Below, piece after piece: positions 1-64,000 of a stretch of DNA of 64,000 nucleotides (position 1 is the stretch's first letter; every line of letters starts with the position of its first letter). This DNA comes from Tubiluchus corallicola. Lineage: Eukaryota; Priapulida; Priapulimorpha; Priapulimorphida; Tubiluchidae. A program made the translations under genes and the position numbers. The notes beneath the pieces are model-generated. The model was given only the letters and a program-made list of their open reading frames with translations. It did not search any database and was not told the DNA's origin. Location of the stretch: positions 52,881-116,880 of the forward strand of contig JAQGDQ010000662.1 of NCBI GenBank assembly GCA_030141605.1. The letters run 5' to 3'.

Positions 1-540
1 ATTCTTTAAAACACCAAGGAACTTTGCTGTGGAATTCATTATCAGACCAGTTAAAGTCAAGTAATTACAAAAAGTTAATTCTAAATTATAAAAAACAACT
101 TATTGCAGGATACAAATGAATGAGATATTTTACTTATGTACTTGTAATACCTATACATATTTTTTTCATTGTTACGACACTTTATGTTTTTGTTTAAGTT
201 TTTGGTATATTTTGATTTCATTTTGTCTGATTTACAGTTGATATAGTTTTCGATGGTTTAATTTATTATATTTTCTTTCTCGACACCTTTGGTTGATCAC
301 TGTTCTACTGTTTTTTTTGCCGTATTTTTTAGTTAATGCTCAAATTATGCATTTTCTGTTATGTTAAAAACTCTAAGTCATTTTTATTGTGTTTGCTTTG
401 CATGATTAACAGTGTTTTAGAATTGTAAATCTTTCGTTATTTAAATTATTATGTTCTACAGTATTATGATATCCATCATTTAACTGCCAATTATACACAT
501 CAACCGGATACAAATTTATATTGAGAACAATGGCATAATT
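1..540. other. AT-rich intergenic DNA
   Basis: No gene is visible. The T-rich part from about 240 may be 3' untranslated sequence of the LINE tail that follows, since the full LINE near 8.1-8.45 kb has a similar T-rich stretch, but I could not align the two. Confidence 0.4.
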
Positions 541-700
541 AATTTTATTTAATCATAGCTATTTAAGGGTGGCTGACTAGATAACCTACGGGTTCTTCGC
601 TGCCCTTCTCCTTTGCTTCGAAATATTGCATGTAGTCCTGATACTGTATTTTGATCATTCTTGCGGAGTCAATAAATAAATTGAATTGAAATTGAATTGA
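541..700 (+). mobile_element. LINE 3'-end fragment
   Basis: The block at 567-605 has the same order as the 3' end of the LINE at 8453-8491: an outer arm, the shared string TGACTAGAT, an inner hairpin, then GCTGCCC. It is followed by AATAAATAAATTG and short AATTG-type repeats, a plausible 3' tail. No coding remnant lies upstream, so this is a strongly 5'-truncated insertion of a related family. Confidence 0.6.
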
Positions 701-1600
701 CTTGAATAAGTCCGTAGATACAAAAGCCCGGAGGCACATAGATTCCTGCATCTGCATCCTGCATTTTGAACCACCCTTCCCTGAAAACTTTTGCAAAAGT
801 AACTGTGTATCAGTTCATGAGAGTTTTCAAAAGAACTCTGTATTTTTTTACAAAGAGTAAACTTAAAATCTTTAATTAACGGTTACTTTTTGAAAAATTA
901 TGGAGTTTCTATGAGTGTGCTCACTTAACACTTAATTCGTGACATTACAACAGTGCAACAGTTACAGTGTGGGTTGTTTATAGAAAGAGCTCTGCCATTG
1001 TGGATGAGAACAGCTTAGTTCCAAACTTTATTTCTAGAAATTTTTGCTAGAGAAGAACTATAGGCAATACTGCCTTTCTTACCTCATAAATTATATGTAA
1101 TCCTATTTGCTGCATAATAGCTTTTTTGTTGGCCTTTCATTTGTAAGTATATAGACCTTCTCGTCACTTAGCATCATTAAAGCAGAGGAAATAAGAGACT
1201 ATGTGCAATGTTTGTGAATTATTGATTATATGTGCCTAAAGTGGTTTTGTAATGCTTTCACTTTCAAATGTAGCCTGATTTTTGATACACGGCCCCAGTC
1301 AGAGTTTGCCGATAATTGCAGTTTCAGTTTCATTCCGTTTTCGTCGAAATTTAGAAAATTTCCTAGCCGAAACTTTAAAAGTAATTTTACGTATCATTAT
1401 TCCAATGTTTTAGTAGTATTTTCCAGTTTGCCCCTTCTTTTTTCATAAATAATAAAAACTGCTAAAAAATCTTGGCTAAAATAGCTTATATAAAACAAAA
1501 AAATCATGTAGTGTGTATGTTTTTATGGCAATGTGGTATGAATCTTTAGTGCTATCTGTAGATTATGAAGCTTTAAGGACTGGAGGCACAATCAACTGAA
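700..1600. other. intergenic, nothing recognised
   Basis: Low-complexity AT-rich DNA. The short open frames here have no recognisable domain or composition bias and are treated as chance. Confidence 0.4.
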
Positions 1601-1674
1601 ATATTAAACCAGGGTTTTGCCTCCAATTACACTGCATTGAAAGTGTAATTGGAGGCAAAACCCTGGTTTAATAT
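1601..1674. repeat. perfect 33-bp inverted repeat with 8-nt loop
   Basis: The left arm 1601-1633 is the exact reverse complement of 1642-1674, separated by GCATTGAA. Each arm contains CCAGGGTTTTGCCTCC or its complement. Transcription of either strand would give an uninterrupted 33-bp hairpin. No terminal-repeat signature of a known transposon family is seen at its ends. It could be a recent foldback, a small-RNA precursor or an assembly fold-back artefact. Confidence 0.9.
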
Positions 1675-2499
1675 AATAATTCATGAAATATACTCGGCAA
1701 CAAAGCATTTACAAATAAATAAAGGTTTTTTGCTTGGTTGGTTTTTCAATTTTAATAGTAGCTGGTTTTGCAAAAATTATATTGATTCGGTTTTGTTTTG
1801 GTATTGGCTGCAGTTGTCGTATTCTGCAAACGTTTTACACGCTCTTGCCATTGTGCACTAGTTTTCTTTTTGTGTTCATCTAGATGACATTTCTAAATTT
1901 GGACTGCAGTTTTTTATATTTTGTACCAAATCCTTAAAGGTGCCAACTGGACAGTAACATTGCCAACTAGGTAACGTGGCGGCGTTACGTGTAGTTAATT
2001 ATTTGAACTACATGCACAGTTATGAGACTCACCTACAAATCTAATGCTTCACGTTCATTGCAAGCCCATTTTCTACTTTCCTCAAAAATTACCAGGTCAC
2101 AGTTTGCAGTAAATGGCTGTGAACAAGTTATTGTGTACTCAAAAGCACTTTAGCTTTAGCACTTTTTGCTCTACATTCTTCCAGTGATTCGTAGTTCTTT
2201 CACATACTGGTACCTCAGCTGTGCATTTATTTTTCAGTAAACAGAATGCCTTGTTTTATCCGCATATGTCGACATGGTGTGCATTCTATTTATCGTCATT
2301 TTCTCCACATGTCATATAGGCAGAATAAATGCATGCCGTTAAGTGTTCCATAATTTATGTAAATATCTGCTGAACCATACGACAATGTAGCTAAAATTGC
2401 CCAGCTAGAAATACATCCCACATCCTGAATTCAGTGAGATTTGACCTACAAGCTAGCCGTCTGTCTTTCTTATACATGTGCCTTCGCGGCTTTGTAAAT
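1675..2499. other. intergenic, nothing recognised
   Basis: No gene, RNA or repeat signature is seen in this stretch beyond general AT-richness. Confidence 0.4.
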
Positions 2500-3005
2500 C
2501 AGAGTCTCTTTTAACGTATTGCCTGGGTACCAAGTTTGGTACACAGTGAAGAAATCTTGGTACCCAGTGATGCTTAAATCAGACCAGTAGGTACCGAGAT
2601 ACATTGTTTCAAGGAAAAATAAATGTTGCCCCTTTCATTGGTATGTACTACTAGTGATCCTGGCCTGGCCCTGTAAGAAATGCAGTTGGTTTATGTTCAC
2701 TCCAGCATTGAAGAACTATAGGTTCCTAGTGGTTGTTCATCTGACACCTGGTGTGATGAACATGAATGGCTATACGGAACAGTACAGCTCATTACTGGCC
2801 ATATAGCGACATGCACACTCAGCATATGTCATGATGTGATGACTCATTAGCTGACTGGGCTGGCTAGAGCGCTCAGAATAGGCCAGAAATAGCTGTTTCT
2901 GAAAGAAAAATTCAAAATATTCCCCGAACCCTCCTCGCCAATCTGCGGAGAGAGAACCCCAGGGACCCTCTGGTACCCGGTCATTGTACCTTAAAAGAGG
3001 CTCTG
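2500..3005. mobile_element. hAT-like MITE with 8-bp target duplication
   Basis: The left end CAGAGTCTCTTTTAAC is matched in reverse complement by the right end, which reads CAGAGCCTCTTTTAAG inward; both continue towards a GGTACC-containing motif. The flanks are TTGTAAAT on the left and TCGTAAAT on the right, an 8-bp duplication with one difference, the size made by hAT transposases. No transposase frame is present, so it is non-autonomous, about 506 bp long. Confidence 0.75.
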
Positions 3006-3016
3006 TCGTAAATAAG

Positions 3017-3122
3017 CATCTATTTTAGCCTCTGTGAAGTGTTTTTCAGTGTGCGTCACAGATGGGCACATCTATTTTAACCTCCGTGAAGTGTTTTTTG
3101 ACGTGCGTCACCCATGGGCACA
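3017..3122. repeat. 52-bp tandem duplication
   Basis: Two copies of a roughly 52-bp unit beginning CATCTATTTT and containing GTGAAGTGTTTTT lie head to tail immediately after the MITE. Confidence 0.75.
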
Positions 3123-4130
3123 AGTAACCAGCTGCTACTGTTCTCGCCATCAAAGTACGGCTGTGCTGCTTCAGTAAACTGGACAATTTAGGGAGTGCAT
3201 TTTTCCCTGGGCCATTCACAAGATCTGAGGCCTTTCAGTTGTGCACCCGTCTGTATCGCATCTGTCCAACATTATCAATTTTTCGTACAAATTATCCCAG
3301 CCAAGGTCGATGACCTTCCAAGTTGAAGAACAGTATGTACTGTTTAAAGTACTATTTCGCCTACTTGTCAAATCGTGCAAAAAAGTGTCTAGAGAACTTT
3401 AACACAATGGTACTGCCTCTGACAGACTATGAGCCTTGTCCTAGCTCTAATATTTCGTTTGAGTGTTTTAAGTTTTTGTGACTAACTTCTGTGTTTACAT
3501 CTTATTTATAAAAAAAATCTTGAATTAGCTGTTGTTTAAACACCAAGAAGTTTGTGTAAAATGGCTCAATTTTCAGTAGGCATTATGACGGGTCTTTTCC
3601 CGCAATGTTCAGCCCAGCTCGTATAAAACAACAGGCTTAGAATTCACATCCTGTATGAGCCACAATAGTCATAATCCAAAGTAAATTATTTGTAGCTGTG
3701 TTATATTTCCCTGTATAGATTTGGGTTGACCCCCAGTCATTACATAATGCCAAAATGTGATAAATTCTCATGAATGTTGAAGTAGCTTGATGTTTGAATT
3801 GTTTTATTTAAACGCGACGCGTCTGCAACATTGAAAATGAATAGCTCTATATATTAATCTACTGGCAGATGCTAAATGTCATTGATTCATATCACTGTTA
3901 GCTTATTAATGCCACCAACATGGTTGTGTTTAAGTTGACTCTTGAGTTGTTACTAAGTTTTTTATTGATCTATTTTTCTCTCTTGGAGACGTGCATGTGC
4001 TGTATGGTGTATTTAGTATAACAGCATATCTTGTGCATAGAGTTTCACACTGAATGGATATGAATCCCGAGCTTTAAGATGCACTAATGTTTCTAAGGCG
4101 GTATTTAGATTGTGTGCTGTTGTTCATGCC
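3123..4130. other. intergenic, nothing recognised
   Basis: AT-rich sequence without coding bias or recognisable repeats. Confidence 0.4.
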
Positions 4131-4440
4131 TGCTGGGAATTGGGATGTAGGTTTTTTTAGTACTTTCTTTGATGTTGTTGTTGTCGTTGTCACTGTTGTT
4201 GTTGTTGTTGTTGTTGTTACTGTTACTGTTGTTGTTGTCGCTGTTGCTGTTGCCTTTGCTGTCACTCTTGCTGTCACTGTCCTTGATGTTGCTGTTGTTG
4301 TAACACTGTTCTTGCCTGGTGTGAAATGGGATATAGGTTTCTCAGTACTTTCTTTGATTTTGTTGTTGTTGTTGCTGCTGCTGCTGTGTTGTTACTGTTA
4401 TGGTTGTTGCTGCTGTCGTCGTCACTGCCGCTTTTGCTGA
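4130..4440. repeat. GTT/GCT-rich trinucleotide array, internally duplicated
   Basis: Mostly GTTGTT units with GTC, GCT and ACT variants. The lead-in TTTAGTACTTTCTTTGAT occurs twice (about 4158 and 4343, slightly diverged), so the block is itself a tandem duplication. Long open frames on both strands read poly-Val/Leu or poly-Thr and are artefacts of the 3-bp period. Confidence 0.85.
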
Positions 4441-4563
4441 TTGTCACGATGCGATTACTAAAAGGATAAACAAATTACATGACATTGATTCCAGTGAGGC
4501 ACAGTATGCATTGAGGCAGTCAGCAAACTGGTCAGCTAAAGCATAACAGTCTTTGCTGATTGG

Positions 4564-4746
4564 GTGGATCTTGTACACAGTACAATACGTAGACGTGTAT
4601 TACTTAACAAATGTCTCGAACTAAAAAGAAACAAAGTAATCTTGTATGTTTGGACTAAAAATGGCCAGATTTTCATCAGGAAAACTGAATCATCTGAACC
4701 CTTCCCTGTAAACAATTTTGATGATGTAGATAAATTAAAACACTAA
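4564..4746 (+). pseudogene. LINE ORF1 carboxy-terminal remnant
   Basis: About 60 codons ending in TAA. The segment VWTKNGQIFIRK followed by an acidic DDVDKL tail resembles the carboxy terminus of ORF1 proteins that precede ORF2 in invertebrate CR1-like elements. The normal amino-terminal coiled-coil and core are absent. Just upstream, 4438-4545, a different frame reads about 35 codons to a TAA and could be more ORF1 debris. The first methionine would be a non-ATG codon, consistent with truncation. Confidence 0.55.
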
Positions 4747-4762
4747 TCCCTTCTTCACTCGT

Positions 4763-6127
4763 TTGAATCAATTTCTCATTGTAATGGTTAGCTTTAATTG
4801 TACTAAGTGTAATAAAACTTGCAAAGCAAATCAAAACTCAATTCAATGTGATGTGTGTTCCCTCTGGACACATCTAAAGTGTACAAAGTTGTCTCATCAT
4901 GAATTTGTAAATTTAGCAAATTCTAATGACAGTTACTTCTGCCAGCAATGCATTAATGATGTGCTTCCTTTGCAGTTCATTGATGATGATGAATTTATGG
5001 AAATGACTAATCACTATCAATTTTCTAATTTTGTAAAAGATTTATCTTGCTTTTCATCAATTTATGACTCTTCTTCGCTAGTCCACTGTAATAGAGATGA
5101 TACAGACATCGACAATTATAGACTTCAGTATGACAGCAAATACATTAATCTTGCAAATCTGAGTAGTGATAAATCCACAGATAAAGCAAACAATGACACA
5201 TTTATAATACACTTTAACACATCAAGTTTGAGGAAATACTATTCAGACATGACTGATACATTAACACAATTTCAAAAAATGCCTGAGTTAATAGCGATCT
5301 CGGAAACCAGAATTCACGAATCTGACACTTTTTTATGTAACATTCCAGGATATTCTTTCTTACACTATGATTCCAATACAGCTGCTGGTGGCGTAGGTGT
5401 GTATGTAAAATCTAGTCTCAATTTTAAAATTAAACCTGAATACAAAATAAGAACTTGTAAAAATGTTATTGTTAATGGGATTAGTACAACTAGTAGACTA
5501 GCACTTGAGGACCTGTGGCTCGAAATTGCTTCCACCGATAACAAAAAATCTTTCATATTTGGAGTAATATATAGGCATCCAAACACCCCAGTCGAACATT
5601 TTCATGACGAATTAGAATCAGTTCTTTGCACTATCAACTCCACAGGCAAACCAGCTTATATATGTGGAGACATTAATATAGATTTATATCAACATGATAA
5701 CAAGCCATTTATTAATAAGTATCTCAACATGCTCTTCTCAAATCAATTTACACCAATTATCACGCGACCAACTAGAATTACTCCAACGTCACACACCTTA
5801 ATTGATCATATTTATACTAATAATCTTTCTACACCCATCACATCTGGCATCATTACTAACCCCATTGCGGACCACTTGCCAATATTTGCCATTATAAGAA
5901 ATACTAATCTCCTGCACAACAAGATTAAAAAATCAGTCAGATGTACGAGATCATTCAATCAAGGTAACTTTTTAAGCGAGCTTCAAGTTAATATAAGTAA
6001 CCTAACACTGAATGATGGCGAAGCAGACATACACTCTTACTGCTCACAATTCATGGACTCGTTTAAAACATTACTTGATAAACATGCCCCACTCAAAACG
6101 TTATCAAGGAAAAACTCAAAACTATAG
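4763..6127 (+). pseudogene. LINE ORF2 part 1: PHD-like finger and AP endonuclease
   Basis: About 454 codons. Residues about 13-63 hold a Cys/His finger (CTKC, CDVC, WTHLKC, FCQQC), PHD-like. From about residue 150 the order is that of an apurinic-type endonuclease: IAISETRI, GGVGVYVK, FGVIYRHPN, the catalytic region YICGDINID, then DHIYTNN and ADHLPIFAII. It would nick target DNA to prime reverse transcription. The frame ends at TAG 6125-6127; the reverse-transcriptase frame is already open just before this point in another frame, so one indel in the A-rich run near 6105-6115 separates two halves of one ORF2. Confidence 0.88.
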
Positions 6128-6180
6128 CTAAACCATGGATCACTCCCGGCATTCTTAATTCTATTAAAACAAGAAGCCGT

Positions 6181-8103
6181 ATGTATACAACACACAAGTT
6201 ATCCAACTCGCTGTATAAGCAAAATTTATATAAAACATATTCTAACAAACTTAATCACATCAAACATGCATCCAAAAAGAAGTATTACTCCCAGATCTTG
6301 GTTGCAAACAAAAATAACATGAAACAAACTTGGAGCACTATCAATGAACTTCTCAAAATTAAAAAAAGGACAGCTAGTATAATGCCAACTAAAGTTCGTT
6401 ACCAAGGCACAACCTCGTGTGACCCGCACCATAAAGCTAATGCTTTTAACAGTTTTTTTGCAAACATTGGTATATCACTGGCATCACGCATAACACAACC
6501 CGAAAACTGTAAGTATACAGACTATTTAATGCATCCCCAAGAAAATTCTTTCTATATCACACCAGTTAGCGAAATCGAGATTTCCCAAGCTATTGATAGA
6601 CTAGATCCCAATAAAGCAAAAGGCCCTTATGACATCCCAATTACATATTTTAAAATGTCTAAAAACATAATTTTAGCTCCGCTTACAAATCTGTTTAATG
6701 CGTCAATTCTGACTGGGACATTCCCCGACACTTTAAAACTGGCAAAAGTAATCCCCATATATAAAAAAGATGATCCAAATGAGCTGAACAACTACCGACC
6801 TATCTCACTCATATCACCCATTGCCAAAATTTTTGAGTCAATTTTATATAAACGCCTGATGACATATTTAATCAAAAATGATACAATATCATGTTTTCAA
6901 TTCGGTTTCCGCAAAAATCATTCCACAATATTAGCAACTGCTGAAATCATAGACAATCTTCTGACAAACCTAGACAATAAATTACTTACCTGCGGCATTT
7001 TTCTTGATTTAACAAAAGCTTTTGACACCGTTCAACACGACATTTTACTCAACAAAATGGACTATTATGGTATCCGTGGAATCACGCAAAAACTATTCCA
7101 GTCATATCTTACAAACAGACACCAGTTTACGGTTGTTGACAATTTTGCCTCTGACCGATGCTCAATTCAGTGTGGTGTACCTCAAGGAACCACCTTGGGT
7201 CCACTTCTTTTCCTGATATATATAAATGACCTCCCTCTTTGTACTAACATGCAAGCACGACTTTTTGCTGATGACACTAACCTCTTCTTAGCAGACAAAG
7301 ATACGCAAAATCTTGAGCTTAGAAGTAATGAAGAATTGATCAAAATTAACACATGGATGCGTACAAATAAGTTAACAGTAAACTATAATAAAACAAAATT
7401 TATGATCATAAGAAATAAATTTGAAAACAATGAAAACTCCATTATAACAGTATCCATGCAAGACTGTTTATTAGAACAAGTATCAGACATAAAATATCTG
7501 GGCGTCTACATAGATGACACCCTTAATTGGTCAACACACATAAAAAATATTACCTACAAAGTAAGCAAAGTTACAGGTATATTTTTTAAATTGAGGCATT
7601 ACTTGAGCACGGATATACTAAAAATGATTTACTTTGCCATTGTGTACCCACACATTAACTATTGTATCTTATCGTGGGGCACAGCAAAAAAATCTGTTTT
7701 GAAACCTCTTACATCAGCACATAACAAAATTATCAAAACAATGACTTTTGCTGGGTTCCGAGATCATGCTACCCCTTCCTATTATGCTTTGCAATTATTA
7801 AAAATTAATGAAATTTATAAGCTTGAGTTAGCGAAATTCATGTTCAAGTATAAAAAGTGCATTCTACCTAAATTATATGGCAATTATTTCAAAAAGATTA
7901 GTGACGTTCACCAGTATTCTACGAGAGCAGCTACCAAACAAAACTATTTTCAGGAAAGATTTAACACAACAAAAGGTCTACAAACTTTAAAACATAATGG
8001 TACAATTCTATGGAATACTCTTTCAGATGATCTTAAGCAATCGACTAGTATCTATCAGTTAAGTAAATTATATAAATGTCAACTCTTGCAAACTTATTAT
8101 TGA
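6181..8103 (+). pseudogene. LINE ORF2 part 2: reverse transcriptase
   Basis: About 640 codons from the first ATG of this frame; the frame is open from about 6110. Reverse-transcriptase blocks occur in order: YRPISLIS, FGFRKNHST, LDLTKAFDTVQH (catalytic Asp), GVPQGTTLGPLLF, LFADDTNLF (catalytic FADD box) and DIKYLGVYIDD. The carboxy-terminal 200 residues are the usual long extension of this superfamily. No internal stop lies in this half, so the copy is fairly young. Confidence 0.92.
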
Positions 8104-8450
8104 GATAAGCGTACAGTATTTTGCCTATCTATCTGCCTCTTCATTTTACATCAGATCATCAAAACTCGCTCTGTATTTATTTATTTTTTTTTACATTATG
8201 CTTGTGTTATAAAGTAAATTTCAGTTACCATTGTTATTATGTTTCTGATGTCAGATTTTTATTTCAGTCCTTATTTCAGTTATGTTCAGTTTGATTTTTT
8301 TTTATTATTATTACTGTGTATGAATTGTACTAACACATTATAAGCATATCATTATCAATTTTATGTCATTCGTAACACTTTATTTATTATAAGCAGTACT
8401 AACACTAATACACTAGCATAGCGCCTATAAAAAATGTTCATCACTAACCA

Positions 8451-8493
8451 AAGGGCAGCTGACTAGATGACCAATTGGTCTTTCGCTGCCCTT
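8451..8493 (+). other. LINE 3' stem-loop
   Basis: AAGGGCAGC (8451-8459) pairs with GCTGCCCTT (8485-8493); inside, GACC (8469-8472) pairs with GGTC (8477-8480). The structure recurs at 567-605 with compensating changes. By analogy with other LINEs whose reverse transcriptase recognises a 3' hairpin, it is probably the template-recognition element. Confidence 0.7.
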
Positions 8494-8733
8494 TCTTCAC
8501 ATTTTTGTTGCTAAATTAATTGTATTGTAACTGTGCGTGTGTTAAAAGATAAATAAAAGATTATTATTATTATTATTAGTACAGTGTTAGCGTTATATTT
8601 TTAAGCTCAGCAACTTATTTTATAAATCACTAGCAGTTTATGCACAAGAGAACACTTAATTCATGAAAAATTTGGGTATCTGCTGATATTTAACCAGCAC
8701 TCATTGATGCCACCTAGTAATACTGTTGTGGCA

Positions 8734-8795
8734 GGGTTGGAACCTAGCCCGTTAGAGTCTTCTAAGATCAAGCACTAAACCAGCAGAGCCTTAAT
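8734..8795 (-). repeat. tRNA-derived SINE-like fragment
   Basis: On the minus strand, GGCTCTGCTGGTTTAGTGC resembles an A box and AGGTTCCAACCC matches the B-box/T-arm consensus at the expected distance. The arms are imperfect, so this is a relic rather than a working tRNA. Confidence 0.5.
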
Positions 8796-8799
8796 AGCC

Positions 8800-9780
8800 T
8801 CATTCATACGTTTTTCCTGACTGCAAGGAAGTATGTTGAATAACGAGATAAAATACCTTATTTTTTTTTAATTGAAGTGAGGAATAAGTAACCTTTAATT
8901 GCATGTTTACAACAGGTAAAGCAACAAATTTCGAAAGGTACCAACAATACTTAGAAATAAAATCTTGCTGAATTAAGTTTTAACCTTCATGATGTGTTTA
9001 TCCAGTAATTCCACTCAGGGGGAGGTATCTTCAGTCTCAACAAAGCTAATTCATTGTACAAACTTTGTAAAGCATGGATACGTGTATATATACATTTACT
9101 GAGATACATAGCTGAAATATAAACTGCATAACCGTGATCTAGACTCCATGTAATTGCAATAAGCAGCATTACGATGTTGGAAAAATGATTAATGGTTGTT
9201 ATTCTTTATTGCTACTATAAATATTGCCTCTGGGCATTTTTGTTTATTAATGTTATAAAATAAACTATTTCAATCCCAGTTTATTACCAACAGTTTATTC
9301 TATAATGGCTTGTGGTTATTTGATGTATGCTTGCAATACGAACACTTAAAATGTTGCTGCTAGAAAACTTATTTTCTTTTAACTTTGTGCCCATTTGCAA
9401 AATTTTTCTGCATGTGTACTGAGAGGTGAAGTATATAGCTGAGTGGTCATAGTATTGCACTTGGTGACGCAAGTAAAAGTTTATGAATGGTGCTGAGGAC
9501 GGTCAATTACTGGATGGGTGAAGTGGTTCGTACTCGCTCTGGACGGTTTATTCGCCATGCTGATTCTAGTTGTTAACTTCATAGAGAGACAATGTTCATA
9601 CATTCGAATATGGCTGAGACACTTCTTATGGTTCAGTGGCTCATCTTAGATACATTCTTGATATTAAGCCCGGTTCCTGTCTTGCCCTAAACATCGGTGT
9701 TGAGTAAGCTCTGCCAATAAATGCTGGATTCCGGTCGAATTGTATCAAAGATATTTAGAAATATATTTTCATAGAAATTC
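8800..9780. other. intergenic, nothing recognised
   Basis: Short open frames here lack domains or coding bias. No repeat family was recognised. Confidence 0.4.
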
Positions 9781-9990
9781 TTAAAGGACAAGAAAACACT
9801 CTTCATAAATCAGTCTTAAAAAATTCATCTTGATGCATTCGTCTTATTGCAAAAATTCGTCTTATTGCACACAGATTTTATATGAACAGTGGTATAAAAC
9901 TTGCATAAAATTGTCAATTTAATATCTTGCCATGACCGTTAGGTGCAGCCATTTTAATGGTAAATCATTTAAACCAGTTTAAATAACATT
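9781..9990. mobile_element. TTAA-type MITE, partial copy
   Basis: Starts TTAAAGGACAAGAAAA and contains the family-specific string TGACCGTTAGGTGCAGCC found again near 43.7 kb. Homology with the other copies is lost after about 9990, so the right half is missing or replaced. Confidence 0.55.
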
Positions 9991-10684
9991 TAAGTCTCTT
10001 CTACTTTTTCTAGATTGGGTTGGAAGATATCTGATTTAAAAAAAAGTCGAAAAATAGAATTTTTGGCAAAACGTTGACATCGTCTTCTTCTCATCTGATG
10101 CAATTTGATTGGACACGTTATTTTTGAAGCCAACAAAATTCTTACACAAAGCCAGCGATTAAGCATCGTATTTCAAATCAGCAACCTTTCATCTGAAACC
10201 GTGACAAAAGCGTCATCGCTAAACTTGGCAATCTCTCATTTCAATCCTTAACTGAAATCACCGTCAAATCTTGAGATTGGATACATCTAGAGCTTACGCG
10301 GTTTTGGAAAGTTTTTCGTACCATTACTGGTTCTGCTTCTGTGAGCCAGTGATAGTGTCCTCTCGACGATCTTGTGCTGAAATTTGTCATCAGCTGTTTG
10401 CATTCCTACATCAATGGTGGAATTTTTCTAAGATCATATAAACTACACGATCTCACGCTGCCCGATCTGCTGGAATTCGTTGTTTCGTATCAGTAATTCG
10501 TTTTATGCCTACGGTCAGCAGCATCTATTGAGTTGCTGTGAATCTGTGGTAGATTTTTGCATAATGCAGGCAGCGATATTAGTGTCCAAATAGAAGTTCA
10601 GTATCCATATATGGCTATTTAACAGCTGCGACTGGAATTTTACCTGTTCATTAAGTGATTTCGCACCGCTACCTCCAATCAATC
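9991..10684 (+). other. PACSIN upstream region / probable 5' UTR
   Basis: This precedes the PACSIN start codon. An in-frame TAA lies at 10652-10654, so coding cannot extend further left without splicing. CCATATATGG at about 10605 is an AT-rich element of unclear meaning; no convincing TATA or initiator could be assigned. Confidence 0.4.
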
Positions 10685-10913
10685 ATGTCGTCTAACGCGT
10701 CTAAGGAGACCCTCCAGGACGACGTCTTGGTCGTCGATTCGGGCTCGTTCTGGGAACCTGGTCAGTATCGTCGGACAGTAAGACGAGTGGACGACGGCTA
10801 CTCTATGTGCAAAGAATTGGTGAACATGATTAGAGATAGGTGTGAGATTGAGGCAAAGTATGCTCAGGCCCTCAAGAAGCATGCAGAGGACTGGCATAAG
10901 AAGATAGAACATA
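10685..10913 (+). CDS. PACSIN: PACSIN exon 1 (F-BAR start)
   Basis: 76 codons plus one base, from ATG 10685 to donor [25 protein letters not shown] matches the start of helix 1 of the [28 protein letters not shown] continues it. An in-frame stop 30 bases upstream supports this start. Confidence 0.93.
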
Positions 10914-13900
10914 GTAAGTGTCCTAATCACTCACATTTTCTCGTTTGTTTCTAAAAGGCTACCATTTTTTCTCTGCGTCACTTGGAATAAAAACACTCGG
11001 AATATATTTGAATACGTCTTAGCTTCTTATTATTGTGTCCATTTTTTATAAAACACAATGTGCTTTATTAAATGAAAATTATTTTTACGCATGTTTAAAT
11101 ATTAGGTTCCAGAATTTAAAAAGTTGAATTCTTACTCATCAAAAAAATGAATTATTTCTTTTATAACTAATAGGGAATTAATTTAATTTTTTCTTTTGAA
11201 GTGTTTTGAAAAGTCTGTAATGTTAATTTGTACATAATTGCTATAGACGCATTGTTTATTAGTTTCCTTAGTGACTTTTTCGTACTATATGGTAATAAAT
11301 AGTATTGAGAATTAGTCTCATTTCTGTCATCAATCAGCGACATATAAGAATGATCAGTGATCTAGTGTTGCATCAGTATGAAATTAGACTTTAAGCTTTT
11401 TGACTGCTGTCTTTATTTCTTATATAGTTTTACCTCTAACTGATGCTGTAGGTTTTTTTGTCTTACTGCATTTATGAGCAGAAACAAGTTTTGAAGTGTG
11501 AGAAATCTTTACTCTTACTGTATTAATTTATAATCAAGCGCTTAACCAAACGTCACGGTCGGCTGACTATAGATAAAATTCATTATTCTGAACAACGCTA
11601 ATAGTAAATGTGTGATTTGCTTCCCTGCAGGTTCAGCTTATGGTACAATGAAAACAGCTTGGAATAGCATGTTACGTGAAGCGGAACAGCAACATGATTT
11701 ACACATAGAGCGTAAAGACAGACTCACCGACCAGGTAATAGCACTTCTGAGACACTTTTCTTAAAACTGTTTTACCTTTTGTTATAAATGTTTCAGTGCA
11801 AATGCACTTAGTGAACTGAGCAATAAATTATTAAACTAAAGATTAATCTTGACTCTGAATCAATTATAAGAAAATAATATGATGAGCTAGTATTTAATAT
11901 GAGTGACCTAATTAATAATACTTCGAAGTGTTTACATAGTTGATTTTGGGAAAAATAGATAAGGCCTGCCTGCACTTGATTGTAAATTGGTGATGTCTAG
12001 TGGTCACGGAGTTAGCTTGTAACCAAAAGGATCTTGGTTGAAATTCAGTCTTTGTATATTTTTGGGAAATGTGCCAAACATACAAACTTTATACCATTTT
12101 GTAAATCTTTTCCAGTCCTACAAATCCCATTATAGTTTTGTTTATAATGATACTTGCTAGCTCTGTACACGCCTAGTCTAAATTAAAGGCAAAAATTCAA
12201 ATTTGTGAAAACTGGTTCATGTTTAACAAAATACCCTGCACACAGCTTTGAAGTTTTCGGCTAATTTTTCTGCTGCACTTAAACCACTAATATAGTACCT
12301 ACTTACAAAAAAATAAATAGTGTAATATGCATTATGTAGAATTTGATTACAAGCTGCATTTTTCTAGATTAAACGAGAAATGATCCATTTTGGGCATAAT
12401 GCAAAAATAGTGACACTTTTTATGCAAAATTACACATTATGCAAAAATAATTATGACTTTCCACTCATATTGCTGCTACAGAGGAAATACTTTTGCCTTA
12501 CTTGTTTGACCAATGATTAGACAAACCTTGTTATGCGATTTTACAACTTGTCCACATTACTTATAGTGAAATACTGAATCTACAGGCTTTCTTAGATATG
12601 TCTCTGTTACTTGTTTACTTAAGATGGCATATGTAGTCTGATTGAATGTTGATAATTTCATAAAACTAGCTGACAGAAACTTAAAGCAAAAGAACTCTTC
12701 ATAAATAAACTTTAAAGAACCTTGAAATTATTGCATATGGAGCTTGCATTATCAGTAACGCTGTATAAAAGTTCTAATTTTAAATTCTGTGTGACTGCTA
12801 AGTACAGCCATGTTAACGACAAGTCGTTTAAAAGAAGATTAGATAACATTTTGAAGAGTTTGAAAAGATAATCGGAGCTTTAGTGGCACAGTCTTCACTG
12901 ACTAAGCAAAAGTTGAAATTACATATGTTGTCAATAAGATCAGTAATATATTTTTTGGTGAGCCAGTGGGATGGCGATGCAGTGCCATTCTACCTGTTGG
13001 CAAGAATATTTTAAATTATTAAGAAATTTTTTTTGTAGTTACATAAATATTTCAAACAAGTAATGCATAAGTAATATAACTTTGTATAGTAAATTTTGGG
13101 ATATACTTTAAAATTCCCTTTTCTTTCCTTTAATAATTTCAAACAGAAGCAGTTAGTTTCCTTTTTTCACTCAGCTGGTATCAATCATCAAATCCTGGCT
13201 GAAAGACAACTACCAGAAGCAGACGATTCCGAAGCCATTCCTCACCAAACAAGCCAAGGAGATGGACGAAAATTTTAAACGGGTTAGTGAATCCTGTTTC
13301 ATGGATTGTGTGCGAGCTACTAAACAGCTAAATGCTGCTGTTTTGTTAAAAAAATTACTGGAAACAAACAAGCGTATAAAATTTAAACATGGCTGCTGAG
13401 AAAAATCAAAAATCAATAATCCCATAACTGTGAAGAGAAATAAATACAGATGTGCAACTTCTCTGCTGAATTTCATGGTGTTCATGTTTCAATGTGTTGC
13501 GGAGGTTTGGAGGAAGCGACTGCAGTGCTTTTTCGTATATTTCAACAACAATACTTGTAGTAACGTTTAGTTTTCAAACAATTCTGTATAAGAAAATATC
13601 CAACGTCTTGTAGAAAAGCCTCTGTGGCTTCACTGTACACGAATTTTATCAAATTTATCAGTTACCTAGCAATGGATATGTGTGAATAACACAGAACAGG
13701 AAATTGCTAATGCACTATCTACACAACTACTAGCCTGTCATGAAACTAAAATCTAAAGACAGTAGATTTGCATTACTGTTAGCTTTTGGAGGGGAACAAA
13801 TTAAATGGGCTATTGTCATTAACTGGGGTTAAAGGAAAACCAATTTTAAACTACATCTTAAAACAACAACCAAATCTCAAAAATATTGAAATGGAACACA

Positions 13901-16900
13901 TTGCTTTTTAAATGTGATTTACTTGAAAGAATTATTACCACAGAAACCTAATTTCATGTTTGTGTGGCTAGTTCTGTGGTGTTTCACGCATTTCACCATT
14001 AGATAGTTAGATGGGCACTAGCGCCAGTATCTCGGAAACATGATGCCCAAGAAACTAGTTCTTTACCTCAATAGTTCATATGTTGTTCATTTGGGACGTA
14101 GTGCAGATGTTCAACAGCTTGCGCGTGAATACAGCGGTAACTTGAAATTCAAATTTTAAACTTAAAATTTGCAGAGTTTCTGTATATCACTCTGAATAAT
14201 GTGCACTAGTGCACTGGAATATTTATGTTATTGAATATTATGTTCAGTTGTGACATCATCAGTAGTTGTGTTCGTCGGCTGTTAATTAATTTTTTGAACT
14301 ATTACTTAATTATCAGAAACACTATGGCATTATTATAGGCTTATAATGTGTACTTTTTACCGTCCTTTAAGATGGGGTAGGATGTGAAAAATCATCCTGT
14401 TTTCCTTTAAGCAAGGACTTGCTGTTTTGCAGGCTCAAAAGCAATGGGCGAAACTGTATGATAAAGTCAGTACAACTAAGAAGCAATACTACACTTCTTG
14501 TCAGAAGGAACAGATGGCGCTCACGGCAGAGAAAAATGCTAAAGTTGATCAGGGTAAAAGTCAAGATGAGGTAAGACATGGTTGTGGGGGGGGGGGGGGG
14601 GTGCTACGTGTATTTGGTAAACTAGTAGGCTTTGTGTGCTATTAGAATCATCCAAAAAATACAGTGTTCCCTCACTTATTGCGGGTGTTCCATTCCATGC
14701 CCACCCTCGATAAGTGAATTTCCGCGAAGTAGGGACGCTATACTTACTTTAGTAGTTATACATTATTTTATCTCCTTATAAACCCTCCCCACGCTCTTAT
14801 ACATGACCCTTTCCCATTCCCTTAATAACTTTTCCTATACTGTACATGTACCTTTTAAAAAACTTTACTTAAATGTTCAATTGTCTGTTGTCTACAATCT
14901 CACGTTGGCAAGTAGCATCTCAAGCGGGCAGAAGTACTGCATTTCATTTTTGGTATGTATTCATCCACCGAATAAATACTCTATTTACTGCAAATGGTAA
15001 TTTTTTATGATTTATAATATTCTTTTAATGTTAGAGTTAATGTTTTTAATATATTTTTATACAATTTGTGATTTTTTATGCAAAATTCATCAAACCTATA
15101 CATTACTGTACAATACGTGCTACGCATGTGCAAAAATACTTTAGCTGAGTACCGCAAAAACCCGCGAAACAACGAAAATACCGCGATAAATGTTTTCCAT
15201 TAATATTTTTGAAAACCTACGAAACAGCGAGTCCGCGATAAACGAACCGCGAAGTAGCGAGGGAACACTGTACTCTCTTGTATTAGTAAAAGTTGAATTT
15301 GTATTGGATCTAATACTTTTGATTTCGGAGTGAGTGTTAAAATTTCAAATTTGATTGAGTTAAAATGTAAATAAAAACAAATGTTTTATCAAATTCACTT
15401 ATGAGAAATTGAAAGATTTATTTTGTATTTTGATTTATTAAGTATAATTTTTTCTGTGTCTATCTTAGCAGGGCCAGAATTTCGACTCAAATCCCAGTAT
15501 CCATTTGTCTAAACATTTGCATTAATGCCTTATACAATGCAGCTTTTACCTGAATGTTAAAAAAATGAAAAAATGCTGTCACTAATCTCGATTTTTTGCT
15601 TTTTTTGCTTTTTGCTATTTATGGCATTTATTTCTTATAATAAAACATTTTAATTGACATTCAATCTTCGCTGTTTTAATTATTATAAGTCATCATACTT
15701 GAAATATGTAATATGACTTCAATTCTCTGAATGTTCGTAAAAAGTCATGGCGAGAATCTGCTTAGATTCGGCAAAAAATCGCAAAATTCTGGCCCTGCAG
15801 TTAGTTGATATTGCGATGTTATTCTTAGTTTTATAGGTTTTGGTTTTTACATTTATTTTGTAGTTCACCTTTAGTTTTCGTACTTTATACAGAGATTGAA
15901 ATTGAAAGATAAGATTGACAAGGCAACCGATGATAAAACTAAAACTAAGGAAAAGTACGAACATGCACTCAAGGAGATAACCAACTACAATGCCAAGTAC
16001 ATTGACGACATGCAACTGGTACGTATGATCCTACCGGCTTTTGCTGCTCAGCGTATGATGGCATTACCGTAACGTACAGTTATAATTAGCGAAAAAGCGA
16101 ATATAATGGCTTTGCTGTCGGAAAGCTGCTCTTTCGTGCTGACATTGATTGAGTTTAACGAATATTATAATTGAAACATCACAAATGTGGATTAATGTTT
16201 AATTACAGGACGGTTTATTACATAATTATCGATTTAAACACATTCAACGTCACTTCAGATTTCAAACCACAATATAATAACCAGGCGGTACAGTCTGTTA
16301 TTGTAGCAACTAACAATCTCATAAAGTCGTATAATATCTCCTCGTTTTAGCAGATGACCATGTGAGTCATCTGCTCAACAATGGAACAATGCCTAGTTGC
16401 CGAAAGAGAGGCAGCACCGTTCAGTATAGGAATCTATTCAATTGGGCAGTTAGAGAGAGTCTTGTCTGGTTCCCTCCATTTCTGTTTTTGAACTATTAGT
16501 TGATAATTAGGCCATGATGAATATTTAGAGTAAGTTTATTAAGGCCGCTCATTAAAACTTCAGTTTGACATCCCGGTAGTCACATTTCCACGTTAAATTC
16601 TTTCGGAAGTTCTGCAGTACGACAAAATTTAATAGTATTATAGCTTGTGCAATAAATAAAACATTCTTACGGTACACTTATAATATATCTATAAATTCTA
16701 AATCTACATACGAAATTCCCCAAAATGCCATTAGCCTCTAAATAAAACATCTGAGCTGACCATTCTGTACCCTAGCTATTGAAATATGGTAACTGCTCCA
16801 GTTGGCATTTGTTAAATAAACTGGCTGTAGAATGCTTACAATTTCAATAATTCTAGTATCGTTTTAATTTGACTGTTAAAACCTCATTAAAAGCAGTTTA

Positions 16901-19900
16901 TTGCCATACAGTGCAGAAGGATTTTTACAATTTTTTTGTCGCTAAATAGACAGCTAAAGTAAAATATCCTAAATTTAACTATTTTGCCAATGTGCATGAC
17001 TGGAGATGATTTCTGCTTTATATAAATTGATTTTTTATAGCAAATCCTACAAGTAAAGTAGTTATAACAGGCAATGTTTTTTAACTCGCCCCTAGATAGC
17101 AGACACGAAAATCACTCGGTCACCATAGCAATGCGCTTTACCAAATGTTCAGTCTGTTCCGTATTGGTACAAGCTAAAGCATGATAATGAGCTTAGTGAG
17201 TTGCGTGTTGTGAACGCCATGGCAACCTATTGTTCTAGCTTGACTTGCTGCTGCATGAAATTTTTTCACAGATTTTTTACAAATATCATCAGAACACAAA
17301 AGGTGTATGTTCAACATTTACATAAATATCGTATTCCAGTTGGATATTTTGTTAGCTGTTGGAAGATGTTTTCTGTTTTTGTTCAAATATTCAGATTTAA
17401 CGGTATGAGAAATGGTTCATTTACTGTACAAAACAGCAAAAAAACACTTTACAAATTTTCTCAGAGTGCGCAAAGCCCAAAAAGGATCTTGGCGTAAAAA
17501 TGTGATTATCCCAAATCTTAGAACTCCTCTTGACAGATCTGGTGACCGTTTTTTACCTGCAATTACTCATTGTAGCATAGTTAACGAATGTTGTGTAAAA
17601 TGTGAAATTTCTCAATTGGCAGTAACTTAATCAGGTGTAACAATGAAACTTTTAATTGCACTATTTACGGTCGCATGTCTTTACAGATTTGTGCCCATTT
17701 GTGGTTATTCATGGCTAATCTGTTGTTAAATCCTGGTTTTCATAAAGGCTGCCGCTAGGGTTTTCGAAATACTGACATTCTTGTCATAGCAACTGCTGTT
17801 TTCTGCTTTTTTTATTTCACGAATAGATGTTTCGTAGAGATATCAATCTTCATAGTGTGCTCGCTTATAAATTCTCACAATATCTTTTTGTTTCAGGTGT
17901 TTGATAGTTGCCAATCTATGGAACAAAAACGACTAAATTTTTTCAAAGAAAGTTTATTTGGCTTGCATCGATCTCTCTACATTTATGAAGACCCACGGTA
18001 ACTGCACGTTAAAATAACTTGATAAACCATCATCTTAAATATAAGCTGTCGGTTGCCTCAGTTAAAGATACAGATGACTACACTTATTGTGTTAGTGCTG
18101 AATTGAAATGCAGAAGATTCCCGTACATGTTAGTGTTGTTAAACGATAATTATCTGTACAGATCTCGTATTGATTGAATCGATACGGAAAATAACCTAGT
18201 ATCATTATCGTTTCGTGCTGCCCTAAGAAGATTGTTATAATGTTGATACCAGTCAAGAGGCATGACACCTAAATCGCCCCCTAAACGAAGTCCGTCTAGA
18301 ATGCTTATTTTTGCAGACAGACTTCGTATTGACTAAGTGAAGAGATAGTATGTAAAATAAACAGTATTACTGAAAAACCGGGAAAAAATAATTTTTAAAT
18401 TTCTGCAAGACAAATGGTTACTCAGTATAGTCTTTCACTACTCAGTTTGTTCGAAAAATACATTGATTTTTTAAAGAAGTTAAGAATGCATTGTGTCTTG
18501 TCGTATCGCGAAAGAATTCTGGCATCGATATCGTATAGAAGGAAAAAGTATAATATATCTATTAATATCGATTAACAACACTAATATATATAATATGTAT
18601 GTGTGTGTGTTTATTTGCATGAGAGTGTGTGCATGTGTGTTATTAACAACAATGATAATTGTTATTTATCTGATTTGACTCTGTTTTAACGTGCGATGAC
18701 GATTTTTTCATTTGTATTCCCATAGTATTAAAATTTTGGTTTTGTAAACTTAAGATAGCATTCGTTTGTTTATAAGGAATTTTTATTTTGAAATTTAGAA
18801 TTAAGATTTATAATTTGCTGTACCTGTTTCTACTGATTTGACTTTCAAGCTAGTAATGCATCAATTACGTGTCGAAATTCCTCTCACTGATTTATGAGTC
18901 TTGTTTTGGCATGTCATTTACTGGCAGAGACAGTTACTAAAATGTCATACAACTGGCTGTGAACTCTTGCAAAATATGTGTAGTTTTTGCTTCTTTTAAA
19001 AAATTCTGCTATATTTTCCAGGTTAAAGCAAATTTATCTGGATTTGTACGCAAACGTAGAAAGTTCCGACGGCAATTTAGATTTGAAGTATTGGTCGGAT
19101 AACTACGGAATAGGGATGGCTATGTACTGGCCGTCTTTTGAGGTGAGTATTCGAAAAAACATGTTGAAACACGTTTACTGAACAACACTTTTTTTCATTT
19201 TTTATAATTACCCCAAGGAAATGAGCGGCTGTATAGTTATCAGTCCTGTCTGTTCGTCTATCTGTTGCCACTTTTTCTGAGCTTGCAGGTAATCTAGGAA
19301 ATCGTTACTTGGCATACAGATAAGGCATGGTTCAGACTTGGAGGTTCTTTATTTTTGGTCCAACTGGTCCAAAATCTTCATATAATAACTATATGCTGCT
19401 AGGTGCGTATGCTGAGTGCTGAGGTAGTCGGTCGATCAATAAACTCCAGTGACAGTTAAATGAATGATTCATTAGCAAAGGCTTCAGGTAACAATAATCA
19501 GTAACACATGTTTTAAATTGGCACAAAATGACCGTGGCCGTGCTTTCGAGTTCTTTCTGTATTAGGATCTGTTATGACGATTGTTGTTTGTCCAAATATT
19601 TGGAATAATTTTAAGTGAAAACTGTGTGTCAATGCAGAAAATCCATTTTTTGTGGTTGTCTGTATGTGCGTTGATTAGGGGTGAGCATTCTCTACCAGAA
19701 AGCGAATTCGAATCGAATCAAATTTGTGTCTTTCGAATTTGAATGGAACCAAACTTCAGTATTTCGAACTCGAATCGAATTTGAATTGAGATTGAAAGAT
19801 TTTTGAACAAGTTTTCGAACCACCAGTAAAAATTAGTCGTACAAAGATCATGCATATTATTCGATTTTGTTCTGCAGTAAAACCACTAATAATTTGTTTA

Positions 19901-22900
19901 AAATTGTGTACAGAAATCACAGCTAAATTATGCTAATTGCATGATGTTTCAGTCATTTTAATGATTAAGAACATTTTTGATTGAAGTGCTGAATTATTCA
20001 ATTCTATAATTTTAGGTTCGAATTGAGTTCGAACTAAAAAAAACTCGTTCGAATTCGATTCGAACATTCGAACTGGTCACCCTTAGCGTGACCTCATTTT
20101 CATCGGGCAACTATGTTTCTCTACTGAGCAGAGGCATAGTAAAGGGAGGTAACAGGGAGAGAGTGAACGGGCGCAAACATCTGGTACAAAGCAAATAATT
20201 GAATGGGGGGGGGGAGTTTTGAGCGTCTCATTTATACAGAAAGACTTCAAGCTTGTGCGAAAATTACTCGCTGTAATTATAATGAACTTGTAAATAGTGT
20301 TCTGTTCTTGAACTTGTAAATAGTAAATATCTGCATTTTGAGTTTCAGACTTTGCAATGTTAATGTTTTTCATGTGCATTTTGAATAGCAATCTAGATAT
20401 GAATGACAGTATGGTTCATTCATTAACAATTTTACCATGAAAATAATTGTCAACACTTGCTTAAGCAAAGACCTGGGTTTTTATTTCAAGACAATGATCA
20501 TCTCAAGATTCATTTCTCATCCAAAGAATTTGATTTCCCCGCGTTTCATTTTAAAGGGAAGAAAAAGGAATCTTAAAGTGTACAATCATCTTCTGAAGAT
20601 TCAATTCTCATCCTAAGAATGTGATTTCCCCGCGTTTCATTTTAAAGGGAAGAAAAAGGAATCTTAAAGTGTACAATCATCTTCTGAAGATTCAATTCTC
20701 ATCCTAAGAATTTGATTTCCCCGCGTTTCATTTTAAAGGGAAGAAAAAGGAATCTTAAAGTATACAATCATCTTCTGAAGATTTAATTCTCATCCTAAGA
20801 ATTTGATTTCCTCCATGTTTCATTTTAAAGAGAACAAAAAGGAATCATAAAGTATACAATCATAATCACTAGATTCATTTCTCGTCCCAAAAATTTGATT
20901 TCCTCCACGTTTCATTTTAAAGAGAAGAAAAAGAAATCTTAATTAAAGTATACAATCATCATCTCTAGATTCATTTCTCATCCCAAGAATTTGATTTCCT
21001 CCACGTTTCGTATTAAAGAGAAGAAAAAGGAATCTTAATTAAAGTATACAATCATAATCTCTAGATTCATTTCTCATCCCAAGAATTTGATTTCCTCCAT
21101 GTTTTATATTAAAGAGAAGATATAGGAATCTTAAAGTATACAATCATCATCTCCAGCTTCATTTCTCATCCCAAGAATTTGATTTCCTCCATGTTTCATA
21201 TTAAAGAGAAGAAAAAGGAATCTTAAAGTATACAATCATCATCTCAAGATTCAATTCTCATCCCAAGAATTAGATTTCCTCCACGTTTCGTATTAAAGAG
21301 AAGAAAAAGGAATCTTAATTAAAGTATACAATCATAATCTCTAGATTCATTTCTCATCCCAAGAATTTGATTTCCTCCATGTTTTATATTAAAGAGAAGA
21401 AAAAGGAATCTTAAAGTATACAATCATCATTTCAAGATTCACTTCTCATCTCAAGAATTTGATTTCCTCCATGTTTCATTTGAAAAGGAAGAAAAAGGAA
21501 TCTTAAAGTATATGCTTGAAGTATACCAAAGAACTTTTCATACAAAGTTATATTACTTAGCATTATGCTTATCTGTTTGAAAAACGTGTGTAAAACTAGA
21601 AAAGTTTTTAATAACCTCTTCACTGCCATGCAATTTGTATTCTAGCTGGCACTTGTGAACATTTTAGGAAAATGAAAATGTGCTACTGCTACTGTCACTG
21701 CCATGTTGTTATTAGTACAGCTGCTTCTATATCACAACCACTTCTACCATTTCGACTGTCACTGCTGCAGTTGCTGCCATTATATCTGTTGTACCCCTAC
21801 ATCCGTCACACTGTCACCGAAACAAACCACAACTTTTTTTGTAAAACACATGAGCGCAGCGGCTCACACGTCATGTCATTTGGCCTCATAGCCATTCTAG
21901 TGTAGAAGAAATAAAGTCATAGACAGGCCTATAGCTATAGTTTTTAGCTTGCATGCACATAATTTATCAACCATACAATGTTGAATCAGCCATATCAAAT
22001 TATATATATGAATTGGCTTGACTTACCATCATCTGATAAATTAAAATCTTTGTGCCAGCTGATAGAGCGTCACTACATCGCAATAGCAAATGTGCATCAC
22101 CGATTCACAAAAAAAACGCATTATTGATATTACTGAGAATACAAAGTGGTTCATATTTTAGTTGGTTAGTGAAGACTGTGCTACGAATGTTCTGATTATT
22201 TTTTGGGACGTTATCTAAACTTGTTTCAAATGTCTTACGGTTAAAATAACTGCGCCTTACGGTCATCGCAGAGTTCGGATTTACAAATAAAAGTCTTACA
22301 GAGCATTGCTGCTAGTACAAGCTCTGTGCACTCTAAGACAACATTGGATGCACAATTTTAAGACAAGTTTTTCAAGCTTTATTTTTTAAGACTGTTATCT
22401 TGTGCTTTACGAATTTGATATTCACATCACCAAACATTTTTTGCAGGAGTTCAAATTTACAAATAAAAGTCTTATAGAGCATTGCTGCTAGTACAAGCTC
22501 TGTGCACTGTAAGACAACATGCAAGAGATGCACAATTTTAAGACAAGTTTTTCAAGCTTTATTTTTTAATACTGTTATCTTGTGCTTTACGAATCTGATA
22601 TCCCCATCACCAAACAATTTTGTGTTCATTTTTGCTTGACTGTTCATTCCCCACTTGTATTCTCAAACCGGTTTTTAGTGGTCAGAATTTGAGATATTCA
22701 ATCAGTATGAACTTCTTTTCACTCCAGGCTTAATCTCAGAAATTTTGTAGTTACTTTTACTTGGTGTATTATACTTCTTTCTTAAATGGTCCTGATATTT
22801 ATCGAAACAGTTAACTATTCTTAAAACCCCCTGCTCAAGTATACGAGTGGATCTGCCATCTAGCGTGTGGTTGTGAAAACAAAAATATTTGGCTTTCACA

Positions 22901-25900
22901 CATGTTAATAATATATCTTGACTCATAACTGGGCCGGTCCCGACTGTGTATGTTTTCAGCAAGACTGCAAGTATGTCACTGTGTGAGTCAAGTTGGCAGA
23001 CCGTTTTTTCGGTTTATTTTAAGTGTTTTTCCAGTCTCCTGATGCTTGAATGTTATGTTGAAGTTGTGCAACCATCGACTGCAGCAGAGTTGTGTTATTT
23101 GAGCTCTGAAATTATGGTGCAATAAACGTTATGCCTATTTGACATCCACACATTGGTAAAACAGTGCATACTACGCTTTGTACAGAAGAATTGTTTGTTG
23201 GCAATGCCGTTTGTTAAAAGTACTAAAGGGATTATAGCATCTAGTGAAGGATGCTCTGTGAAGTTGAGATGTATGACCGAAGACGGACGTTTGTATCGAC
23301 ATCCTAACGTAAATGCCTTTCTACTAGTGTTATTTATCAGAGTGTTTTACTCATACGGGATCATTCTAAGGATTTTTTTAGAAATGTATTTAGAAGATGC
23401 ATTTATGATTACTATAGCATTAATCATGCTAACGTAAACACTGTAACATTAATCGTGATGAAGTAAAACATGGTAGCATTAATCATGCTAAAGTAAACAC
23501 TAACATTAATCGTGATGAAGTAAAACACGGTAGCATTAATCATGCTAAAGTAAACACTGCAACATTAATCGTGATGAAGTAAAACATGATAGCATTATCC
23601 ATGCTAAAGTAAACACTGTTGCATTAATCATGCTGAAATAAAACATGGTAGCATTAATCATGCTAAAGTAAACACTGTTGCATTAATCATGCTGAAGTAA
23701 AACATGGTAGCATTAACCATGCTAAACTAAACACTGTTGCATTAATCATGCTGAAGTAAAATATGGAAGCATTAATCATGCTAAAGTAAATACTTAAACA
23801 TAAATCAAACTGAAGTAAATGCTGCAGCATTAATCCTGCTGGAATAAATGATGTAACACTAAGCATGCTAAGACTTAGTTAATGTGTATTATTGCCGGGC
23901 CTTTTTGGTATCATTGCATGTATAGTTTTTAACAGTCTCTCGTAAATCCAAATGAGCGGCTCATTTTACGTGTAATGTCTAATTAATAACGCTTTTATTT
24001 GTACGGTATTTGCGGTGAGACTTAAATGAAATAATAAAATCTGAAAATCTACTATCCAAAAATTTGTCTTTACTTTCAGGAGTACAATACAGACGCGACT
24101 GGCACCGTGTCGTCGAAGAAATACACGAAACTTGGTGCGAGCGGTGCTGTATCCGGCGGCACCACCGGTGAAACGGGAATGCTAACCGCCGAACAACCGA
24201 CATCAGAATCTGCTACGCCGGAAGCGTCGCCCAAACCAACCGATGGAAAAGCTGGAAGGTATGAATTACTTCGAACGTGGTATGAACCCGGGGAGTGAAT
24301 AGAGGAAATATAATGTTTCCTTTTTTGTTAAATGTGTATTGGATGAAATCTGTAGGAACTAAATCTTATTAAACTAATGATATTTTTTCAAAAAGGTCAA
24401 ATGTGATAATTTGCTTTCAGAGAACAAGTTACAAAAATAGCCAAGTTTATTTTACAAGTTACGCACTTTTTCAAACTTCATGTCATTTTTCACTGAGAAA
24501 AGATATTAATCTCATCTACGTTTGTGGACGAGTCACTTCATGTCTTTATGCTTCATATTTATCGTGTTAATCGTTTTCTTTTTTATCATAATTATTTCAT
24601 TTAGGGCGTAGTTTTGATTAAATGTTGTGTTTCTCTGGGGAAGGGAGGGGGAACTGGTTTCTTGCCTACTTTCACTTTCGTTTGCCTTGCTGATGAAATG
24701 ACATCAATCGTAAATGCTTAAATTTTCTTTTTAAACAGTTCTAGCAAACGCATTTCGCATCAGAAACGTAAGAAACGGTCGTCATAGCAATCTGTGTCAA
24801 CTTGACCAATGCCCAGTCTGCACTTTGTTAGAAACTGCAGTTACTGAACAATGTGTGCAGCAAGCTGCCTGTCACGAACACCATGGCAACCTATTGTTCC
24901 AGCTAAGCTGTGGTTTGCTGCTACCTGAAATTTTACACAATTTTTTTACAAATATTATTGTGCACAAAAAAATCCATTATCAACATTTACATTAATAACA
25001 CATTCCAGTTGGATATTTCTTTAGCTATTTGAAGATGTTAGCTGTTTTTGTTTAAGTAGGCAAATAATTTAATTATTTGAGAAAAATCTACCTTCATTTA
25101 CTGTACAAAATAGCATAAAAAAACTTAATAAATTAACTCAAAATGCACAAAGCCCAAGAAAAGATCTTGGCATGTGACCATTACAAGGACCCGTCTTAAT
25201 AGATCCAGTGGCTGTTTTTCCCTGCAAATACTCGGTGTAATAAAATTGATGAATATTGTGTGAAAGCTGAAATTTCTCAATGGCCTGAAAGTTAATCAGG
25301 TGCAACAGTGAAACTTGTAAATGAAGTTTTTTCAGTCGCATGCTCCAACGGAAAGCAAATAAGCCTTTTCACAGATTCATGATGATCGCAAAAAGGCCAA
25401 AGGTTAAGTGTACCAGACACCGCATTTGTGTACACTTGACAACGCCTCGCAGTCCATGCTATTGTAATAATAACAGTTTTAACAGCTAGCTAGCACCCTA
25501 CCTAGTTCATTTTTTCTTGTTCCCAAGCAAGACCGGTTAGTAAAACACTTTACGCACAGACTAAGTAAATAAAATCCACATAAGACAACTCACATTACTG
25601 AATTAACACGGCAGATGGCTTTACTTTACCCACACCTCACATGATGGTTGTAGTTAAGATGCATTGCTGTGGTACACTTAACCTTTTACCTACAGCAACT
25701 GCGCATGCGCACAACATAACTGCGAAAAGGCTTATTCACACCGAATCAAAATTTTGACTTTCAAACTCAAATCAAAGCAAATTTCAAGATTTAAAGCCTG
25801 AATTCAATTTTAGAGATTTTCCAACAGATTTAGCTAAATAGTAATGATTGCACAACGTTTTGAACATTTTATTGTTAAACTGTGTATGCAATTAAGGTAT

Positions 25901-28900
25901 TGAATTAATCAAATCAATTATCTTAGATTTGAAAGAAATTCGAATTAAAAGAAATCGAATTTGATTTGAATGGTCGATGCTCATCCCTGGTCTCCTTTAG
26001 GCAGTCTGAACGTGAGCAACAGTTGTCTCTAGTGTGAACTAGGCATAAGTTGCAGTTCGGCAAAAGTTGTTTTTTTACATGGGCTGCCATTTAGCAAGCT
26101 AACTAATATAGATGGTTGTGGCCAGACTGGGCTCTAGCTCATGATTTGAGCTAACCCTCTAAGATGAGCCACTGAACTGGCCAGTGTTACTTTAGATTTT
26201 TCCAAATCCCTGTGCATCTACCCTCAATGGACTACTGTGGGCAGTATGGCAGATGAAACCATCTAAAAGCAGTATTGTTCGTGGTTGCTCATCCTTTTAC
26301 TGACAAGCCTTGGCTTGCTTAACTTCAGTTCCCGAGCACGCATTATGACCACTGAGCTGTTTGTCTCCTCTTTTTCTGAGTGCGTTAACAATATTATCCT
26401 TTGCTATTTGTTTCATGTATGTGCAAAATGTGCCTTTTTGGCCTATGGCGAAAGGTTTAGTGTTGTTCGTGGGTGAACCATTAACAGCAACATCTGTTTT
26501 ATGTGGGGGAGGAGGGTGAAGGCTCTCAAATAATTACAAAGGTTTTTATTATTTCTGATGCAAAGATGCATTTACTAAAGTTTATCTATTAGCCTTTTTG
26601 TTCCCACGGCTTTCTGCCGTCCAAATGACATCTGTAAAAATGCAGGCTGCAATGGCATTCTAACTGGTAAAGTTGTTGTCTCAAAAGTGTTTCAAGTCAA
26701 GCAATTGTCGATCACTCAGTGTTCAGTTTGTTCCGCAACAGAATCGCAAGCTACTTCCGTCGCAGCCCTCGGACCGCGAAAAAAACGAAAGACGACGAGA
26801 AACTTCTCCAGGAGAGCTACGGAGGCGACTACCTCCCCGATTTGCCACTGCACTTGGAGAAGAAATTTGTACCAAAGAATCCATTTGGCAGCGATTTGAG
26901 CAGCGAGGAGGAAGAGGCGGAGAAAATGACGGTGAAGCCGACGAAGTTTACGCAAATACGCTCCGTTACTGAGATGAAGAAGGAGAGAGCTCCCCAGCCT
27001 CCGTAGTAAATATTTTCTGCCTCTGGCATCTTTTGTCTAACCAGAGTGCAGTGTGTGGCTTAACTAACAGAACATACTGAACAATTCAATAAAATTGGTT
27101 TTGCTTCCTTAAACTTACTGTTTTGTGTCTCAGCTAACAGCATGAAAACTGAAAGAAATAGAGAATTTAAACTCTTTCCTTTGATTAGTTTGCTGCTCAA
27201 TGTCTCGCTTTGTCCATTCTTGTCCACTCTTGACTGGCTCACTGCGATATTTTGACGTTCGGCTGCTTGTGTGCTTTGTTTCATCATTCTGCCGCATTTC
27301 CCGCACTCAGTGCTGTGTAGCACACAGCAGTAGTGTTTAAAAATCCAACATGCTCATGCAAGAGCGGTAGTCTTCGTGGAATGCAGTCCTGTCCTGGCGT
27401 ACGTATAATCATTAGTCTACTACGAACTTGGTTTTTTGAATTTTGTGACTTGCATGGCCAACTAACACAAGTTGCTCTAGCGTGATTTCAATTCGATTCG
27501 AGTTGTGTTTCATTCTTGTAGGACTAGCCGTCAAACGCTTCCTTCTTGCTTGATTGTTTTAGCCTTTAAGGAGCCGCAAAATGATCGAATTTGAAATTGT
27601 GCTTTGAAGCAAAGCACTGTTGAAAGTTGCTTTTCTAACTAACTGCTTGCATTGACTTACTACTAACTGAATGGTTTGAAGCATCTTTAATGTAGTTTGG
27701 AGCAACGATGTACGTCTTCAGACTGTTAACTGTCATGCCAGTTTATTGCAGAAAAACAGTTTACAATTGATTGTTCATTAAAGAAGATGTGCTGTTGGTT
27801 GTTGTTTGGTTTTCTGACGAATTCTTGTTAACGATTCTTGTTGTACGGGGTGGCTCGTTTAAAGCTGCTAGCACCAGGTGGGGGAACTTTTTTAAAAAAT
27901 GTCATAGTAAATCATCAAAACAACTGGTGTAACAAACACGTTTTTTAGAAGAACAAACATAAATTTTTTTGGATGTTGGCTTCCCTATTTGGATAATGTT
28001 TTTTTATTTTTTTGCACAGCAAGTCCTGTATTTTGATGCAAACTCCTGTTTTTAGAACAATACCCGTCACATTTTGGTCAATGAATTTCCTGTTCGAACA
28101 GTGGGCAGTGCCAGTCAGAGACCAATAAGCAAGCGGGTCATCAGCGGACGAGCCACCCCGTTTTTTGTTCACTTTGTTTGCTGTTCGATGTTTTTTTCAT
28201 AATTTCTTTTGATGTTCCTTCACGGTGTTTTTTAATGAAAGTCGTATTACGTCATCAGCCGCACTCAAGTCGTTATTATCGTGACGTGAATTTAAGGTTA
28301 ACGTGTTTTCACAGCAAGAAGATTCAGCAACATCGAGAAGAGTCGCCCGGGAATCCCTTTGCGTCGGACACGGACGAGGAATTCATAGATGCCGAGGATG
28401 ACGAGTAGGTGGCGTCCTCTATAGGCATGAGTTTGTGTTATAAAGTACATTGTTTCACTCCGTTTATTGTTTCACTTCTTTACTTCGGTTTGCACGAACT
28501 GTTATTGTCAGTCATGATACTTTTATAAGCTGCATGATATTGGCAACTTGATCACGTTAAAACACATCGTTGTCAGTGCCTTGCACAATAAACCTTTTCA
28601 CAGCTCCAGCGATTGACGATGATCGTGAAAAGGTCAAAGGGTAAGTGTACCAGACAACTTAAATTTGTACACTTGACAATGCTTCCCAGCCCAGGCTATT
28701 GTATTAGTAACAGTTTTAACAGTTAGCTAGAAACTTACCTAGTTCGTTTTTTCTTGTTCCTTAGCAAGATCCTGCTAGTAAATCACTCTACGTGCAGACT
28801 GATGCATAATTAAGTAAAGTCCACATAAAACAACTGAAGTTACTGAACTGATGCGCCAGAAGTTTTTTTTGTAATAATATATCACGTGACGGTTGTAGTT

Positions 28901-31900
28901 AAGACGCGTTGCTGTGGTACAGTTAATCTTTGACCTACAACAACTGTGTGTGCTCATAGCGAAACTGTGAAAGGGCTTATTGATGATTTGATGTTTCATC
29001 TGTGTCAACGTCACAGTCACTTCAGGAAAACACTTGATGGAATTTTTACTGCCACTCATCACATCACTAACAACACATTTCTAGTTTATTAGCAAGGACT
29101 CTGAGGTTAATGCATGTCACCTCACCAATTGCGATGTCGTTTAGATTGATGCTTTTATCTCTTGAATGTTATATTTCTGATGTGATCGTGTCCCGTGTCT
29201 GAAAATAGAGATGTTAAACCATTCACCATAATGGTACAGTGCTATACTCTTTTCTAACGATACGATAATGATAATCTGTTTTTCACACGATATGATAAAA
29301 TACTTCCGAACGATAAAAACGATACTGTTAGGTGTGGTTAGTTATTGTAACTTATGACAAAGTTGTCTTCTTTGTTTAGTCATAAAACAATATTAATATG
29401 TGAGTTGTGACAGACAAATGTGTTACGTGTACATCTATTACTACATAATACAGTTAACCTCGGATATAAGGGACACCTCCGGACTGACTGAAGATAGCCG
29501 CTATTGCAGGAAGAAAGAACAAGAAGATTATTCGAACTATCTTATAAATAACTCTTTTTTAATTTTTACATAATTCCTGTGCATAAATGAAAAAGCAAAG
29601 TGAAATGATTTTATAATGGTGAGCGATGAGCAGGGATACGTACTAAATTTGATAGACAATGATATTCCTAGAATAATATCAATACGATAACAATAAAAAC
29701 TGATTTTACGTATTGATAACGACCATCAATAATGATCAATAACATCCCTATTTGAAAATGTTAGCTGGTTTTCGTGTACTGGATGTGTTGCGTACAATTT
29801 CTTGGAAAACAAAACCCGCACCTTGCCTAGTTTGTGTTTCGCTCACTAGAGGTCAGTTTGCATTTACAGCCTATTGATATATAACTTGATACAGTGTCTT
29901 GTTAAAATACGCATTTCTTGGGATACACTATGCGTTTCTTTGGGTACACTACGCATTTCTTGGGGTACACTACGCGTTTCTTGGGGTGCACTACGCATTT
30001 CTTGGGGTACACTACGCATTTCTTGGGGTGCACTACGCATTTCTTGGGGTACACTACGTATTTCTTGGTATGCACTATGCGTTTCTTGGGATACACTATG
30101 CGTTTCTTGGGGTGCACTACGCATTTCTTGGGGTACACTACGCGTTTCTTGGGATACACTACGTGTTTCTTGGGATACACTACGCGTTTCTTGGGGTACA
30201 CTACGCGTTTCTTGGGATACACTACGCGTTTCTTGGGATACACTACGCATTTCTTGGGATACACTACGCATTTCTTGGGGTGCACTACACGTTTCTTGGG
30301 GTACACTACGCGTTTCTTGGGGTACACTACGAGTTTCTTGGGGTACACTACGCGTTTCTTTGGGTGCACTACGCATTTCTTGGGGTGCACTACGCATTTC
30401 TTGGGGTGCACTACGAGTTTCTTGGAGTACACTACGCGTTTCTTGGGGTACACTACGCGTTTCTTGGGATACACTACGTGTTTCTTGGGATACACTACGC
30501 GTTTCTTGGGATACACTACGCATTTCTTGGGGTGCACTACGCGCTTCTTGGGGTACACTACGCGTTTGTTGGGGTACACTATGCGTTTCTTTGGGTGCAC
30601 TACACATTTCTTGGGGTGCACTACGCATTTCTTGGATACACTACGTGTTTCTTGGGATACACTATGCATTTCTTGGGGTACACTACGCGTTTCTTGGGGT
30701 ACACTACGAGTTTCTTGGACTACACTACGCGTTTCTTTGGGTGCACTACACATTTCTTGGGGTGCACTACACATTTCTTGGGATACACTACGCGTTTCTT
30801 TGGGTGCACTACGCGTTTCTTGGGGTACACTACGCGTTTCTTGGGATACACTACGTGTTTCTTGGGGTACACTACGTGTTTCTTGGGATACACTACGCGT
30901 TTCTTGGGGTATGCTACGCGTTTCTTTGGGTGCACTACGCGTTTCTTGGGGTACACTACGCGTTTCTTGGGATACACTACGTGTTTCTTTGGGTGCACTA
31001 CGCATTTCTTGGGGTACACTACGCGTTTCTTGGGGTACACTATGCATTTCTTGGGGTGCACTACACGTTTCTTGGGGTACACTACGTGTTTCTTTGGGTG
31101 CACTACGCGTTTCTTGGGGTACACTACGTGTTTCTTGGGATACACTACGTGTTTCGTTGGGTGCACTACGCGTTTCTTGGGGTACACTACGCATTTCTTG
31201 GGGTACACTACGCATTTCTTGGGGTACACTACGCATTTCTTGGGGTACACTACGCGTTTCTTGGGGTACACTACTCGTTTCTTGGGGTACACTACGTGTT
31301 TCTTGGGACACACTACAAGAAAATTGGAACTTCTCATGGCACGTTAGCATAAAATTTAACGTTTTTACTATTTCATTTTATTTGTGCTGTGGAGATGTGA
31401 GCTGTCACGACTAGAATAGAATGACTGCATAAAAAATTCAACCTCCGCCAGGACTTGAACCTGGGGCTTCCCGCATACAGTGCACGTGCAGTACGGAGCC
31501 ACCATGGATGAAATCCCAGGCCAAATTCTGCAAGAGGGTTAAAAATTACCATCGTCACATTTTAGAAATAAGCATGAGTGTTTGTGTATCAGGTTACTGA
31601 ATCGCGTTATCTATGACCTTGAGATCATAGATACAAAATTACAGTAAACGCTTTGCATAGTGACAGCAGAATGCCATTTAGGTTGTGTCTGCTCAATGTC
31701 TCACAGGTGCACAAATAATTCACACACTGACTGTTAAATATAATTGATTGATGTCTGATGTGTTGAATTGCGTCAGATGAGGAAAGCCACATCTTTCACT
31801 TAATGCCTCTCTCTTATCTCTTACGATGCCCTATTTGTTTTCTCCGAGCAGTTTAGTGTAAGGTGAAAAATTGTTAAAGAATTTAAAATTGCACATTTTA

Positions 31901-34900
31901 AATTTAAAAAGTTAGAAACGTAGTTAGACTGCCATTAACGGTTTTTTGTTCGTTTGAAGATTTGAACATTAAACTTCTTAGGAAGTTGCAGGGTCCCTTT
32001 GCATTTTACCCTTTTCACTGTCGTAGCTCTTGTCACTGCTACAATTATTACCACAACTGTTAGAAAATGCTTTTGCTACAAACATGACTGGCTTATAGCT
32101 GCCTCGATGTGTCTTATTTTGTGTTAAATGTTACTTAATGCTACATTTATCTGGATAATGCATTTTGTGCATTTTTAAGTGGTGCTATCATTTCAAAATA
32201 TAGTTTTCAAAGAGCATTGGGGGTCTAAATCATGCCAATCAAAGCAACATACTCAAAGTAGCTAGCATGAGTCGTATGTCTCTGATCATAATGGTAATGA
32301 GTTTTTTCATAAAGCACAAGAAAGGCCTTTTCATACATTAAACTGAAAATAATCGGAGCATTCGTAGCGCCATCTTCACTCACTAAGCAAAAATATAAAT
32401 TGCTTTGTACTGTCAGTGAGATTAAAAATACGTTTTTTGGTGAGTCAGTGGTGCACTCTGGGAAGGTGAGTCAGTGACATTTTACCAGTTGGTGCAATTA
32501 TATTATTTTAAATGATTAAGAATATTCTTTTCAAATTACATAAGGCTTTTTAGCAGGTAACCATCATTTTAAATAATATAACTTTCTAACATTAAACTGA
32601 ATTGAATTGAAGTTGAATTGAATTCTATACCAAGTTTTTTTGGGACATACTTTTAAATAGCCTTTTCTTCCCCTTTAAGAATTAGCTGTTGTCTGCTGTT
32701 TTGCTACACGTACCAACATGTGAGGTAATATAGTTTATTTGTATTGGTAAATGAGATGATTATAGATAACAAGCGATGACAAGCATGAGCTTCGCGAAGC
32801 TGTGCTGAGGTTTTACGTTGCTGCGTTGCCGTTGCCGCGTCGTTACTATTCAGAGATTATTTTTAAAGTTGCAGCTTTTTGTTCTACTGTCGTGCGCTGG
32901 GGGTAGACATAATCGTTGTCGCCATTGTTCTATCTTTGGCAGCTCCCGCGTATTGATCTGTGTGTTAGTACTCGAAAACTGGGCAGAAACGTGCTTTTAT
33001 CACAGAGAGAGAAGCCAGCCAGCTAGATTGTAGCAGTTTTTCTACCTCGTTGATGAACAGGCACAGCTTCTAGAGTGTCTCTGCCCCGCAGGTGTGCGTG
33101 AAAGGTGTGCTTTCGTGGAAACGTGATCCACCTGCCCGCATGCTGCGTTAAGTCAGTGACGTCATCATGGGGTTCATTTGAAGTACAGATTCACTATTTC
33201 TTGTAGAATCAAAACTAGCTCTGGTGCGATATTCTGTGATATAACAGCTTCTTTGTTTGTATGATATGCTTTAATCCTTCATTGTAGGATATTCTATGAC
33301 TAACATTGTTCTATCATTCGACAAGATGTGGAAATAAATATTGTGATATTTTGCTTGATGTCACAAACATTCTCAGGCCGAGTTACAAACTGCTTACTGA
33401 ATTTAAACGTCTTTAAAGATTTTCAAATAATCTTTACAATTTATATGTGAAAAGATTTCTAATTGTCTGAGGTGATCTTTTCTATTTTGTTTCGTAAAAC
33501 AACAAAGATGCATCACATTGCTAGCTTAGAAGCGGTACTTTGAAAACACGTTGAGCGTGATTATATGACCGTTCTATATTTGACTACGTACGTAATCTAC
33601 TTACGTACGATAATTTCTTCGTTGAAACGTAGACACGGATTCCAATCTTTGTCGTTGGATTTATGCTGATAACAGGGATTCGACTTGTAATCTGAAGATC
33701 GAGTAATTTCTGAAGATTCATTTGCGTGAAGCTTTGTCTAGCGTCTAGCAACGGATTCTTGGAGATTGCTTGCGATTGGAGATTAGTCTGTGTTCGAAAT
33801 TCTCACATTTTTCCATCTCAAAATTACGAGGTTATTAGTTGTATTAGCAGACTTGAACGTAATGCAGTGGATAAGTACAGCGAATTGAAGGGGCCAGATG
33901 CATAATTATCTTGTAGATGGTGACACAGCGGACAGTTTCTTGGTGCAACTTCATTTGCTTTTGTACGTTTGAATGCAGCACCATCTAGTGCAACAAGTTG
34001 TACACTTTTGTCACAGCACTTCACTTTAAACTTTATCTTGACAGTATAAGATCTGTGAGTCTTATTAGCGTGCTTTGATTGCCTTCCGGGTGATGTTACA
34101 GTTGTGATCCGACAAACTCTTAACTTGTTGAACGCACAGCAGTTTTTCTTGTTGTTGCCGTTGCCATTGATGGCCATTGTTGTTTTTCTTGGTTACATTT
34201 AAATTTCTTATCTAACCGTACGGCGTTACCAGGCAACCGGGTAAACATGTAGCAACTTGCTGTGTTTTTAACCGCATGGATGTCCTCTTGGTTGAGATTC
34301 ATATGTCTGTGTTTTAGTGGTTGTTGTCTGCCACAGAAGAGCAACAGAGTTGGTACTGCTTACCACGGTGGCACCACTACTGCCCGTCACCCCCCAGACA
34401 TAATGCTGACACCTGCCACGCCTGCACCAGCTAGTATTTCGCGCAGTGGTTCACCAACTGCACCCACCGCACCACCAGCATCATCGAACAGGTACGCAAT
34501 GTAAGTGTGTTGTTTTTTGGCTGATGCACCACTTTATTTACTTGTGTTTCACTACCTACTGTTGTGCAGCAATTTACATTTTAGTTTAATATCTTTCTGC
34601 GCTATCAATTATTTTATCGTGCATCGTTACTGCAGTGCAGTAACAATGCACTGTAACGTTTGGCCTGTAACAGTGCAGATCAGTTTTTTCCATTCTACTG
34701 TTTGTGTGCAGTTGTTTGGCTCATTTGCTGTGTCACACTGTCTTGATGTTTAGCCTGCATTGTTACTGCAGTACTGTAACAATATACTACAAAGTCTGGC
34801 CTGGTACAGTGCAGGTCAGTTTTTTCGATGGTTCTCTACTGACTCCATGCCGTTGTTTGGTTCACTTGCTTTGTCATACTGTACTGATTTTTTGTCGTGC

Positions 34901-37900
34901 ATTGTTGCTGCAGTACGGTAACAATGCACTGCAAATGCTTGGCCTGTTACAATGTGGGTCAGTTTTTTCCATTGTTCTCTACTGTTGGGGTGCAGTTGTT
35001 TGGTTCAGTTGCTGTGTCACACTATTGATTTTTGTCGTACATTGTTGCTGCATTGCTGTAAAACTTGGCCTGTGATGGTGCAGGTCAGTTTTCTCATTGT
35101 TCTGTATTGTTTGCTTACAGTTGATTGCAATGCAGTGTCAAGGTTGCTGTGACTAAATGTTTTGGTAATACAGGCTTGTTTTGATGAGAGCAATCTTAGA
35201 CTAACTAAGCTATTTACCATTTAAATGTGATTATAATCCTAATAGATTGTCCTTTGCTCAAGCTTGCAAGTTTTGTAATATATTCTTTGGTGAAGTTTGC
35301 AGTTTTTGTAGAATATTCCTGCAGTCAAACTGCAGGTTTCCTATGTTAATTTTGGTCAAGCTTTTGTGGGCTGTTTCTGTACTCGAGCTGGCAACTTTTG
35401 CAGGCTATTTCTCTGCTCTGCTGCATATCTTGTCTGCTGTTCCTTTGCACAAAATTTGTAAGCTATGTCTCTGCTTGAATTTGCAAATTTTGCAGCCTAT
35501 TCCTTTGGTCAAGCTTGCAAGTTTTATAGGCTGTTCTTTTGCTCAAGCTTGCAGGTTTTGTAAGCTATTCCTTTGCTCAAGCTTAGAGGTCTTGTAGGTT
35601 ATTCCTGTGCTCAAGGATGTAGATTTTGTAAACTATTCCTTTGTTCAAGCTTGCAGGTTTTGTAATCAATAACCGTCATTCATGTTGCTAAATAAAAACT
35701 AAAGGCCTTGCAATACGAGTGGATGACAAGTCAAGCTTGTCATTTTTACTCTGGGCTATCACGACAACAGTAGCAGCAGCTTCTCTGGTTGCAGTTCGTT
35801 TAGCATGCTGCTGTTCTTGTCACTATGGAAACGTGAGAGCTACGGTTACAGATTTGTAAGCTCTCGTCAGTTTTTGTGATGCTACAATAATAGCCGTGAA
35901 TGTTGATCTCACTTAGGTGTAGAAAATAGAAAGCTCTGATAATATTTGTTTTCTGCATAAATTGCATCAGTCTTACGTTGATGGTAAGACTCTTAAGAGC
36001 CGCAGGGTTTAAATTTGTGTTTTATATTAATATACTCACAATAAGCCTTTTCGCAGTTCCAGCGATGGATGTTGATCGTGGAAAGGTCAAAGGTTAAGTG
36101 TGCCAGACAACGTATTTGTATACACTTGACAATGCCTCACCGCCCAAGCTATTGCAATAGTGACTGTTTTAAAAGGTAGCCAGAACACTAGTTCATTTTT
36201 TCTTGTTCTCAACAGGATCGTCTTAGTAAATTACTGTATGCACAGACTAATGCATAATTAAGTAAGTCCATGTAAAAGCACTGAAGTTACTGAACTGATG
36301 TGGCATTACCTGTAAATAGCTTTACACACATGTCACGTGACGGTTGTAGTTATAGCGCGCTGCTGTGGTACACTTGACCTTTGACCTATGCACAATCAAA
36401 CTGAAAAGGCTTATTAATGAAGTTTTGAAATCACACTTGATTGTGAACAGAAAATAGGAAAGAGCTGTGATTCGACTGGATTTGAACCAGATAGTTTTGA
36501 ATTGCAAAAGACTTCCTCGAGTGGCTGAAATTTAGCTCACTGTTCATGTTTTTATCTTTCAAAAATTTGTTTTAAAAATTTGGTTTCAAAAACGCAATAA
36601 CTGCGGGTTTGTTCCATCGTATTTATTCTTTCATTCATCAATCCACCCATAGATCATTCGCTTATCCGATCTTTCATTACTTCTTCACCCATTCATTCCT
36701 TCATTATCTTTTTCTTTTCACACGTAATACCTTCCCACTGGCTTATTCTAACCATTAATTATACTCATTTGTACAGAAAACATTCTGTGCATTAAAATCT
36801 ACAATGGTTGCGAGAATTCAGCACTTTGTTGGATGCATACATTAACTTTTTATACTCTTGTTATTATTCACTTATACTCTTGTTGATATTCACTTATACT
36901 TCTGCTGTTATTTGCATATTATAATCTTGCTGTTATTCACTTATTAAACTCGCGCTGTTATTCACTTATTATACTCTTGCTATTATTCACTTATACTCTT
37001 GCTGTTATTCACTTGTTGAGCTCTTGCTGTTATTCACTTATTGTACTCTTCCTGTTATTCACTTATACTCTTGCCATTATTCACTCATTATCCCCTTTGC
37101 TGTTATTCACATATGCTCTTGCTCTCATTCACTTTTACTCTTGTGTTATTCACTTATACACATATTTATTCTTTCATTCATCAATCCACCCATACATCAT
37201 TCGCTTATCCAATCTTTCATTACTTCTTCACCCATTCATTCCTTCATTATCTTTTTCTTTTCACTCGTAATACCTTTCCACTGGCTTATTCTAACCATTA
37301 ATTATACTCATTTGTACAGAAAACATTCTGTGCATTAAAATCTACAATGGTTGCGAGAATTCAACACTTCGTTGGATGCATACATTAACTTTTTATACTC
37401 TTGTTGATATTCACTTATACTTCTGCTGTTATTTGCGTATTATAATCTTGCTGTTATTCACTTATTAAACTCGTGTTGTTATTCACTTATTATACTCTTG
37501 CTATTATTCACTTACACTCTTGCTGTTATTCACTTATTATACTCTTGCTGTTATTCACTTGTTGAGCTCTTGCTGTTATTCACTTATTGTACTCTTCCAG
37601 TTATTCACTTATACTCTTGCCATTATTCACTCATTATCCCTTTGCTGTTATTCACTTATACTCTGGCTGTTATTCACTTATGCTCTTGCTGTTATTCACT
37701 TATTATACTCTTGCTGTCATTCGCTTATTATATCTTGCTATTCTGTTTAAGAACTGTTAAATTAAAAGTTCTGAGGTTGATTAAGATTCGTGTAATGAAT
37801 AATTAATTATCTAACTGTGTTTTTATATAGTCTCCAAATGTGATTCACTGTGTTAAATAAGGCACATCTGTCTTGATAAATATTGCTACACCCTCAAACA

Positions 37901-40900
37901 GACATTTTCTGGTGATCAGGTATACAATACATGTACTTTGCATTAATTTGTGCTGAAACCAGTCTTTAATTACCAGTATACAGGTATATTTGATTACAGG
38001 TGTACCCAAACAAGATGATTAGTTTACCTGAGTAGTAGTTTATGCAGGTGTATTACCTAGGCTGAGCATTGTGATCACTCTGCTGCTTAGTATATTGAAC
38101 TGTCACTTTATACTGGTGGATGTTAACATAATTTTTCTTGTTCAGAAGTTAAATGTACATTAGTTTGCAGTGTTCCGCATTTTTATGTCAATTAATTATT
38201 TACACGTTGTTTATGTAAATTTATGTTATTTACATAATTAATGTTAAGGTTTTTATCAGTGGTCAGGCACAAACCTGCAATCAATTAAATTTTGACACCA
38301 AAATGTTGGAATACATCCTGGATTTGAACAGGTACCTTCTGCTTACAGGGCAGGTCTGTTAGGTCATTGCCTTTCCCCCGGGGAATAGGGCAGACAAAAG
38401 CTCATCGCTAATAGCTGGGCAAATGCCATCCGAAAAAATAATCATAATAAAATAAATTGATCTAATTTGTTAGCATCACTCTAGTGTGAGTGATCTAGCG
38501 TTGGATAGGCTGAATTTTCGACGGCCTTGGTCACTGGGAATGTAGCGGTCAAAAATGTCTGCCTAGTAGGCAGAAGATCCATAGTAAGGTCAAGAACAAG
38601 CGAGAATCTGTGTCAGTTGTTCGAAGAAACGCCTTTTTCTAGTTTCCAGTGGTGGGCACTTAGAGCATTTGCTGTAAATATTAACAATACCGACAAAGTT
38701 TTTTCCGTATTTATTTTTTGATTTGTTGCATTAGAACTTTGTATCTTTGGAAAAGTCTACACGAATGGCTTTTAATTTTTAGTGCTTTTACAAAAACGTC
38801 TGTAACATCAGTGTTGCAACTTTCGTGATCAAAACTTCAGCAGTTTTTTGCACCACCTGATATATGCACTTACACACATTTTTTCTGGACGTTTTGCTGA
38901 TAAAACAGGTATATTTGATTACAGGTGTACCTGAAACAAGATGATTAGTTTACCTGAGTAGTAGTTTATGCAGGTGTATTACCTAGGCTGAGCATTGTGA
39001 TCACTGTACTGCTAAGTATTGAACAGTCACTTTATACTGGTGGATGTTAACATAATTTCTTGTTCAGAAGTTAAATGTACATTTATGTAAATTTATGTTA
39101 TTTACATAATTAATTAATGTTAAGGTTTTTATCAGCGATCAGGCACAAACCTGCAAATCAGAGAAGCCAGTTCTCTGCATTCTCTGCTTCAGCCATAAAA
39201 CAAAAAGCTTTTCACTGTGTTGTTAAACACGTTAATATTGCGTGTTTTTCTCCAGTGGGAGTAGCTTATAGGTTTCGTGTTTAATGTGGTCATATTTGAT
39301 TGAAGTGTGTGCACTTTGCCTCTTGCTGCTTCATCAAGTTTAAGCTCGCCCTGTTGCACAAACACCATGGATTCCTGTTTAATGGACCGTGCAGTCAATT
39401 TCAAAGAGCAAATCATTTCTAATTTTAACGGGTCTTTCTGCGTTTTAGTTCACGGCTCAGTGAACAATGCCGTGCTGACGTCACTGCTGAAACGACAGAG
39501 TGAAAAATGTTAGATTTGTTCTTGATTATGACCTTGGAATGTTGCTTGCAGTTTTTCTGGGAGTTTTCCTTTATTCCATGGTTCTCCTACTGTGTGGCAT
39601 CAGTTTTTTTCTGTGATCATGTGCTTTTTGTGTAGTGTTTTTAATCTGCCATTGTGCCACATGGCTTCTTTGTGTAATCTTTTGAATCTGCCATTGTGCC
39701 ACATGACTTCTTTGTGTAGTATTTTTAATCTGCCATTGTGCAACATGACTTCTTCGTGTAGTATTTTTATATGCCATTGTGCCACATGCTCTTTGTGTAG
39801 TCTTTTGAATCTGTCATTGTGCCACATGACTTCTTTGTGTAGTATTTTTATTCTGCCATTGTGCCACATGACTTCTTTGTGTAGTATTTTTAATCTGCCA
39901 TTGTGCCACATGACTTCTTTGTGTAGTATTTTTATATGCCATTGTGCCACATGCTCTTTGTGTAGTCTTTTGAATCTGTCATTGTGCCACATGACTTCTT
40001 TGTGTAGTATTTTTAATCTGCCATTGTGCCACATGACTTCTTTGTGTAGTATTTTTATATGCCATTGTGCCACATGCTCTTTGTGTAGTCTTTTGAATCT
40101 GTCATTGTGCCACATGACTTCTTTGTGTAGTATTTTTATATGCCATTGTGCCACACGACTTCTTTGTGTAGTATTTTGAATCTGCCATTGTGCCACATGA
40201 CTTCTTTGTGTAATCTTTTTAATCTGCCATTGTGCCACATGACTTCTTTATGTAGTCTTTTGAATCTGTCATTGTGCCACATGACTTCCTTGTGTAGTAT
40301 TTTTAATCTGCCATTGTGCCACATGACTTCTTTGTGTAGTATTTTTATATGCCATTGTGCCACATGCTCTTTGTGTAGTCTTTTGAATCTGTCATTGTGC
40401 CACATGACTTCTTTGTGTAGTATTTTTAATCTGCCATTGTGCCACATGACTTCTTTGTATAGTATTTTTATATGCCATTGTGCCACATGCTCTTTGTGTA
40501 GTCTTTTGAATCTGTCATTGTGCCACATGACTTCTTTGTGTAGTATTTTTATATGCCATTGTGCCACATGACTTCTTTGTGTAGTATTTTGAATCTGCCA
40601 TTGTGCCACATGACTTCTTTGTGTAATCTTTTTAATCTGCCATTGTGCCACATGACTTCTTTATGTAGTCTTGAACCTGCCATTGCATCACGTGATTTCT
40701 TTGTGTAGCTTTGGACTTCTCTTCGTAGCACATGCCTTCTTTTATGCTCTCCAATCAAACATGATGTCATGTAGTTTATTTGTATAATTTTTTATTTGCC
40801 TTTTTGTGTAATTCAGTAAGTTGGCTTTGGCTTCTATGAAAACAGAGACATATAATGTCCGTCATGAATTCCTTTATTTAACTTTATTTTAACATTCTAA

Positions 40901-43505
40901 TTCTCTCTTCGTGCACTCAACTACTTCCTGTAGCTGTAAAACATGCATTTCTCGGCTATAAAACATGCGTTTCTGTGAGGTAGAGCCAATCAGTAGAGAA
41001 CATACCTTAACAGTTGTGCATATAATAGCGTTCTGCTGCTATTAGCAACAACCATAATTTAGTTAATTGCTTTTAGTCGTTCTGCCTTATGCTAATGTTT
41101 TCTGTCAGCAGCATCCTGTAATAGCTGAATTACTTCGTAGTTCCATTTATATGATTCAATCTCTGCTTATTGTAGCGCTGTATTTTCCACCTTTGTTTAG
41201 CTGAGTTATATTTATCCGAATAAAATCCATACCTTCCTACTATTATGCCTAAGCACGATGTCTGATCAATAAGTTGTAGTAGTCACGGTCTATAGACATG
41301 TCCCATGCATGATTAACTCTTTCTTACTGGTATAAATTATACCTCATTGTAAATAGATAATCAGATAGTTCGTTAGGTTATTTTTTCCTTTTAACAGTTT
41401 TTTTTATAGTTATGGGCTGATTTGCGCATCATATATCTAGCATTAGTATTTTGTGCTTATTGCATTAACTATGTGATATAGTGATTAATTATACATTATT
41501 GGTTGTCCTGAGTTCTATTTAATGTTATAGCTGTGATATACAGTAATAACGTAAATGTGCCAAATCATGTAAGTTATATTTTTGGGTGGCCACCCTTTTA
41601 ATCAAATAGTTGTGCAGTTTTTCTTACAAAGTCATAAATAAATCTAAATTATGTATTTCAATAACAGCAAAACATTTTAAGTAACAACTCGTAGACGTAA
41701 GCGTTATGCATCTTTTTCTATAAAACCTAATTAGACTGTATATAATTCTACGCATTTGTTTGAATTCTAAATCAACAATAAATTTAAAACCAGGTTGATG
41801 TTTCTCCCACAAACTTCTAAAAAAAGAGCATTTTTCACAGTGTTGTCTTTCTTTAGATGTGTGGGATTTGGTGTGACGAGGAAGTTTATTGTGTTTTCCT
41901 GCATTTACTTGATGTACCTTCACAAAGTGAACGTTTATGTATCAGTGTTGCATTTGTGACGTGTTTATAACTATGCTTTCCAGTAGCTGAATTTCTTTCA
42001 AATTTGAAATTTCGAAATTCGATTTCAATCGGATTTGATTCACAGTCACGTTCACAATCACATTCTGGTAAAGAATGTTGACAAGTACCAGTACTTGTTC
42101 TTGTTGACAGGAGCAAATTGACAAAGCTGATGTTGATCCTGTGTTTTCTTAAAGTCCTGTTTAACATTTCCATTAATAATCCATAATTGGATTAAAACTG
42201 TTGATTGAACTTTAATTCTTGATCAGACTAGACTGATGGTCTCTAAACTTGAAATGCACCCTGCATTTCTTGCTTAAGAATAAGAAGTTATTATCAGGAG
42301 CATTTTCCTTATTTTATCACTGTCTGCTTTTCATGAAATCATTTTCTCATCTCAGGCGTCTATCCTTGATAATCAGCTAAATTTTTGTTCTTGTTGTGAG
42401 ATCGTCTAGCTATTGCTTCACATTTTTATGATTCCCTATAGAGCACCGTTAGTACTTAATTTAGCACTTAAATTCAGTTTGATGTATTACTATTTCTGAG
42501 CTTCTGCATCACACCATGATTGTCTAAGTCATTTTAGCATAAGTTGTCATAATTTTGAAATTTAAATAGTAGTTTGCTGCAGATGTTGTGTAGTTCAACT
42601 TCAGTTAAATTTAACTTCAGATCTTAAACTTTTTGAAGTTTAACTTCATTTAAAGTAATTACATCTTTCCCCATCCATAATCTTGTAAAATCAAAATGTT
42701 TTAATGTAAATGTGTGTATATGTTGTAAATATAGAAAGATTTATTTAGTGTCTGTATGTTACAAATGTCACTATTCACTGTGTTTGTAGTGTTTGCTCTG
42801 CACCTGACGCATCCGTCTTTTAACAATGTTTTTTGCACTGATGAATGTCGTATGCAGATGTAGTTTTTTTATTAACATTTGTGATGTTCAAATTTTTTAT
42901 AGGACAAATAAAGATTTCACATATATATATAGTTATGATACACATGCATGTGACCACCCAGTTATACACTCCCTTGATCATGCCCTTATTTGCTAACTAT
43001 TGCCCAATGGTTTTGAGATGGCAGTCGTGCCATGGTTACTGTGACAGCTACATCCATGACTATGGTCATAGTGATCAGCAACCATCAGTTGTAGTGATGG
43101 ATAGAGACTAAGCTTCTACTAGGGTAATTCCTGATTCAAGCTGCTCATGTAATGTACTTGTAATATTTGTTTAAGCTAAATATAATTAGCTAATAGCTTC
43201 TCAGTGACACTGTAATGAGAGGAAAATGTATTTGCATAGAAATCATCTAGTTTGGCTGCATGAATACTGTTTGCTCAGCCATTATGATAGAGTGAATATT
43301 AGCATGCCACGTTATTGACATGTTGCATGCCAATATTAGTAATCAGAAGGATTGTGTTCATGTGACTGCTTCGTGGTTGCAGTGCGGTTACTGTTCCTGT
43401 GAGTTACATCACTGCAGGAACTTTCCTGATTATCATTCTGATGATCCAGTCCAGTGAATCTAGCAGACAGGAACTATTTATGTATATATATATATATGTA
43501 TGTTT

Positions 43506-43537
<32 letters not shown>

Positions 43538-46500
43538 GTATGTATATTTATGTATATATATCTGCAATCAACGATAGAATTGTTTGTTTTCTTTCAACTC
43601 GTATATATATTTTGACCCACTTATAGGTCGCCTTATTGCATACAGAGCTTGCGTTAGCAGTAACTCTATATAAAAGTTACAAATTTAACCGCTCACAATG
43701 ACCGTTAGGTGCAGCCATTTTAACATCAGTCATTTGAAACAAGTTTAGGTAACATTGTGTAAAGTTTGAAAAGATAATCAGAGCATTCGTAACACACTCT
43801 TTCTTAATTAAGCAAAAGTTCAAATTACTTTTTTGTCAATAAGATCAATAATGTGTTGTTGTTTTTTTGGTGACTCAGTGATGCACACTGGGATGGTAAT
43901 TCAGTGCAGTTTTACCAGGTGGCACGAACATTTTAAATTATTAAGAATTTTCTTTTCCAATTACATAATTCTTTCAAACAAGGCAAGTGTAATGCTAAGT
44001 AATGTAACTTTGTATGGAGAGCTCTCTGAGGTATACTCTGAAATTCTTTTTCCAACATTGAAAACTTTCGAATGTTTTCTTACTTGTGTGTGTGTGTGTG
44101 TGTGTGCGTGCATGGCTATTTCAGCGATCAAATTGTTTAATTTAGTTAATGGTGCTTGTATGCAACGCTGTGTGCTATGCTGTTCTAACTAAACTTGTCT
44201 TACAACATTGTTATGTTAACCACATTGTATTATTATGGTATTTACAGTGTAATTTAGTGCTGTTAAGCCTCCTCTAAGGACTAATGCTGTTACTAATAGT
44301 CTTGTAAATATTTGAAACTTGTTACACAGTGTTTTATTCGCGTCATATTGATTAACCATGTCTTATGACGTTGTTACTCAGAATTTTAATGCTGTAGCCC
44401 CATCCCATGAGAGAAATTCTGTTAATCTATTTGTGAAGCTGAAAATGATCTTTTTTATTGTAATTTTGTCTTGCAATGCTGCTAAACTTCATAATGTAAA
44501 CTTTGTTGTATTTTATTCGGTTATTGATCTTATCACGTTGTGATGCTAACCTACCCTTTTGCACTGTCACGCCAGTTGTATCGTGCTATAGTGCTGCTGT
44601 TACCCCGTTTTATGTTCCATTATTTACACATTCGATAAATCTAATGTCGTCTTCTATCATTGACATTGTCAGTGTAAAACCTGCATCAATACTCACAAAG
44701 TATCTCGCACATCACGCGCATTTGTAAGGCAGATTTGAGAAAAGTTTTCATTTTCTGTTGCAGCTCGCAACAAAAGGCGAAGCCGTCGTCGAATCCGTTC
44801 GGTGATGACGAAAACTTTGACGACGCGACAGAGGGCGTACGCGTCCGGGCGCTCTACGGCTATAATGGCTCAGAAGAAGATGAACTTACTTTCAAAGAAG
44901 GTACTAAATTCATTGCGTGTAAGAAGAACATGAAAATATATCTCTTAAATACATATTAGGTGGATTTGGCCTTTAGCTTGTCATTCCATACTGCATATAC
45001 CGCACTGGTTACCATTCACAGTCCGTACAAAACATACTTATTATGCTATAGCCATTTCATTGCATTTTCATCATTGTCACTTCATAATTTGTTTCCATTT
45101 TTTACAATTTTTCGCATTTTTCTCTTCTACTTACACCCTAATTTTACCATCATGTCATTCCTTTCATTGCTCATTTCTTTTATTCTGCGCCTAAGACCTA
45201 ACAACACACCATGCATTACAGATGGGCTTTCCAGGTCCTAGCTTTTAGCTCGATTGCAATCAATTGCCTATCATTTGTTTCTTATTGCTCAAATGATAAG
45301 TATTTATAGTAATTTTGTTAAGTACTTATAGTAATTTTGTTTTCAGCATATGCCATTGTATGTAATATATCTGTGTGTGTAATTGTTATAGTGTTTTTGT
45401 CTGATAAACAGTAAACAACAATGAACAATTGCAGTTTTCAGTTCTTTTCTGTATTAGTATTAAACGATGAGACTGTTTGCTCGCTGCAGAATAAGCGTTT
45501 CTCTGGATAACATTCCCCGTTACCCGCATGGCTACCCGTAGTTTTGACTATTTTCACAAGTCTCCCAAAAACTGCTCAAATCTTCAACATTTTCATACAT
45601 CTTAATACAGTCAAGTTTGTGTAAAGTTTCAATAATGAATACTAGATCACTTTTTTTATTGGCAAGCAAGGACATTTTCACTGATGCTGACATTTTTCAG
45701 TGACTTCAAGTAGACACTTTTCCTTTAACTGGTCGCTAAACGCTAGCAGTCTGCACTGCAGTTATTTCTAAATGCTGAGTGCTGCTTTTATACATTCATT
45801 TTCTTCCTCTGGGCTTCTTATCTGCAGAATTGTTTAATGCCTATTGGCTGCCACATCATTTACCTTCAGAAAAATGGTAACAAGTACCTACATTCACTAA
45901 TAAATTAGTTAACTTCAGCTTTTCTGTACCTGTGCACATATGTCCATCTTTCTACTGAAGTGGTCACTTACTCTGAGTTAGCCTTGCTTGTAGTCCATTT
46001 ATGTAAAAATAATTATTTCACATGTTTGCAGTGGGCCGATTAATCGATTTAATGGATCGCAGTCACTTTGGGCATTGATTTTTAATCATCACTGTAAATC
46101 AGTTGTGTTGTCATTATGGTGTTCAACTTATTTTTCCAAAAAGCGAGAAAAATTGTCAAATGAATCTAGCGTCACTGCGACACTACCTTTGTGCCATGAC
46201 TTGGCAGACTGCATTGCTGCTTAGATACAAAGGTTTCTCGCAATGAAATGTACAGTGATCCCTTGCTACTTCGCGGTTCGTTTATCGCGGACTCGCTGTT
46301 TCGCGGGTTTTCAAAAATATTAATGTAAAATATTGATCTCGGTATTTTCGCTGTTTCGTGGATTTTTGCCGTAGTCCGTCTAAAGTATTTTTGCACATTG
46401 TAGTACGTATTGTACAGTAATGTAGAGATTTGATGAATTTTGCATAAAAATCACAAAATGTATAAAAATATATTAAAAATATTAACTGTAACATTAAAAG

Positions 46501-47232
46501 AATATTATAAATCATAAAAAATTACCATTTACAGTAAATAGTGTATTTATTCAGCGGATGAATACACACCAATAACGAAATGTAGTACTTGCGCCCGCTT
46601 GAGATGCTACTTGCTGACGTCAGATTGTGCACAACACACGATTATGTATAAGAGTGTTGGGAGGGTTTATAAAGACTTAAAATAATGTATAACTACTAAA
46701 ATAAGTATAGCGTCCCTACTTTGCAGAAATTCACTTATCGCGGGTGGGCCTGGAACGGAACACCCACGATAAGTGAGGGAGCGCTGTACAGTACTAAAAC
46801 ATCTAAAAGGCTAACTCTTTAATCACGGTGGATTATGCGGGTGTCTTTAATTCTATGGTATCTTCACTTCATGATTGTTTCAGCAAAACAACAGCCTATT
46901 AGCCTTCTCAATACTTTAGTAGTGTGTCAGTTCATCCGTTTTTCATAAGCAGCAAAACCCGCAGTTTCCGTGTGTGTATCTTTTTCTTAAAACAGCCTAT
47001 AAATCGATTGCTATTGTATCCGATTAATCGATTGTGAAAATGTAACCAATGTATCGCTGCTAGTGTATGCAGTTGTGCATGAATAAGACCTTGAAATAAC
47101 CGATTGATATATTGCAATGCAGGTGATGAGTTTTTAAAACTAGAAGATGAGGACGAGCAAGGTTGGTGTAAAGGCAAAATAGGCGACACTATCGGACTGT
47201 ACCCTAGTGGATATGTCGATGAACTACACTGA
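10685..47232 (+). CDS. PACSIN: PACSIN/syndapin F-BAR and SH3 protein (whole gene)
   Basis: Exons 10685-10913, 11631-11734, 13175-13282, 14433-14570, 15893-16018, 17897-17997, 19022-19142, 24080-24258, 44764-44900 and 47123-47232 join without a phase conflict into 450 residues plus stop, within the family range. Residues 1-309 form the F-BAR domain ([16 protein letters not shown]-like [12 protein letters not shown]-like [27 protein letters not shown]); then a Ser/Thr/Ala/Pro linker, NPFGDD and a carboxy-terminal SH3. Family role: it bends and tubulates membranes in endocytosis and links dynamin, N-WASP and EHD proteins. A cassette exon (34318-34491) would give 508 residues; two alternative last exons would give 456 or 399 residues without SH3. 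Introns run from 0.7 to 20.5 kb. Confidence 0.93.
11631..11734 (+). CDS. PACSIN: PACSIN exon 2 (F-BAR)
   Basis: Acceptor TTCCCTGCAG, donor [25 protein letters not shown] corresponds to the family's YGTLEKAW segment. Phase: one base comes from exon 1 and the exon ends on a whole codon. Confidence 0.93.
11990..12050 (+). repeat. tRNA-derived SINE-like fragment
   Basis: TAGTGGTCACGGAGTTAGC resembles an A box with D-arm, and GGTTGAAATTC a degenerate B box 35 bases on. Not a functional tRNA. Confidence 0.45.
12681..13133. mobile_element. TTAA-type MITE, full copy
   Basis: Begins TTAAAGCAAAAGAACTC and ends CCCTTTTCTTTCCTTTAA, a degenerate inverted pair of the ends seen elsewhere (TTAAAGG...GAAAA and its complement), flanked by TTAA. 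Interior blocks such as AGTTTGAAAAGATAATC and GTCAATAAGATCA recur in the other copies. The TTAA target suggests mobilisation by a piggyBac-type transposase, which is inference. Confidence 0.65.
13175..13282 (+). CDS. PACSIN: PACSIN exon 3 (F-BAR wedge-loop region)
   Basis: 36 codons, symmetric phase 0, acceptor TTCACTCAG and donor GTTAGTG. It aligns with the part of the F-BAR holding the membrane-inserting wedge loop in vertebrate PACSINs; here the loop reads KQTIPKPF, with Ile, Pro and Phe as possible inserting residues. That assignment is inference. Confidence 0.9.
13283..14432 (+). other. PACSIN intron 3, nothing recognised
   Basis: No repeat or alternative exon is evident. Confidence 0.4.
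14433..14570 (+). CDS. PACSIN: PACSIN exon 4 (F-BAR)
   Basis: 46 codons in phase 0. [17 protein letters not shown] matches the hallmark KAQKPWAKKLKEVE of the family. Donor GTAAGAC is followed within 16 bases by a run of 16 G residues. Confidence 0.93.
14586..14601 (+). repeat. G16 homopolymer beside exon 4 donor
   Basis: Sixteen consecutive G residues begin 16 bases into intron 4. Intronic G-runs near donors can act as splicing enhancers; the length may also be a sequencing estimate. Confidence 0.8.
14662..15270. mobile_element. pogo/Tigger-like MITE, copy 1
   Basis: Ends CAGTGTTCCCTC and GAGGGAACACTG are inverted repeats flanked by TA on both sides (14660-14661, 15271-15272). Both subterminal regions carry the CGCGAAGTAG/CGATAAGTG type motifs characteristic of pogo-Tigger ends. 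No transposase frame is present. Confidence 0.82.
15893..16018 (+). CDS. PACSIN: PACSIN exon 5 (F-BAR)
   Basis: 42 codons, acceptor TTTATACAG, donor [26 protein letters not shown] and KYIDDMQL match the family's KLQDKVEK...YMENMEQ segment. A second acceptor three bases on (ACAGAG) would drop one residue. Confidence 0.9.
16019..17030 (+). other. PACSIN intron 5, left part
   Basis: AT-rich, with no gene or recognised repeat. Confidence 0.4.
17030..17675. repeat. dispersed repeat, copy 1 of a ~0.6-kb family
   Basis: Matches 24740-25345 in the same orientation. Shared strings include CCATGGCAACCTATTGTTC, ATTCCAGTTGGATATTT and TCATTTACTGTACAAAA. No terminal repeats or coding capacity were recognised. 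Open frames here differ between copies and are not conserved. Confidence 0.7.
17897..17997 (+). CDS. PACSIN: PACSIN exon 6 (F-BAR)
   Basis: Acceptor TTTGTTTCAG, donor GTAACTG; ends after two bases of a codon. [18 protein letters not shown] matches the family's VFEQCQQFEEKRLRFFRE. Confidence 0.94.
18285..18327. repeat. short inverted repeat
   Basis: ACGAAGTCCGTCT (18285-18297) and AGACAGACTTCGT (18315-18327) pair with one mismatch across a 17-base loop. No transposon context was recognised. Confidence 0.6.
19022..19142 (+). CDS. PACSIN: PACSIN exon 7 (end of F-BAR)
   Basis: Acceptor ATTTTCCAG, donor [27 protein letters not shown] matches the family's DLRWFRxxxGPGMAMNWPQF that closes the F-BAR. 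Confidence 0.95.
19679..20088. mobile_element. hAT-like MITE rich in TTCGAA
   Basis: The left end TTAGGGGTGAGCA and the right end (CTAAGGGTGACCA read inward) are near-matching inverted repeats. Subterminal parts are dense in TTCGAA/GAATCGAAT motifs. Flanks GCGTTGAT and GCGTGACC match only partly, so the target duplication is weak. A degenerate relative of its end occurs at 25738-25992. Confidence 0.55.
20505..21512. repeat. minisatellite, ~95-bp unit, about 11 copies
   Basis: Each unit contains TCTCATCC, AGAATTTGATTTCC, TTAAAG(A/G)GAAGAAAAAGGAATC and GTATACAATCATC. Neighbouring units are more alike (CCCCGCG early, CCTCCAT/CCTCCACG later), as expected from local expansion. Lies in PACSIN intron 7. 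Confidence 0.9.
22271..22622. repeat. 176-bp tandem duplication
   Basis: Two copies start at GAGTTC 22271 and 22447; both hold TTACAAATAAAAGTCTTA and GACAAGTTTTTCAAGCTTT. Confidence 0.85.
23402..23878. repeat. minisatellite of alternating ~29-bp units
   Basis: GCATTAATCATGCTAAAGTA alternates with GCATTAATC(A/G)TG(C/A)TGAAGTA to form dimers of about 58 bp, repeated about eight times and decaying at the right. Confidence 0.88.
24080..24258 (+). CDS. PACSIN: PACSIN exon 8 (linker)
   Basis: 59 codons plus two bases; acceptor TACTTTCAG, donor GTATGAA. Starts [18 protein letters not shown] and becomes Gly/Thr/Ser/Ala/Pro-rich and disordered. It ends on AG, so any downstream exon must supply one base first; four downstream exons do. 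Confidence 0.9.
24740..25345. repeat. dispersed repeat, copy 2 of a ~0.6-kb family
   Basis: Direct-orientation relative of 17030-17675. It ends 15 bp before a TA-type MITE. Confidence 0.7.
25362..25732. mobile_element. TA-type MITE (AGCCTTTTCGCAG family), copy A
   Basis: AGCCTTTTCACAG at the left and its inverted form CTGCGAAAAGGCT at the right, flanked by TA on each side. About 371 bp. The interior contains CAAAGGTTAAGTGTACCAGAC and TTCATTTTTTCTTGTTC, shared with four other copies. No transposase. Confidence 0.82.
25738..25992. mobile_element. degenerate hAT-like MITE end
   Basis: The right end GATGCTCATCCCT mirrors the GGGTGAGCAT end of the element at 19679-20088, and the interior has the same AATCGAATTTGA-type motifs. 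The left end is lost against the neighbouring MITE. Confidence 0.4.
26742..27006 (+). CDS. PACSIN: PACSIN candidate alternative last exon A (NPF, no SH3)
   Basis: Acceptor GTTCCGCAACAG joins exon 8 in phase (AG+A). 88 residues follow, basic at first ([16 protein letters not shown]), then [16 protein letters not shown], ending ERAPQPP with tandem stops TAG TAA. AATAAA lies at 27088-27093, 82 bases on. The product would be 456 residues with one EHD-binding-type NPF motif and no SH3. A second acceptor at 26719 (CACTCAG) would enter another open frame lacking NPF. Transcript support is needed. Confidence 0.68.
27088..27093 (+). terminator. poly(A) signal for PACSIN exon A
   Basis: Canonical AATAAA 82 bases after the stop of the alternative last exon. 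Confidence 0.5.
28315..28408 (+). CDS. PACSIN: PACSIN candidate alternative last exon B (NPF, no SH3)
   Basis: Acceptor GTGTTTTCACAG joins exon 8 in phase (AG+C). It encodes [18 protein letters not shown], then acidic [11 protein letters not shown] and TAG. The product would be 399 residues ending just after an NPF-acidic module that resembles [12 protein letters not shown] of the SH3 exon. No usable in-frame donor is seen before the stop, so it reads as terminal. Confidence 0.68.
28587..28592 (+). terminator. possible poly(A) signal inside a MITE end
   Basis: AATAAA about 180 bases after the stop of exon B. It spans the junction of this MITE copy, where the family's AATAAGCC reads AATAAACC. 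Confidence 0.35.
28591..28977. mobile_element. TA-type MITE (AGCCTTTTCGCAG family), copy B
   Basis: Left end AACCTTTTCACAG, right end CTGTGAAAGGGCT, TA on both sides, and the same interior as copy A (GATCGTGAAAAGGTCAAAG, GGTTGTAGTTAAGACGCG). Confidence 0.8.
29207..29751. mobile_element. hAT-like MITE rich in GATA/ATCGAT-type motifs
   Basis: The left end AGAGATGTTA is matched by the right end (ATAGGGATGTTA inward). Flanks CTGAAAAT and TTGAAAAT form an 8-bp duplication with one difference. The interior has many GATACGATAA motifs. Confidence 0.6.
29903..31312. repeat. 21-bp minisatellite, about 67 units
   Basis: The unit is TTTCTTGGGGTACACTACGC plus one base, with variants GGGATAC, TGGGTGC and GGGGTGC and CGC/CAC/TGC changes. 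One unit near 30628-30648 has lost a G, shifting the phase of everything to the right. Because 21 is divisible by three and the unit lacks stops in most frames, frames of up to about 490 codons run through it on both strands; these are not taken as genes. Lies in a PACSIN intron. Confidence 0.95.
31437..31508 (-). repeat. tRNA-derived SINE-like fragment (Thr-like)
   Basis: Minus strand: TGGCTCCGTACTGCACG (A-box region), an anticodon region with CTGTA, and CCAGG-TTCAAGT-CCTGG, a perfect 5-bp T arm. The acceptor stem does not pair, so not a working tRNA. Confidence 0.6.
31514..32330 (+). other. PACSIN intron, nothing recognised
   Basis: AT-rich without a coding or repeat signature. Confidence 0.4.
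32335..32678. mobile_element. TTAA-type MITE, left-truncated copy
   Basis: Shares AATAATCGGAGCATTCGTAG, GGTGAGTCAGTGG and the right end CTTTTCTTCCCCTTTAA with the family. Confidence 0.6.
32679..34317 (+). other. PACSIN intron with a more GC-rich patch
   Basis: About 32.8-33.2 kb is less AT-rich than its surroundings and holds a perfect TGACGTCA at 33157-33164 (CRE-type site). No exon could be fitted to PACSIN here. A promoter or enhancer role is only a possibility. Confidence 0.3.
34318..34491 (+). CDS. PACSIN: PACSIN candidate cassette exon (Pro/Thr/Ser-rich linker)
   Basis: With acceptor CTGTGTTTTAG and donor GTACGCAA the exon is 174 bases, starts and ends in the same phase as exon 8, and adds 58 residues (HHGG-like [16 protein letters not shown], then [19 protein letters not shown]). 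A stronger-looking acceptor at 34336 (TCTGCCACAG) opens the same reading frame but would not fit exon 8's phase. The composition suits a disordered linker before the NPF/SH3 part. Confidence 0.6.
34620..35130. repeat. tandem repeat, ~140-bp unit, nearly 4 copies
   Basis: Starts of GTT(A/G)CTGCAG at 34626, 34762, 34904 and 35044. Each unit has CAGTTTTTTCCATTGTTCT and TTTGGTTCA(C/G)TTGC motifs. Confidence 0.85.
35251..35665. repeat. minisatellite, ~33-bp unit, about 12 copies
   Basis: Unit CCTTTGCTCAAGCTTGCAGG plus TTTTGTAAGCTATT, diverged between copies. The 116-codon frame here is a repeat artefact. Confidence 0.88.
36044..36411. mobile_element. TA-type MITE (AGCCTTTTCGCAG family), copy C
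   Basis: AGCCTTTTCGCAG and CTGAAAAGGCT ends with TA on each side, 368 bp, with an interior colinear with copies A and B. Confidence 0.82.
36470..36530 (-). repeat. tRNA-derived SINE-like fragment
   Basis: Minus strand: GCCACTCGAGGAAGTC region followed by TCTGGTTCAAATCCAG, a clear B box within a T-arm-like hairpin. Confidence 0.5.
36621..37740. repeat. 22-bp minisatellite inside a ~0.53-kb duplication
   Basis: The basic unit is TTATTCACTTATACTCTTGC plus TG. The whole block, including a unique lead-in (ATTTATTCTTTCATTCATC, TACAATGGTTGCGAGAATTC), is present twice, offset by 543 bp at the start and 521 bp at the end. Confidence 0.9.
37981..38280. repeat. direct duplication, left copy
   Basis: CAGGTATATTTGATTACAGG onwards repeats 925 bp to the right at 38906-39160, including GCAGGTGTATTACCTAGGC and TTATACTGGTGGATGTTAAC. 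Confidence 0.88.
38303..38372 (-). repeat. tRNA-Thr-like SINE fragment
   Basis: Minus strand: CTGCCCTGTAAGCAG forms an anticodon-arm-like hairpin with TGT in the anticodon position (Thr), followed by CCTGTTCAAATCCAGG as T arm. Confidence 0.6.
38538..38595 (+). repeat. tRNA-Thr-like SINE fragment
   Basis: Plus strand: TAGCGGTC..., then CTGCCTAGTAGGCAG, an anticodon-arm hairpin with AGT (Thr). The B box is degraded. It lies opposite in strand to the neighbouring fragment at 38303-38372. Confidence 0.5.
38906..39160. repeat. direct duplication, right copy
   Basis: Second copy of 37981-38280, with small deletions. Confidence 0.88.
39630..40690. repeat. higher-order satellite: 42/39/42-bp units in ~123-bp cycles
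   Basis: Three variants of a unit containing CCATTGTGCCACATG: A with TAGTATTTTTAATCTG, B shortened with TTTTTATATGCC and CATGCTCTTTG, C with TAGTCTTTTGAATCTGTC. They recur mainly as A-B-C. All lengths divide by three, which creates frames of up to about 210 codons on both strands. Part of a PACSIN intron. Confidence 0.92.
40700..41800 (+). other. PACSIN intron, nothing recognised
   Basis: No repeat or alternative exon recognised. Confidence 0.4.
41800..42170 (-). pseudogene. possible C2H2 zinc-finger relic
   Basis: On the minus strand two overlapping frames carry finger-like pieces: one reads [17 protein letters not shown], the other [19 protein letters not shown] with the H-x3-H, TxKER linker and C-x2-C layout of tandem C2H2 fingers. 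They are in different frames, so at least one frameshift separates them, and the second His of the first finger is lost. It lies inside a PACSIN intron in antisense. It could be chance. Confidence 0.35.
42200..43470 (+). other. PACSIN intron, nothing recognised
   Basis: AT-rich, with a short (AT)n near 42920 only. Confidence 0.4.
43480..43565. repeat. TA/TATG microsatellite
   Basis: Runs of TATATATA interrupted by TATGTATG. Confidence 0.85.
43620..44065. mobile_element. TTAA-type MITE, copy with degraded ends
   Basis: Contains TGACCGTTAGGTGCAGCC, AAGTTTGAAAAGATAATC and GTCAATAAGATCAATAATG in family order. The terminal TTAAAGG/CCTTTAA motifs are not intact. Confidence 0.6.
44085..44108. repeat. 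TG microsatellite
   Basis: About eleven TG units ending TGCGTGCATG. Confidence 0.8.
44764..44900 (+). CDS. PACSIN: PACSIN exon 10 (NPF and SH3 start)
   Basis: Acceptor TTCTGTTGCAG joins exon 8 or the cassette exon in phase. It encodes [19 protein letters not shown], then [19 protein letters not shown], the first strand and RT loop of the SH3 (family VRVRALYDY). Donor GTACTAA after one base of a codon. Confidence 0.93.
46253..46786. mobile_element. pogo/Tigger-like MITE, copy 2
   Basis: Ends CAGTGATCCCTTGCTACTTC and GAGGGAGCGCTG with flanking TA. It is in the opposite orientation to copy 1 at 14662-15270 and 75 bp shorter. Confidence 0.8.
47123..47232 (+). CDS. PACSIN: PACSIN exon 11 (SH3 end and stop)
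   Basis: Acceptor ATTGCAATGCAG. It encodes [20 protein letters not shown] and [13 protein letters not shown], then TGA. The conserved Trp of the binding groove is kept. The usual Asn of the YPxNY motif is Gly here (YPSGY), which could alter ligand binding. ATTAAA at 47650 is a possible poly(A) signal. Confidence 0.93.
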
Positions 47233-48514
47233 TGCTGGCTAGGTGATTGTCCGGTCGACAATAGGTGGAGCCACGGGCAAACTAGGTGTTAACCTTCGGC
47301 TGCTTTGAGATGTATATCTTCTGTGAAAAGCGGACATTTGTTCTGTACAGAGCTTTAGCAGTTGTTGATGGTAATGTTTCGCATATGTGAATATGGCCGT
47401 TGAAATGTTATATTGTGATGTGTTTTGAATGCTTTCGTTTGTTTATCTAACATTCTAACTTGATCGTGCAAAGTAAACGAGTAATGTAATCAAATTGCAG
47501 TTGTAAATTTTACATATTGCAATGCTGTTTATAGAGCAAACTGAGAGTTTTATATCTTGAGTTAATTGTGAAATACATTTATAATCACGCTCACTGCTGC
47601 GTTAACATTCGTAGAGGCCTTTGAGTCTCGTAACTTTTGAAACATGTAGATTAAATTTCCTTCTTTACAAACAAATTTTTTCAATACTCCTTTAATTATT
47701 TTATCAATTAATTATTTATCTCAACTCAGATTGAGTTTTTACATGAGTGGAATACCTTTGGCGTCAAAAGACGTTATGGAATGTGAATAAGAAATCTTAA
47801 TGTTAGTATCTTTATAAGAAATTAACAGTAATAATCCTATGTTTATGCTAAATGTAAGCAAAGATTTGCACTTACAATGAGCTCTAAGTTTTCATTGCAT
47901 CTGGCTTATATTTTTTTACTTAGCTCATATTTTAAATTTTTTAAATTCTGTAATCTATTTGCCTCGATGTGTCTTGATATATCAATACAATCATACTTTT
48001 CAACATGGGACTTCCTGTCTCATTTTTAACTGGGAGCACCACACTTCAAATAGCCACTTGGCTTCTCCACCTTCAAGTAATAGAGATTCTGCATTGTTCA
48101 CTGAGCATGTACTCCGTATGTTCATTGAAAAATTGTTATATTCATGAACCTGTTATATTCAGCTCCATGTGTGTACAATACTTGCTGCGTGTACAGTACA
48201 GTACTTTGATCCAGTTCTGCCACCAGATCTAATTCCAATGGTTTCTTTTTAACTGCTTATTTAAAATCCAAGTCAGATTAAATTCCTATACTTCTACAAT
48301 GCTGGGAAATTATCATAGTGAAGCAAATTTAGTAAACATAAAATTTTTAAAATCTTTGCCTGAGTTTCATTATTTAATTCTTATTTTTTGGTCCGCAATC
48401 TGTAGGCAAGAAAAATTTCTCCTAAAGATTATCGCTATTTAAAGTTATAATTTCGGACAACTGACAAATTATACTGCGTGTAAAAATTTCCATGAACCAA
48501 TGGCTCCTGGAGGA
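47233..48514. other. PACSIN 3' UTR and intergenic DNA
   Basis: No further gene is visible; the left part should be 3' UTR of the SH3 isoform. Confidence 0.4.
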
Positions 48515-48700
48515 AACGAAAAAAGTAAAACAAGTGCAAGCCTCCCTCTTGAATTGTGGGCCAGTGATTTCCTATGCAAGTGTAAAATACAAAGGAATTT
48601 ATTTTGACTATGATATATTAAGGACACGCTGCTATGAGAATCACTGGCCCACAGTTGAAAAGGGAGGCTTGCATTTGTTACTGATATTTTCAGTAATTGT
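48515..48700. repeat. imperfect inverted repeat, foldback element
   Basis: 48532-48570 and 48639-48677 are near-perfect reverse complements around GCAAGCCTCCCT and GTGGGCCAGTGATT, with weaker pairing outwards and a loop of about 70 bases. It could be a small MITE or a hairpin-RNA source. Confidence 0.75.
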
Positions 48701-49238
48701 AATTCAGTAAACATTTTCAGTAATATTTTCAATTATCTGTAGAAGTTAGCATTTACTTAGTAGACTAACAATATTTGCTTCTGCGAAGTTTAATGATAAT
48801 GTGATTTATTACTGCATCAGCGCTTTGCTGCAGTCCTTATTGCATTCATTCTCATCACCTTTTCAGCATCTAATTTAAAATGTTAGTTTTAACATGATTT
48901 CATACACACTTCCTGACTGATACAATGCACTGCTACAATTTATTTGTTGTTATTGCCATTGGGTATTTATGTATGCAACTAGCATCCTCTTCTGTTTGCT
49001 GACTTCTCCTTAAAAGGTCGCGGTTGCTTATGTAGTTGGTTGCAAATTGTTTATGAATTGTTTCCATGGCAACTAGCTTTCGTTGTGATATTAGTGTTGA
49101 TGTGAGGTTTCTGTTATGAGAATATTGCATTCCACGTGCAGAACGTGCTGCCATGCACATCAGTCAATGGCAGAACACAGCCAATGTTAAGCTAATTTAG
49201 AGGTCTATTGTTTCTATATACAATGGGGATATTGTTTC

Positions 49239-49776
49239 CAGTGGCGGCTCGTGTATAGGCACTGTGGAACTGCAGCACCCCCTATTTTCACTCAATATTA
49301 TAGATAACGTTAAATATGTTGAATTTTTTTTCTTTAATTCTTTCTTTATACTTGCAAATCCTTGTATGGAACTAGAGCACGTGACAGAACTGTGCACTTC
49401 ACAGTTCCAGTGATGCGATGTTTGGATGTTGTGTGCACGTGTCCGAGATAAGAAGCTGCACGCTAGGTAGAGAAAGCATTGTCGCTCACACAGTGTCGAC
49501 CTTGCTGTGCTTAAAAACCGAGTATCATATTCTTGAATGTGACAAAGTTTAGAATTTGATGATTATCATGCTTCCAGCTATTCTATTTAATTCATAGTTT
49601 TTTGGTTCTCTTAGTTTTCAGAAAACTTAAATAATTTAATCATGGCCTCCTTACATTCCCAAGAAATAAATTCTGCGACTGTAAGTGAACTTCAACACTG
49701 TTTTACACAATATTAAAACAATAGTAAAAATTTTCTGAAGCAGCACCCCACTAATCTCAGCTACGAGCGGCCACTG
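49239..49776. mobile_element. hAT-type MITE (CAGTGGCGGCTCGT family), copy 1
   Basis: Left end CAGTGGCGGCTCGTG; right end ACGAGCGGCCACTG. Flanks ATTGTTTC (49231-49238) and ACTGTTTC (49777-49784) form an 8-bp duplication with one difference. 538 bp, no transposase. CAGTGGCGG-type ends are typical of hAT elements. Confidence 0.82.
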
Positions 49777-49784
49777 ACTGTTTC

Positions 49785-51480
49785 TAAACACAACCAAAGA
49801 GGATCAAGTTTAGGTTTAAGAAACTAGCATACTAAGAACTGAAAACTCGCTAGCCAGATTTGTGCGTTCTGAAAACTTGAGGGGTATAAAGTTATTCTCT
49901 TTTGATGACTATGGCGTATGTAAACACTTGTCTACGTCACAATTTCCTAGCTAAACTCTCACAGAAGCAAAGCGATGGGGTAGAATTAGGTTTATCCATT
50001 GTGTTTCCCCAACAATGTAATTATTATCAATAATCAATGCCTGTGACGAGGGAGCAGCCAACAATATTTGTTGACTGTTATAGGCGTAACAATTACAGTT
50101 ACAAGTGTGCTCATATATGTACTTGAAAGCAAGAGTAAAACTTACTCTATAATAGAAAATTCAGCTATGTCATTAAGTGGTGTCTGGATCTACCCCATAT
50201 TTATCGAGCTTCGTTTTGGAGCTTGTTAATGGGTGACGTCTTTGATTAACTTTGCATGTTTTCTACTAGTAATAATGGCTAATGGTCAATCTTTTGCGTG
50301 GAGCTAGCCAGCGGAACCGTTTCGCATAACCCGCAGAAAAATTACCTCCGCTTGTTTTGCTAAGCACAATGCGGTAAAAATCTGTAATACTTTAATAATT
50401 CTGCGCCAAAGTCACCTTCATGAAACTGTTGTTGACAGGTGAAGTCAAAATTACGTGAAGATCTTCATCTGCCTTCGTGGCACACACGACATAATTACTG
50501 TTAAGAATAGAAGCAGCAGAAAAGCTACCTACTTATTTTGATTGAAAAATCCCCATTGTTGTAAGAGTCACAGTGGATAATTTCTGGAGAAAATTGAAGT
50601 GATACATCCACGCAGTTTGTTACGTGTCATAAGCATTTGTTATTCCTGCTAGCTTCAGTATTACGCAAATGAAATTAAATGGCATTATCTTACGTCAGAG
50701 TCAGATGCCCACTGATTACACCTTTGTTTACAATTATTTGAGTTTTATCGCCTAACGGTACTTTCGTACTTGTACATTAGTACAGACACTGTTCTTATTT
50801 TCCCTCAGGGTTTAACTTATGCTTGTTTTTTTAGTTATCTTGCTAAGTTATCTCATCACTATTTTCTTTTTAAAAGTGTTTTTATACAACAAATAAAAAA
50901 TGTTTTTGATGTGTCTGCGTGTCTGTGAACAAATGAGTGGAAATGCAATAACTAACAGCCATTAAAAATAACCCAGTTTGATATAACTGATTGTTTCATA
51001 ATAATTACTTATCTAATGAGACTTTCCGGTAATTGGTTTGATGCTGCAAATGTAGAACTTCACAAGTATAGAGTGAAGTTAAGTAGTGCAGTTCTTACCT
51101 TTGGCAATAGCCACTAGAACTACGTGAGGAGTTATCTCTTTGTACAACGTTTGCAATATTGCCCTTACCAATTGCTAGTGTTTCTAACTGTACAATAAGT
51201 GAGGAATAATAATCATTTTTAGTTTTTTTTGAGACTATGAGACAGGCTTACTGTGGAATAATGTATGCCATACTTGAAGCTGTAATGTTGTTATACAAAT
51301 ATATTAAATTTATAGTTAAAAATGAATCTTTGATTTGATTTTTTTTAATTTGGCATTTTGCATAATGGCATGTTCATGTGCAACACATTAACTTTTAATT
51401 AGGTAGCTTTGAACTGCCGATTTTTTAATTTAGCATACCATCAAATTACACTTCGTTCTTACAATAGAGAGCAGTTGTAG
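49785..51480. other. intergenic, nothing recognised
   Basis: Between the convergent PACSIN and TMEM183 genes. No gene signature. Confidence 0.4.
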
Positions 51481-51504
51481 CAGCAACAGCGACATGATCA
51501 TCAT

Positions 51505-51552
51505 CAACAACAACAACAACAACAACAGCAGCAGCAGCAACAACAACAACGA
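51505..51552. repeat. CAA/CAG microsatellite
   Basis: CAACAACAACAA with a central CAGCAGCAGCAG, just beyond the TMEM183 stop. Confidence 0.88.
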
Positions 51553-51800
51553 AACTGCAATAAGAGTTAAAAGTAACTTTATCACTAAATATCTATTTTC
51601 CTAACATACCAAAAACAATATTTGTTCCCTGGCATAAAATTATCACAATTTCAATTGGTTTAAAATTTTAACAAATTTTCCTATATAACAAACATCTTAC
51701 TTGATCAATGAATATTGCCATAGATAATAAGGTATATTATTCACTTGTTGCCAACGACGACGAAAATGCAATTGTCTAGTGAAAACAATAAATTTGGGGC

Positions 51801-52371
51801 TCAGGCGCTACCAAATTCATACAGAGGGTGCCACCAGTGCAAGATCTTGATAGAGATTACAGGATCTAGTAGCACGGTTGTGCCCGTGTGCGGATTGTGT
51901 GCAGTTCCCTTGTGGTAAATTGGATGAAAGACGAGTTTTAAGCGCTGGAAGCGCATGTCTCGACTGACGTTGAAGCAAACTTGGGTTAAAGTTTGTCCCA
52001 TGACGACGGGCACGGACATGAAGTTGTCGCACGTGACGATCATCACGCAGCAACCGTCCTCGGAGTTTGCGTTTACTTCGTCCGCACAATTCAGCATGTC
52101 TCTTCTGTTGCACACGGCCACCGACGGATGACGGAATTTGAAATAGAACGTCCACTGCGACGAAGCATGCGCGTGCCACATCAATATGCATCTCTTTCCC
52201 TTTAACACATGCGGCTCTGCTAACGACGGTGCAGCAGAGAGTTTAGCTTTATCAACTAGAGGCTGGTAGAAGTAAAACAACGCACGGATCACGTGAGATT
52301 TCAGCCCATATCGACAGCACAAATTCTCTGGTTTTAAACTGGCAGGTAACTCGACATCTTTACGGTAGTAC
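51801..52371 (-). CDS. TMEM183A: TMEM183 last exon
   Basis: 190 codons including the stop. YYRKDVELPASLKPENLCCR, VIRALFYFYQPLVDK, WTFYFKFRHPS, DGCCVMIVTCDNFMSVPVVM and WWHPLYEF follow the family in order. Acceptor ATTTTGCAG on the minus strand. Confidence 0.88.
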
Positions 52372-55300
52372 CTGCAAAATACACACGAAAACTGATCTCA
52401 CTGTTCTTTATATATGCTACTTAACACTGCGGGTCATAGTCCAGCATTTAACAGCAGGACCTACTCAACGTTCATGTTTGTGACAGGACCAAAATATGAC
52501 TTATTATCAAGGCTAGACTTCAATACAAGCTACTGAACTAGCAGAAGTGTCTTAGCCATATTTCTTCCATCAACTATAATCAGTGTAGCAAATGAAGATG
52601 CTTCGAGTGAGTGTTGAATGCAGCTGGTCACAAGGCAGTCAGTGACCAGTCTCAGCATGGCTTACTTTAAGTCACGATGATATATGCACATGACCCCTCG
52701 GCTATCATCACTGTCTTTAAAAATAGTAATATGTAGTAGTAATTATTTGGCACTAGAAAGTAGTACAAACAATGGACACTAGAGGTACTTCCTCAACATA
52801 CCAATATGTAATAAGACGAAGTATGAATAACACAAATTAATTCTTAATGACAAGAATGGGGGGGAAAAAGAAAGAAGAAATGACACGAGATTTCAAAGTA
52901 CCACTTACTTTATCTTCATGTGAAAGGGACGGACAAATAAATCACATTGAATTACCGATGCCATATTTTTGGAGGATTTTTTTTGTTCGTAATAAAAGTA
53001 AAAAACTTTGTCCAAAAAAACATTAGCATTAGTGATTCAATGCGGTTTATTTGTCTGGTCTCTCACATAAAGATAAAGTAGGTAGGTGGTACTTTAAAAC
53101 GTCATCTCTTCTTTTTGTTTTTCAACTGTGGGATTTTTTTTAAATTTAAAACGTATTAACACTCTAACGCCATACATCAAACTTTTACATAATGTGCGAA
53201 TCACATGACGTTACCAAAAAACTTTAAAGAAAATTGCAAACTTGATCGAAACTCGCTGAATGTGACAAATAGCAGATTGGCCTATTTTCTTAAAAACCCG
53301 ATGGATTCAAATTTACGGAAACTGAGCCGCAATACATCCAGTAAAACCGAATGTATTAGGCAAAATTTTTTAGGCTAAGTTAGTGAATTTCTTGCAATCA
53401 AAGTAACTCGGCTTTTTTCTTGATTTAAATTGTGGCTTCAAGTTTCAACAAGGTCACACACGAGTTCCAGCAAATGTGGAGTTAAAGACACAAACTGCCA
53501 GCATTCATAATAAGCTAACTGACGACTTTTGACGTCAGAAAAATGAAGCTACACAATACGAAGTATCCTGCTTTTGCCTATATACAAGAATAAGCCATAT
53601 AGCTAACACAGTTCTAACTGATTAGCATTTGTGAATTTATTGTAGTGTAAGATTTATTAGTTCCTCAATTTCACACTCACACTGGAATGCCACTAGAAGA
53701 GTAAACTGAGCTAATAACAATTTGTTCTAACAAAGGTCTACGTGAAAGCAGCGATTATTGCCCACCAGCACACGAGTGGATTTCCAAAATTACCTTTTGT
53801 ATAACTTCATCCAGAAACTGGCGGTCTTAATGGCGTAATAAGCATGTCTGCAAATGCCAGCAAACTGTCCCACGCACTCCGGATGCAGGTAATCCGCTAT
53901 GAGACACCACAGATCCTGCGGATAGACCACACCGGCAGTAAACTTCACCGCTTTCTGTTGCCGTTTTCGTCTTTGACACGGCGGCTCTGAAACAATGCAG
54001 CATAGAGAGTTAGGAAGGAAACTTCATAAAGTTGTGTCTATGGGTTTCAACCATGCAAGTACACCACATCATAATACACATGTAATAAATGTAAAAATAT
54101 CGGCAAAATAGAGTGCATAGTGGAATCAACCCGGTGTGAAGACGTAAAAAGAAACAGCATAACTGTATGAGGAAGCATTCAAATAACTTTTGAACAAAAA
54201 ATCAATAGCTTCTTGTTCAAATAAATCAAATTTTTATGTGTTTTATTGCTGGTATGTCTGACTTATTTTTGCTAGATATAATGATGTAAATACGTATTGT
54301 ATAACTGTCTGTTTAAGCCATATATTGTAATTTTGGTATTGCACAAAACTACATTACAGCTAACTATATATTTCAACACTGGCAGGAACAGCGGTTTCAT
54401 AATTACAACACTGACAGTGATTTTTTTAAATTACAGGTTGTTTTGAAGCTATTAAAATGCAACACTTTTTTTAAATGTCAATTTTTTTCACTTTGGAACA
54501 TAAGTTAGTCTGTAGTTGAAGGCACAGATCTGGTTTAAAGCACAAGGAAACACTTCATAATAAAAGCTTAAAAAATCGCTTTGAAATTTTATATCACTTA
54601 CATGCTGTGGTATTGCACACAGAGCTTGGGTTAGGAGTAAACTGTATAAAGCTTTTAAATTTAAACTCCTGCAATGACCGTTAGGTAAGTCATTTGAAGT
54701 AAGTTTACACAATGTCGGCTAAAGTTTGAAAGGTAATCAGAGCATTCGTAACTCACTCTTCACTTTTAGCTAAGCAAAAGATTAAACTACTTTATATTGT
54801 CAATAAGATCAATAATGTGTTTTTAGTTAATCAGTGGTGCACACAGGGATGGTGATGATGCAGTGCCGTTTTAACAAGGTGACAAGAATTATTAAGAATT
54901 TTTTTCCTTAGTTACATAAGCCTCTCAAACAGGTAAACAAAAAAGTAATATTAACTTTGTGTGTAAAATTTTTTGAGATAAAGTTTAAAATTGCCTTTTC
55001 TTCCCCTTTAATGACATAGACGGGATCGATTGTTCTTTTCTATTTCTTTGCGAAGCACAAAGAGAGACACAAATGAAATCACTTCAACAAAATTTACTTT
55101 AAACATAATGATTAGTATGATTTCTATTTTGTATATCAAAGGAATTTCTTTGTGCAGCATTTTTTAAAATAGATAACCGTTCCTAATTCTGCTTATAAAT
55201 CTTCATATATTGTAAATGCTATAATTTTTAATAATTACTTATTACTGTACATATCATTGCTTATAAAGGATGCCCTATGGCGATCTTAAAGCAATTTAAA

Positions 55301-57579
55301 AAATGTAAACTAATAATATTCAAAGACCCTTTCAAGCATTTCTGTGTTTTTGTAAACGTACAGCAATAAATGCAATTCGAATTTAAAATGGCATACCAAT
55401 CGGCTGAAATTGCATAGAAAATTGCGATGCGATACCAGATAAAAATTTCACTACACCTAAATGATCACTCCAACTAGGACACATGTAGCACTTTTACCTT
55501 TCGAATACAGGTGCGCGCTTGTTATAGATTCTATAGAATAATATAGACCAGGAAATAAAAGCCACTGAAAAAATTAAAAACAACAGATTTACGTTATAAG
55601 CCATGTTACAGAAAAACGTGTACACAACAAATAAAATGTAGTTCAAGCAAGGTTAAAAAGTTATCACTAAAACTGAACTGAAGATGTTGACAAAATAGTT
55701 GGAAAAACTCTCACCAGACAGGGCATTCTTAAGAAGGACTTACTGTATGTTTTTCACACAACAAGTTACTATAGGTAGAAGAAACTCCAGTACCTTCAGC
55801 ATTAAATTTCTTGGCATGACCTTCCAATGCTTCATGAACCTCCGCTGAATCTCCGCCACCGTCGTCATCGAAGTCACTCAACTTCCTCTCAAACCAGCTT
55901 GGTTCACTGAACACCTCTACTACTAGATCTACATAAAACAAATTCATAAAGTTTTCATCAAAACAACAGCAATTATAAGGCACATTGTGCGGTCAAAGAA
56001 GACATGATGTAAAAGAACTGAAAAAAATTCACTTTTTTCCCTCAGGCTTCTTATTTGCAGAATTCTCTACCAAAAGATTTTCCTTGGTACAACCTCACTC
56101 AATTGAAGAAGAATATAAATAGGTGCCTTCTATTGCTAGCAAAATAATTATTATACAGTAGATGCCGTTTATTAGACTCACGGTTAATAGACTCAACAAC
56201 CTAATTTACTCAAAAACATTTGGTACAGTTCCATTCAAATGTATAAAATTGTTGGTAATTTCGTCAATTTACGTCGATCTTGTTCACTAAGATATAAGTA
56301 GAAACAGTCATGTTAGGTACAGCTTTTGTTTGTAAACAGGTGCAGTACATTTATCATATGCGCTAATATGTTAGCGTAGCCGTTTTGCTTCACCCGCTTG
56401 TCCGCTGCAATTAACCCTGTTGTTTCTGGAAGCTACACATTTAATCATTTGCCCAGCGGTTTGCATTTGAAGCTCCTGCTGCTTTTCTCAAGGTCACCAC
56501 AAACTGCAGCTCAAGCACTAGGAGACTAGCTGTATATGTATAACAAGAGGTTTTCAAGACTTATCATTATGAGAATTTCATAAACAACGTCTTTGTGAAG
56601 AAATGAAGCAGCTGACCTCTTTTTAGTGTTAGTAATCAGATTTGTGTGAATTTTCATTTTCTTTTTTTATTACTACACTTATATAAATTAGTATTCTTAA
56701 ATCATTTCACACAGGAATTTCGACATTAATTTGTTTCTAAAATTTATCTAAAGCCTTTGCAATGCATACTAAGGTGATGAGTCATATGACGCATACTTCT
56801 ACAGCAGTAATAGGCTACACCCATCCGCTAATTGAATCAGTCGGTTAATTTGGTCAAAACACTTCCATCTCAAAGTGACCAAGGTGAGTGTATTAAGCAG
56901 CGCTTACTGTATATGAACTTTATTTCAGTGGACTGGCTGGACATTTTACTTACTTACTGTAGCCCTTTTACCTTGAGCTGTCATTGGCTTTATTACAGTT
57001 GTCTCAATGAATGCATCTGCCTGCCTGATTGATTGTGGCCTGGAGTAATCTAAGAAGTTAATACCTTGTACAGGGCATAGCTCAAGCTTTAAACCCTTAA
57101 ATTTTTGCACCTATCGGTGCACATATGGGTTTTTTTCCAGCGTTGTAAAGATCCATATATGTACATACAACTCACGGGCACTGCAACCTTCCTAATGCTG
57201 GACCAAAGTTTCTCTGCATTGAGGCAGATATAAAAAAACTTTAAGTCAGAGAAATATCAAGTAGCTGAGCATCTAAATAGTGAATTAGTAACAACCTTGA
57301 TTCCCATTCGAATGACAGATAAAATTTTTGGGACACACTGCCATCAGTCCTGGGCCCAGTGATGCTTAATTGCTGGTAAAGACTGCCATTAGAAAACTGC
57401 CCATCCCAGGGTTCAAGGTGAAAGAACACCTTTGGTGATACATTGCTTAAAAATTGAAATTATAGCAAGTGGAAGATACGCACCTTGTTTCTCATTAGTT
57501 CTGTTGCCTTTACGCAGGCGCCGTATCCGTCCCTCGCCGTCAACCGGTGCATCAGCATAATCGGTAATAGTGGTATCAG
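51801..57579 (-). CDS. TMEM183A: TMEM183-like protein (gene, first exon not found)
   Basis: Four minus-strand exons (57579-57484, 55928-55794, 53986-53794, 52371-51801) join in phase into 331 residues plus stop; human TMEM183A has about 376, so roughly the first 45 residues (usually a basic start) are missing. Order: TDYADAPVDGEGRI, an acidic stretch, the basic QRRKRQQK, the F-box-like DLWCLIADYLHPECVG...ASFWMKLYKR, YYRKDVELPASLKPE, then a carboxy-terminal region with the hydrophobic SVPVVMGQTLTQVCFNVS and the ending ILHWWHPLYEF. Family function is poorly known; a membrane-associated protein is expected. Confidence 0.85.
53794..53986 (-). CDS. TMEM183A: TMEM183 internal exon (F-box-like)
   Basis: Minus-strand acceptor TTGTTTCAG and donor GTAATTT. 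Basic QRRKRQQKAVKF, then VYPQDLWCLIADYLHPECVG and ICRHAYYAIKTASFWMKLYK, the F-box-like core. Confidence 0.88.
54600..55011. mobile_element. TTAA-type MITE inside a TMEM183 intron
   Basis: Family strings AATGACCGTTAGG, AGTTTGAAAGGTAATCAGAG and GTCAATAAGATCAATAATG, and an intact right end CTTTTCTTCCCCTTTAA. Confidence 0.65.
55794..55928 (-). CDS. TMEM183A: TMEM183 internal exon (acidic linker)
   Basis: Acceptor TTTTATGTAG, donor GTACTGG. VVEVFSEPSWFERKLSDFDD, then GGGDSAEVHEALEGHAKK. Poorly conserved and placed by phase and position between better exons. Confidence 0.7.
57484..57579 (-). CDS. TMEM183A: TMEM183 early exon
   Basis: Acceptor TTTTCTTAG, donor GTGCGTA. DTTITDYADAPVDGEGRIRR resembles the VTVADYA...GRVKK part of TMEM183A. 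It needs one base from an upstream exon that I could not place between 57.6 and 60.4 kb. Confidence 0.65.
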
Positions 57580-57599
57580 CTAAGAAAAGATATCAAGGA

Positions 57600-59671
57600 A
57601 AAGCAATTTAGTCGTATCACTGATTGATCATTACATCTTGACTGTGCTTTTTATGTATTGTAATTTTACATTTTTTGATCGCACTAAAATGAATTATAAA
57701 TCCCAAAATCGTATGACAACTGCTAGTTAATGCATCTACTAAAAACTAAAAACTTGGCTAGTGATTTATAGTGAAGTGCAACCTGTTTACTCTATTACGT
57801 TTAAATTAGTGTATGTATGATGCTAATGCAGTTAGACTTAGACAGAAAGTGAAAGGTAGGGATACAGTTAGGCCCAACTTGTTTTCATATAAAATCAACA
57901 AATATACCAAATATTTTACCACAAAGGGAAGACTGCTGGTGCTTCTTCTTCCTGTTCCTCCCCATTTGACCAGTGGTTTAGAAAAAGTCCCAATCCTCAT
58001 TTTCCACCTCACTGGTATGTCACCAAGTGTGCACCAATAGCAGCTAACACAATGTATCCATTTGCTGGCATTATTACTCAGAAGTTTTGCGATCAAAAGT
58101 GAAATATGAGGTAGTAAGGTGATTATCAAAATTCGAAGTGATTTTAGTTTGCCAAATTTTAATTTTTGAAAAGAAAAAATTATTTTTATTTCGAAAAAAG
58201 TGGGTCACGAACAACAGTAATTATAAGTGTGCCAATATGCAAGATCTTCAATTTGTGTTTAAATTACTTACTACACAGATGCTAGATGGAGCCACCAAGC
58301 TACACGAGTCGGTGACTCGATGGTGGCCGGAATTATATTTTGTTGCTGAATACAGACTACCTTCCAAACTTGCTTCTTTAATTCAATAGAATATTGTCTG
58401 AAGTTCAAAAAGTGAAATACCAAGGACATATAATAGGTCACATTGGTCAGGTACGACACATCGTCTTCTTCTTCTTTACACCAATCAGTTACTGGTGCTT
58501 ACAGTTACCAAGGTGCTTAAGTTAGTTACTGTGACAGTAGTACTGAACTCTGTAGTGATTATCAACAGTTAGCTACAGTTGATGTTTCAGTTTTGGTTTG
58601 TCACTTTATGGCACTTTTGTTTCAATTCAGTTTAGTTTCAAAGTCAATAGTGAATGTTCGTTTCTTTATATCCAGTTTAATAAGTTTATTTACAGTTTAC
58701 TTTAGCTTGGGTGAATCACTGGGAATTGCAAATTGTGTCAATTTAGAGCCGTTCCTATTTTGATTCAGAGCTGGATAGTTAGCTAGTTTACACTAGGACA
58801 GCCTAAGCAATAGCGTAGCTAAGAGGGGGCAGAGAGAAAGTGGTCTGCCTCGAGTGGTACTTTGATCAGATGTACCGAAAAAGTTTATTCTGTTGCAACA
58901 GTAGAAATGTAAAACAAAATATACCTAGTGCTGTACACAAGGCGAATATCGCTGTCTAATTTGCACATCAATTTTTATTTAGAAAAGAAAGGATGACTGT
59001 TTTTCCTATAATAATATTCAATTACTTTGACATTTCAGTAATCCTGAGTGTAACTCGGGGATTGTCCATTCATCAAAAGGTAATGATACATCCACTGAGC
59101 TGTTAAACGAACAGTCATGTCAAAATTTGCTGAAACTACTAGGCTGTTCTTGACACCGGCTGTCTGACATGTAAGTGAATTTGCTTTTATCACTTGTGGG
59201 CTACCGTATAAACTTCCTGATTCCAAGAACTGAGCTCTGTACTCATCGTAGATAAACTGTATTCCTTGTGCTGTGGAATCGTAGCTACATTGATGTTGTG
59301 ACGTGTTGTCCTTATTTGTTAATGTGCTGACAGAACAGGAAGGATGAAGTTATCACTGAGTCATGATTGGTGAGGAAATACTTAGCAAATAAAAATTTAC
59401 TAAAACCTTGTAGGTTATTGCTTTGCATCAGAATATTGTAATTTTTTGTTGGGTGCTAAAGCGAGAGTAACATTAATATGAGGTAAACTAAAGCTTTGGT
59501 GATTGTATTGCACTGTGGTTGCATGGCAGGTTTTAGTTTGGTTAAGACTGAGCAATTACCATTTTGCTTGATTATCGAGCATCTGCCTGTTGATCTTAGG
59601 TATACTTAAGTTTTTGAACTAAAGTAAATACGTCTTACAAAGCGTAGGGATAGATGTTTAAGCACTGACAG
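57600..59671. other. region between TMEM183 and SWAP70-like genes
   Basis: Should hold the first TMEM183 exon and perhaps promoters of both divergent genes. No convincing exon, CpG-like patch or core promoter was found. Confidence 0.35.
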
Positions 59672-60102
59672 CAGTGGTGGTGGGTGGTAGGTAAAATTAG
59701 TAGAGGTGCTGCTTCAGAAAAATTTTAGCCATTGTTGACTGCAACTTTCTCATGGAGATACAACTGTGAAAACTTAAGCTGTTGAAGTTCAATTACAGTC
59801 ACAGAACTTATTTCTTGGGGATGCTGGTACACTGTTTTTAAGCACGTGTAAACTGACATCACACACTGCTTGAGCGACAGTGCTCTCTCTACCTAGATAA
59901 CAGTGTCTTATCTCAGGCATGAGGGCATGGTTGCATTTGCACATCATCCAAACATCACGTTGCTGGAGTTGTGAGTTGTGTACTGGAGAGCACAATTCCG
60001 TCACATGCTCTAGTTCCGTACAAGTACAAAGAAAGAATTAAAAAAAGACTCATTGTATTAAATATTATCGATAATATCTATTGAAAATAGGAGGTGCCAC
60101 TG
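59672..60102. mobile_element. hAT-type MITE (CAGTGGCGGCTCGT family), copy 2
   Basis: Inverted relative of 49239-49776: shared strings (in reverse complement) include the GTGCTGCTTCAG region and GAAAATAGG(A/G)GGTGC. One subterminal part is deleted. Flanks ACTGACAG and ATCGACAG agree at six of eight bases. Confidence 0.65.
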
Positions 60103-60287
60103 ATCGACAGGAGACACACGAGGAAGACTAGTGGCTAGCCATCGCTCAGCCTCTTTCTTTCCCCAGTGCAGAACAGTTACTCCATTAAGGATGTCAGATT
60201 AGACCAGGAAGGAGGCCAGAGCGTCATGTTTGAGTGGTAAATGGTATGAAAACCAGACACTGTTTGACCTATTTACTAGAGAAACAG

Positions 60288-60345
60288 GACAGATTTTGGA
60301 TTTGAACCCAGAACCCTCCGCTACCGCATCTGCCTCGTCTAAAAA
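60288..60345 (-). repeat. tRNA-derived SINE-like fragment
   Basis: Minus strand: GGCAGATGCGGTAGCGGAGG followed by CTGGGTTCAAATCC, a good B box. Confidence 0.5.
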
Positions 60346-60521
60346 AAATTTCATATTGTTGTCTGCTGCAATCTGCTTTTACCATTTAATCATTTTAAAA
60401 TTCACTAACTATAATCAAATAAACTGATTTTTTGCTTCTGACCAGGTTTTTTGTAGACTGCAACAGTAGCAGTCACTCGCGTACTGCTGAGAGCGCATGT
60501 AGCAGAGTTGTGAAACAGGAG

Positions 60522-60608
60522 ATGGAGTCTAAACTGTGCTCACTGTGGTTTGCCTTTGATACACTGGATGTGAATGGAAGAGGTGACATACAGCGATCAC
60601 AGTTAAAG
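60522..60608 (+). CDS. SWAP70: SWAP70-like exon 1
   Basis: 29 codons from ATG 60522 to donor GTAAAATT. The EF-hand-like loop DVNGRGDIQRSQ has Asp, Asn and Gly in place but Gln instead of Glu at position 12, so calcium binding is doubtful. The frame stays open upstream past a CTGACCAG acceptor-like site at 60445, so an extra amino-terminal exon is possible. Confidence 0.75.
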
Positions 60609-63600
60609 GTAAAATTTTACAAATTGTACCAAATCCCACTTTAAAGTATTCAGCCTTAGCTATTAAATATTTATAGTCGGATCAATTCACTCCTCTTAAA
60701 CTGCGTGATGTATTTGTATTTTAACATTTGATGTTAAATCCACTTCCAAGCAGTTAAAGTTATGGAAAAATTTATATCTGCCAATAGTTTTATAAACTCC
60801 ACAGGATTTAGAAAAATTTGGCTGAAAGATTGTAGAAAAACCCCTCCCAATTATAACACGACATTTAGTGATGTCCCAGATCGGGGCTTGACTTGTAGTA
60901 CTTATTGTTAATTAAATTTAGTTTTACTTTTTTATTTTGTAGTTTTTAATTAAATGTGGATTTTTATCAATGTTCATCAGTTACATTTACAATTGAATTT
61001 TGTACTTCATGCATTTTTAGTAGTAAAAGTCGTGCCAGCAGTTGACTATAAAGCTTTTCACAGTTTCTTTGTTGGCAAGCGCAGTTGCTGCAGGTCTAAG
61101 GTTAAGTGAGCCCAGTAACGCATCTTAACTACTACCGTGTGCGATATGAGTGTAAAGCGAAGTCGTCTGTCACGTAAGTTCAATAACTTAAGTCGTTTTA
61201 TGTGCACTTTACTTAATTATGCATTAGTCTGTGCGTAGAGTGATTTACTAGCAGGATCTTGTTTGGGAATGAGAAAAACTGACCTAGCTAAGGTTCTAGC
61301 TAGCTGCTAAAACTGTTGCCATTACAATAGCTTGGGCTGCAAGATGTTGCAAGTTTACCCAAATGCGTTGTTTGGTACACTTAACCTTTGACCTTTTTAC
61401 AGTCATCATCAATATCTGTATCATCAATAGAAAAGACTTTTTGACTGGATATGTTGATTTGCTTACTGTATTTCAAGGTGCTGTTAGCAAATATTGGGAA
61501 CTTGCTTGGACTGACAAGTGCAGAATCTGATCTGGAATCTTTCATGTCTGACCAGCAGCTGTTGGATTTTGATGCTTTCTGCACCTATCTGCAGAAGCAC
61601 GTCTTTGTCTCGCTGCCGGAATGCGACGCCAAGTCGTTCGAGAAGATGAGTGCCAGCATCGACGAGATGTGCTGGGCCTTGTGCAAAAAGGACGTGATGC
61701 GATCTGTGACGATGTTTCGTGAACGTGACGTGTACAAGTTGTTTCGCGTCATCAATGTGGTAGCCGAGATCGTGCCGGATCAGCTGCGGAAGAAAGTGGT
61801 CGCCACGGACAAGGAAGAAGTGGAAAATGTCACGAAAGAGTTTATAGCTGCATTGGGTATGTATTTTGCTCATTAGAAAAGTAACAAATTAAGCTTAGAT
61901 ACCTAGCAACTAATCAAGAAATGAATGTTTATTTTCTGTGTACAGCATACACTTTTTTTAAAGAGTGCGGTATTATACACAAAACAAAATAAATAGGCTT
62001 ACTGAAATGCTTGAAACACTAAAAACCCTTTACTTACAAATAGCTAAAAATGTTGTATCACCTTCATCCTGTATTATTAGGCATAGAGCTTGTATTAGCA
62101 GCAACACTGTATAAAACTTATTGAAACACTGTATTGAAACAAGTTTAGATAACATTGCGTAAAGTTTGAAAAATAATCAAAGATTTTCGTAGCTCACACT
62201 TTCTGTGTCTTGTTTGGTGAGTCAATGGTGCACACTACAAAAGTGAGTCCACAACATTTTACGAATTGGAGCAAACATTTTAAATTACTTTTCTAGTCTC
62301 TCAAACAGGTAAGAGTAATACAAAGTAATGTAACTTTCATGCATTCATGTTTGTAAACATGACCTAGCACTTTAGAAAAAATTATACCAGATTTTGATAT
62401 CAAATTGTAACAATTTTTCATTCTCATATCTATTTGATGTGTTGTAAAATCATGCATGAAACAGAAGTCCACTATGTTTGATGTGTTGTAAAATCATGCA
62501 TGAAATAGAAGTCCACTATGTTTGATCTGTTATAAAACTATGCATGAAATAGAAGTTCACTATGTTTTATGTGTTGTAAAACCATGCATGAAATAGAAGT
62601 CCACTATGTTTGATGTATTGTAAAATCATGCACGAAATAGAAGTCCACTATGTTTGATGTATTGTAAAACCATGCACGAAATAGAAGTCCACCATGTTTT
62701 ATGTGTTGTAAAACCATGCATGAAATAGAAGTCCACCATGTTTTATGTGTTGTAAAACCATGCATGAAATAGAAGTCCACTATGTTTGATGTGATGTAAA
62801 ACCATGCATGAAATAGAAGTTCACTATGTTTGATGTATTGTAAAACCATGCACGAAATAGAAGTCCACTATGTTTGATGTGTTGTAAAACCATGCACGAA
62901 ATAGAAGTCCACTATGTTTTATGTGTTGTAAAACCATGCATGAAATAGAAGTCCACTATGTTTGATGTGTTGTAAAACCATGCATGAAATAGAAGTCCAC
63001 TATGTTTGATGTGTTGTAAAACCATGCACGAAATAGAAGTTCACTATGTTTGATGTGTTGTAAAACCATGCATGAAATAGAAGTTCACTATGTTTGATGT
63101 ATTGTAAAATCATGCATGAAATAGAAGTCCACTATGTTTGATGTGTTGTAAAACCATGCACGAAATAGAAGTCCACTATGTTTGATGTATTGTAAAACCA
63201 TGCATGAAATAGAAGTCCACTATGTTTGATGTGTTGTAAAATCATGCATGAAATAGAAGTCCACTATGTTTGATGTGTTGTAAAACCATGCACGAAATAG
63301 AATAGAAGTCCACCATGTGGTCACTGGTCAGTTGTTTTATTATTTTTTGGTGGAGGGATGCTTTAACACCTGTTGTAAACTAATTTCAAAGAGCTCTTTA
63401 TCGGGCGTCCTCTTCTTTTCACACCTGTTCCTCTCAACTCTCACACAACAAAAAAATCAATGTTAGTTTAGATACGTTGTTCATGTGTATCTGCTTGTTT
63501 AGGGAAGCCATGGACTGACGCCCTTTGCGATGGTTTCCGCAGTGGCGCTGTGAATTACAGTTTTCAAGAGTTCTTGCATCTGTTGGAGACGGATGTTACA

Positions 63601-64000
63601 TCAGACGTACGTAAAGTTGCCATATCTGAAGCTGTGAATGAAGTGTGTGATGCTTTCATTAAGGGTGTCATTAAAAAGGTATGTTTATTTGCCCTTTGTG
63701 CATTATTCGTAATTTACACAGTGGTAAAAAGCGGCTCGAGTTACTGGTTGTATTGTCTAACTGGTTGTTAGTACATAAAATTTCCAGAAAACAGTTTACT
63801 TTGTTACTGAAAATCCATACAACTTTAATGATGATTGCAACGTAATTGTGATGTCACACATTTAGAAAGTGTTGAGACTGCCTAATAACCTTTTTCTCTT
63901 CTAAATAAGCCTTTTCGCAGTTCCAGCAATTGATGATGATCATGAAAAGGTCAAAGGTTCAGTGAACCAGACAACACATTTGTGTACTCTTGACAACATC
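60522..64000 (+). CDS. SWAP70: SWAP70/DEF6-like protein, amino-terminal part
   Basis: Three exons (60522-60608, 61478-61856, 63503-63678) give 214 codons and stop at phase 0 where the family's PH domain begins (about residue 210 in human SWAP70); the rest lies beyond the edge. Matches in order: LWFAFDTLDVNGRGDIQRSQ (EF-hand-like start, family IWHAFTALD...GKVSKSQLKVL), DEMCWALCKKD (family MCWTLCVKK), KEFIAALG and SEAVNEVCDAFIKGVIKK (family AINEVFNELILDVLKQ). Family role: binds PIP3 through PH and regulates Rac and F-actin. SWAP70 versus DEF6 cannot be separated here. Confidence 0.8.
61051..61437. mobile_element. TA-type MITE (AGCCTTTTCGCAG family), inverted copy D
   Basis: The interior reads as the reverse complement of copies A-C (TTACTTAATTATGCATTAGT, GGTACACTTAACCTTTGACC). 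The left end AAGCTTTTCACAG follows TA; the right end is degraded. It stops about 40 bp before exon 2 of the SWAP70-like gene. Confidence 0.7.
61478..61856 (+). CDS. SWAP70: SWAP70-like exon 2
   Basis: Acceptor TGTATTTCAAG, donor GTATGTA. 126 codons plus one base: VLLANIGNLLGLTSAESDLE, LLDFDAFCTYLQKHVF, MSASIDEMCWALCKKDVMR, DVYKLFRVINVVAEIVPDQL, VENVTKEFIAALG. Noticeably more GC-rich than the introns, as expected of true coding sequence. Confidence 0.85.
62085..62340. mobile_element. TTAA-type MITE, internal fragment
   Basis: GGCATAGAGCTTGTATTAGC, AAGTTTGAAAAATAATCAAAG and TTGGTGAGTCAATGGTGCAC match the family; ends are not found. Confidence 0.55.
62440..63310. repeat. 44-bp minisatellite, about 20 copies
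   Basis: Unit TGTTGTAAAACCATGCATGA plus AATAGAAGTCCACTATGTTTGA with a few alternating bases (GTGT/GTAT, CATG/CACG, CCAC/TCAC). Highly homogeneous, hence young. Lies in the SWAP70-like intron 2. Confidence 0.93.
63503..63678 (+). CDS. SWAP70: SWAP70-like exon 3
   Basis: Acceptor CTGCTTGTTTAG, donor GTATGTT. KPWTDALCDGFRSGAVNYSF and ISEAVNEVCDAFIKGVIKK; the following exon would start the PH domain. Confidence 0.85.
63908..64000. mobile_element. TA-type MITE (AGCCTTTTCGCAG family), copy E, cut by window edge
   Basis: AGCCTTTTCGCAGTTCCAGC after TA, then GATCATGAAAAGGTCAAAGG, same orientation as copies A-C. Confidence 0.78.

What the first reader, a model, noticed from the sequence alone, without database searches (positions are those of the whole stretch)
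24080..47232. Modular PACSIN 3' end: three separate exons each carrying an NPF-acidic module, two of them terminal
Exon 8 ends two bases into a codon. Four later exons (26742, 28315, 34318, 44764) each begin with the one base needed, and all four routes give a length divisible by three. Three of them encode NPFGSD, NPFASD and NPFGDD followed by acidic residues; two of these then stop with no SH3. If real, the gene makes EHD-binding PACSINs with no SH3 partner domain as well as the normal form. In vertebrates several NPF motifs sit in one linker together with the SH3, so splitting them into mutually exclusive ends would be a different way to uncouple F-BAR membrane bending from dynamin/N-WASP recruitment. 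Duplication of an ancestral NPF exon is the likely origin.
Basis: partly seen in the sequence, partly recalled or inferred. Interest (0 to 1): 0.72.

Follow-up and report, generated by a model that had tools for sequence, protein, structure and literature searches.

The report
PACSIN gene with extra NPF exons
An animal PACSIN (syndapin) gene carries two extra exons with EHD-binding NPF motifs; one looks like a private last exon that would make a PACSIN without its SH3 domain, while the other is at least as likely an ordinary optional internal exon of the kind already known in human PACSIN2.

Summary
The exons are probably real; reading both as terminal is not secure. The rebuilt gene (10 core exons, 450 aa) is a PACSIN: with exon 28315 added it matches human PACSIN2 at E 1e-98. 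Between exon 8 and the SH3 exon, the stretches at 26742 and 28315 score far above unrelated ones as coding, and NPF followed by acid arose in 0 of 400 shuffles. Exon 28315 ends CGA|GTAGGT, the same six intronic bases and preceding A as a clathrin exon here; it is 90 nt and symmetric, so probably a cassette adding a second NPF to the SH3 form, as human PACSIN2 exon 9 does. Exon 26742 differs: its would-be donor scores below all 41 reference donors, it ends TAG TAA, and AATAAA follows 82 nt later. It is probably an alternative last exon giving an SH3-less PACSIN. No transcript or related animal genome was available. Exon 34318 is indistinguishable from chance.

The parts
10685..19142 (+). PACSIN core exons 1-7 (10685-10913, 11631-11734, 13175-13282, 14433-14570, 15893-16018, 17897-17997, 19022-19142): F-BAR domain
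   Evidence: gene model; FCH Pfam 1.7e-18; human PACSIN2 E 1.2e-98 for the 480-aa form
17897..17997 (+). exon 6, internal exon whose phase-2 donor ACG|GTAACT reads as a stop (DPR*): internal control
24080..24258 (+). exon 8, start of linker, ends in phase 2, donor AAG|GTATGA
26742..27006 (+). exon 9a: NPFGSD+acid module, stop TAG at 27004-27006 followed directly by TAA; proposed alternative last exon (alternative acceptor 26766)
   Evidence: coding scan 49.7-53.4 (an overlapping wrong frame scores 46.2); as a donor the end scores below all 41 reference donors
27088..27093 (+). AATAAA 82 nt after the 9a stop; a GU-rich stretch (TGTTTTGTGT) begins 31 nt further on
28315..28404 (+). exon 9b: NPFASD+acid module; 90 nt, phase 2 to 2; proposed cassette exon (or terminal to 28408)
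28405..28410 (+). GTAGGT: splice donor of 9b if internal; reads as TAG stop if not
   Evidence: same six bases as a clathrin heavy chain donor
34318..34491 (+). candidate exon 9c (Pro/Thr-rich, no NPF); strong donor but coding content not above chance
44764..44900 (+). exon 10: NPFGDD+acid module followed by first part of SH3
47123..47232 (+). exon 11: rest of SH3, stop TGA 47230-47232

Best explanation
This is a metazoan PACSIN/syndapin gene whose linker region holds two optional NPF-acidic exons between exon 8 and the NPF-SH3 exon (exon 10). Exon 9b (28315-28404) is a symmetric phase-2 cassette: its inclusion gives a 480-aa PACSIN with two NPF motifs and an SH3, its skipping gives the 450-aa form with one. 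Exon 9a (26742-27006) is an alternative last exon with its own poly(A) site: its use gives a 456-aa PACSIN with F-BAR and one NPF-acidic module but no SH3. Such a form should still bend membrane and bind EHD proteins, could not recruit dynamin or N-WASP through SH3, and would escape the SH3/F-BAR autoinhibition described for PACSINs. Shown: exon positions, phases, coding-like content, donor strengths, presence of EHD-like genes. Inferred: that the exons are spliced as described, polyadenylation at 27088, and all functional consequences.
For: The 480-aa spliced protein matches human PACSIN2 over residues 12-478. 9a and 9b stand out in a scan of the intron for coding stretches, have 52-53% GC against 36% around them, and score best in the claimed frame by codon use. 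Donor test with 41 reference donors of this genome (17 PACSIN, 24 clathrin): 9a TCC|GTAGTA below all 41, local sequence favours a stop over a donor about 4400:1; 9b CGA|GTAGGT within range (2 of 41 lower; 3 of 17 lower with PACSIN donors only), stop over donor 7.6:1. Clathrin exon donor GAA|GTAGGT, phase 2, also reads as TAG. 4 of 6 reference phase-2 donors read as stops, among them window exon 6 and paralog exon 8. AATAAA begins 82 nt after the 9a stop; 94 of 1130 stop triplets (8.3%) in the region have one that near. Two loci with the DUF5600 family (EHD helical domain, recalled) and an EH-like frame are present. Human PACSIN2 exon 9 carries NPF1 and is skipped in an isoform (PMC11177969, passages); long and short PACSIN2 differ in NPF number, and SH3 binding to F-BAR autoinhibits (PMC9285741, passages).
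Against: No transcript data. No related animal could be compared; the one scan I ran (genome contigs, bacteria and archaea) gave none. Local sequence at the end of 9b favours a stop 7.6:1, and its donor is among the weakest; my preference for a cassette rests on the clathrin precedent, on PACSIN2 exon 9 and on the lack of a good poly(A) site. In the coding scan a wrong frame overlapping 9a scores nearly as high (46.2 against 49.7). The 9a acceptor is mediocre (14% of AGs in the window score as high). Its GU-rich element ranks first of 67 AATAAA sites only by a measure I chose after seeing the sequence; by the recalled YGTGTTYY consensus it matches 7 of 8, and 9 of 67 AATAAA sites (itself included) and about a quarter of positions sampled in the region reach that. 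The paralog lacks both exons, so they are not fixed in both copies.
Confidence: 0.5

Rival explanations
1. One reading: both 9a and 9b are terminal exons, so the gene has three mutually exclusive NPF-bearing 3' ends, two of them without SH3.
For: In-frame stops directly after the coding-like stretches; local sequence at the end of 9b favours a stop over a donor 7.6:1; TATAAA 31 nt and AATAAA 179 nt after the 9b stop.
Against: Its TAG is what donor GTAGGT would read, and the same donor with the same preceding A is used in clathrin here; length 90 and symmetric phases fit a cassette, though both follow automatically from a G before an in-frame stop; neither poly(A) candidate has a GU-rich follow-up by my measure.
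Confidence: 0.22
2. Both are cassette exons: 9a and 9b can be spliced in any combination and every isoform keeps the SH3, as in vertebrate PACSIN2.
For: Both stretches end at a GT with length divisible by three (261 and 90) and the joins tested are open. GTAGTA is used as a donor by a clathrin exon with CAG before it.
Against: 9a's TCC|GTAGTA has C at -2 and -1 and T at +5; no donor of 41 has C at -1, and the four without G at -1 all have G at +5. Tandem TAG TAA and AATAAA follow.
Confidence: 0.1
3. One or both are coding-like leftovers or exons used so rarely that they make no protein of note (for example nonsense-mediated decay substrates).
For: Mediocre acceptors; absent from the paralog; a wrong frame over 9a scores nearly as well; no expression evidence.
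Against: Frames open over 87 and 30 codons with the gene's codon use; NPF followed by acid in both (0 of 400 shuffles).
Confidence: 0.18

Closest known systems
Vertebrate PACSIN2 (syndapin II) long and short forms: exon 9, NPF1 cassette
   Same: An optional exon carrying an NPF motif between the F-BAR end and the NPF-SH3 part; same place in the protein as 9b (inferred from the alignment). PDB 3haj (human PACSIN2) holds an NPFEDEDD stretch that PDB 4bne (a PACSIN2, species not shown) lacks, both with SH3.
Drosophila Syndapin
   Same: F-BAR, linker with an NPF, SH3 (PMC2780292, PMC3758542, passages), like the 450-aa form here.
   Different: No extra NPF exon or natural SH3-less form is mentioned in the passages seen; the SH3 deletions there were engineered.
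The paralogous PACSIN of the same genome (G000:C544, minus strand)
   Same: Exon 8 starts in phase 0 and ends in phase 2; NPF and acid inside the SH3 exon.
   Different: No counterpart of 9a or 9b: a single NPF in the 17.8 kb read, sense strand. It also lacks the intron between exons 2 and 3.

Membership tests
PACSIN/syndapin | N-terminal F-BAR domain of PACSIN type | tested here: met
   FCH 1.7e-18; PACSIN1/2/3 and Syndapin F-BAR structures are the top hits
PACSIN/syndapin | C-terminal SH3 | tested here: met
   SH3_1 1e-12, encoded by exons 10-11; absent from the predicted 9a form
PACSIN/syndapin | NPF motif(s) with acidic context in the linker (PACSIN1/2 type) | tested here: met
   EHD/RME-1 EH domains prefer NPF followed by acid (PMC3570524 passage)
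PACSIN2 exon-9-type NPF cassette (exon 9b) | in-frame exon with NPF between the F-BAR end and the NPF-SH3 exon | tested here: met
   90 nt, phase 2 to 2
PACSIN2 exon-9-type NPF cassette (exon 9b) | usable splice donor at its end | tested here: inconclusive
   weak but within the range of 41 donors; same donor used in clathrin
PACSIN2 exon-9-type NPF cassette (exon 9b) | included and skipped in mRNA | not testable with these tools
   no transcripts
Alternative last exon (exon 9a) | no credible donor, in-frame stop | tested here: met
   end scores below all 41 donors; TAG TAA
Alternative last exon (exon 9a) | poly(A) signal | tested here: inconclusive
   AATAAA at +82 (8.3% by chance); downstream element not clearly special
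Alternative last exon (exon 9a) | polyadenylated transcripts joined to exon 8 | not testable with these tools
   no transcripts

The most novel reading that the evidence does not exclude
Both 9a and 9b are private last exons, so one PACSIN gene makes three mutually exclusive ends, each with its own NPF-acidic module, two of them freed from SH3 and therefore from both dynamin/N-WASP recruitment and SH3/F-BAR autoinhibition: constitutively open, EHD-coupled membrane benders made by choice of 3' end.
Probability: 0.22. Interest if true: 0.62.

Novelty: new variant of a known kind. Interest (0 to 1): 0.42.

Why it matters
Optional NPF exons in PACSIN are known, but a naturally SH3-less, NPF-bearing PACSIN made by an alternative last exon did not turn up in my searches (an open-licence library only) and is not among human PACSIN2 coding isoforms according to PMC11310779 (passage). 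If 9a is used, it is a natural separation-of-function form that could test whether EHD coupling and membrane bending need SH3 partners at all. The finding also shows a general trap: 23 of 41 reference donors would read as an immediate stop if they stood in phase 2, so such exons easily look terminal.

Tried and rejected
Looked for a haplotig, retrocopy or related exon of 9a and 9b in the same genome: only the window itself (DNA; 9a protein). Searched the 480-aa spliced protein: 28 matches, which are the window gene exon by exon, one PACSIN paralog on C544, and SH3-part matches on other contigs; no spliced retrocopy among them. No Pfam match for the 9a, 9b or 9c peptides; one chance hit for 9a among solved structures, E 3.6. 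COX1 search to read the mitochondrial code and so the clade: nothing found; the species remains unknown. Genome-contig scan for relatives: none confirmed; viral contigs was not scanned. Internal donor 26932 in 9a (ACG|GTGAAG, phase 0, could in principle reach a phase-0 acceptor at 34337): no donor of 41 scores lower (2 of 17 do with the smaller set), and coding-like sequence runs on past it, so not preferred. Exon duplication: 9a/9b local score reached by 1 of 500 shuffles, 9b/exon 10 by 2 of 500, 9a/exon 10 by 41 of 500; the match is the NPF-acid motif, so selection for the motif explains it as well as duplication. ORF length of 9a alone: 282 of 400 shuffles had an open phase-2 stretch of at least 87 codons. 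Divisibility of 261 and 90 by three is not independent evidence for cassettes: it follows from a G before an in-frame stop. Passages of PMC6899846 and PMC8110786 gave background only.

Full report
What was checked. The window lies in a 343.5-Mb assembly of 2344 contigs, by its gene content an animal; the species is unknown. I rebuilt the gene from the sequence: exons 1-8, 10 and 11 give a 450-residue protein. With exon 9b added (480 aa) it matches human PACSIN2 (PDB 3haj) over residues 12-478 at E 1.2e-98. Pfam finds FCH and SH3 in the 450-aa form.

Are 9a and 9b real coding sequence? Probably. One search scored phase-2 stretches from every AG with acceptor score of at least -3 between 24259 and 44763, ending at a stop or at a donor scoring above -2, with the codon use of this gene and its paralog. 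9a scores 49.7 (53.4 from the alternative acceptor 26766), exon 10 45.8 with its donor at 44900, and 9b 28.7 as terminal and 28.0 as internal; the best stretch not overlapping these scores 13.6, and 9c scores 10.4, not above chance. Against this: an overlapping stretch in another frame (26720-26972) scores 46.2, so for 9a the score shows coding-like composition more than the frame. By a simpler codon score the claimed frame is the best of three for both (9a 0.46 against -0.13 and 0.26 per codon; 9b 0.67 against -0.28 and -0.19). GC is 52.5% and 53.3% against 36% in the surrounding intron. NPF followed by at least 5 acidic residues in 15, in a phase-2 frame after YAG, occurs twice; 0 of 400 dinucleotide shuffles of the intron (tandem arrays left out) gave even one, and none occurred in 26 kb of other + strand or on the minus strand of the window. 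ORF length alone is not significant: 282 of 400 shuffles had an open phase-2 stretch of at least 87 codons.

The trap. A phase-2 exon that ends at a donor beginning GTAA, GTAG or GTGA always reads as nnG-stop if followed into the intron. This happens at internal exons here: window exon 6 (DPR*, ACG|GTAACT), exon 8 of the paralog (QPPV*, AGT|GTGAGT), and two clathrin heavy chain exons (GAA|GTAGGT and CAG|GTAATC). In all, 4 of the 6 phase-2 donors in my reference set read as stops, and 23 of 41 donors of any phase would if they were phase 2. So an in-frame stop directly after a phase-2 exon says little.

Telling the two apart. The reference set is 17 donors of the two PACSIN genes, placed by eye, and 24 clathrin joins placed by script with a guide sequence recalled from memory. 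The script returned a join for 24 of 25 neighbouring pairs of 26 aligned blocks; the other pair was dropped because its blocks overlapped too far on the guide, and some blocks merge two exons, so those introns are not in the set. The joins were not checked one by one. Exon 9b would end CGA|GTAGGT: weak, but 2 of 41 reference donors score lower by leave-one-out (3 of 17 with PACSIN donors alone), and the clathrin exon at L007:8364 uses the same six intronic bases with the same preceding A in the same phase. Local sequence favours a stop over a donor 7.6:1. Exon 9a would end TCC|GTAGTA: below all 41, with the stop favoured about 4400:1. These ratios use a position-weight model with recalled human-like pseudocounts, so they are rough. 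After the 9a stop comes TAA at once and AATAAA at +82; 94 of 1130 stop triplets in the region have AATAAA that near. A GU-rich decamer follows that ranks first of 67 AATAAA sites by a measure I made after seeing it; by the recalled textbook consensus it matches 7 of 8 letters, and 9 of 67 AATAAA sites (itself included) and about a quarter of positions sampled in the region reach that. After 9b there is TATAAA at +31 and AATAAA at +179, neither with a GU-rich follow-up by my measure. After the normal stop of the gene, of the four signals sought, only the variants AGTAAA and ATTAAA occur within 900 nt, so signal quality is an uncertain guide here.

Relatives. The paralog on C544 (234 identical of 471 alignment columns) keeps the exon 8 phases and the NPF-acid-SH3 exon but lacks the intron between exons 2 and 3, and has a single NPF on the sense strand of the 17.8 kb read. 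So 9a and 9b belong to this copy alone, or were lost from the other. Two loci match the DUF5600 family (the EHD helical domain, recalled) and carry an EH-like C-terminal frame (recognised from memory), so a partner probably exists. No related animal could be read: genome contigs, the one collection scanned, holds bacteria and archaea.

Comparison with the known. Human PACSIN2 exon 9 maps to NPF1 and is skipped in an isoform (PMC11177969, a preprint, passages); [quoted passage not shown] The review PMC9285741 (passages) says that long and short PACSIN2 differ in NPF number and that SH3 binding to the F-BAR domain autoinhibits. EHD EH domains prefer NPF followed by acid (PMC3570524, passage). 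Searches for an SH3-lacking isoform or an alternative last exon of PACSIN listed 8, 2 and 0 papers. I saw passages of three of these ten (PMC9285741, PMC2780292, PMC11310779); the SH3-lacking proteins there were engineered. Of the other seven I saw only titles and abstract openings.

Verdict. 9b is best read as the counterpart, in place and kind, of the PACSIN2 NPF cassette; 9a as an alternative last exon that would make a 456-residue SH3-less PACSIN with an EHD-binding module. Everything about use of these exons is inference until transcripts are seen.

Noticed in passing
window 29753-31420: Intronic array with a 21-bp period (67 in-register copies found) between 9b and 9c, open in several frames (HYAFLGV-like repeats); other tandem arrays at about 36600-37700 and 39500-40700.
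   Followed up: no
window 4739-8100: Two adjacent long frames (462 and 673 aa) upstream of the gene that look by eye like a LINE-type element; not searched.
   Followed up: no
window 25374-25736, 28611-28981, 36064-36388: Copies of one dispersed repeat (70-84% alike) lying in the introns around 9a, 9b and 9c.
   Followed up: no
G000:C246, C1187, C514: Clathrin heavy-chain-like matches on three contigs, and three 872-codon uninterrupted clathrin-repeat frames with identical scores on C1787, C2138 and C2264.
   Followed up: no
G000:C544:89242-105096: Second PACSIN gene with one NPF; its exon 8 also reads as a false stop at the donor.
   Followed up: yes
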